A stretch of DNA of 35,782 nt from Lachnospiraceae bacterium. GTDB taxonomy: Bacteria > Bacillota > Clostridia > Lachnospirales > Lachnospiraceae. The stretch spans positions 1-35,782 of the forward strand of contig JAFXGP010000017.1 of assembly GCA_017521195.1 (NCBI GenBank). The letters run 5' to 3'. Positions within the stretch are counted from its first letter, which is position 1, and each line of letters starts with the position of its first letter. Positions 1-35,782 of the stretch are shown one piece after another. A program made the position numbers and the translations under genes. Under the pieces are notes generated by a model. The model did not search any database and was not told where the DNA came from. It worked only from the letters and a program-made list of their open reading frames with translations.

Positions 1-70
1 AGAATAAGTATGCAACTAAGCTTGCATAATGAAATTAAAAAGCAGATGAGATTGTAAAAAGAGGAATATC

Positions 71-388
71 ATGGATAAATTCATATTACACTCCGAATAT
101 AAACCTACCGGCGATCAGCCACAGGCTATCGCAGAACTGGTGGAAGGATTTAAAAAAGGAAATCAATTTCAAACATTATTAGGTGTTACCGGTTCCGGTA
201 AAACTTTTACCATGGCCAATGTGATTGCGGCATTAAATAAGCCTACATTAATTATTGCCCATAATAAAACTTTGGCAGGACAGCTTTATGGAGAGTTCAA
301 AGAATTCTTTCCTGAAAATGCAGTAGAGTATTTTGTGTCCTATTATGTGGGGAATAAAATGCCACAATATACAGTGTTGAAAAGATAA
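71..388 (+). pseudogene. uvrB: Truncated uvrB 5' stub left by element insertion
   Basis: This is the native start of the UvrB excision-repair helicase gene. It has a good ribosome site (AGAGGA) before the ATG at 71. Residues 1-91 are normal UvrB, including the Walker A motif GVTGSGKT and the run up to EYFVSYY. The frame then leaves UvrB and adds an unrelated tail ([13 protein letters not shown]) read from the inserted element. Everything after the first helicase motif is missing, including the DNA-clamping beta-hairpin, so the product cannot work as UvrB. The complete copy at 12986 has almost the same protein sequence here but clearly different codons. The native gene would be 71-345 joined in frame to 13258-14977, giving 664 residues. 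Whether the stub is transcribed is unknown; a terminator follows at 485. Confidence 0.9.
329..345 (+). other. Left attachment core (attL), 17 bp in uvrB
   Basis: The 17-bp sequence TATTTTGTGTCCTATTA is identical to 13241-13257. It encodes the FVSYY segment of UvrB just before the conserved beta-hairpin. Flanking bases differ on both sides (G/A before, T/C after), so this is the longest shared core and the probable crossover region. It is inferred from the two junctions, without an empty-site sequence. Confidence 0.75.
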
Positions 389-455
389 TAAAAATCTATA
401 TGTTGTGGGAAAAAGTATCACAATGGAATAAAAAAACTATATGGAAGATACAATA

Positions 456-475
456 TGGGTTACCCAATTGTGCAT
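456..475 (+). repeat. Left copy of element-end direct repeat
   Basis: A 20-nt sequence beginning TGGGTTACCCA and ending TTGTGCAT recurs at 12870-12889 in the same orientation with one mismatch. It contains a small palindrome (GGGT-ACCC). Its presence near both element ends, outside any gene, suggests a binding site for an integrase arm domain or excisionase. That role is inferred from position only. Confidence 0.55.
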
Positions 476-484
476 ATTGTTAGA

Positions 485-515
485 AAAAGGGAACTTGGTA
501 AATAAGTTCCCTTTT
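485..515 (+). terminator. Intrinsic terminator after uvrB stub
   Basis: A 12-bp stem (AAAAGGGAACTT with AAGTTCCCTTTT) has a 7-nt loop and a T run. It would stop transcripts from the native uvrB promoter before they enter the methyltransferase gene. Confidence 0.7.
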
Positions 516-529
516 GTGTGGACGGGACC

Positions 530-598
530 TGGACTTTTAGTTAGAAGTTTGGTATAGTAAATAAAAGCCTGGACTTTTTATGAAGGGCACGGTATAAT
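530..598 (+). promoter_or_regulatory. Tandem promoters of the methyltransferase gene
   Basis: Two near-repeats each hold TGGACT, a 17-nt spacer and a -10 box: TGGACT at 530-535 with TATAGT at 553-558, and TGGACT at 570-575 with TATAAT at 593-598. Both are preceded by CC, so each -35 box overlaps a CCTGG. The downstream promoter would start transcription only about 14 nt before the ATG at 619, at the ribosome site itself. Confidence 0.6.
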
Positions 599-618
599 TG
601 GAAAAAGGAGGGATAAGT

Positions 619-1941
619 ATGCCTTATGCAATTGATTTATTTTGTGGAGCAGGTGGTTTTTCAGAAGGATTAATTCAAGCAGGATTTCATATAGTGTATT
701 CCTCTGACATTAGCCCTGAAGTGGAATTGACTTATAGACATCGGCACGAACAACTTGGTTTAATTCAAGGATACAACACACATTATGAAAGAGCGGATAT
801 CAGAAATCTAACTGGTGCGAATATACGGGCGGCAATAGATGAGTTGAGTTTTTTTAGAGAAAATAACATTCATGTAGATATAGATGCAATGTTTGGTGGG
901 CCGCCTTGTCAGGGGTTTTCACGAGCAGGGTTACGGAGACCTGATGACCCAAGAAATTTATTGTTTAGTGAATATGTTAGAGTAATTAATGAAGTTCGTC
1001 CCCGCTATGTAGTAATGGAAAATGTTGTTGGTTTCACAGATATGGAATTTAATGGATTTGTAAGTGTGAACGGACAGGTTTACCCAGACGGAACTGTTAC
1101 TCCAATAATCTTAAGGACGGAATTGGAACGAATTGGGTATCATACATTAGAACCAAGAATATTGAATGCTGCTGAATATGGAGTTCCGCAAAGAAGAAAT
1201 CGTATTATCTTTATGGCATATAGAGATGGAGAAATTCCACCGGAATATCCTACTCCAACACATAATGTGGAAAACTTTTTGACAATTGATGATGCGATTA
1301 GTGATTTAATTATTAATCCCGAAATTAGAAATCAATTTCAAAGAACTTTATATCAAGAACAATCAAGAAACGGAAGGACCCCTTCGTTAATTACCGGATT
1401 ATCTATTGAGTGCGAAAATCCTATGAATAATGATATTTCTTCGCATAGTTTAATTATCCAAGAACGATTTGATTTATACCGACCGGGAGAAGCTACTTCT
1501 GATTTGCGAAAACGAATTGTGGAACAAGGAATAGACATTCGAAACAGTCCTAATTTATTACAATTATGTGTAAGTAAACTCGGAATGGGAGAGAATGTTG
1601 TTATAGATAGATTTTTAAGAGCTGATGTGAGCGAAGATATGGTAGATGTTTTATTGACCAAAAAAGGGATTAGGACAAGATTGGATGGACATAGTCCTTC
1701 AGCAACTGTAGTAACAATTCCGGATGATTATATTTCGCCGTATGAACCGAGAACATTTTCAGTAAGAGAATTGGCACGGTTGCAAAGTTTTGATGATAGT
1801 TTTGAATTTAGGGGAAAAAGAACTACTGGGGGACCGAGAAGAAGAGTTGAAGTTCCGCAATGTAGTCAGGTTGGGAATGCAGTACCACCATTATTGGCAA
1901 GAGCAATAGCAACAGAAATAAGGCGAGTTTTAGAAATGTAA
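619..1941 (+). CDS. DNA cytosine-5 methyltransferase (type II)
   Basis: This 440-residue enzyme transfers a methyl group from S-adenosylmethionine to C5 of cytosine in a specific DNA sequence. Motif I is DLFCGAGGFSEG (residues 5-16), motif IV is GGPPCQGFSRAG with catalytic Cys97, motif VI contains ENV, motif VIII contains PQRRNRIIF, and the C-terminal motif X contains GNAVPPLLARAIA. The long stretch between motifs VIII and IX (about residues 205-365) is the expected target-recognition region. I chose ATG 619 because AAGGAGG lies just upstream; a TTG at 598 is also in frame but lies inside the -10 box. The gene converges on a probable restriction endonuclease at 1956 and is probably its protective partner. 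The recognition sequence cannot be read from the sequence. Confidence 0.93.
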   Translation: MPYAIDLFCGAGGFSEGLIQAGFHIVYSSDISPEVELTYRHRHEQLGLIQGYNTHYERADIRNLTGANIRAAIDELSFFRENNIHVDIDAMFGGPPCQGFSRAGLRRPDDPRNLLFSEYVRVINEVRPRYVVMENVVGFTDMEFNGFVSVNGQVYPDGTVTPIILRTELERIGYHTLEPRILNAAEYGVPQRRNRIIFMAYRDGEIPPEYPTPTHNVENFLTIDDAISDLIINPEIRNQFQRTLYQEQSRNGRTPSLITGLSIECENPMNNDISSHSLIIQERFDLYRPGEATSDLRKRIVEQGIDIRNSPNLLQLCVSKLGMGENVVIDRFLRADVSEDMVDVLLTKKGIRTRLDGHSPSATVVTIPDDYISPYEPRTFSVRELARLQSFDDSFEFRGKRTTGGPRRRVEVPQCSQVGNAVPPLLARAIATEIRRVLEM

Positions 1942-1944
1942 TGT

Positions 1945-1974
1945 AAAAGGACCGACTAGGTTGTCGGTCCTTTT
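1945..1974. terminator. Bidirectional terminator between convergent genes
   Basis: A perfect 12-bp stem (AAAAGGACCGAC with GTCGGTCCTTTT) has a 6-nt loop and a T run in both directions. It lies 3 nt after the methyltransferase stop. The end of the opposing endonuclease gene runs into it: its stop codon is at 1956-1958 and its last residues are encoded by the stem. Confidence 0.85.
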
Positions 1975-2951
1975 GATGTAGTAAGCATTTTAAAATAACT
2001 ATATAATATATTAAAATCACTTTTACAGGTTTCAATATTCAAGGTTGAAAGAATTGGAATAGAAGAACCATTTTCTAAATTGCGACCAAGCATTTCTTTG
2101 ATATTATTTGCAACACCTGATTTGCTAGGTAACCCCCAATAATTTCCACCTGTTATGTTTTCTACTCTCTTTACTGCAACAGATGTAGGAGTAAAATTAG
2201 TTGGTTTAACTGTAGGAACTGTAACAAAGGAATAGGAAAACCGTTCAGGATTTATTACTTTTCCATTTGTCCCAACTTTAATTCCGCCCTTAAAGCCTTT
2301 GGCTGAATATACCATATCCCAAAGCATTGGAATTTGAGCATTATCATTCCAATTGGTTTTACATTGAATGATATGAATTTCTACTTCATTGAATAGATGG
2401 TCGGTTATGGCATTTATTACATCGGTTAATTTATATTTACCACCACGAGGACCATATAGTTTTACAGGATTACCGTCACTAGCAGTAAGAACTAAAGCAT
2501 CCTTGTCGCAAGATAACATAGGGTTATCTGGAAAAGTGATTGCAATTAAGTCAGATTCTGTATTGGAAGTAGTTGAACCATATTTTACGGTAATGGCATC
2601 GGATATGCATTGGGGCAACAGTTGTCTTTTGTGTTTTACCACTATAGTATTTCTGCCAATCAAGCATAAATTTAGATACCAACATACTAGAGCTTCCCAA
2701 ACAGTTCCACCGGTAGAAACATCGCTTTGAGCTTCTGATTCAGTAGTAGTGGCGCCTGAAGATTTTGTGTTGGTAGACTGGAATATATCATACAAGTGGT
2801 CACCCAAATTGAAAAGGTTGTTTGCATTTAATGGTGTAATGTATGAATTAATAATTGGTTCCCAAATAGGCCAAACTTTTTTCATTGACTGAAGTTTAAA
2901 CAATTCTTCTATAGAACATTTTCTCCAATATTCAATAATATTTTCAGACAT
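1956..2951 (-). CDS. Probable type II restriction endonuclease
   Basis: This 331-residue protein is not similar enough to a named enzyme for me to identify it. Its position, convergent with a cytosine-5 methyltransferase at a shared terminator, is typical of a type II restriction-modification pair. A plausible PD-(D/E)XK nuclease core is visible: an upstream acidic position in TESDLIAITFP (about residues 133-143), then IHIIQCKTNWND with a Q-x-K pair, and a Glu in the helix GGTVWEALVCWYLN. No membrane segment or signal peptide is seen. The start at 2951 has a GAGAGG ribosome site. Its own promoter at 2982-3010 would let expression be separate from the methyltransferase. The nuclease role is inferred from context plus a weak motif. 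Confidence 0.7.
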   Translation of the reverse strand: MSENIIEYWRKCSIEELFKLQSMKKVWPIWEPIINSYITPLNANNLFNLGDHLYDIFQSTNTKSSGATTTESEAQSDVSTGGTVWEALVCWYLNLCLIGRNTIVVKHKRQLLPQCISDAITVKYGSTTSNTESDLIAITFPDNPMLSCDKDALVLTASDGNPVKLYGPRGGKYKLTDVINAITDHLFNEVEIHIIQCKTNWNDNAQIPMLWDMVYSAKGFKGGIKVGTNGKVINPERFSYSFVTVPTVKPTNFTPTSVAVKRVENITGGNYWGLPSKSGVANNIKEMLGRNLENGSSIPILSTLNIETCKSDFNILYSYFKMLTTSKGPTT

Positions 2952-2981
2952 ATATTAACCTCTCTTTGGTATTTTAATTTT

Positions 2982-3010
2982 ATTATAATTTATGATTGTT
3001 AAAATGTCAG
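2982..3010 (-). promoter_or_regulatory. Promoter of the restriction endonuclease gene
   Basis: On the minus strand CTGACA (3010-3005), a 17-nt spacer and TATAAT (2987-2982) form a near-consensus housekeeping promoter about 30 nt upstream of the start codon. Confidence 0.65.
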
Positions 3011-3167
3011 CAATAACTTGTTATGTATGTTCTAAACACAATGTTATTTTCTGAATTGTATAATTCTACTATGATGGATACAAATAAATTTGAATATAAT
3101 ATAGTGAATAAAAGTACAATAAGAGTTATAGTATGAATGAAATCGAGAGAAAGCAGGAGGTACGAAG

Positions 3168-4028
3168 ATGAATGGAACAAATGCAAGCTATTTTCCAGAA
3201 ATGACAAATTTGTTAAAAGATATATGTAATGACATTGCAAAAAAAATTATTAAAGAGGGGCAGCCGATTGTGTTAATTGATGCATTCGATTGGTATAGGG
3301 AAGTTCTGTCCTTATTTGCAAAGCAGGTAAATTTGTGTGATAGCTGTATGCTATTGCTAGAAAATGGGATGGAGCAGGAAGCATATCTGTTGGCAAGGAG
3401 CCAGTTTAATAATATGTTGTGGATTAAATACATATGTGAAGGAGAGGATGATTCTAGAGTAAAAGAATATTTCTATCAGCCACACATTAGTCAAGTTCTT
3501 TCAAATAGGAATTTTAAGAAAATGATAACTGATTTTAGTGATGAGCTGGATGAGAGATTTCTGGAAGCGGGAATTATGGAACGGTTAGATAGGGGGATTG
3601 AGGAAAATACCCAAGTTCTAATACAAGAGAACATACCGATTAAGGTAAAAAGTATTGCAGAGTTGGCAAAACAGGATGGAAATCTGTTTGGTATGTATGT
3701 GACATTCTATAATGAGGGTAGTAGATTTGAACACTCAGATATGAGCAAAACAAAGTTATATCGTAAACAGGTTGCAGAAGCATATAGTCCAGCTCAGGCA
3801 TTCGTTTTTGATTTAGGAGAGTCAGATAAAGAATGTTGGGTATCTGTATTCAGATGTTCTTTTATGAGTATATTTTTTGCATTTGAAAGTCTTTGGAATA
3901 GGGTTAGCAATAGAGAAGAACAGCTTTTTTGGAAGACTGAATATGGAAATGCGGCATACACGAAAGAAGATTTTCAAAGTGTTTTATGGAAAATGGCAAT
4001 ATGCCAAGAGATGTTAAATGAATGTTAG
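3168..4028 (+). CDS. DUF5677-like protein of unknown function
   Basis: This is a soluble, largely alpha-helical protein of 286 residues. The stretch CDSCMLLLENGMEQEAYLL followed by ARSQFNNMLWIKYI (about residues 57-90) resembles the core of DUF5677 proteins, which are common in accessory and defence regions; their biochemical role is not established. No catalytic motif or membrane segment was recognised. The start is well supported by GGAGG seven bases before the ATG. The gene has its own terminator (4047) and lies between a restriction-modification pair and another unknown gene, which fits cargo of a defence-type island. Family assignment is from memory of the pattern and is moderately sure. 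Confidence 0.6.
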   Translation: MNGTNASYFPEMTNLLKDICNDIAKKIIKEGQPIVLIDAFDWYREVLSLFAKQVNLCDSCMLLLENGMEQEAYLLARSQFNNMLWIKYICEGEDDSRVKEYFYQPHISQVLSNRNFKKMITDFSDELDERFLEAGIMERLDRGIEENTQVLIQENIPIKVKSIAELAKQDGNLFGMYVTFYNEGSRFEHSDMSKTKLYRKQVAEAYSPAQAFVFDLGESDKECWVSVFRCSFMSIFFAFESLWNRVSNREEQLFWKTEYGNAAYTKEDFQSVLWKMAICQEMLNEC

Positions 4029-4046
4029 TTATAAGGATTATTTGTT

Positions 4047-4073
4047 AGCACCTACCGAGGTAGGTGCTTTTTG
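4047..4073 (+). terminator. Intrinsic terminator after DUF5677-like gene
   Basis: A 9-bp perfect stem (AGCACCTAC with GTAGGTGCT) has a 4-nt loop CGAG and a run of T. It lies about 20 nt after the stop at 4028. Confidence 0.8.
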
Positions 4074-4148
4074 TAAGAAAATCTTGATGCTTTACTGTGT
4101 TTGATAGAGTAAGAGATAAAGAGTTTATTGGATAGTGAGATGGATATT

Positions 4149-4868
4149 CTAATGAACCGGGGGACTACTTACACTGATTTGGGGTTGTTTTTTATACTTT
4201 TCTTCCACAGATACTCTCGCATTAAATTGTAACGTATTGTAGTCTTCTCGTCTTATCGCGGTTGCTTGTATATTGTTTTCCTTGATATCATAACGAATTA
4301 TCCCGTATGGATATGAAAAATATATCCAATCATATTTTTCGCTATATTGCTCTAGAACTTCATCAAACCATACTTTAATATCATTTAATCTAAATGGAAT
4401 TGGTGGTTCATCATAATAAATAAATAGTCCTATTTTTTCGAAGCCCTTTTCTTTATAAGTTTTAAATTTTTTTAACTTATTTCTTAATACATTTTGAAAA
4501 ACATTCTTTTCCATCAGGAGAGTTTTGGTTGGATATGATAAACTTAATTCATCCATTTTCCCACCATTTGCTTCTATAATTGCTTTGCTACGTATCTTGC
4601 TATTTGCATCATTTTTAATACGATATTTAACAAATTCTCCCTCGATTTGAGCATCTTCTCTAGATATTGCTTCTGTTACTTCAATGCCCACTATTTTGTC
4701 ACTATTTTGTATATCCGGTTTATCAACGACAAAGAAATTTATATATGTATCGTTATAGCAATATTTCAGAATTTCCAAAGAAAGATATTCGACAAAATCT
4801 TTTCTATGTCTTGATGTTAATGGCTTATCGAAAGGAAACATTTCTTCTATATATTCTTGGCTGCTCAT
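4149..4868 (-). CDS. Unknown 239-aa protein, possibly nuclease-like
   Basis: I do not recognise this protein. It is soluble and charged, with no signal peptide or membrane segment. The segment VDKPDIQNSDKIVGIEVTEA (about residues 48-67) has the D...(G)IE-x-T pattern seen in some PD-(D/E)XK-like nuclease folds, but the usual lysine is replaced by Thr, so catalysis is uncertain. The C-terminal half contains WIYFSYPYGIIRYDI, a beta-strand-like core. GGAGG lies seven bases before the start at 4868 and a promoter is visible at 4906-4934, so it is probably expressed. It lies in the cargo part of the element beside restriction-modification genes, so a defence role is possible but unproved. Confidence 0.6.
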   Translation of the reverse strand: MSSQEYIEEMFPFDKPLTSRHRKDFVEYLSLEILKYCYNDTYINFFVVDKPDIQNSDKIVGIEVTEAISREDAQIEGEFVKYRIKNDANSKIRSKAIIEANGGKMDELSLSYPTKTLLMEKNVFQNVLRNKLKKFKTYKEKGFEKIGLFIYYDEPPIPFRLNDIKVWFDEVLEQYSEKYDWIYFSYPYGIIRYDIKENNIQATAIRREDYNTLQFNARVSVEEKYKKQPQISVSSPPVH

Positions 4869-4905
4869 TTCAATCCTCCAAAAATGTTATATACTTAACA
4901 TCTTA

Positions 4906-4934
4906 ATCATAACACCCACTTGCTTTTACGGCAA
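4906..4934 (-). promoter_or_regulatory. Promoter of the 239-aa gene
   Basis: On the minus strand TTGCCG (4934-4929), a 17-nt spacer and TATGAT (4911-4906) lie about 37 nt upstream of the ATG. Confidence 0.5.
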
Positions 4935-4992
4935 ACAAAGCTATTTACTTTTGGGTCATTTATGTATGAATGGTATAAATATTTTATGGATT

Positions 4993-5027
4993 AAAATAGT
5001 CAAGTAGATATCCTACTTGACTATTTT
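4993..5027. terminator. Bidirectional terminator
   Basis: A 15-bp perfect stem (AAAATAGTCAAGTAG and its complement) has a 5-nt loop and T/A runs on both strands. It would end leftward transcription of the DUF5688-like remnant at 5035 and any rightward transcript. Confidence 0.8.
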
Positions 5028-5034
5028 TGTTGAA

Positions 5035-5247
5035 TCAATACAGTGACAAAATATAGCAATGAGAACTTAATTGTTCTATTTCATTTACTTCTGTAGAATT
5101 AATTTCACGAACTATTGAGTTGAATGCCTCAAGGTCAATAATTTCATCTTCAACAGGAACGAGAATACACTCATGTATGGAAGATGGAAGTATTACAATT
5201 TTTTTATAATGTTTATTAAGTGAAGAAAAGAAAGAACGAATGAAGTA
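5035..5247 (-). pseudogene. C-terminal remnant of a DUF5688-family gene
   Basis: The reverse strand encodes about 70 residues ending at a TGA, with no start codon and a TAG directly upstream. The translation contains SFFSSLNKHYKKIVILPSSI, then HECILVPVED, and ends near LSSHCYILSLY. This matches the conserved C-terminus of DUF5688 proteins (typically ILPSSIHE-x-LLVP and a closing LSDHVY-type motif) that are frequent in Lachnospiraceae. The N-terminal ~200 residues of the family are absent, so this is a decayed gene. A terminator correctly placed for it follows at 5027-4993. Family identity is from recognition of the motif; function is unknown. Confidence 0.6.
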
Positions 5248-5491
5248 CTAATCCATCTTTATGTTTCCTTTTATAAAAAGAAGTTTTTTAAAAGCAATTT
5301 AAGTGTCTTAAAAAAAATATAGATATTTCAAGTTTTTTTCTTTTTGCCCCGAAAAGACTATGCACGAAAAAAGTGAAAAATATTTTGGAAGAAAAATTAT
5401 GTGTAAAGATTTGTAAAATAAATAGTAAATTAAATACAATTCGTAAATTGAATAGCAGATTCAGTGGACGGTAGGTGTATCGAGAAACGGT
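5248..5491. other. AT-rich spacer with a possible rightward promoter
   Basis: No convincing gene is present. The sequence is very AT-rich with homopolymer runs. TTGTAA (5411-5416), 18 nt and TACAAT (5435-5440) could be a rightward promoter. Two copies of GTAAATTRAATA lie at about 5425 and 5443. Nothing else was recognised. Confidence 0.3.
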
Positions 5492-5543
5492 CTTTTCCCC
5501 CCCTGATTATTCAAAAAAATAAGATTGAATAATCAGGGAAAAG
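5492..5543. repeat. 19-bp inverted repeat with C-tract bulge
   Basis: The arms are CTTTTCCC and TGATTATTCAA with complementary TTGAATAATCA and GGGAAAAG. Nineteen pairs form around a 10-nt loop, with four unpaired C in the left arm because a C7 tract faces only three G. No T run follows on either strand, so an ordinary terminator is unlikely. Confidence 0.65.
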
Positions 5544-5602
5544 AATACGGTGGCCGTATAGTTCGCCGGAGTTCCCGTATAATTTACTGCATATTTTGAT
5601 TA

Positions 5603-5719
5603 TTAGCAGTCATCCAAATCAATTTCTTTGAAGTTGTGCAGCCTGGTTGCTCTGTAACTGCGAGTTATCACTCTCTCTGGATGCCCCCCACAAAAGCAAC
5701 GGTCACACCCCATTCTCAT
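5603..5719 (-). CDS. Possible small Cys-rich protein or gene remnant
   Basis: A reverse ORF of 38 residues begins MRMGCDRCFCGGHPERVITR and ends with an acidic tail EIDLDDC. Its composition (clustered Cys/His, basic middle, acidic end) looks protein-like rather than random, and the same frame stays open upstream to 5815, reading CRRNCRQRGHYHYVLTFH before the first ATG. No ribosome site precedes that ATG, so either the start is unusual or this is the 3' end of a broken gene. The Cys arrangement could bind metal. I recognise no family. It overlaps a region of strong inverted repeats, so part of the signal may come from RNA or DNA structure. Confidence 0.35.
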   Translation of the reverse strand: MRMGCDRCFCGGHPERVITRSYRATRLHNFKEIDLDDC

Positions 5720-5739
5720 ATGGAAGGTCAGTACATAGT

Positions 5740-5843
5740 GGTAGTGTCCCCTTTGACGGCAATTCCTACGGCAGTTATTAGTGATTAACCCTAGGTCCCT
5801 GCCGTAATGGTTGTTTTATAGTGATTATCCACTCAACACTACC
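5740..5843. repeat. Nested inverted repeats, structured element
   Basis: An outer 8-bp pair (GGTAGTGT 5740-5747 with ACACTACC 5836-5843) encloses an inner 8-bp pair (TACGGCAG 5767-5774 with CTGCCGTA 5799-5806). AGTGATTA-type short repeats occur in the loops (about 5780 and 5820). The nesting suggests a folded RNA or a DNA origin or transfer site; neither is proved. Confidence 0.45.
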
Positions 5844-5890
5844 TATCCAGAAATGAATGTGTCGGATTTTACCCTTGTTAAATTGGCAAT

Positions 5891-5937
5891 AAAAAAGGCG
5901 AACTTCGGTAATCGAAATCGATTATCAAAATTCGCCT
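5891..5937 (-). terminator. Intrinsic terminator on the minus strand
   Basis: On the minus strand an imperfect stem with a 7-bp perfect base (AGGCGAA with TTCGCCT) and an upper TAATCGA stem is followed directly by six T. It points left, so it implies a leftward transcript coming from about 5940-6300, where no ordinary gene is found. Confidence 0.6.
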
Positions 5938-6028
5938 ACTTATAAATTTCAAAACTAATAATAAAATTGTAGGAAAAATTAAATTGTAAAATCAAGTTTT
6001 AGAAGAGAAAAAAATTTATATAAAATAG

Positions 6029-6056
6029 TTGAAATACATAATATTTATTTTATAAG
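6029..6056 (+). promoter_or_regulatory. Possible promoter of a small RNA
   Basis: TTGAAA (6029-6034), a 16-nt spacer and TATAAG (6051-6056) lie in AT-rich DNA just before a sudden switch to a GC-richer structured segment. Confidence 0.4.
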
Positions 6057-6062
6057 ATGCAG

Positions 6063-6187
6063 ATGCCCGGTGAGGGCGTTGTTGTTTATTGCAATGCTCC
6101 TTTTAATTGCAAAGAAAGAGTTTTTTTCCCGACAACGAAGGTGTTTTGAAAAGAAGGAACCGTCAGAAGAAACGGTTCCTTTTTTTG
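6063..6187 (+). ncRNA. Candidate small structured RNA, about 125 nt
   Basis: Between the promoter-like site at 6029-6056 and the intrinsic terminator at 6154-6187 there is no credible ORF, but there are three helices: GCCC-GGTGA-GGGC (about 6065), TTGCAAT with ATTGCAA around 6100, and CGTTGT with ACAACG enclosing the latter. The stretch is richer in G and C than its surroundings. Promoter, internal helices and terminator together suggest an independently transcribed RNA. I do not recognise an Rfam class. It could instead be a leader or the antisense partner of a leftward transcript ending at 5891. There is no expression evidence. Confidence 0.35.
6154..6187 (+). terminator. Intrinsic terminator with T7 run
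   Basis: A perfect 10-bp stem (AAGGAACCGT with ACGGTTCCTT) has an 8-nt loop and a run of T. No protein gene lies upstream on this strand, which is why a small RNA is suspected. Confidence 0.8.
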
Positions 6188-6275
6188 TGAGAAATTATTG
6201 AAATGATACAAGTTTATTTTTTAAGTTATATCTGTACTAATCATTTTATGATAAACGACAACAGTGAGAAAGGGA

Positions 6276-6398
6276 GTGAGTAAACAACAAAATAAACCAA
6301 TTTTCTATGATTACGGTTTTGTAATCATGGTATGTGCTCATATACCGGTATTGGTTGCGGCACTTGTTTCATTCCAGACGGATGGTGTGGAGTGTTAA
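6276..6398 (+). CDS. Possible 40-aa hydrophobic small protein
   Basis: A GTG-started frame gives MSKQQNKPIFYDYGFVIMVC followed by AHIPVLVAALVSFQTDGVEC. It has one predicted membrane span after a short polar N-terminus. Size and layout resemble small hydrophobic type I toxins or holin-like toxins (Fst/TxpA style), but I find no clear family signature. The start is weak: an AAAGGGAG ribosome-like site lies almost touching the GTG. A hairpin that could end its transcript follows at 6415-6453. It may also be a chance frame. Confidence 0.3.
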   Translation: MSKQQNKPIFYDYGFVIMVCAHIPVLVAALVSFQTDGVEC

Positions 6399-6414
6399 GT
6401 AGTCTGAACAGTCT

Positions 6415-6453
6415 TTGCCACAGGGAAAATTCTTTTATGTTACCTTGTGGCAA
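6415..6453 (+). terminator. Hairpin after small hydrophobic ORF
   Basis: An 11-pair stem (TTGCCACAGGG with CCTTGTGGCAA, one G-T pair) has a 17-nt loop and is followed by a short T stretch. It may act as a terminator; the T tract is weak. Confidence 0.45.
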
Positions 6454-6488
6454 TTTGTGTAGAAGTTGTCACTAATACTGATATGTCG

Positions 6489-6538
6489 TGAATGCATTAA
6501 CGAGATGGATAATAAAATCCAGCTCGGTAATGCATTCA
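6489..6538. repeat. 50-nt near-perfect hairpin before recombinase gene
   Basis: The arms are 22 nt each with 20 pairs and a 6-nt loop (AATAAA). The outer 11 pairs, TGAATGCATTA and its complement, are perfect. It ends 23 nt before the ribosome site of the recombinase at 6573 and has no T run. It could be a recombinase binding or crossover site, a cruciform, or an RNA hairpin controlling translation. Confidence 0.7.
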
Positions 6539-6572
6539 TATGTATAAAAATAATGACAGAAAGGAGAAGTTA

Positions 6573-7490
6573 ATGTCAAAACAAGCAAATATAGGATATC
6601 AATTTACATCAGCTATAAATGATTGTTTTAAGCCTGGAATGGATAAACATAGTATAAAAGCATCGGAAGGGTCAGATTATCGTATATACAGCTATGCTGC
6701 TCGAGAAGATATGATATCTTTTTCAAAACAATTTTCTCATTTTATGAAGTATAATTTCCCGGAAGTTCGACAAGTAAAAAATATTACTGTTGAGCACATT
6801 AATTCATTTTTATCGTTAAGAACTAATGTGACAGAAAAAACAGTAAGACATGATATCAGTTGTTTTAACAAGTTGGAATTAGTATGTAGTAAAAAATTTG
6901 GACTTAGAAATCTTGATTGGAGAACAAATAGAATTGTTCCCAAGGTAGAAAAAGAAAGAATTAGAGATGCGGTTTTTTCAGATAAACAAATATCTCTGCT
7001 GAAGGATTATTTTGAAACCAGGGGAGATAGTTATGGGAAAAGGGCATTTTATATTGCGGAAAGAACAAGTTGCAGAGTGTCGGAAATAGCTAAATTGCAA
7101 GCAAGAGACATTAAAGAAAATCAAGATGGTACAGGCGTTCTTTCGATTGTTGATAGCAAAGGAAAAAGGTCTAGAGACATAGAGTTGACTAAGGATGATG
7201 TAAAATTGTTTAAGGATATTATTGGTGATAAAAGCGGGAGTGAGAGACTAGTACCCCTTAGAGAAAATTCGATTAATCAGTATCTTCATAGAGCTTGTAA
7301 ACATCTTGGATTTACCAATATTCTGAATGCGAAAACAGGTTATCATAGTCTTCGTAAAGCAACGATTAGACACTATTATCATAATCAGATTCCTTTGGTA
7401 GGAGAAAAACGAGCGAGAGAACTTAGTATGCTGCGATTGGGGCATAGTGCCAATCGGACAGATTTGTGTCATATATATTTGGGAATATAA
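6573..7490 (+). CDS. Tyrosine recombinase, distinct from the integrases
   Basis: A 305-residue site-specific recombinase of the phage-integrase fold. An N-terminal SAM-like core-binding half (to about residue 125, ending near SCFNKLELVC) precedes the catalytic half: Arg in ERTSCRVSEIAKL (about 168), HxxR in GYHSLRKATIRHYY (about 258), GHS in LRLGHSANRT, and the nucleophile Tyr only three residues from the C-terminus (HIYLGI). All key residues appear present. The start is ATG 6573 with AAGGAG seven bases upstream; an ATG at 6540 is in frame without a ribosome site. It is far from the attachment sites, alone on its strand, and preceded by the 50-nt hairpin, so it probably acts on a site other than uvrB (resolution, inversion or dimer control). 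Confidence 0.85.
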   Translation: MSKQANIGYQFTSAINDCFKPGMDKHSIKASEGSDYRIYSYAAREDMISFSKQFSHFMKYNFPEVRQVKNITVEHINSFLSLRTNVTEKTVRHDISCFNKLELVCSKKFGLRNLDWRTNRIVPKVEKERIRDAVFSDKQISLLKDYFETRGDSYGKRAFYIAERTSCRVSEIAKLQARDIKENQDGTGVLSIVDSKGKRSRDIELTKDDVKLFKDIIGDKSGSERLVPLRENSINQYLHRACKHLGFTNILNAKTGYHSLRKATIRHYYHNQIPLVGEKRARELSMLRLGHSANRTDLCHIYLGI

Positions 7491-7514
7491 TAAGCGAAAG
7501 ATTTCTTTCGCTTA
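7491..7514. terminator. Bidirectional terminator between convergent genes
   Basis: A perfect 10-bp stem (TAAGCGAAAG with CTTTCGCTTA) has a 4-nt loop. It separates the recombinase (ends 7490) from the leftward Xre gene (ends 7520). Confidence 0.75.
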
Positions 7515-7519
7515 TAGTT

Positions 7520-8686
7520 TTATCCATAATTAATTTCCCATGCAATGTTCCATTTAATGAAGTCCGAAATGTATTCTATAGAAGTTAATGATGAATAATC
7601 AACTCCTTCAAGTATTCGAGAAGGAACTTTTGTATATTTGTATAAATCTTTAGGAGCTGTTTTATATTTTGTTGTGAGTTTTTCAAATGCTTGTGCATAC
7701 ATAAGCAACAGGAAAACGATATCTTCTAAATCTCCAGAACTGAGGTTGTGATAATCGGCAATTAGTTCTTCCATGTCTTCTTCGGTATAACAATATTCGT
7801 CATCATCTTCCATATTAGAAAGTTTGCTAGATAATTCATTATATTGTGAGATATAGTGTTTTAGACTTTTTTTCAATTTATTGTTCTGTATTTCTAGAGA
7901 TATGCATTTTTCTTGTAGTTCTATTAACTCAGATGCAGAGATAAACTCATTCTGTGGAAGTGCAACATGATTTTCCAATTTGTGCATTATTTCATTAAGA
8001 GTTTTTTGTTTAATTAAAATATTCTTGTCGAGCTGAGATTGTTCTTTGCTCAAGGTAGATATAGTATTTTTTCTTTCTTCCATCTCTTTCTCGAGTTCAA
8101 TTATTTCATCACATCGGGCATCTATTTTTTGGTCGAGTCGTTTCAATTGAGTTAATTGTTCTTCTATTTTCTTTTCTAGGTTTTCAATTTTTTGATATTG
8201 CTTTGGAAGGCCATTTTGTAAGGTTTCTTCAAATCGTTCCATTTTTTCTACAATGTCGCTAGAAGCATATCCACTAAAAATAATATTATGCTTAATTTTG
8301 TTTGGACTGTATGGAACAGAATGACCATATGCTCGGATAAATGAAAGGAGGGCAGAAATATCCCTTGAGGAATATTCTCGTTGTGGATAAGCACCTATTC
8401 CAAATGTCTTTAGCAGTTCTCGTAGAAATTCTTTGCGAGAGAGTTCATCTTGATTAAGAATATCCTCTTTCTTTGTTTGTAAACGAAGCAAAGAAGGTAG
8501 TTCAACATTAAGAAAGTTTGAAATGGCAACAATATGTTCAAGTGAAATATTACGTTTTCCCTGTTCAAATTTTTGATATGCAGAAAGAGATGTATTCAAT
8601 ACTGCTGCTAAATCTTTTTGTGTATATCCACGTTTTTTACGAGTTTCTTTTATATTTTTTCGAATAGTGTCCTGTATTTTCTTCAT
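7520..8686 (-). CDS. Xre-family HTH protein with long coiled coil
   Basis: This 388-residue protein begins with an Xre/Cro helix-turn-helix (about residues 5-60, including YTQKDLAAVLNTSLSAYQKF and GKRNISLEHIVAISNFLNVE). A linker is followed by a long heptad-rich coiled coil at about residues 145-290 (ENLEKKIEEQLTQLKRLDQK and onward). An acidic stretch (MEDDDEYCYTEEDMEELIAD) and a C-terminal helical region close the protein. The start at 8686 has GGAGGG upstream; a longer in-frame start at 8719 overlaps a palindrome and is less likely. It is divergent from a cytosine-5 methyltransferase gene and probably regulates itself and that gene through the palindromes between them. The coiled coil is unusual for a simple repressor and may serve oligomerisation or sensing. 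Confidence 0.8.
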   Translation of the reverse strand: MKKIQDTIRKNIKETRKKRGYTQKDLAAVLNTSLSAYQKFEQGKRNISLEHIVAISNFLNVELPSLLRLQTKKEDILNQDELSRKEFLRELLKTFGIGAYPQREYSSRDISALLSFIRAYGHSVPYSPNKIKHNIIFSGYASSDIVEKMERFEETLQNGLPKQYQKIENLEKKIEEQLTQLKRLDQKIDARCDEIIELEKEMEERKNTISTLSKEQSQLDKNILIKQKTLNEIMHKLENHVALPQNEFISASELIELQEKCISLEIQNNKLKKSLKHYISQYNELSSKLSNMEDDDEYCYTEEDMEELIADYHNLSSGDLEDIVFLLLMYAQAFEKLTTKYKTAPKDLYKYTKVPSRILEGVDYSSLTSIEYISDFIKWNIAWEINYG

Positions 8687-8711
8687 ACAAATCCCTCCAT
8701 TGCAATAAAAA

Positions 8712-8728
8712 TAGCACAATATGTGCTA
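8712..8728. promoter_or_regulatory. Operator-like palindrome before the Xre gene
   Basis: A perfect palindrome TAGCACA-ATA-TGTGCTA lies 26 nt upstream of the Xre start. The half-site TGTGCTA recurs at 8779-8785 in the divergent region. Spacing and symmetry fit a dimeric HTH operator. Confidence 0.5.
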
Positions 8729-8797
8729 CAAATCAATAAAACGCCCGAACATATCGCAAAAATATTTGAATATGTCATTGTGCTAGAATTTCAGCGT

Positions 8798-8808
8798 ACC
8801 GCAGCGGT
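8798..8808. promoter_or_regulatory. Short GC-rich palindrome
   Basis: ACCGC-A-GCGGT is a perfect 5-bp inverted repeat in an AT-rich divergent region, 53 nt upstream of the methyltransferase start. Confidence 0.35.
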
Positions 8809-8816
8809 GAGTACAA

Positions 8817-8838
8817 AAAGAAACGGGCCCGCTTCTTT
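8817..8838. promoter_or_regulatory. 22-bp palindrome at methyltransferase leader
   Basis: AAAGAA-a-CGGGCCCG-c-TTCTTT is symmetric about GGGCCC with a single mismatched pair. It lies just upstream of the ribosome site of the methyltransferase gene. It may be an operator for the methyltransferase or for the Xre protein; the loop-free symmetry favours DNA binding over an RNA terminator. Confidence 0.45.
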
Positions 8839-8860
8839 CAATTAACGAAAGGAGCAATTT

Positions 8861-9907
8861 ATGAAAATTAAAAAAAAGAGATTAGAAATCATTGAAATGT
8901 GTGCAGGTGTTGGAGAAACATCGCTAGGATTGGAAAATGCTTGTGAGAGATTTGGAATTGACATGGTAATCAATTTATTTTGTGAGATTGACAAATTTGC
9001 AACACAAGGATATAGGGCATTGCATCCTGATGTCATTGACTGGGTTGAAGATATGACCAAGGCTTCTTTTAAAGGAAGAAGATGTGATGTTTTATTAGCG
9101 ACAACGCCGTGCCAAGGATTTTCAGAACTAGGGAAAAAGGAGGGATTTAAACCTGTAGAAGGCAACGATAGTGCAATCATCTGGCATACTTTTAGGCTGC
9201 TTGATGAATTAGAGGAAAAACCCAAAATCATCTTTTTTGAAAATGTCAGGGGAATGGTAAGTAAGAGAAATCAAAAGGACTTCAAAACCTTCCAAATGGA
9301 GTTGATGAAAAGAGGATATAAGGTTCAGTACAAAGTATTGGATGCACAAGATTATGGAGTACCACAGCATCGGGAAAGGGTATATATCATTGCAACACTA
9401 GATGCTATAGAATTTGAGTTTCCGCAAAAAGAAGTCTTAAAGGTATTCTTGAAGGATATCCTTGAAAAAAATGTGGATAGTAAATATGCGATGCCTAATA
9501 TGGAAAGACAAATCAATGGAGACATTGGAAGAAATCGAAGTGTAAGAGTACATAATCCTTCTTATGCGAAAGTAGCATACACCCTTACAACAAAATCAAG
9601 AGGGCAAAGTAGTAACAACTATGTCTATATGGAAGACGTTTCTAAGGATAATGTTGTTCGTTTTACTCCTAAAAATAGTACTTCCCTTAATATGCTTAAG
9701 AAAAAACCTATTCGTTCATTAACACGAATGGAATTAGGAAGACTTATGGGAATGAAAGAGGACGATATTCACAAACTTGATTTCATAAGCGACACGCAAT
9801 TTTCTAAGCAGATGGGAAATGGAATTGTTATTCCTGTAGTAGAAAAAATATTTGTCGAAGTTTTAAAGGCATATATGGAACAAAGTGAAGACTTTTTGAC
9901 AAAGTAA
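8861..9907 (+). CDS. Second DNA cytosine-5 methyltransferase
   Basis: A 348-residue cytosine-5 methyltransferase. Motif I is the unusual EMCAGVGETSLGLE (about residues 11-24), where the common DLF-G-GG is replaced. Motif IV TTPCQGFSE carries catalytic Cys84, motif VI is FFENVRG, motif VIII is VPQHRERVYII, and motif X is QMGNGIVIPVV near the C-terminus. All catalytic motifs are present. The target-recognition region is short (about residues 195-280). Ribosome site AAAGGAG precedes the ATG. No endonuclease gene is adjacent, so it may be a solitary methyltransferase protecting the element from host restriction. Its divergent neighbour is an Xre protein that could control it. Confidence 0.9.
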   Translation: MKIKKKRLEIIEMCAGVGETSLGLENACERFGIDMVINLFCEIDKFATQGYRALHPDVIDWVEDMTKASFKGRRCDVLLATTPCQGFSELGKKEGFKPVEGNDSAIIWHTFRLLDELEEKPKIIFFENVRGMVSKRNQKDFKTFQMELMKRGYKVQYKVLDAQDYGVPQHRERVYIIATLDAIEFEFPQKEVLKVFLKDILEKNVDSKYAMPNMERQINGDIGRNRSVRVHNPSYAKVAYTLTTKSRGQSSNNYVYMEDVSKDNVVRFTPKNSTSLNMLKKKPIRSLTRMELGRLMGMKEDDIHKLDFISDTQFSKQMGNGIVIPVVEKIFVEVLKAYMEQSEDFLTK

Positions 9908-9915
9908 ATTTCGTA

Positions 9916-9940
9916 GAGAACATTGAGGAGAAATGTTCTC
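9916..9940 (+). terminator. Hairpin after second methyltransferase gene
   Basis: A perfect 9-bp stem (GAGAACATT with AATGTTCTC) has a 7-nt loop and starts nine bases after the stop. It is followed by CCCAATATT rather than a T run, so terminator strength is doubtful. Confidence 0.45.
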
Positions 9941-10076
9941 CCCAATATTCCATCTAATGTAAATATAGTATTAGTTTAAATTGCATAATTAAGGCGCTGA
10001 AATCCGAAAAAATACGCGGTAAAGTTATAGTAAGAATTACACTATTAGGTAAAGGAAAAAAAGGAGGTAAATGTCT

Positions 10077-10277
10077 ATGAAGGAAGCTACAAATATTGCT
10101 AAATTGGTTTATTATCCTAGTGAAATTATGGTTATGTTGGGGATTAGTAAATCAGCTTGTTATTCATTTTTGAACGAGACATATGAAAAGAAATCGCCAT
10201 TTCGAGTTATTAAGATAAATACTTCAATTCGAGTACCAAAGGAGGGGTTTGACTTATGGCTAAAGGAAGTTTGTTAA
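10077..10277 (+). CDS. Excisionase-like small HTH protein (Xis)
   Basis: A 66-residue protein with a winged-helix/MerR-like fold typical of excisionases: YYPSEIMVMLGISKSACYSF forms the helix-turn-helix and INTSIRVPKEGFDLWLKEV the wing and last helix. Such proteins bend DNA at attachment sites and shift integrases towards excision. AAGGAGG at 10061-10067 fits ATG 10077 (nine bases) better than ATG 10071 (three bases). Its 3' end overlaps the first integrase start by 22 nt, so the two are probably translationally coupled, as in Tn916-like modules. Confidence 0.75.
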   Translation: MKEATNIAKLVYYPSEIMVMLGISKSACYSFLNETYEKKSPFRVIKINTSIRVPKEGFDLWLKEVC

Positions 10278-11452
10278 ACAAGGGTGATAGAAATGGAGCT
10301 GCTATTTATAATGGCAGCTCTTGGTATCATCGTTATAAAGAGTTGTTACCTGACGGTACAATTAAATATGGAAAAAGAGAAGGGTTTGCCACTGCGGAAG
10401 ATGCAAATGAGAGTAAAAAAAAGTATGAGCAGGAATTTGAGAACCAAGCAAGGCGACAAGGATTGGCAACAAGGGTAGATGGGAAGGTAATGTTCACCGA
10501 TTTTTTGAAATACTATCTGGAAGATGTATTAAAGCCTACTTGTGAGCCATCTACCGCGATTGTTTATTCTTATGTGTTATACAGAAATGTAATGCCTATT
10601 ATTAAAAAAGATATTGAGATAGGACTTGTGGATAAGGAGTTTTTAGATGCCATTCTTGACAAGGTTGCTCCTCTCTCAAAGTCATCCGCAAATAAGACAA
10701 AAGAATTTTTTTTTATGGCATTAAAGCAGGCATACAGGGAAAGAAGAATTCCTTCTATACCAAACATGAAAAAGTGTCCAAGACCGGCAACTCAAATTCA
10801 GATATTGAACAAGGAACAGCTAAGATTATTATTGAAATCGGCATCGCAAAGTAATTGGTATTTGGAGATTTTGTTGGCGACATTTGCAGGATTGCGAAAA
10901 GGCGAGATATTAGGGTTGAAGTTCCAAGATTTTGATTTTGAAAATCAAACCGTGAGCATATCAAGACAACTTTCCTTATCAGTGGAATTGGAAGAAGGGA
11001 TGTGTGTAAAGAAGAGTGCTGAAAAGGTGGAAAAGAAACCTAAAAGTGATAGTTCCAATAGAACCTTGTATATTCCGGATGTGATTGTTAAGGAAGTAAA
11101 TAAGCGAAAGACAAGAGTAGAAAAAGATAAGGAGGCGGTAGGTAGCTTATATAAAGATAATGGATTTATTTGCTGTTTGGATGACGGGAGTACTAGAGGG
11201 ATTACTTCTTTAAATACATATCTTACTAAGGTGTGTAAGAGACAGGGGTTGCCCCATATAACGGTTCATTCACTTCGCCATTTATATGCAACTATTCTGT
11301 TAGAACAAGGCTATTCGCTACCTATTATAAGTGCTCTTTTGGGTCATTCTTCCATACACACGACGTTTGAACTTTATGCTGAAATTATGGATAGTACAAG
11401 TGAAATTAAAGCATATTTGGATGATTTATATGCAGAAGAGGAGATGTCATAA
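10256..11452 (+). CDS. Tyrosine integrase 1 (Tn916-type)
   Basis: A 398-residue integrase. The N-terminal arm-binding domain of the AP2-like type (YNGSSWYHRYKELLPDGTIK, then the GFAT-EDA pattern) is followed by a core-binding SAM-like domain (about 75-165) and the catalytic domain. Catalytic residues are visible: Arg in AGLRKGEILGLKF (about 214), Lys in the beta-hairpin before SNRTLYIP, HxxR in HSLRHLYATI, GHS in LLGHSSIHTT and nucleophile Tyr in FELYAEI (about 374). It is encoded immediately before a second integrase with a 1-nt gap. Together with the excisionase it probably integrates the element at the uvrB core. I cannot tell which of the two integrases cuts which strand or site. Confidence 0.9.
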   Translation: MAKGSLLNKGDRNGAAIYNGSSWYHRYKELLPDGTIKYGKREGFATAEDANESKKKYEQEFENQARRQGLATRVDGKVMFTDFLKYYLEDVLKPTCEPSTAIVYSYVLYRNVMPIIKKDIEIGLVDKEFLDAILDKVAPLSKSSANKTKEFFFMALKQAYRERRIPSIPNMKKCPRPATQIQILNKEQLRLLLKSASQSNWYLEILLATFAGLRKGEILGLKFQDFDFENQTVSISRQLSLSVELEEGMCVKKSAEKVEKKPKSDSSNRTLYIPDVIVKEVNKRKTRVEKDKEAVGSLYKDNGFICCLDDGSTRGITSLNTYLTKVCKRQGLPHITVHSLRHLYATILLEQGYSLPIISALLGHSSIHTTFELYAEIMDSTSEIKAYLDDLYAEEEMS

Positions 11453-11453
11453 T

Positions 11454-12755
11454 ATGGAAGTAGGATTAGATAAATATATAGATTATAAAGTGAAAACCGT
11501 TCAAACAATCAAAAATAATTATGGATTTAGAGTAATCCTCAAATATGAAGACGGTAGTAGTAAAACTCAGCAACGAGCTGGGTTTGCTACTAAAAAGGAA
11601 GCAGAGGAAGAACGATGTATTACCATAGGGCAATTAAAAAATCGAACCTATCTTGTGTATGGGAATATGCTGGTTAAAGATTATTTTGAACATTGGTATG
11701 AGGATGATATCAAGAAAAGGGTAGGAAGCTACAATACCATTTATAATTATGGAGGTGTGATTAGAAATCATATTGTTCCAATGCTTGGTAATAAAAGAAT
11801 GAGTGCCTTGAATTCGGCTGACATTATCCGATTATATAATAAGGTATATAAGTATTCGGAAAGTGTTGCATATCAGGTAAAGACCATAGTAAATACGTGC
11901 CTAAATTATGCAATAGATGAGAGGGCTGTAGAAGTAAATGTTGCCGATGGGATAGCATTACCCAAGGGGATAAAAAAGAAATCCTACCATTCAAGAGTGA
12001 TTAATACCGACAAGACATTAAATCACCAGCAGATTGTAAAATTGATTAATGGAAGTAAGAATACTCCTATACATTTAATGGTTTTATTTAATGTAATTAT
12101 GGGATTAAGATGCTCGGAAATTATTGGATTAAAATACTCGGATGTGGATTTTATGCGACAGAAATTAAGTGTAGAAAGGCAGTTGGGGAGAGATAAGAAT
12201 ATTTCAAAGGAAATAGCTGCGCCTAAGACCTATACAAAGCAGGAAATAGCTGTGAAAACATATTCGAGTAAGAGAGAACTTGATATTCCTGATATCGTTT
12301 TTGAAGCGATTTTAAAAGAAAAGAAAAGGTATGAAACAAATAAGAGTAGAAGAAAAAAATATTTTCAAGATTTAGAGTATATTTGCTGTAGTTCCTATGG
12401 GAGACCGCGTGGAAAAACTTATCATTTTAAGCATTTCAAACAGTTGTTACAAGACTTGGATTTGCCTGATGTTAGGTGGCACGACTTACGAGCAACAGCA
12501 AGTACTACTTTGTTGGTTGCAGGTTTTAGTCCCAAAGCTGTTTCTAAGTTGATGGGACATTCCAAAGAGATATTATGTGTTGATACTTATGGTGACGAAA
12601 GAAAAATGGCAGCAATAAAACTTGATAGATTGAATAGTTTCATTGAAAGTATCATACCGGTTGAGACGAAAGAGAATGGGAATGAACTTGGTGCTTACAA
12701 AATCGTGGTGGATGAATATATTTCCGCAACACCACAAGTCGAACAGATGTTCTAA
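11454..12755 (+). CDS. Tyrosine integrase 2 (tandem partner)
   Basis: A 433-residue integrase of the same family as its upstream neighbour but clearly diverged. Arm-binding domain: NNYGFRVILKYEDGSSKTQQ followed by AGFATKKEAEEE. Catalytic residues: Arg in MGLRCSEIIGLKY (about 219), Lys in KTYSSKRELDIPD, HxxR in WHDLRATAST, GHS in LMGHSKEI and Tyr in VDTYGDE (about 379). All appear intact. The start ATG 11454 comes one base after the stop of integrase 1, indicating coupling; an earlier frame extension from 11331 overlaps integrase 1 and is rejected. It is the last gene before the right attachment region, about 485 nt from the core. A two-integrase arrangement suggests both may be needed. Confidence 0.9.
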   Translation: MEVGLDKYIDYKVKTVQTIKNNYGFRVILKYEDGSSKTQQRAGFATKKEAEEERCITIGQLKNRTYLVYGNMLVKDYFEHWYEDDIKKRVGSYNTIYNYGGVIRNHIVPMLGNKRMSALNSADIIRLYNKVYKYSESVAYQVKTIVNTCLNYAIDERAVEVNVADGIALPKGIKKKSYHSRVINTDKTLNHQQIVKLINGSKNTPIHLMVLFNVIMGLRCSEIIGLKYSDVDFMRQKLSVERQLGRDKNISKEIAAPKTYTKQEIAVKTYSSKRELDIPDIVFEAILKEKKRYETNKSRRKKYFQDLEYICCSSYGRPRGKTYHFKHFKQLLQDLDLPDVRWHDLRATASTTLLVAGFSPKAVSKLMGHSKEILCVDTYGDERKMAAIKLDRLNSFIESIIPVETKENGNELGAYKIVVDEYISATPQVEQMF

Positions 12756-12869
12756 TATGTGTGGACAAATTACCCTATATATGGTATCATATTAAAGTGT
12801 GTATCAAGAATAAAATAGAGTGGTTTGTCCATATTGTTTTTGTAGTTCATACAGTTTGAAAATGAAAAT

Positions 12870-12889
12870 TGGGTGACCCAATTGTGCAT
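12870..12889 (+). repeat. Right copy of element-end direct repeat
   Basis: This 20-nt sequence matches 456-475 with one mismatch (TGGGTGACCCA then ATTGTGCAT). It lies between integrase 2 and the rebuilt uvrB. It is probably a recombination protein binding site. Confidence 0.55.
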
Positions 12890-12934
12890 TTGACAAAAAA
12901 TGAGAAATTGGAAACAAGTTAAGCAATCAAAAAA

Positions 12935-12963
12935 ATGACTTATAGAGAAATATTTACTATAAC
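12935..12963 (+). promoter_or_regulatory. Element-borne promoter for rebuilt uvrB
   Basis: ATGACT (12935-12940), a 17-nt spacer and TATAAC (12958-12963) lie 23 nt upstream of the uvrB ATG. This promoter belongs to the element and would replace the native uvrB promoter cut off at the left end. A TTGACA at 12890-12895 has no good -10 box. Confidence 0.45.
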
Positions 12964-12985
12964 TTTTTAAGAAAGAAGTGGCAAA

Positions 12986-14977
12986 ATGGAGTTCAAATTA
13001 CACAGTGAATACTCGCCGACAGGAGACCAACCGCAAGCAATAGAAGCGCTTGTGGATGGTTTTAGAAAAGGTAATCAATTTCAGACATTACTAGGGGTTA
13101 CGGGGTCTGGTAAGACCTTTACAATGGCAAATGTGATAGCCCAATTAAATAAGCCGACTTTGATTATTTCACATAATAAAACATTAGCAGGCCAATTGTA
13201 CAGTGAGTTTCGCGAGTTCTTCCCTGAGAATGCAGTAGAATATTTTGTGTCCTATTACGATTATTATCAGCCGGAAGCCTATGTTCCGTCTACGGATACT
13301 TATATTGCAAAAGACTCATCTATTAATGATGAGATTGACAAATTGCGTTTGTCTGCAACAGCTTCTCTTTCTGAGAGGAAAGATGTAATTGTGGTAGCCA
13401 GTGTTTCTTGTATCTATGGTCTGGGTAGTCCGGAAGAATATCAGAGTATGATTGTGTCCTTACGTCCCGGTCAGATGAAGGATAGGGATCAGGTGTTAAG
13501 AGAACTGATTGATATACAGTATACCCGCAATGATTTAGATGTGGGAAGAGGAACTTTCCGCGTTCGTGGTGATGTGGTAGAAGTATATCCGGCAGAAGGT
13601 GGGGATTATCTGATTCGTGTGGAATTTTTTGGAGATGAAATTGACCGCATAGCCGAGGTGGATCCTTTAACAGGAAAAATGCACAGGTCATTAGAACACG
13701 TGGCAATTTTCCCGGCATCCCATTATGTAATTCCTCAGGAAAAAATAAACAAAGCATGTGAGGCCATTGAAAAAGAATGTGAAGAACAAATTCGATTCTT
13801 TAAATCAGAGGACAAATTAATCGAAGCTCAGAGGATTTCGGAAAGAACTAATTTCGATGTAGAAATGCTTCGGGAAACCGGCTTTTGTTCCGGTATTGAA
13901 AATTATTCCAGACATATGAATGGGGTGGAACCGGGAACACCGCCTTATTGTCTTATGGACTTTTTTAAAGATGATTATCTCATTATTGTCGACGAGTCCC
14001 ACATTACCATTCCGCAGGTAAGAGGAATGTATGCAGGAGACCGTTCCAGAAAAACTACTTTGGTAGATTATGGCTTCCGTCTTCCGTCAGCACTGGATAA
14101 CCGGCCTTTAAATTTTGATGAATTTGAACAGAAAATAGATCAGATGATGTTTGTGTCTGCTACACCAAGTGATTACGAAGCGGAACATGAACTGTTAAGA
14201 ACAGAGCAGATCATCCGCCCAACAGGATTGTTAGATCCCGAAATAGATGTGCGTCCGGTAGAAGGACAGATTGATGATTTGATTTCGGAAGTAAACAGGG
14301 AAATAGCGAATCATAATAAAGTTTTAGTAACCACTCTTACCAAACGTATGGCAGAGGATTTGACGGATTACATGAAAGAAGTGGGTATCCGTGTAAAATA
14401 TTTGCATTCTGATATTGATACACTGGAACGTGCACAGATTATCCGTGATATGCGTTTGGATGTATTTGATGTATTGGTAGGAATTAACCTGCTTCGAGAG
14501 GGACTGGATATTCCGGAGATTTCTCTGGTAGCGATTCTGGATGCGGACAAAGAAGGTTTCCTGCGTTCCGCAACTTCCCTTATCCAGACGGTAGGACGTG
14601 CAGCCCGTAATGCAGAAGGCCGTGTTATTATGTATGCGGATAAAATAACCGATTCCATGCAGACGGCGATTGAGGAGACAAAACGTCGTCGTATTATTCA
14701 GGAAGAGTACAATAAAGAGCATGGAATTACACCTCAGACGATTAAAAAGGCAGTCCGCGATTTGATTAGTATTTCCAGAGAGATTGCAAGGGAAGAAGTG
14801 GCATTTGCCAAAGATCCGGAATCCATGGACAAAAAAGAATTGGAAAAACTGATTACTTCCGTAGAAAAACAGATGCGGAAAGCGGCAGCAGATTTGGATT
14901 TCGAAACGGCGGCTGTGCTGCGTGATCAGATGGTAGAATTAAAGAAAAATCTGAATGAGCTGACCGGTGGAAAATAA
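12986..14977 (+). CDS. uvrB: UvrB excinuclease subunit, hybrid gene
   Basis: UvrB is the damage-verifying helicase of UvrABC nucleotide excision repair; it receives damaged DNA from UvrA and recruits UvrC. The 663-residue length is normal. Visible motifs: Walker A GVTGSGKT (37-44), the beta-hairpin [11 protein letters not shown] (about 91-101), motif II DESH (about 335), motif [11 protein letters not shown] (about 535) and the UVR/UvrC-binding domain with [14 protein letters not shown] near the C-terminus. The first 272 nt come from the element and the rest is host DNA, joined in frame at the core 13241-13257. The 5' part differs from the native stub mainly at synonymous sites, so it was probably acquired from another species' uvrB. 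uvrA follows after 11 nt in the same operon. Confidence 0.97.
13241..13257 (+). other. Right attachment core (attR), 17 bp in uvrB
   Basis: Identical to 329-345. To the left, sequence is element-derived uvrB; to the right, host uvrB. Joining 71-345 to 13258 keeps the reading frame and gives a standard UvrB, which supports this as the junction. Confidence 0.75.
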
Positions 14978-14988
14978 AAGGAGAAAAC

Positions 14989-17853
14989 ATGGCAGAATTT
15001 AAAAAGATGCTTCCTCGGAAAGAATACATTAAAATCCGAGGAGCCAGTGAACATAATTTAAAAAGTTTGGATGTAGATATTCCAAGAAATGAATTTGTGG
15101 TTTTGACAGGTTTGTCAGGTTCCGGGAAATCATCCTTGGCTTTTGACACGATTTATGCAGAAGGTCAGAGACGTTATATGGAATCTATTTCTTCCTATGC
15201 AAGACAGTTTTTGGGCCAGATGGAAAAACCGAATGTGGAAAAAATCGAGGGTTTATCTCCGGCGATTTCCATTGATCAGAAGTCGACTAACCGTAATCCC
15301 CGTTCTACTGTGGGAACCGTTACGGAGATTTATGATTATTTCCGTTTACTGTATGCCAGAATAGGAATTCCTCATTGTCCGGATTGCGGAAAAGAAATTT
15401 CCAAACAGTCCGTGGACCAGATGGTGGACCATATTATGGAATTACCGGAAGGGACAAGAATTCAGATTTTGGCTCCAACAGTCCGTGGGCGAAAAGGAGA
15501 GCATGTTAAGGTTTTAGATAAGGCAAGACGAAGCGGTTATGTCCGTGTCCGCATTGACGGTAACATGTATGAGCTGGAAGAAGAAATTAAATTAGATAAA
15601 AACATTAAGCACAACATTGAAATTGTAATAGACCGTTTGGTAGTAAAACCGGAGATTCAGAGAAGGTTAACGGATTCCATTGAAAATGCTTTGGAGTTGA
15701 CAGAAGGACTTTTGATGGTAGATGTGATCGGAGGAGAAACTATGAACTTTAGTCAGAGTTTTTCCTGCCCTGATTGTGGAACCAGTGTTGATGAAATTGA
15801 GCCAAGAAGTTTTTCGTTTAATAATCCTTTTGGTGCCTGTCCCGGATGTTTTGGCTTAGGCTATAAGATGGAATTTGATGAAGAACTTATGATTCCGGAT
15901 AAATCTTTAAGTATTAATCAGGGCGCTATCACGGTAATGGGATGGCAGTCCTGTAACGATGGAAAAAGTTTTTCCAATGCTATTTTAAAAGCATTGTGTC
16001 TCGAATATGGATTTGATTTAGACACACCTTTTGAAAAATATCCTCAAAACATACAGGACATATTACTCTACGGAACCGGTGGAAAAGAAATAAAAGTTTA
16101 TTATAAGGGACAACGAGGTGAAGGAACTTACCCTGTGGCTTTTGAAGGGTTAATCAAAAATGTGGAGAGAAGATACAGAGAGACCTTTTCTGAAAGTTCT
16201 AAGCAGGAATATGAAACTTTTATGCGTATTACACCTTGTAAAGAGTGTAAGGGCATGCGTTTGAAAAGATCGTCTTTGGCAGTTACCATTTGTGATAAGA
16301 ATATTTATGAGATTACCAATCTGTCTATTGGAAAGCTCCAAGAATTTTTAAATACTATGGAATTGTCCAAAAGACAGCAGACCATTGGGCAGCAGGTGTT
16401 AAAAGAAATACGCGCCCGTGTAGGATTTTTAATGGATGTAGGTTTGGATTATTTATCCTTGTCTCGTGGGACTGCAAGTCTCTCCGGAGGAGAAGCACAG
16501 CGAATTCGTTTGGCCACCCAGATTGGCTCAGGTTTAGTAGGTGTTTGTTACATTCTGGACGAACCAAGTATTGGACTTCATCAAAGAGATAACGATAAAT
16601 TATTGGCAACCTTGCAAAACCTGAGAGATATGGGAAATACTCTGATTGTAGTAGAACATGATGAAGATACCATGTTTGCAGCAGATCATATTGTGGATAT
16701 CGGTCCGGGAGCGGGAAGTCATGGAGGACAGGTTGTGGCTCAGGGAACGGCGGAAGAAATTATGCAGGTGGAAGAATCCATTACAGGACAGTATCTAAGC
16801 GGTAAATTAAAAATCCCGGTACCTTCTGTCAGAAGAACTCCAAGTGGTTGGATTAAGGTGGAAAAAGCACAGGAAAACAATTTGAAAAAGGTGGATGTGG
16901 AAATTCCATTGGGGGTTATGACCTGTGTTACCGGAGTTTCCGGTTCCGGAAAAAGTTCTCTGGTAAATGAGATTCTTTATAAATCTCTGGCAAAACAGTT
17001 AAACCGTGCCAGAACCATTGCGGGTAAACATGAAAGAATAACCGGTGTAGAACAGTTGGATAAAGTCATTGACATTGACCAGTCTCCCATCGGAAGAACA
17101 CCTCGTTCCAATCCTGCAACTTATACCGGTGTGTTTGATCAAATTCGTGATTTGTTTGCATCTACTCCGGATGCGAAAGCCAAGGGATACAGCAAAGGCA
17201 GATTCAGTTTCAATGTAAAAGGCGGAAGATGTGAAGCCTGCAGTGGAGACGGAATCATTAAGATTGAGATGCATTTCCTGCCGGATGTGTATGTGCCTTG
17301 TGAAGTGTGTCAGGGGAAACGATACAATAGGGAAACTTTGGATGTAAGATACAAAGGAAAAAATATTTTTGATGTGTTGGATATGACTGTGGAAGAGGCA
17401 TTGCCGTTTTTTGAGAATGTTCCGAGTATCCGTCGTAAAATTGAAACTCTTTATGATGTAGGACTTTCCTATGTGAAATTAGGACAACCATCTACCACAT
17501 TGTCCGGAGGAGAGGCCCAGCGTATCAAATTGGCAACGGAACTTAGTAAACGAAGTACCGGTCATACCATTTATATTTTGGATGAACCCACTACAGGGCT
17601 TCATTTTGCAGATGTCCATAAGTTAATATAGATTCTTCATCGTTTGGCAGAGGGCGGAAATACAGTAGTGGTAATTGAACACAATCTGGATGTGATTAAA
17701 ACTGCGGACTACATTATCGATATGGGACCGGAAGGTGGAGATAGAGGCGGTACTGTAGTAGCCAAAGGAACACCGGAAGAAGTGTCAGAAGTACCTCAGT
17801 CTTACACCGGAAAATATGTGAAGAAGATTCTGGAGAGAGACAGATGTATGTAA
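14989..17853 (+). pseudogene. uvrA: uvrA interrupted by an in-frame amber codon
   Basis: UvrA is the dimeric ABC-type damage sensor of nucleotide excision repair. The total reading length (954 residues counting the stop) is normal. Walker [10 protein letters not shown] (41-48), zinc-binding CPDCGKE (about 129), signature [12 protein letters not shown], Walker [11 protein letters not shown] (about 651), the second zinc module CEAC...CEVC (about 747), signature [14 protein letters not shown] and Walker B II ILDEP are all present. At codon 881 a TAG (17629-17631) stands where a Glu or Gln codon is usual (DVHKLI-stop-ILHRL). The remaining 73 codons, with the H-loop [10 protein letters not shown], continue in frame and look undecayed. 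The predicted product of 880 residues lacks the second H-loop and is probably inactive, unless the stop is read through or is a sequence error. Confidence 0.9.
17629..17631 (+). other. Premature TAG codon in uvrA
   Basis: The codon lies in ATA-TAG-ATT between the second Walker B and H-loop of UvrA. A single base change (GAG or CAG to TAG) explains it. The frame resumes without a shift and the downstream codons are well conserved. Confidence 0.9.
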
Positions 17854-17968
17854 CTATTCAAAGCCGGATTTAGAGAACTGAGTGGTATGAAATACAATAA
17901 AAATACAATTTCAAGGTAAAGATATCAGCAGTTGTCACCGATATCTTTAACAGATGGAACGGAAAAGT

Positions 17969-18013
17969 AAGCACGGAAGCAAGAATATCCATTTTTGTTT
18001 GTGTGCTTTTTTC
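17969..18013 (+). terminator. Terminator of the uvrBA operon
   Basis: A long stem pairs AAGCAC (17969-17974) with GTGCTT (18003-18008) and continues inward with mostly A-T and G-T pairs. A six-T run follows. A second 10-bp inverted repeat (TAAAGATATC, 17917-17949) lies just upstream without a T run. Confidence 0.6.
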
Positions 18014-18083
18014 TTTGTGCATTATGTTGTAAAAATGAGAAATGTGAGGAATATATTTCTTTCTAAACTTTTTATGAAATCTC

Positions 18084-18112
18084 TTTCAAAATCGGGACAA
18101 TTCAGTTATAAT
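18084..18112 (+). promoter_or_regulatory. Promoter of the mbl-flagellar rod operon
   Basis: TTTCAA (18084-18089), a 17-nt spacer and a consensus TATAAT (18107-18112) lie about 147 nt upstream of the mbl start. The -35 is imperfect. Confidence 0.5.
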
Positions 18113-18258
18113 GTATGCGTATATTTGCGCGTAGCTTAAGGTGAGACAGCAAAAACTTACGTGCATTACAAATGATTATTATAATTTAAGATAGAATATT
18201 AAGAAGAGTGACTGTGGGAAAACAGTTATGAGACCGAGAAAAGAAAGGGGTAAAGAAT

Positions 18259-19251
18259 ATGCAGTACACAGATATTGGAATCGATTTAGGAACCGCCAGC
18301 ATTTTAGTATACATCAGAGGAAAAGGAGTAGTTTTAAAAGAGCCATCCGTAGTTGCCTTTGACAGAGATACCAACAAGATTAAAGCCATCGGAGAAGATG
18401 CAAGACTTATGCTTGGTAGAACTCCGGGAAACATTGTGGCAGTAAGACCACTTCGTCAGGGCGTTATTTCTGACTATACCGTAACTGAAAAAATGATGAA
18501 ATATTTCATTCAGAAAGCCATCGGCAGAAGAACTTTAAGAAAACCCCGTATCGCAGTTTGTGTACCTAGCGGAGTTACGGAAGTTGAAAAGAAAGCTGTA
18601 GAAGATGCAACATATCAGGCAGGAGCAAGAGATGTATCTATTATCGAAGAACCTATTGCAGCAGCAATTGGTGCAGGTATTGATATCTCTAAACCATGCG
18701 GAAATATGATTGTAGATATCGGTGGTGGTACTTCTGATATCGCAGTTATCTCTTTGGGAGGAACTGTAGTAAGTGCATCTATTAAAGTTGCAGGGGACGA
18801 TTTCGACGAAGCTATTGTTCGTTATATGAGAAAGAAACACAATCTTCTGATTGGTGAAAGAACCGCGGAAGATATTAAGATTAAAATCGGTTCCGCATTC
18901 AAGAGAGCAGAACCTGATTACTTAGATGTAAGAGGACGTAACCTGGTTACAGGTCTTCCAAAAACAGTAAGAGTTTCTTCTGAAGAAACAGAAGAAGCAT
19001 TAAAGGATATCACATCCCAGATTGTAGAAGCAATTCATACAGTATTAGAAAAAACTCCGCCGGAATTGGCAGCGGATATTGCTGACAGAGGAATTGTCCT
19101 TACAGGTGGCGGAAGTTTACTCCGTGGATTGGAAGAATTAATTTATTCCAAAACAGGAATTAATACTATGACAGCAGAAGAACCAATGACAGCAGTTGCT
19201 ATTGGAACCGGTAAATATGTAGAATTTTTATCCGGATACAGAGACGAATAA
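18259..19251 (+). CDS. mbl: MreB/Mbl actin-like cell-shape protein
   Basis: A 330-residue bacterial actin that forms membrane-associated filaments guiding lateral cell-wall synthesis. The phosphate-1 loop DLGTASILVYIRGKGVVLKE is at about 8-27, phosphate-2 DIGGGTSDIAVISLGG at about 155-170, the adenosine motif near GIVLTGGGSLLRGLEEL, and the end EFLSGYRDE is normal. The next genes encode flagellar rod proteins, the same order as mbl-flhO-flhP in Bacillus subtilis, which is why I call it Mbl rather than MreB proper. GGGG ribosome site precedes the ATG. The gap to the next gene is 19 nt, so they are probably co-transcribed. Confidence 0.92.
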   Translation: MQYTDIGIDLGTASILVYIRGKGVVLKEPSVVAFDRDTNKIKAIGEDARLMLGRTPGNIVAVRPLRQGVISDYTVTEKMMKYFIQKAIGRRTLRKPRIAVCVPSGVTEVEKKAVEDATYQAGARDVSIIEEPIAAAIGAGIDISKPCGNMIVDIGGGTSDIAVISLGGTVVSASIKVAGDDFDEAIVRYMRKKHNLLIGERTAEDIKIKIGSAFKRAEPDYLDVRGRNLVTGLPKTVRVSSEETEEALKDITSQIVEAIHTVLEKTPPELAADIADRGIVLTGGGSLLRGLEELIYSKTGINTMTAEEPMTAVAIGTGKYVEFLSGYRDE

Positions 19252-19270
19252 AAAGTAAGGAGATAAACCT

Positions 19271-20041
19271 ATGGTTAAGGGACTTTATACAGCCTATACA
19301 GGTATGATTAATGAACAGCATAGAATGGATGTTTTGACTAACAACCTTGCAAATGCCTCAACCGTGGGTTATAAAAAGGAAGGTGCAACCAGTCAGGCCT
19401 TTGATGAAGTACTTGCGTTAAAAATTAAAGACACTACAGATCCTGCCAAGGTAAAACCCCTTGGCGGAATCAGTTTAGGTGTTAAAATTGGAGAAAACTA
19501 TACCGATTACAGCCAGGGTTCTTTAAGAGAAACCGGAAACACTTATGATATCGCAATCAGCGGTACAGGTTTCTTTTCTGTTGAATTTAGAAATAAAGCA
19601 GGTCAGACTTCTACCAAATATACCAGAGACGGTAACTTTACCTTAAATAAAGAGGGATATCTGGTGACCAAAGACGGAGATTTTGTTCTTGGCAAAAACG
19701 GCAGAATCAAATTGGATCCGTTACAGACTTCTGTAATAGATAAGAATGGGAACATTTATCAAAACGACACATTAGTTGCAACTTTAGATATTACGGATTT
19801 TGAAGATTATAATTACCTAGAACATTATGGTGAGAATTATTATCAGACGGTGGAAGGTGCCAGAGAGAAGAATGGAGAATATCAGACCATCTCCGGATAT
19901 CTGGAAATGTCCAATATGTCAGTAGTGCAGGAAATGGTGAATATGATTTCCGTGTCCAGAGCATATGAGACAAACCAGAAAATAGTTCAGACCTATGACA
20001 GTACATTAGAAATTGCAGCAAACCAGCTTGGTAAGATTTAA
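19271..20041 (+). CDS. flgF: Flagellar basal-body rod protein FlgF-like
   Basis: A 256-residue axial protein of the flagellar rod, exported through the flagellar type III apparatus. The N-terminal rod signature is GLYTAYTGMINEQHRMDVLT followed by NNLANASTVGYKK. The middle contains DIAISGTGFFSVE and YTRDGNFTLNKEGYLV. The C-terminal coiled-coil motif is SNMSVVQEMVNMISVSRAYE followed by TNQKIVQTYD. It is the first of two paralogues in tandem, matching flhO/flhP order. AAGGAG ribosome site. Which of the pair forms the proximal rod is assigned by order and similarity. Confidence 0.88.
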   Translation: MVKGLYTAYTGMINEQHRMDVLTNNLANASTVGYKKEGATSQAFDEVLALKIKDTTDPAKVKPLGGISLGVKIGENYTDYSQGSLRETGNTYDIAISGTGFFSVEFRNKAGQTSTKYTRDGNFTLNKEGYLVTKDGDFVLGKNGRIKLDPLQTSVIDKNGNIYQNDTLVATLDITDFEDYNYLEHYGENYYQTVEGAREKNGEYQTISGYLEMSNMSVVQEMVNMISVSRAYETNQKIVQTYDSTLEIAANQLGKI

Positions 20042-20059
20042 TAGAAAGAGGGAACCGGT

Positions 20060-20875
20060 ATGGTAAGATCATTATGGACAGCGGCAACCGGAATGATTGC
20101 TCAGCAAACTAACGTAGATACCATTGCCAACAATTTGGCAAATGTGAATACAACAGGATATAAGGCGGAAGTGGCAGAATTTAAATCGCTGCTTTATCAG
20201 ACAATTCAGACAAAAACAACCACAGCCAACGGTGAAAATAAGCCGGTAGGAGCACAGGTAGGTCTGGGGGTGCGTAATTCCGCCATTACATCTATTTTTA
20301 AACAGGGAAGTATGCTTGCATCAGAAAGTGATACAGCATTTGCAATTTCCGGAGAAGGTTTCTTTGCCCTTCGCGGACAGGATGGGGAAACTTATTATAC
20401 CAGAAACGGTAATTTCCTTTTTACCACATCTCAGAACGGAATGATGTTATCCAACTCAGATGGACTTCCGGTACTGGATACCACAGGAAAACCGATTGTT
20501 TTGGATACAAAATATGTAGCCAGCAAGATTACAGTAAATGCAGATGGTCAGTTAACTTATCCGGATGAAAATAACAATCCTCAGCCGATAGGAATCCAGA
20601 TTGGACTGTTCCAGTTTACCAATCCTTCCGGTTTGGAAAAAGTAGACAGTACTATGTATCAGGCATCCGCAGCCAGCGGAGCAGCCATTAATGAAGCTGC
20701 CAATAACAATGTGAAAAAGAGCGAAGTAATTCAGGGATACTTGGAAGGTTCCAGTGTTCAGGTAGCAGATGAAATGGTAAATTTGATTGTTGCACAAAGA
20801 GCTTATGAAATGAACTCCAAGGCCATTACCACTACAGATGAAATGATGCAGCAAGCCAACCAGTTGAAACGATAG
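20060..20875 (+). CDS. flgG: Flagellar basal-body rod protein FlgG-like
   Basis: A 271-residue rod protein paralogous to the upstream gene. The N-terminus SLWTAATGMIAQQTNVDTIA is followed by NNLANVNTTGYKAE, the middle by FAISGEGFFAL and YTRNGNF, and the C-terminus by GSSVQVADEMVNLIVAQRAY, EMNSKAITT and DEMMQQANQLKR. The last segment is characteristic of FlgG, which makes the distal rod. It lies 18 nt after flgF and about 85 nt before the rod-binding gene. Terminator-free spacing suggests one operon. Confidence 0.9.
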   Translation: MVRSLWTAATGMIAQQTNVDTIANNLANVNTTGYKAEVAEFKSLLYQTIQTKTTTANGENKPVGAQVGLGVRNSAITSIFKQGSMLASESDTAFAISGEGFFALRGQDGETYYTRNGNFLFTTSQNGMMLSNSDGLPVLDTTGKPIVLDTKYVASKITVNADGQLTYPDENNNPQPIGIQIGLFQFTNPSGLEKVDSTMYQASAASGAAINEAANNNVKKSEVIQGYLEGSSVQVADEMVNLIVAQRAYEMNSKAITTTDEMMQQANQLKR

Positions 20876-20960
20876 TAAATATCTTAAATAGTAAAAGGTT
20901 AATATATCATTAAATCCGGTATTGCAGCTGCAGTATCGGACGAAAAATGAGGAAATAAAT

Positions 20961-21311
20961 ATGGATATCTCAGGATTAAGTAATATATATACAGAATATT
21001 TGAATCAACAGACGGATAATGTCAGTAGTAAAAAGATGCAGGATACGGTATCCAAGGATTATTCAAAAGCTTCCGATGAAGAACTTTTGGATGTCTGTAA
21101 ACAGTTTGAAGCATACTTTATGGAACAGGTTTTTAAACAGATGGAGAAAACGGTCATCAAAGACGAGAATTCTTCCTCCAATACAAGTACTTTGGTAGAT
21201 TATTTTAAAGATTCTGCATTGCAGGAATTAACAAAGACTTCTACAGAGACCCAGGGATTGGGAATCGCCCAGGCATTATATGAACAGATGAAGAGAAATT
21301 ATGGATTATAA
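20961..21311 (+). CDS. Rod-binding protein, FlgJ N-terminal type
   Basis: A 116-residue protein matching the rod-binding domain of FlgJ: DEELLDVCKQFEAYFMEQVF followed by KQMEKTV, and a C-terminal LVDYFKDSALQELTKT with TQGLGIAQALYEQMKRN. The muramidase domain found in proteobacterial FlgJ is absent, as in many Firmicutes. It probably helps assemble or cap the rod in the cell wall. ATG 20961 has GAGGA upstream; the frame extends further upstream without a good ribosome site. It closes the mbl-flgF-flgG group and is followed by a strong hairpin. Confidence 0.85.
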   Translation: MDISGLSNIYTEYLNQQTDNVSSKKMQDTVSKDYSKASDEELLDVCKQFEAYFMEQVFKQMEKTVIKDENSSSNTSTLVDYFKDSALQELTKTSTETQGLGIAQALYEQMKRNYGL

Positions 21312-21320
21312 AGCTTAACA

Positions 21321-21346
21321 TGAGCCACTCCGATTGGAGTGGCTCA
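21321..21346 (+). terminator. Terminator hairpin after flagellar rod operon
   Basis: A perfect 11-bp stem (TGAGCCACTCC with GGAGTGGCTCA) has a GATT loop and begins ten bases after the stop. The following AATGTTT is a weak T tract. Confidence 0.65.
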
Positions 21347-21428
21347 AATGTTTAAATGCGCAGTCAGATTAACGGATGGTGCAAGGAACTTTAGAACAGT
21401 AACTAAGTGATGATAAGGGATGAATGAA

Positions 21429-23687
21429 ATGGAACAAATAACAGGATATGTAGATCACATTATCTATCGCAAAGCAGAAAACGGATATACGGTATTTGTA
21501 TTGATTAGCGATGAGGATGAGATTACCTGTGTTGGAAATCTGGGACAGATTGATCAGGGAGATTATTTACAGATTGAGGGAGAAGAAGTTTCCCATGCCA
21601 TATACGGAAGTCAGATAAAAGTGAAATCTTACCGTATCGTTCCGCCTACAGATGCAGACAGCATGGAACGGTATCTGGGAAGCGGGGCAATTAAAGGAGT
21701 TGGACCGGCATTAGCAAAGAGAATTGTTAAAAAATTCGGCAGTGATACCTTTAGGATTATAGAGGAAGAACCGGAACGTCTGATAGAAATAAAAGGGATT
21801 AGTGAACGGATTGCCCGACAAATCAGTGAACAGATGGATGAGAAAAAGGGAATGAGGGAAGCTATGATTTTCCTACAGCAGTATGGAATCAGCAATGCTC
21901 TTGCAGTAAAGATTTATGATACCTATGGTATGAAATTATATCAGGTTATGAAAGAAAATCCCTATCAGCTGGCAGAAGATATTCACGGAATTGGGTTTAA
22001 AATGGCAGATGAAATCGCTGCTAAAATAGGAATACGGACAGATTCGGACTATCGGATCAGAAGTGGGATATTATATACCCTTTTATTGGCAAGTATGGAA
22101 GGGCATGTATATCTGCCTAAAGAAATTCTTTTGCGCAATACCGGGATTATGTTACAGCTTCCGGAAGAAGTAATAGAAGTGCAGTTGGCAAATCTTGCCA
22201 TGGATAAGAAGTTGGTGATAAAGAAAGCAGATGACAGAGTGTTGGTATATGCATCTGCATATTATTATGCGGAATTGAATTGCGCCAAAATGCTAATGGA
22301 ATTGGATTCGGCAGTGGATTACTTCCCTACAGAAGAAGAACGGGCACAGGAGGAAGAATTTCGACAGCAAATAGAAAAGAAACTTATCTGCCTGGAGAAA
22401 AGTTTGGACCTGAAATTGGATGAACTGCAAAGCCGGGCGGTGGTAGAATCTGTTCTTCACGGAGTTTTTCTTTTGACCGGAGGTCCGGGAACAGGAAAGA
22501 CAACAACCATTAACATGATTATCCGCTATTTTGAAAGAGAAGGCTTGGATATTATGCTGGCGGCCCCTACAGGACGTGCGGCTAAGAGAATGACGGAAGC
22601 CACCGGATTTGAAGCCAGAACCATTCATCGTATGCTGGAGCTGAACGGCAGTTTGGAGGAAGACGGCAGAAAAGCCAGTTTTGGTAAAAACCAGGAAAAT
22701 CCATTAGAAGCGGATGTGGTGATTATTGATGAAATGTCCATGGTGGATATCCATTTGTTTCAGGCTTTATTAAAAGCTATTTCACCGGGAACAAGACTGA
22801 TTTTAGTAGGAGACGTAAATCAGCTGCCTTCGGTTGGACCGGGACAGGTATTGCAGGATTTGATAGCCAGCAATGTATTTTCGGTGGTGAGTCTTAAAAA
22901 AATTTTCCGACAGGCACAGAATAGTGACATTGTTGTCAATGCCCATAAAATTCATCTGGGAGAAAGCCTTTCGTTAGATAATAAAAGCAAAGATTTCTTT
23001 TTCTTGGAACGGAATGATGTGAATGTAATTTATAAACACATGATTCAGTTGATTCAGGACAAATTACCCGGATATTGTGATGTTACTCCTTTTGAAATTC
23101 AGGTGCTGACACCTATGAGAAAAGGAAGTCTGGGAGTGCAGAGTCTGAATAAGATTTTGCAAAAATATTTGAATCCGGAATCAAAAGAAAAAGAAGAACA
23201 TATATATGGTGATACCATATTCCGTGTTGGGGATAAGGTAATGCAGATACGGAACAATTATCAGTTAGAGTGGGAAGTTGTGAGCAAATACAATATTCCT
23301 ATTGATAAAGGCGTAGGTGTGTTCAACGGAGATATGGGAATTATCAAAGAAATCTATAATTACAATCAGACTTTGGTAGTGGAATTTGATGATATGCGAA
23401 GAGTTACATATCCTTTTTCCGGTCTGGATGAATTGGAACCGGCTTATGCCATTACCATTCATAAATCTCAGGGAAGCGAATATCCGGCAGTGGTGATGCC
23501 GTTGCTTTCCGGCCCAAAACAATTATTTAACAGAAATCTGCTCTATACCGGGGTTACCAGAGCAAGAAACTGCCTTACGGTTTTGGGAAGTAAGGAAATA
23601 ATTGATGAAATGATTTCCAATAATAATGAAAATATGCGTTATACAGGATTGGAGAAACGGATCAGAGAAGTGAAAGGATTCTATTGA
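21429..23687 (+). CDS. recD2: RecD2-type 5'-3' DNA helicase
   Basis: A 752-residue superfamily 1B helicase of the RecD2 group, which acts without RecBC in Gram-positive bacteria. An N-terminal OB-like domain (GYVDHIIYRKAENGYTVFVL) and helix-hairpin-helix repeats (GVGPALAKRIVKKFG, GISERIARQI) precede the motor: Walker A GGPGTGKTTT (about residue 350), Walker B VIIDEMSMVD, motif III VGDVNQLPSVGPGQ and the C-terminal AITIHKSQGSEYPAVV and YTGVTRAR. ATG 21429 is preferred because AAGGGA lies eight bases upstream; ATG 21420 overlaps that site. The stop overlaps the comFC start by 3-4 nt, so translation is coupled. Confidence 0.93.
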   Translation: MEQITGYVDHIIYRKAENGYTVFVLISDEDEITCVGNLGQIDQGDYLQIEGEEVSHAIYGSQIKVKSYRIVPPTDADSMERYLGSGAIKGVGPALAKRIVKKFGSDTFRIIEEEPERLIEIKGISERIARQISEQMDEKKGMREAMIFLQQYGISNALAVKIYDTYGMKLYQVMKENPYQLAEDIHGIGFKMADEIAAKIGIRTDSDYRIRSGILYTLLLASMEGHVYLPKEILLRNTGIMLQLPEEVIEVQLANLAMDKKLVIKKADDRVLVYASAYYYAELNCAKMLMELDSAVDYFPTEEERAQEEEFRQQIEKKLICLEKSLDLKLDELQSRAVVESVLHGVFLLTGGPGTGKTTTINMIIRYFEREGLDIMLAAPTGRAAKRMTEATGFEARTIHRMLELNGSLEEDGRKASFGKNQENPLEADVVIIDEMSMVDIHLFQALLKAISPGTRLILVGDVNQLPSVGPGQVLQDLIASNVFSVVSLKKIFRQAQNSDIVVNAHKIHLGESLSLDNKSKDFFFLERNDVNVIYKHMIQLIQDKLPGYCDVTPFEIQVLTPMRKGSLGVQSLNKILQKYLNPESKEKEEHIYGDTIFRVGDKVMQIRNNYQLEWEVVSKYNIPIDKGVGVFNGDMGIIKEIYNYNQTLVVEFDDMRRVTYPFSGLDELEPAYAITIHKSQGSEYPAVVMPLLSGPKQLFNRNLLYTGVTRARNCLTVLGSKEIIDEMISNNNENMRYTGLEKRIREVKGFY

Positions 23688-24388
23688 AAACCGATATATT
23701 ATTAGATTTGATTTTCCCTTCAAGATGTGCTGTATGTGATACGGTTCTTGGGTGGGACGAACAAGAGATTTGCGGAGAATGTAAGCAAAAAATTAAATAT
23801 TTAGAGCAGCCCACCTGTTTTAAATGCGGAAAACCTGTGAAGGCAGAGGAAGAATACTGTTATGACTGCAGAGAAAAAGAACATTTCTTTTTGCAGGGGG
23901 CAGCGGTGTTTTCTTATGAGTATATTCGTCTTTCTCTTTATCGGTTTAAATATTTTGGAAGACAGGAATATGCCAAATTTTATGGACGTCAGATGGCATG
24001 CCGGATGGAGAAAAAAAGAAAGATTTGGAAACCAGATGCTTTGATACCTGTGCCGCTTCATAAAAAGAAAAAAAGACAAAGAGGATATAATCAGGCAGAA
24101 TTGGTGGCGAAGGAGTTATCACGTTATTGGGGAGTGCCTGTGATTACTAATTTGGTGGTAAGAAGCAAAAATACCAGACCTATGAAGGAAATTGTTGGTA
24201 CAGATAGACAAAATAATTTGAAAAAGGCTTTCAAATTAGGTGCAAATGATGTAAAATTAAGTACAATTATAATTATTGACGATATCTATACCACGGGGAG
24301 TACTATAGACGCCGTGTCAAAAGTGTGTTTAGAAGCGGGAATTAAACAAATATATTTTCTCACGGTATCTATAGGATATGGTTTATAA
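23684..24388 (+). CDS. comFC: ComF-family phosphoribosyltransferase-like protein
   Basis: A 234-residue protein of the ComFC family, linked to handling of single-stranded DNA during natural transformation. An N-terminal four-Cys zinc-ribbon pair is visible (CAVCDTVLGWDEQEICGEC and CFKCGKPVKAEEEYCYDC). The C-terminal half is a type I phosphoribosyltransferase fold: PDALIPVPLHKKKKRQRGYN, then IIIIDDIYTTGSTID as the PRPP-binding motif. The TTG start overlaps the recD2 stop (TTGA), with AAAGGA upstream. The gene leads into yvyF as in Bacillus. The genuine substrate of ComFC is not established here. Confidence 0.88.
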   Translation: MKTDILLDLIFPSRCAVCDTVLGWDEQEICGECKQKIKYLEQPTCFKCGKPVKAEEEYCYDCREKEHFFLQGAAVFSYEYIRLSLYRFKYFGRQEYAKFYGRQMACRMEKKRKIWKPDALIPVPLHKKKKRQRGYNQAELVAKELSRYWGVPVITNLVVRSKNTRPMKEIVGTDRQNNLKKAFKLGANDVKLSTIIIIDDIYTTGSTIDAVSKVCLEAGIKQIYFLTVSIGYGL

Positions 24389-24409
24389 GATGAAAATGGA
24401 GGGTGTACA

Positions 24410-24829
24410 ATGAACGTTAAAAACTGTAGAAAATGTAGAAGAATCTTTAACTATGTAATGGGGCCTATTCTTTGTCCTAACTGTCGTGAAGCAGAAGAAG
24501 CAAAATTTCAGGAAGTAAAAAAATACGTACAGGAAAACAGAAGATGCGGCATGCAGGAAGTTTCCGAAGCTTGTGATGTCAGCTTAAATCAGATTCAGCA
24601 GTGGTTAAGAGAAGAAAGATTAGTATTAGCCGACGATTCACCAATCGGAATCGGTTGCGAAAAATGCGGAAAAATCATCAGAGGCGGAAGATTCTGTCCG
24701 GAATGTGTTAATCAGATGACCAATTCTTTCCAGTCAACCATGAGTGGAATGAGAAGACCGGGTAGTTCTTATGAAGAACAGAGAAGAGATACAAGAGACG
24801 GTAATAGAATGCGTTTCTTAAATAAATAA
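24410..24829 (+). CDS. yvyF: YvyF-like flagellar operon protein
   Basis: A 139-residue protein with an N-terminal zinc-ribbon (NCRKCRRIFNYVMGPILCPN with C), a central helix-turn-helix-like stretch (MQEVSEACDVSLNQIQQWLR) and a second CEKCGKIIRGGRFCPEC ribbon. This layout is that of the YvyF/TIGR03826 family located between comFC and flgM in Bacilli. The family is linked to flagellar regulation by gene order. A strong GGAGGG site precedes the ATG. No flgM follows here; a membrane protein does. Confidence 0.85.
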   Translation: MNVKNCRKCRRIFNYVMGPILCPNCREAEEAKFQEVKKYVQENRRCGMQEVSEACDVSLNQIQQWLREERLVLADDSPIGIGCEKCGKIIRGGRFCPECVNQMTNSFQSTMSGMRRPGSSYEEQRRDTRDGNRMRFLNK

Positions 24830-24852
24830 AATGAGTGAGGCAAGATTCTTGT

Positions 24853-25245
24853 ATGGTGAATGAAGAACGAATCAAGCTGATGACAAGAATGGCAGCTTAT
24901 GAAAAAGAAGAACATAAAAAAAATAAAACGATAGTAAGTTTTTTTAAAAGTGATTATATCAGTATGCAGACATTAAAATCTATTGTGTATACAACCATTG
25001 CTTTTGCTATTATGTTTGGTTTGTATGTGTTGTATGATTTCGAGATTTTTATGAAAGAAATCTATCAAATGGATATTTTTGAATTTGCAAAAAGTGTCAT
25101 AATTGTATACGGAATTTTTATGGGGATAATTCTGGTGATTACCTATATAGTATCTTTGTATCAGTATAACCGGGCTTTGCAAAGTACTAAGCTGTACTAT
25201 GCTAATCTTAAAAAGTTATCTCAGGATTATGGCGAAGAAGAATAG
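24853..25245 (+). CDS. Small two-span membrane protein
   Basis: A 130-residue protein of unknown function. It starts with a charged cytoplasmic N-terminus (NEERIKLMTRMAAYEKEEHK), then two predicted membrane spans, about TLKSIVYTTIAFAIMFGLYV and FAKSVIIVYGIFMGIILVIT, and ends with a charged tail LKKLSQDYGEEE. The ATG at 24853 is the probable start, though its ribosome site is weak; a GTG at 24835 is in frame but has none. It lies between yvyF and a larger membrane protein upstream of cdaA. I recognise no family. Confidence 0.7.
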   Translation: MVNEERIKLMTRMAAYEKEEHKKNKTIVSFFKSDYISMQTLKSIVYTTIAFAIMFGLYVLYDFEIFMKEIYQMDIFEFAKSVIIVYGIFMGIILVITYIVSLYQYNRALQSTKLYYANLKKLSQDYGEEE

Positions 25246-25296
25246 GAGTTATCTTGTTTTTGGCAGGTAACAAATAAAAACCGAAAGGGAAGACTG

Positions 25297-26343
25297 ATGA
25301 CAGGTTTATTGGAACTGAGAGAATATTTGAAACAAATTTATGCAAAATATGAAGTATATTTGAAACCTTGTGTAAAATTTTTGACAGCATTGGTTACATT
25401 GATTGCAATCAATACATCTATGGGATATATGAGTGTATTGAAACATCCGGCAGTTATACTTGTAATTGCTTTGATGTGCTCTTTTATGCCTAAGAATTTT
25501 GTAGTACTTGTATCTGCGCTTTGGATTATGGTACATTCGTTTTCTTTGGCTGCAGAGTGTGCGGCTGTAGTGGCAGCAGTATTTGCAATTATATTTTTGT
25601 TATATTTGAGATTTTCACCCAAGGATACGATTGTGGTGTTGCTTACACCATTACTGTTTGCATTCAAGATACCATATGTTATGCCGGTGGCAATGGGACT
25701 TTTAGGAGGCCCAATGGCAGTAGCTTCTGTCAGCTGTGGTGTAATAGTGTATTATGTAATAAAATTTATGACAGACAATAGTGCTGTTTTTTCGGCTACG
25801 GATGCAGAAACAGGTTCCCAAAAGTTCCGTCTTATGTTAGATGGTATTCTGGATAATAAAGCTATGATGGTCACTATTGTCATATTCGCGTTAGTACTGA
25901 TTATAGTGTATGTTATCAGAAGATTAGCTGTGGACTATGCATGGACAATTGCTATTGTCAGTGGGATTGCCGTATGTGCTATATCATTGTTAGTATGTGA
26001 GTTTGTTATGGAATTGCAGTTCTCTGTAATTGCAATTGCTTTGGGAAGTGTAGTTTCTTTTTTCATTTGTCTGGCAATCCAGTTTCTGGAATTTAATGTG
26101 GATTATACCAGAACAGAAATTGTTCAGTTTGAAGATGATGAATACTATTATTATGTAAAAGCAGTACCTAAAAATGTATTGGCTGCACCGGAAAAGAAAG
26201 TAAAGAGAATTAATAAACAACATAAAAAAATGGCAACAAAGCAGGAAAAAGCTGTGAGTACCATTAAGACTTCACATGGGGTATCCCGCACAACAGTAAA
26301 AACAGATGTGAAGAGTAAGAATAGAGTAAAACAGGACAAATAG
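25297..26343 (+). CDS. Polytopic membrane protein upstream of cdaA
   Basis: A 348-residue protein with about eight predicted membrane spans between residues 25 and 270 (for example FLTALVTLIAINTSMGYMSV and MVTIVIFALVLIIVYVI) and a C-terminal cytoplasmic tail of about 60 residues that is strongly basic (KKVKRINKQHKKMATKQEKA). It is not recognised as a transporter family. It ends 3 nt before cdaA, so it is probably co-expressed with the c-di-AMP operon. A role in the same envelope process is inferred only from this. AAAGGGAAG ribosome site supports the start. Confidence 0.75.
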   Translation: MTGLLELREYLKQIYAKYEVYLKPCVKFLTALVTLIAINTSMGYMSVLKHPAVILVIALMCSFMPKNFVVLVSALWIMVHSFSLAAECAAVVAAVFAIIFLLYLRFSPKDTIVVLLTPLLFAFKIPYVMPVAMGLLGGPMAVASVSCGVIVYYVIKFMTDNSAVFSATDAETGSQKFRLMLDGILDNKAMMVTIVIFALVLIIVYVIRRLAVDYAWTIAIVSGIAVCAISLLVCEFVMELQFSVIAIALGSVVSFFICLAIQFLEFNVDYTRTEIVQFEDDEYYYYVKAVPKNVLAAPEKKVKRINKQHKKMATKQEKAVSTIKTSHGVSRTTVKTDVKSKNRVKQDK

Positions 26344-26346
26344 TAA

Positions 26347-27216
26347 ATGGAACAAATTTTAAATTTTTTGGACAATAATTTAAGTAATCTTTATATTCCA
26401 CGGCCGGGGATTGTTGATATATTTGAGATTGTCATTATATCAGTTATTATTTACCACATTCTGATTTGGATGCGTAATACCCGTGCCTGGTCTTTGATGA
26501 AAGGTATTGTTTCCATCATGGTAATGTTTGTCATTGCCGTGATTTTGGAAATGAATACCATTATTTGGATTGCCCAAAATGTTGTGTATCTGGGTGTCAT
26601 TGCTGTAATTGTAATTCTACAGCCGGAATTAAGAAAAGCTTTGGAAACTATAGGAAAACAGAATTTTTTCAGTGCTTTTTTGCCGGTAGATTTCAGCCGT
26701 GATGAAGAAGGACTTTTTTCAGACCATACAATTAAAGAAATTACTAAGGCTTGTGTAGAAATGAGCAAGGTAAAGACAGGTGCTTTAATTGTTATTTCCC
26801 AGAATGATATGTTGACAGAGTATGAGCATACGGGAATTGAATTGGATGCGGTAGTCAGCAGCCAGCTTTTGATTAATATTTTTGAACATAATACACCATT
26901 ACATGATGGTGCTGTTATTGTACGCGGAAACCGTATTTGTTCCGCGACCTGTTATTTGCCTTTGTCTGATAATATGCAGCTCAGTAAGGCATTGGGAACC
27001 AGACACCGCGCAGGTGTTGGTATTTCTGAAGCATGTGATGCCATGACTTTAATTGTTTCCGAGGAAACGGGAAAAATTAGCGTGGCTTATAAAGGTGAGC
27101 TGACAAGGAATCTGAAAGCGGAAGATATTGAGAAATATTTAGGCAAAATTCAGAATAAACCTACAGAAGAAAAGAAAAAGAGAATTTTGAATATAAATAG
27201 AAATAAGAGCAAATAG
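26347..27216 (+). CDS. cdaA: Diadenylate cyclase CdaA
   Basis: CdaA is the membrane-bound enzyme that makes cyclic di-AMP from two ATP. The 289-residue protein has three N-terminal spans (about 20-100, including FEIVIISVIIYHILIWMR) and a DAC catalytic domain with LHDGAVIVRGNRI (DGA motif, about 186) and GTRHRAGVGISE (RHR motif, about 219). The C-terminal tail is basic. The start sits 3 nt after the preceding gene with AGGA upstream. It is followed by cdaR and glmM, the classic three-gene cluster tying c-di-AMP to cell-wall precursor supply. Confidence 0.96.
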   Translation: MEQILNFLDNNLSNLYIPRPGIVDIFEIVIISVIIYHILIWMRNTRAWSLMKGIVSIMVMFVIAVILEMNTIIWIAQNVVYLGVIAVIVILQPELRKALETIGKQNFFSAFLPVDFSRDEEGLFSDHTIKEITKACVEMSKVKTGALIVISQNDMLTEYEHTGIELDAVVSSQLLINIFEHNTPLHDGAVIVRGNRICSATCYLPLSDNMQLSKALGTRHRAGVGISEACDAMTLIVSEETGKISVAYKGELTRNLKAEDIEKYLGKIQNKPTEEKKKRILNINRNKSK

Positions 27217-27224
27217 GAGACAGT

Positions 27225-28493
27225 ATGAAAGAAAAATTGACAAACAATCTTAGCTTGAAGATTATTGCTGTTCTATTTGCAGCAGGTCTTTGGATGATAT
27301 CTATTAATATCAATGATCCCTACCAGAGCAAGGATTATTCTGTTGTGGTACAATTACAGAATATGGGGATTATGACAAGTAGTGGCAAATATGTGGAAGT
27401 ACTGAATGATTCTGATGAGATTACCGTAAGAGTACGTGGAAACAGGTCTGTCATGGATAGTTTTTCTGCATCTAATATTGTGGCAGTGGCAGATTTGAGT
27501 GAAATGGATGAGAATAACCGTGTTCCTATCAAATTGTCGACAGTTAAGACCAGTGGCAGCAAAATAGAGAGTCTGCGTTCTGCGGATAATTATGTAGAAG
27601 TTAAGGTCGAAAATATTCGTAAAATACAGAAAACACTGGAAGTAATCACTAAGAATGTACCGGAAGAAGGATATATTCTCGGGAAAGTATCTACAGAACA
27701 AAATGCACTCCGTATTTCCGGGCCGGAATCGGCAGTGTCTGTGGTGGATAAGGCAGTTGTTAATTTTGATCTTGCAAATGCTACGGAAGATGTTAGTATG
27801 ATTCTTCCTGTAGAGTTGTATGACGTTGAGGGAAATAGAATCAATGATTCACGTCTTACCATGAGTATTAATGAAGTACAATGTATGGCTTCTGTTTTAA
27901 CAACAAAAGAAGTACCGGTTCAGGTTACTACAAAAGGAAATGTTGCAAGAGGATATGGAATTACCGGTGAGATTATCAGTGAACCGGCGACTGTAACAAT
28001 CGCAGCAAAAGCATCTGTACTTCGAAGATTAAATACTTTGGAAATTCCGGAAGGCATAGAAATTCAGGGTGCAAAAGAAAATGTAACTGCTATTATTGAT
28101 ATAAGAGAGTATTTGCCTGAAAATGTAATTTTTGCCGACTCTGATTTTGACGGAAACATTAAAGTTACAGCGATAGTAGAAGAAATTGTTACCAAAGAGA
28201 TAGAAATTGGCAAGGAACAGATAGAGATTGTAAATCTGCCTGAGAAAATCAAAGGCGAAGTAGGAGACATCGAAGACAAGATTAAGGTAGAAATAAGTGC
28301 TTATGGCTCTAATGAGAATGATGCCAATGAAGAAAGTATAGGTGTAAAAGTAGATATTCTCTCTTATATGAACGAAAACAGTCTGACGGAATTGGAACCG
28401 GGGACTTATGATATGCAGGTTCGTTTTGAAACACCACATGGTGTATGGATTAAAGAGGAAGTTAATATACCGGTAATTATTTCAGAAAAATAA
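27225..28493 (+). CDS. cdaR: CdaA regulator CdaR (YbbR repeats)
   Basis: A 422-residue protein anchored by one N-terminal span (LKIIAVLFAAGLWMISININ) with the rest outside the membrane. Repeated YbbR domains of about 80-90 residues are visible, each with a valine-rich strand set and an NVP or VPV motif (for example VITKNVPEEGYILGKV, EVPVQVTTKG, GEIISEPATVTIAA). In Firmicutes CdaR contacts CdaA and modulates its activity. It follows cdaA after 8 nt and precedes glmM by 58 nt. Ribosome site AGGAG. Confidence 0.92.
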   Translation: MKEKLTNNLSLKIIAVLFAAGLWMISININDPYQSKDYSVVVQLQNMGIMTSSGKYVEVLNDSDEITVRVRGNRSVMDSFSASNIVAVADLSEMDENNRVPIKLSTVKTSGSKIESLRSADNYVEVKVENIRKIQKTLEVITKNVPEEGYILGKVSTEQNALRISGPESAVSVVDKAVVNFDLANATEDVSMILPVELYDVEGNRINDSRLTMSINEVQCMASVLTTKEVPVQVTTKGNVARGYGITGEIISEPATVTIAAKASVLRRLNTLEIPEGIEIQGAKENVTAIIDIREYLPENVIFADSDFDGNIKVTAIVEEIVTKEIEIGKEQIEIVNLPEKIKGEVGDIEDKIKVEISAYGSNENDANEESIGVKVDILSYMNENSLTELEPGTYDMQVRFETPHGVWIKEEVNIPVIISEK

Positions 28494-28551
28494 TGAGGGA
28501 TATGATTATAAGTAAAAAATCAGATAATAAAGAAATGATGGAGGCAAGTCT

Positions 28552-29901
28552 ATGGCTAGATTATTTGGTACAGATGGTGTAAGAGGTATTGCAAACGAAG
28601 AATTAACACCCCTGATGGCAATGCAGCTTGGTCAGGCAGGCGCATATGTATTAACAAAACAGACACAACACAAACCAACAATTATGGTTGGTTGTGATAC
28701 CAGAATTTCAGGAGATATGTTGGCTAATGCTTTAATGGCCGGTGTATGCAGTGTTGGAGCCAATGCGGTTTATGTAGGAGTAATCCCGACACCTGCAGTT
28801 GCCTATCTTACCAGAAAATATAAAGTGGATGCAGGAGTTGTAATTTCCGCATCTCACAACCCTGTAGAGTTTAATGGAATTAAATTCTTCAATGGTGACG
28901 GATATAAATTATCCGATGATTTGGAAGATGAAATCGAAGCATTAATTAACAATAATATGGCAGGAGTAAAATTCCCAACGGGAACCGGTGTCGGAAAGAT
29001 CAAATATCGTAATGATGCCAGGGAAGAATATATCAATCATGCTATGAGAAAGATTCCTGTGAATTTGAATGGAATGAAAATTGTGGTGGATTGTGCGGAA
29101 GGTGCTTCTTTCTATACTTCTGTAGAGACTTTGAAAGAACTTGGAGCGCAAGTGATTGCTATTCATAATAATCCGGATGGAACAAATATCAATGCAAACT
29201 GTGGTTCTACACACATGCAGGAATTACAGGCAAGGGTTGTTTATGAAAAGGCTCAAGTAGGTTTGGCGTTTGATGGTGATGCAGACAGAATGCTTGCAGT
29301 GGATGAAAATGGGAAAATAGTTGATGGCGATCAGATTATGGCTATTATCGGCAACCATATGAAACATCAGGGCAAATTAAAAAATGATACCATTGTAGCT
29401 ACAGTTATGAGTAATCTGGGATTCTATATCATGGCAAACGAACAGGGACTTAACATTGAGCAGACAAAGGTAGGGGATCGTTATGTGTTAGAAAGAATGC
29501 GCGAAATTGGTGCAGTTCTTGGTGGAGAACAATCAGGTCATGTAATACTTCTGGAAGAAAATACTACAGGAGATGGTTTGCTTAGTGCACTTCATTTGTT
29601 GGAAGTTATGGTGGATACAGGGAAACCGTTGTCAGAACTGGCTTCTATCATGAGTGTAATGCCACAGGCATTAGTAAATGCAAAAGTTCCTACACATAAA
29701 AAAGATAAGTATATGGAATATCCTGAAATTGCAAAGGCTATTGAGGATTTGGAAGCTATGTTTGCAGGTGAAGGAAGAGTTTTAATCAGACCATCCGGAA
29801 CAGAACCTAAGGTTCGTGTTATGATTGAAGGAAAAGACCAGGAAGTGATTGAAAGAGAAGCTAAGAAATTAGCGGATCTGATTCAGAACACTATGTTGTA
29901 A
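28552..29901 (+). CDS. glmM: Phosphoglucosamine mutase GlmM
   Basis: GlmM converts glucosamine-6-phosphate to glucosamine-1-phosphate for UDP-GlcNAc and hence peptidoglycan. The 449-residue length is standard. Motifs: N-terminal RLFGTDGVRG, active phosphoserine in ISASHNP (Ser about 101), metal-binding FDGDADRM, sugar-binding GGEQSGH and phosphate-binding RPSGTEPKVRVM. GGAGG ribosome site upstream. It closes the cdaA-cdaR-glmM cluster; in Bacillus, CdaA and GlmM interact physically. Confidence 0.97.
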   Translation: MARLFGTDGVRGIANEELTPLMAMQLGQAGAYVLTKQTQHKPTIMVGCDTRISGDMLANALMAGVCSVGANAVYVGVIPTPAVAYLTRKYKVDAGVVISASHNPVEFNGIKFFNGDGYKLSDDLEDEIEALINNNMAGVKFPTGTGVGKIKYRNDAREEYINHAMRKIPVNLNGMKIVVDCAEGASFYTSVETLKELGAQVIAIHNNPDGTNINANCGSTHMQELQARVVYEKAQVGLAFDGDADRMLAVDENGKIVDGDQIMAIIGNHMKHQGKLKNDTIVATVMSNLGFYIMANEQGLNIEQTKVGDRYVLERMREIGAVLGGEQSGHVILLEENTTGDGLLSALHLLEVMVDTGKPLSELASIMSVMPQALVNAKVPTHKKDKYMEYPEIAKAIEDLEAMFAGEGRVLIRPSGTEPKVRVMIEGKDQEVIEREAKKLADLIQNTML

Positions 29902-29933
29902 CAGTTCAGCCATGCGCCCCAAAATTAAAATAC

Positions 29934-29962
29934 TTGAGAAAACATAAATAAAGTGCTATTAT
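29934..29962 (+). promoter_or_regulatory. Promoter of the HPr-like gene
   Basis: TTGAGA (29934-29939), a 17-nt spacer and TATTAT (29957-29962) lie about 45 nt upstream of the ATG at 30008. Confidence 0.6.
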
Positions 29963-30007
29963 GGAAACAGCGAAAGATATTCGGGGTAGAAAACGGAGGT
30001 ATGGGAT

Positions 30008-30271
30008 ATGGTAAGCCAGAAGGTAGTTATCAAAAACCCAACAGGATTACATCTAAGACCGGCGGGAATCCTATGTAAGGAAGCAATGCAATATAAATCA
30101 TCGATTACATTTACGTACAGGGGAAATACAGCTAATGCAAAGAGTGTTCTCAGTGTGTTAGGTGCATGTATAAAATGCGGCGACGAAATAGAGTTTATTT
30201 GTAATGGCGCAGATGAAGAACAGGCGTTGAAAGCGTTGGTTGATGCCGTGGAAAGCGGTTTAGGGGAATAA
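30008..30271 (+). CDS. HPr-family phosphocarrier protein
   Basis: An 87-residue HPr-like protein. His15 in NPTGLHLRPA is the site phosphorylated by enzyme I, and Ser46 in AKSVLSVLG is the usual regulatory site for HPr kinase. The sequence around Ser46 (SVLSVLGACIKCGDEI) differs from typical HPr (SIMGVMSL), so this may be a specialised paralogue rather than the main sugar PTS carrier. It has its own promoter and terminator and no PTS genes beside it. Ribosome site is GGAGG. Confidence 0.85.
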   Translation: MVSQKVVIKNPTGLHLRPAGILCKEAMQYKSSITFTYRGNTANAKSVLSVLGACIKCGDEIEFICNGADEEQALKALVDAVESGLGE

Positions 30272-30279
30272 GAATTCAG

Positions 30280-30313
30280 ACCCACCTGTAGTAGTTGCAG
30301 GTGGGTTTATTTT
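30280..30313 (+). terminator. Terminator after HPr-like gene
   Basis: A perfect 9-bp stem (ACCCACCTG with CAGGTGGGT) has a 9-nt loop and is followed by TTATTTT. Confidence 0.8.
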
Positions 30314-30322
30314 ATAAAACCA

Positions 30323-30350
30323 ATAACAAACAGAGCAGTAAGTTTGTTAT
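30323..30350 (+). promoter_or_regulatory. Hairpin immediately upstream of leuA
   Basis: A perfect 9-bp stem (ATAACAAAC with GTTTGTTAT) with a 10-nt loop ends about 11 nt before the leuA ribosome site. It has no T run and is not a T-box. Its role, if any, is unknown. Confidence 0.35.
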
Positions 30351-30371
30351 GGAAAGAAAGAGGAGTAGGTT

Positions 30372-32048
30372 ATGTTAAATTACAATCGTTACAGAAAGAA
30401 TCCGGTACTGGATTATCCGGAAAGAAAATGGCCCTGTAAAGAGATTGAAAAAGCACCTGTCTGGTGTAGTGTGGATTTAAGGGACGGGAACCAGGCACTG
30501 ATTGATCCTATGCAGGTTCATGAAAAGATTGAGATGTTTAAATATCTTATCAAATTAGGGTTTAAGGAAATTGAAATCGGATTTCCGGCAGCCAGCCAGA
30601 TTGAGTTTGATTTCTTAAGACGTTTGATTGAAGGCAATATGATTCCGGATGATGTAAGAGTTCAGGTGTTAACTCAGTGCAGAGAGGAGTTAATTGACCG
30701 TACATTTGAATCTATCAAAGGCTGTAAAGAAGCCATCGTACATATTTATAATTCTACATCCACATTACAGAGGGATGTAGTATTTAACATGAGTAAAGAA
30801 GAGATTATTGATATTGCTGTCAAAGGAACTCAGATGGTAAAAGAAAGAGCTGAAAAATTTGATGGTAAGATTATTTTAGAATATTCTCCGGAAAGTTTTA
30901 CCGGAACAGAAGTAGATTTTGCTTTGGATATTTGTACTGCAGTTCAGAAGACTTGGGGAGCTACAAAAGAAAATCCAATTATTATCAATCTTCCTTCTAC
31001 AGTAGAAATGAACACTCCAAATGTGTATGCAGATCAGATTGAATGGATGAATAATCATTTTGAAGACAGAGAAAGTATTATTTTAAGTGTGCATCCTCAT
31101 AATGACCGTGGGACGGGCGTTGCCAGTGCGGAATTAGCTATGCTTGCAGGGGCAGACCGTGTGGAAGGTACTTTATTTGGGAACGGAGAAAGAACCGGTA
31201 ATGTAGACCTTTTGAATATTGCTTATAATATGTTTTCTCAGGGAATTAATCCGGAATTGAATATTGAACATATTAATGAAATTATTGAAATTTATGAAAG
31301 ATGTTGCAAGATCCCGATTCATCCAAGACATCCATATGCCGGTAAATTAGTATTTACAGCATTCTCCGGTTCTCATCAGGATGCTATCAATAAAGGTGTA
31401 CATGCCATGAGAGAACGACAGAATGAATATTGGCAGGTGCCATATCTTCCGATCGATCCGGCAGATATCGGAAGAGAATACGAACCGATTGTGCGTATCA
31501 ATTCCCAGTCCGGAAAGGGCGGTGTTGCCTTTATTATGGATACATACTTTGGTTTCAAACTTCCGAAAGCAATGCACAAAGAATTTGCTAATGTGATTCA
31601 GAAAGTATCTGAGGTGAAAGGTGAAGTTACACCGGAAGAAATTATGGAACAGTTCAAGAATGAATATCTGGATCAGAAAGAACCATTACATTTCAGACGT
31701 ATGCATATTACTGATATGAGTGGTGAGGGTAAAACCTTTGAAACCAGTATTGAAGTTCATTACACAGATCATGGTATCGAAAGAAGTTTTGAAGCAGTTG
31801 GTAACGGTCCTATCGACGCGGTTAGACGTGGGCTTCATCAGAACCTCGGTCTGGACGTTAAGATTCTGGATTACGAAGAGCATGCTCTTCAGTCCGGTTC
31901 TAACTCACAGGCGGCAGCTTACATCCACCTGTTAGATTCCAATACCGGTCACGTAACCTACGGTGTTGGTGTATCAAGCAACATTACAAGAGCTTCTGTA
32001 AGAGCGATTTTCTCTGCTTTAAACAGGTTAGGTTTGGGTTCAAGATAA
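30372..32048 (+). CDS. leuA: 2-isopropylmalate synthase
   Basis: LeuA condenses acetyl-CoA with 2-oxoisovalerate, the first step of leucine synthesis. The 558-residue protein has the DRE-TIM-barrel signature VDLRDGNQALIDPMQ (metal and base residues), LSVHPHNDRGTGVA with the metal-binding HxH, and GNGERTGNVDLLN. A C-terminal regulatory domain follows (about 430-558; GPIDAVRRGLHQNLGLDVKI), where leucine normally feeds back. The N-terminus and length fit the LeuA2-type form (about 560 residues) rather than the 510-residue form. It stands alone, without leuB, leuC or leuD nearby. GAGGAG ribosome site. Confidence 0.94.
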   Translation: MLNYNRYRKNPVLDYPERKWPCKEIEKAPVWCSVDLRDGNQALIDPMQVHEKIEMFKYLIKLGFKEIEIGFPAASQIEFDFLRRLIEGNMIPDDVRVQVLTQCREELIDRTFESIKGCKEAIVHIYNSTSTLQRDVVFNMSKEEIIDIAVKGTQMVKERAEKFDGKIILEYSPESFTGTEVDFALDICTAVQKTWGATKENPIIINLPSTVEMNTPNVYADQIEWMNNHFEDRESIILSVHPHNDRGTGVASAELAMLAGADRVEGTLFGNGERTGNVDLLNIAYNMFSQGINPELNIEHINEIIEIYERCCKIPIHPRHPYAGKLVFTAFSGSHQDAINKGVHAMRERQNEYWQVPYLPIDPADIGREYEPIVRINSQSGKGGVAFIMDTYFGFKLPKAMHKEFANVIQKVSEVKGEVTPEEIMEQFKNEYLDQKEPLHFRRMHITDMSGEGKTFETSIEVHYTDHGIERSFEAVGNGPIDAVRRGLHQNLGLDVKILDYEEHALQSGSNSQAAAYIHLLDSNTGHVTYGVGVSSNITRASVRAIFSALNRLGLGSR

Positions 32049-32064
32049 GTAATATAAAACAAAT

Positions 32065-32097
32065 AAAAATGGTGTTGGTTTACCCAACACCATTTTT
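32065..32097. terminator. Bidirectional terminator, leuA and DUF3048 gene
   Basis: A perfect 14-bp stem (AAAAATGGTGTTGG and complement) has a 5-nt loop and T runs on both strands. It lies between convergent genes ending at 32048 and 32112. Confidence 0.9.
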
Positions 32098-32111
32098 GCT
32101 GCATAAAATGT

Positions 32112-33227
32112 TTAATCTTCAATAACAAATTCGTCTCCGTCCTGTAAAATGCAGATCATGGTTTTTCCTGTATTTAACTGGATTTCGTTGCCGTTATCAT
32201 CAAAATAACGGGTTGCTCCGTAGTCAGAGGTTTTTCTCCATGTGACGTGAATTCCGCGTCCGTTTGTAAAATACCATCCATCTCTTGTGTTATCAATACA
32301 CTGGAATGCAAGATAATCTCTTGCATCTCGTACTTCATAATATGTAAACTGAACTAATACATTTTTAAATGCTAATTGTGAATTGGTGGCAGCATCCATA
32401 TGAGGTCCGTTGGAAGGTTTTTGGTATCTGTAATACAAACCGTCTTCTTCGTTATATTCAAACCATGTTTGGGTCATCGGATAAGCTTTAGCCAGATCAA
32501 TTTTCTTTACCGCTTTAGAATCACTATACTGTTCTAATGTGTTAGGATTAGTTTCTGTAGTAAACTGAAAATGGAGTGGGTCGGAATAACCGGTTCTGGC
32601 TTCCAGTGGATAACCTAAACGGTTTGCTTCATTGTAAATACTATTACCATCCAGATATAAGTTATGAGGTTTGGAACGGTCAGTGGTACGATAGAAGACA
32701 CCGCTTGGAGCCGTTAATGCATCTATGTTCTGTGTATCATTACGACTAATAACATCATTTATATAGAATGGTCCGCCGGCGTGTACATAAATGGCATCCC
32801 ATTCAAATGCCCAGTAAACATAATAATCACGGCAGCTTCTCAGGTTACCTATACGCTCCAGATTTGTCCAATCCCCGTAAATAGCCATTAAACGGGTAAT
32901 TTCGCCTTCCACGAGACATTCATAAAGAATATCCGCATTGGAAAGGTTGTAATGAGGAGGAGCACCTTTGTCATTAGGAACCATGACTGCAAGAGGTCTT
33001 AAGGAAGCAACTTCTTCGCTTACCCATTGATTGGTAAGGGGACTTCTTACCATCCCTTCTTCCGGAGGGAGCCCGGGAGTGGTTGTTTCTGTATTTTTTT
33101 CTGATGTATCCGGGAATTCATCAACAATATTTTCTGAAAATGTTTCCGGTTCTTTGTCTTTACCACAACCTGAGATAAGGAGAGCAGAGGATAAAGTAAC
33201 CAGTAGTAATAAACTCAACTTCTTCAT
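32112..33227 (-). CDS. DUF3048-domain lipoprotein (YerB-like)
   Basis: A 371-residue exported lipoprotein. The signal peptide MKKLSLLLLVTLSSALLISG ends in the lipobox LISGC (Cys about 21), followed by a low-complexity Thr/Glu/Pro linker to about residue 60. The rest matches DUF3048: RPLAVMVPNDKGAPPHYNLS, NADILYECLVEGEITRLMAI and a later GPHMDAATNSQLAFKNVLVQ followed by GRGIHVTWRK. The family is common at the outer face of Firmicute membranes; its function is unsettled. Divergent from rfbD with its own promoter at 33263-33291. Confidence 0.9.
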   Translation of the reverse strand: MKKLSLLLLVTLSSALLISGCGKDKEPETFSENIVDEFPDTSEKNTETTTPGLPPEEGMVRSPLTNQWVSEEVASLRPLAVMVPNDKGAPPHYNLSNADILYECLVEGEITRLMAIYGDWTNLERIGNLRSCRDYYVYWAFEWDAIYVHAGGPFYINDVISRNDTQNIDALTAPSGVFYRTTDRSKPHNLYLDGNSIYNEANRLGYPLEARTGYSDPLHFQFTTETNPNTLEQYSDSKAVKKIDLAKAYPMTQTWFEYNEEDGLYYRYQKPSNGPHMDAATNSQLAFKNVLVQFTYYEVRDARDYLAFQCIDNTRDGWYFTNGRGIHVTWRKTSDYGATRYFDDNGNEIQLNTGKTMICILQDGDEFVIED

Positions 33228-33262
33228 ACCGTCTTTCCTTTCTTGATATAAAAAGATAAAAA

Positions 33263-33291
33263 ATTATAACATAATACCATAATGGAAACAA
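33263..33291 (-). promoter_or_regulatory. Promoter of the DUF3048 lipoprotein gene
   Basis: On the minus strand TTGTTT (33291-33286), a 17-nt spacer and TATAAT (33268-33263) lie about 36 nt upstream of the start codon. Confidence 0.6.
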
Positions 33292-33300
33292 GAAGTCGGC

Positions 33301-33329
33301 TTGAAAAAAGTCTTTACCAATGTTAGAAT
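33301..33329 (+). promoter_or_regulatory. Promoter of the rfbD gene
   Basis: TTGAAA (33301-33306), a 17-nt spacer and TAGAAT (33324-33329) lie about 58 nt upstream of the ATG at 33388. It is only 10 nt from the divergent promoter, so the two may compete for polymerase. Confidence 0.6.
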
Positions 33330-33387
33330 AAACCTAGCTGTCGAAGGCAAAATAAATATATAATAAAAATTGAAGGATGAAAGGTTT

Positions 33388-34248
33388 ATGGTAAAGAAAA
33401 TCATTGTTACTGGATGTAACGGGCAACTTGGAAGAGCAGTAAATCAGTTTTATGCAGGGAGAGAGGATATTAGTTTCGTAAATACAGATGTGGATGAATT
33501 GGATATTTCCAATATTGATGCAGTTATGACATTGGCAAAAGAAGTGAAACCTTATGCTATTATAAACTGTGCGGCTTATACAGCGGTAGATGCTTGTGAA
33601 ACCAACCGTGATTTGGCCTTTAAAGTAAATACACTTGGTGCCAGAAATTTAGCTATTGCAGCCGAAGAAACAGCAGCAAAATTAATTCATGTTTCTACGG
33701 ACTATGTATTTGATGGAACCAAGCAGGGTGCTTATTATGAGACAGACCCTACAGGACCAAGAAGTGTATATGGCGCCACCAAAGAAGCCGCAGAAAGAAT
33801 GGTAAAGGAATTATGCCATCGTCATTTTATTCTCAGAACAGCCTGGCTCTATGGTGATGGTAAAAACTTTGCAAAAACCATGCTTCGTATTGCAGAGAAT
33901 AACAGTAAAGTACGTGTGGTTTGCGACCAGATTGGAACCCCTACCAGCACATTAGAATTAACAAAAGGAATTGATTCCTTGCTATTCAGCGATAATTATG
34001 GTTTGTTCCATGCAACTTGTGAAGGACAGTGTTCCTGGGCAGATTTTGCAAAAGAAGTGTTCCGCCTTGCGGGAAAAGATATGGAGGTAGAGTATGTTAC
34101 TACAGCCCAATATCTGGCTGATTATCCGCAACAGGCTACAAGACCTGCAAATTCCGTTTTGGAAAATTATATGTTCAAGATGACTAACGGATATATGTTT
34201 GCAAGTTGGGAAGATGCAATTAAGGAATATATGAAGACACTTGTATAA
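33388..34248 (+). CDS. rfbD: dTDP-4-dehydrorhamnose reductase
   Basis: A 286-residue short-chain dehydrogenase of the RmlD type, which reduces dTDP-4-keto-rhamnose to dTDP-L-rhamnose for cell-surface polysaccharide. The Rossmann motif is VTGCNGQLGRAV (about 7-18), the catalytic Thr/Tyr/Lys set is in HVSTDYVFDG and VYGATKEAAERM, and RTAWLYG plus DQIGTPTSTLEL are family hallmarks. ATG 33388 has AAAGG upstream; a TTG at 33370 is in frame but overlaps that region without a site of its own. No other rhamnose genes are near, so a related reductase role is possible. Confidence 0.9.
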   Translation: MVKKIIVTGCNGQLGRAVNQFYAGREDISFVNTDVDELDISNIDAVMTLAKEVKPYAIINCAAYTAVDACETNRDLAFKVNTLGARNLAIAAEETAAKLIHVSTDYVFDGTKQGAYYETDPTGPRSVYGATKEAAERMVKELCHRHFILRTAWLYGDGKNFAKTMLRIAENNSKVRVVCDQIGTPTSTLELTKGIDSLLFSDNYGLFHATCEGQCSWADFAKEVFRLAGKDMEVEYVTTAQYLADYPQQATRPANSVLENYMFKMTNGYMFASWEDAIKEYMKTLV

Positions 34249-34282
34249 AAAATGATTTATTAGAATAAAATAGTGAAAATAG

Positions 34283-34321
34283 AAAAACCGTTGTAGGGCA
34301 TCAACTTTACAACGGTTTTTT
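34283..34321. terminator. Bidirectional terminator after rfbD
   Basis: A perfect 13-bp stem (AAAAACCGTTGTA and complement) has a 12-nt loop and T runs on both strands. It separates convergent genes. Confidence 0.85.
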
Positions 34322-34323
34322 GA

Positions 34324-34773
34324 CTACATGATTACAATTGCTGTGGCTATTCCCAGAACGGCTCCACACAAAACCTGTAAGGGTGTGTGGCCGATAAATT
34401 CTTTTAATTGCTTTTCAATGTCCAAATCTTTCCCCATATGGGTAAAAAGTTCGATCATGTCATTTAATACTTTGGCCTGTTTGCCTGTTTCCTGACGGAC
34501 TCCAATGGCGTCATACATAACCACCAAAGAAAAAATAGCAGCTATGGCAAATTCAAAACTACCGGCACCATATTCTATGGCAGTGGCTGTACATAAGGCA
34601 CATACGGTTGCAGAATGGGAACTTGGCATCCCACCGCCGCCAACAAGACGTTCTGCTACGAAAGTTTTGGTGAACCATAAATGGATCAATGTTTTTAAAA
34701 CCTGTGCAACAACCCAGCCTGTAACAGATGAGATTAATATTTTATTCTGTACCAATCCTATAAAGAAATTCAT
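34324..34773 (-). CDS. Divergent PAP2-family membrane protein (DUF212)
   Basis: A 149-residue membrane protein of the DUF212/YuiD group, related to PAP2 phosphatases. Visible features: an N-terminal span (ISSVTGWVVAQVLKTLIHLW), the family motif GGGGMPSSHSATVCAL with the conserved Ser-His, VVMYDAIGVRQETGKQA, and a C-terminal span (PLQVLCGAVLGIATAIVIM). About three or four spans in all. The substrate is unknown. Its stop overlaps the terminator region shared with rfbD. Confidence 0.88.
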   Translation of the reverse strand: MNFFIGLVQNKILISSVTGWVVAQVLKTLIHLWFTKTFVAERLVGGGGMPSSHSATVCALCTATAIEYGAGSFEFAIAAIFSLVVMYDAIGVRQETGKQAKVLNDMIELFTHMGKDLDIEKQLKEFIGHTPLQVLCGAVLGIATAIVIM

Positions 34774-35043
34774 TCACACTCTTCTCCCGTATCTTATACT
34801 TTTGCATTGTCTGCATGTATGAAACAGACATCTAAGTTATCTTACCCCATTCATAAAAATAGTATAAAGCATAACGAAAAAAAACAAAAGAGTTTTTTGG
34901 TATTATTAGGGAAGTAAAAAAAGGTTTATAGTTTATCAATAAGAAAAGCGAAAAACTGCGATTTTTAACGATGAAAAAAAGAATAAATTTTGGAATGATA
35001 GTGATAAGATAATGTCAAATAAAAGATGCTAAGGAGAAAGGTT

Positions 35044-35427
35044 ATGGAAATTACGGAAAAAAGAATTGATGAAAATAAATATCGTATTACGAGGATTATG
35101 CTGGAACTTGGAATGCCGGCTCATTTACGGGGGTATCATTATTTAAGGGAAGCGGTTTGTCTGTCTATGGAGAATATGGAATTGGTTGGCAGCGTAACCA
35201 AATTACTATATCCGGAAGTGGCAAAAATCTATCATACTTCCAATGAAAAAGTGGAACGGGCCATGCGAAGTGTAATAGAAGTAGGATGGGAAAGGGGAAA
35301 CAGGGAATTATACGAAGAAATCTTTGGTTATTCTGTAGCGGACGGAAAGAAAAGGCCAACTAACAGTGAGTTTGTATTAGGGATTGCGGATTTCACGAAA
35401 ACGTGCTCAAAAAGTTTACATTATTAG
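35044..35427 (+). CDS. Stand-alone Spo0A C-terminal domain protein
   Basis: A 127-residue protein that matches the DNA-binding effector domain of Spo0A (ITRIMLELGMPAHLRGYHYL, then LLYPEVAKIYHTSNEKVERA and MRSVIEVGWERG). The phosphoacceptor receiver domain is missing and there is no room for it upstream, where AAGGAG directly precedes the ATG. It could bind 0A-box-like sites without phosphorylation control or act as a competitor of Spo0A. This is probably an accessory paralogue rather than the main spo0A gene, which is about 260 residues long. Confidence 0.88.
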   Translation: MEITEKRIDENKYRITRIMLELGMPAHLRGYHYLREAVCLSMENMELVGSVTKLLYPEVAKIYHTSNEKVERAMRSVIEVGWERGNRELYEEIFGYSVADGKKRPTNSEFVLGIADFTKTCSKSLHY

Positions 35428-35543
35428 CTTAATTGTGGTATACTTAGTCTTGGATTATTGTCTGAATATTGAGGAAGATATAGGAAAATAGCAATAATTC
35501 TTTGGTGAATAGAAGAAAGGTTGCCACAGGCGGGTTTAAATAA

Positions 35544-35782
35544 ATGTTAGGTATAGTGTTATTATGGATGGTTGTATACCTGTCAGGTATGCTCTTTTGT
35601 AAGATAAGCGGGGAGAAAGAAACGAGTCAACTGTGGAAACATTTGATTGGTTTCTTTGTCCTCGTTTTTTGTCAGGGAATGGTATTCTTTGCAGGACAGT
35701 TACTTGGGTGGAAGTTCCGCCGGACAGAAGAGATTTTAACTGTATTTCTTCTGTTTCTTTGCGTTGTTTCTGTTGTCTTTTG
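35544..35782 (+). CDS. Membrane protein, cut by window end
   Basis: An open frame starts MLGIVLLWMVVYLSGMLFCK and continues to the window edge (79 residues seen). It has an N-terminal span, a polar stretch (ISGEKETSQLWKH), a second span (LIGFFVLVFCQGMVFFAGQL), a basic loop KFRRTEE and the start of a third. The hydrophobic pattern and position support a polytopic membrane protein. The ribosome site is poor (AGAAAGG lies more than 20 nt upstream). I cannot name the family. Confidence 0.55.
   Translation, partial: MLGIVLLWMVVYLSGMLFCKISGEKETSQLWKHLIGFFVLVFCQGMVFFAGQLLGWKFRRTEEILTVFLLFLCVVSVVF

Follow-up and report, generated by a model that had tools for sequence, protein, structure and literature searches.

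The SXT/R391 ICEs were reportedly placed in prfC by Hochhut and Waldor in 1999. As described in the passages cited here, prfC is the site of these ICEs (PMC8409611, PMC4344509), dusA-associated islands and prophages carry integrases and exchange a conserved gene's 5' end for their own sequence at 21-bp semiconserved repeats (Farrugia et al. 2015, PMC4482086; IMEVchUSA3, PMC8409611), and streptococcal ICEs use tyrosine integrases at the 3' or 5' ends of housekeeping genes (PMC4701971). The uvrB elements reported below resemble the dusA islands of these passages in being integrase-bearing and in putting element sequence in place of a conserved gene's 5' end, and share tyrosine integrases at housekeeping-gene ends with the streptococcal ICEs, which are also Firmicute elements (PMC4701971; the word stem 'uvr' is absent from the main text of that paper). 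By function they are gene-restoring integrative elements of the 5'-end type, the class of SXT/prfC and the dusA islands: integrase genes lie inside the element (two tyrosine recombinases at its right end), core repeats flank it, the native 5' end is left as a stub, and the element's own start, behind a promoter recognised by sequence only, reads on in frame into the host gene. New relative to the known 5'-end-replacing islands are the uvrB target, the usual pair of recombinases, in tandem, and the SOS-type promoter; the dusA islands, as far as those passages describe them, differ in each of these, and further in that the replaced piece is ~35 codons vs ~91 in the uvrB elements, which occur in Lachnospiraceae. 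Compared with SXT/R391, the target is uvrB and not prfC, the phylum is another one and many of the elements are small islands.

The sequence-only reading of the locus knew of no description of uvrB as such a site, and full-text literature searches on uvrB or its product agree: none of the matches listed reports integration there. The TIGER island tables (1,757,053 islands) may contain uvrB islands unremarked, as may the survey that Mageeney and colleagues are said to have published in NAR in 2020.

The window, i.e. the whole stretch of DNA analysed (35,782 nucleotides), is an entire contig of a metagenome-assembled Lachnospiraceae genome and starts 70 bp before the uvrB stub, with the native uvrB promoter outside. 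A 12.9-kb element at 346-13257 lies between the native stub (71-345) and an element-borne uvrB 5' end (12986-13257), with the following features.

71-345, plus strand: native host uvrB 5' end, truncated by the insertion (sequence comparison)
329-345, plus strand: attL core TATTTTGTGTCCTATTA (identical break or close variant in 15 stub sites of relatives)
346-480, no strand: element left end (sequence)
485-515, no strand: terminator-like hairpin behind the stub, a perfect 12-bp inverted repeat (detected by one of two scans)
598-1941, plus strand: C5-cytosine DNA methyltransferase, cargo (family search)
1956-2951, minus strand: ORF without family match, cargo (family search)
3168-4028, plus strand: DUF5677 protein, cargo (family search)
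4149-4868, minus strand: ORF without family match, cargo (family search)
6540-7490, plus strand: third tyrosine-recombinase-like ORF (PF00589), separate from the int1/int2 pair (family search)
7520-8719, minus strand: HTH regulator of Cro/C1 type whose C-terminal part is long (family search)
8861-9907, plus strand: second C5-cytosine DNA methyltransferase, cargo (family search)
10071-10277, plus strand: xis-like small ORF of 68 aa, overlapping int1, without family match (place, size)
10256-11452, plus strand: int1, tyrosine recombinase (family search)
11430-12755, plus strand: int2, a tyrosine recombinase from the clade associated with uvrB; longest ORF from 11331, start codon uncertain (family search)
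12741-12752, plus strand: LexA/SOS-type box GAACAGATGTTC, overlapping the last int2 codons (exact motif match)
12762-12790, plus strand: promoter-like TGGACA-17-TATCAT, the second hexamer preceded by TG (sequence; same layout in relatives)
12791-12985, plus strand: long leader of the element-borne uvrB, including the subterminal repeat 12870-12889 (sequence)
12986-13257, plus strand: uvrB 5' end supplied by the element, up to and including the attR core 13241-13257 (sequence comparison)
13258-14977, plus strand: host uvrB from codon 91 onward, in frame with the element's start (ORF reading)
14989-17631, plus strand: uvrA, adjoining the 3' side of uvrB, with an early frame end by TAG at 17629-17631 (named from sequence alone)

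That two uvrB 5' ends flank an island, as the sequence-only reading had it, is confirmed by the ORFs at 71-388 and 12986-14977. The former (105 aa) is UvrB-like until VEYFVSYY and then continues in element DNA up to 388, and the latter is the complete uvrB of 663 aa. The 17-bp core noticed in both copies is present at 329-345 and 13241-13257 and nowhere else on either strand of the whole window, and joining 71-345 to 13258-14977 does restore the gene in frame (664 codons, zero internal stops). Stub and element-borne 5' end have 88% amino-acid identity, and over codons 5-84 their nucleotide identity is 75% and their third-position identity 45%. Empty sites in close relatives had been named as a check: each of six other genomes of the genus (assemblies 72-89% complete) has a single uvrB 5' end, closer to the stub than to the element copy in nucleotides (6/6) and in amino-acid identity (6/6; for one of them, L006, the bit scores tie), but these genomes are ~20% diverged from that of the window and are not near-identical empty sites. 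We saw neither an empty site of the same species nor an excised circle.

Both Int1 and Int2 of the window are full length and retain the R, HxxR, H and Y columns (in int1 without variation among 10 sequences aligned), which we take to be the catalytic residues of tyrosine recombinases. ORFs 39-55% identical to the xis-like ORF precede int1 in other uvrB elements, and from its place and size we infer that it is a putative excisionase. The sequence TGGGTTACCCAATTGTGCAT at 456-475 recurs at 12870-12889 with 19/20 positions matching, and clustered TGGAC motifs in the left ends of relatives are, by their sequence, probable Int/Xis arm sites. No conjugation gene was recognised by family search in the ten ORFs of the window's element, the cargo being two methyltransferases, the HTH protein and unknowns, and there are short relatives with integrase remnants (G034, G164) as well as a retained fragment in G110; it is thus fairly probable that this copy is a decayed or trans-mobilised cargo island without self-transfer, even though its two integrases are intact.

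The proposal that the element carries its own uvrB promoter is supported by the sequence before 12986 and can be extended to a promoter of SOS type. The box at 12741-12752 is the sole exact GAACn4GTTC in the window (0.36 expected). Exact boxes are present in 58 of 74 element leaders (50 shuffles gave a mean of 0.44 and at most 3), counts that are not independent since many elements are closely related; the remaining 16 leaders have no exact box, and seven of these none even at one mismatch. There are no exact boxes in 170 kb of int genes, and two lexA-family genes in the window's genome have such boxes upstream. The spacing from box to minus-10 is mostly 32-34 nt in the elements and mostly 31-34 nt in native uvrB genes, with a median box-to-ATG distance of 270 bp vs 113 bp, where the native (empty-site) set comprises 30 promoters (32 loci minus L170, at a contig edge, and L176, with an integrase fragment nearby), namely those of the genus-mates and of the loci that best match the window's 5' end. 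Hence the element appears to supply a promoter with a LexA/SOS box that is built like native uvrB promoters and looks damage-inducible, presumably under LexA control. That SOS boxes also drive xis-int was considered and dropped, since the 82 kb of sequence preceding int1 in 62 loci contain a single exact box, and folding of the leader RNA gave nothing beyond shuffles (z -0.65).

A speculative and rather doubtful extension is that the element swaps two SOS-type promoters, which would make both cargo and transfer functions damage-inducible in both states. In the integrated form, the native uvrB promoter that was captured would read into the left-end cargo; in the circular form, the SOS-type uvrB promoter of the element would take its place, and transcription induced by damage and running across the attR arms and core could switch excision. 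In favour of it, among 33 distinct left ends (38 loci scanned, 24 sequence groups) the first ORF past the core is rightward in all 33, a stop follows within six codons after the core in 26, and a terminator-like hairpin precedes the first ORF in one. Against promoter exchange, the left ends are not independent, the one with the hairpin is that of the window, in 17 of the 33 the first ORF is preceded by its own promoter-like site, and the orientation argument is weakened because later ORFs are likewise mostly rightward (52/61 at ranks 3-6 in 17 left ends). We also regard it as unlikely that the replaced promoter and N-terminus benefit the element, through an altered or louder UvrBA, beyond repair of the gene: its own box, the long leader with its greater box-to-ATG distance and an N-terminus that is 12% different would fit such a benefit, but the promoter core repeats the native layout, which reads as native control conserved.

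Site-specific integration into a conserved coding stretch of uvrB recurs in relatives. Using a profile of 10 int2 proteins, nine of them adjoining uvrB, we drew 180 loci and analysed the best 80, and the resulting association describes the clade of this profile: a uvrB start lies downstream of the related integrase in 74 of 76 informative loci. In 66 of the 80 uvrB extends past codon 100, five have a stub only and in two uvrB is cut by the contig end; the remaining seven comprise four contig ends and three loci without uvrB inside 4 kb. One of these three is L150, with uvrB 4.5 kb on; L128 and L163 have an integrase without uvrB nearby, though further contigs of both genomes carry a stub and a complete uvrB. 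In L096 (across a run of N), L134 and L168 uvrB is in more than one piece, and in L136 uvrB beyond codon 100 lies behind a stub. A family search gave 21 loci with 42-53% identical int2, of which 19 have uvrB or a stub downstream and two end at a contig edge; as control, none of eight distant-integrase loci (L031-L038) has uvrB within 1.5 kb. int1 was found, whole or partial, in 72 of 78 loci with room for it (weak or partial in eight) and not in the other six. Hybrid uvrB segments are free of stops in 60 of 63 cases and have a stop in three.

The search for a stub, recombinases and a full uvrB in other Lachnospiraceae had been suggested as a check, and the arrangement was found repeatedly: at 15 stub sites in 12 genera uvrB is left directly after GARTATTTTGTNTCCTA or a close variant, and further stubs end at residues 89-92. 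At least two uvrB 5' ends are present in 23 of 299 genomes of the family, not each proven to be an element. The broad host range foreseen for the element holds within Lachnospiraceae, and evidence beyond the family is thin: in 391 genomes of the class (E<=1e-75), the matches comprise the window's own genome, a second member of the family and a genome from another family (G465), whose int2-like pair has no uvrB within 1.5 kb on either side. A scan of viral_contigs with the int2 profile gave no relative. An IMG/VR record (L297) matching the core pattern has an element-type leader and a stub, but no int2 match. A viral origin was rejected, with phage and plasmid matches all <60% identity (24-29% among the matches listed).

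The element-borne 5' end is inherited with the integrase. In 64 of 81 loci (window included; one unbroken uvrB match from codon <=4 to >600), distances over uvrB codons 4-85 correlate with those of int2 (r 0.746, partial 0.703; reached by 0 of 999 permutations), while for codons 95-176 the partial is -0.02. Some close pairs break the pattern, i.e. L124/L125 (int2 identical, 5' ends 5.3% apart), L099/L100 (2.5% vs 10.6%) and L130/L136 (3.0% vs 20.3%, the measured gene of L136 lying behind a second element). In nine pairs selected for near-identical int2 or 5' end, 30-bp bins differ by 0-4% over the 300 bp leading up to the core and by 18-49% beyond it. Moreover, G698 and G699 share 104,695 bp without a mismatch although their stubs differ by 27% and their uvrB 3' parts by 24%, which places one and the same element in two divergent hosts and, because the run is free of mismatches, bounds strand exchange to GTGGARTAYTTTGT, 14 bp at the core. 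Of the genes expected in an integrative and conjugative element, this 104.7-kb relative has a coupling protein (PF02534 and PF12696 in one ORF) and a VirB4-type ATPase (PF19044 and PF12846 in another ORF, cut at the piece end, L276); a relaxase was not found among the 20 ORFs scanned. A tandem duplication or gene conversion of uvrB with a later island would also give two flanking copies, and could account for the residual correlation between 5' end and host part (partial 0.39), but copies that are just 75% identical in nucleotides, a breakpoint at identical codons in 12 genera, 5' ends that track the integrase and the same whole element with exact ends in divergent hosts make it highly improbable. 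A chimeric assembly or binning error is hardly credible, since named strains show the layout on single contigs as well (Acetatifactor muris DSM 23669, Schaedlerella arabinosiphila DSM 106076, Eubacterium plexicaudatum ASF492 and strains 1xD42-87, D16-56 and 3-2), even if the window's genome (G000), a MAG-like assembly, is in 133 contigs and has 82% completeness and 4.7% contamination.

We are therefore confident that the island is an integrated mobile element that entered uvrB by site-specific tyrosine-recombinase integration and replaced the 5' end and promoter, in line with what had been proposed from the sequence; the stubs broken at identical codons in 12 genera, the integrase-linked 5' ends, the sharp breakpoint at the core and the identical element in divergent hosts all favour this. 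Int2, usually with Int1 and the Xis-like protein, would recombine the attP core with the uvrB stretch encoding EYFVSYY, and the element would presumably excise precisely and transfer. Integration strands the native promoter together with the initial ~91 codons, which become a dead stub at attL. On the attR side the element's uvrB 5' end, behind the SOS-type promoter, is fused to the remainder of the host gene, so that a presumably functional hybrid UvrB, and probably also UvrA encoded behind it, would stay expressed.

In Lachnospiraceae, mobile DNA has thus docked repeatedly in a core DNA-repair gene, and the data suggest that a gene of nucleotide excision repair has its promoter and N-terminus rewritten by mobile elements with its apparent SOS control kept. 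The integrases and the conserved core could become a site-specific integration tool for hard-to-engineer Lachnospiraceae. Finally, the decayed copies suggest that hosts may retain a fragment of the element, needing the uvrB start that it supplied.

Two uvrB 5' ends mark the borders of an island of 12,912 bp (346-13257) in the window, which is the whole of contig C115 in the source assembly (G000; 2.5 Mb, 133 contigs). Both starts and their common 17-bp core are where the sequence-only reading had placed them, and joining 71-345 to 13258 does give an open uvrB frame, of 664 codons. The main features are:

71-388, uvrB stub, ORF of 105 aa that departs from UvrB after VEYFVSYY
329-345 and 13241-13257, core TATTTTGTGTCCTATTA, 17 bp, absent elsewhere in the window
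456-475 and 12870-12889, 20-mer TGGGTKACCCAATTGTGCAT (19 of 20) in the same orientation near both element ends, candidate binding site
6540-7490, third tyrosine-recombinase-like ORF of the island, possibly left over from a nested element
12741-12752, SOS-type box GAACAGATGTTC, the sole exact site in 35.8 kb (0.36 expected)
12986-14977, full uvrB, 663 aa

The element further encodes two C5-cytosine methyltransferases, one protein each of the DUF5677 and HTH types and two ORFs without a family match. Towards its right end a xis-like ORF is followed by two tyrosine recombinases that overlap each other (int1 and int2), reading towards uvrB. The core abuts codons of what we take to be the UvrB beta-hairpin motif. 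Downstream, uvrA (from 14989) has an in-frame TAG at 17629-17631, approximately 75 codons ahead of the frame's later stop; the frame past it is still UvrA-like, and the TAG is either a real nonsense mutation or an assembly error.

In the six other genomes of the same genus that were searched, the uvrB 5' end is single. All six resemble the stub more than the element copy over codons 5-84 (78-80% vs 71-77% nucleotide identity), and also by amino-acid identity (the bit scores tie for one record, L006). The genus-mates provide good evidence for an empty site and for the stub as the native copy, but this evidence is imperfect because they are approximately 20% diverged.

Among 64 sequences (window included) having int2 and an unbroken uvrB, distances over uvrB codons 4-85 follow those of int2 (r 0.746; partial 0.703 given the 3' part; 0/999 permutations); codons 95-176 do not (partial -0.02), and the 5' end is also tied, more weakly, to the host part (0.39). 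Some loci have near-identical int2 but unlike 5' ends (L124/L125, 5.3%; L099/L100, 10.6%; L130/L136, 20.3%, the L136 gene measured being the one behind a second element). In nine pairs chosen for near-identical int2 or 5' ends, mismatches per 30-bp bin were at most 4% over the 300 bp ahead of the core and 18-49% past it. These comparisons argue strongly that the uvrB 5' end moves together with the element.

The case that shows this best is that of genomes G698 and G699, isolates of the MGBC set (mouse gut), which have identical int2 and uvrB 5' ends, while their uvrB 3' parts are 24% and their stubs 27% apart. G698:C2:13887-118581 and G699:C1 (offset +29588) agree over 104,695 bp without a single mismatch, and outside this run the two lack gapless alignment except in uvrB. 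This ICE-like element appears to have moved between distant hosts in the very recent past. The comparison bounds the exchange to the 14 bp of GTGGARTAYTTTGT, within which attL has GAGTAC and attR GAATAT, and the exchange site may therefore be narrower still. The 104,695-bp element encodes a coupling protein, a VirB4-type ATPase, RecD2, PcfJ and a C39 hydrolase (no relaxase was found among the 20 ORFs scanned). Nine ORFs scanned in the Acetatifactor muris element gave a different set (YqaJ, a D5-type primase, an actin-like protein and a weak match to Rad52), and the uvrB module is therefore carried by different kinds of element.

A search of 299 genomes of the family identified int2 proteins 42-53% identical to that of the window in 21 other genomes; 19 of these loci have uvrB or a stub within approximately 1.6 kb downstream and the remaining two stop at a contig edge. 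At the eight loci whose integrases are more distant, the nearest 1.5 kb contain no uvrB. A profile built from ten int2 proteins, nine of them adjoining uvrB, gave 180 relatives on genome contigs, and we analysed the best 80. Within 4 kb on the same strand, 66 have uvrB past codon 100 (in pieces in L096, L134 and L168, and behind a stub in L136), five have a stub only, two a uvrB truncated where the contig stops, four end before the site and three lack uvrB, one of which (L150) has it 4.5 kb further on. Hence uvrB or its stub lies downstream in 74 of the 76 informative loci, and the genomes of the two exceptions (L128 and L163) each have a stub as well as a full uvrB, located on other contigs. 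In L096 a run of N (near 3968-4314) falls exactly at the uvrB core, as though assembly had failed there.

The 15 stub sites compared, which span 12 genera, all depart from uvrB at this core or at one closely similar to it. The broad host range proposed in the sequence-only reading holds within Lachnospiraceae, but evidence of relatives outside the family is thin: 391 genomes of the class gave G000, G204 and G465 at E<=1e-75, and the G465 integrase has no uvrB in the 1.5 kb around it. L105, L166 and L168 may lie outside the family; their uvrB shares 62-68% identity with the window's. Replacement of a target gene's 5' end is also the mode of the dusA-associated islands (PMC4482086) and of SXT in prfC, but by target the element belongs to neither group. 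A full-text search of the open-licence literature found no description of uvrB as an attachment site.

The left ends, of which 33 distinct ones were located by core pattern in 38 loci, are kept across genera. TGGAC occurs at 6.2/kb in the first 220 bp vs 0.9 beyond, and these clusters look like arm sites. A stop follows within six codons past the core in 26/33, and the first ORF of 100 aa or more points rightward in all 33 (24 sequence groups), as do most later ones (52/61 at ranks 3-6). Ahead of this first ORF, 17 left ends have a promoter-like site, and one, that of the window, has a terminator-like hairpin. An IMG/VR record classed as virus (L297, 1-500) opens with an element-type uvrB promoter, behind which come a stub of the uvrB 5' end, the core and then a left end.

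On single contigs in titled records, the stub and the full gene are separated by approximately 8 kb (Lachnoclostridium sp. An138), 31 kb (V9D3004), 32 kb (A. muris), 38 kb (Schaedlerella arabinosiphila) and 40, 62, 65, 66 and 105 kb. Two stubs are present in Eubacterium plexicaudatum, one 129 kb and the other 7 kb from the next copy, and other genomes range from 3.4 to 128 kb, with one pair at 217 kb. Elements occur in tandem at L136 and L155; extra uvrB stubs likewise reveal at least two uvrB elements, in tandem or in the same genome, in G289, G165 and G052. Some elements are reduced to short stretches in which the integrase is fragmented and uvrB is open. Six genomes (G034, G041, G110, G158, G164 and G197) have a stub and a full uvrB and no complete int2 in the stretches read, with int2 fragments kept in G034, G110 and G164; they appear to hold decayed elements whose uvrB start was retained.

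That the element supplies its own promoter is borne out at the sequence level. An exact GAACn4GTTC lies in the 450 bp that precede the element-borne start in 58 of 74 elements (67 with at most one mismatch), many of which are close relatives and hence not independent; 50 shuffles gave a mean of 0.44 and a maximum of 3 boxes. The exact box is absent from 170 kb of integrase genes and occurs once in 82 kb upstream of int1. In the window's genome, two genes above the lexA family cut-off (G000:C48:192-791 and G000:C56:73507-74106) each have an SOS-type box upstream. Of the 63 leaders that contain a box when GTTT is also accepted, 55 show a minus-10 matching at least 5/6 and 58 an extended TGn, and the box-to-minus-10 spacing, mostly 32-34 nt, is close to that of native uvrB promoters (mostly 31-34 nt), 19/30 of which have a box within 450 bp. 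The median distance from box to start is 270 bp in elements vs 113 bp in native genes. Read most simply, the element brings a complete host-type uvrB promoter together with the 5' end, its recombination sites lying in the long leader, and we infer that this promoter would be under LexA control.
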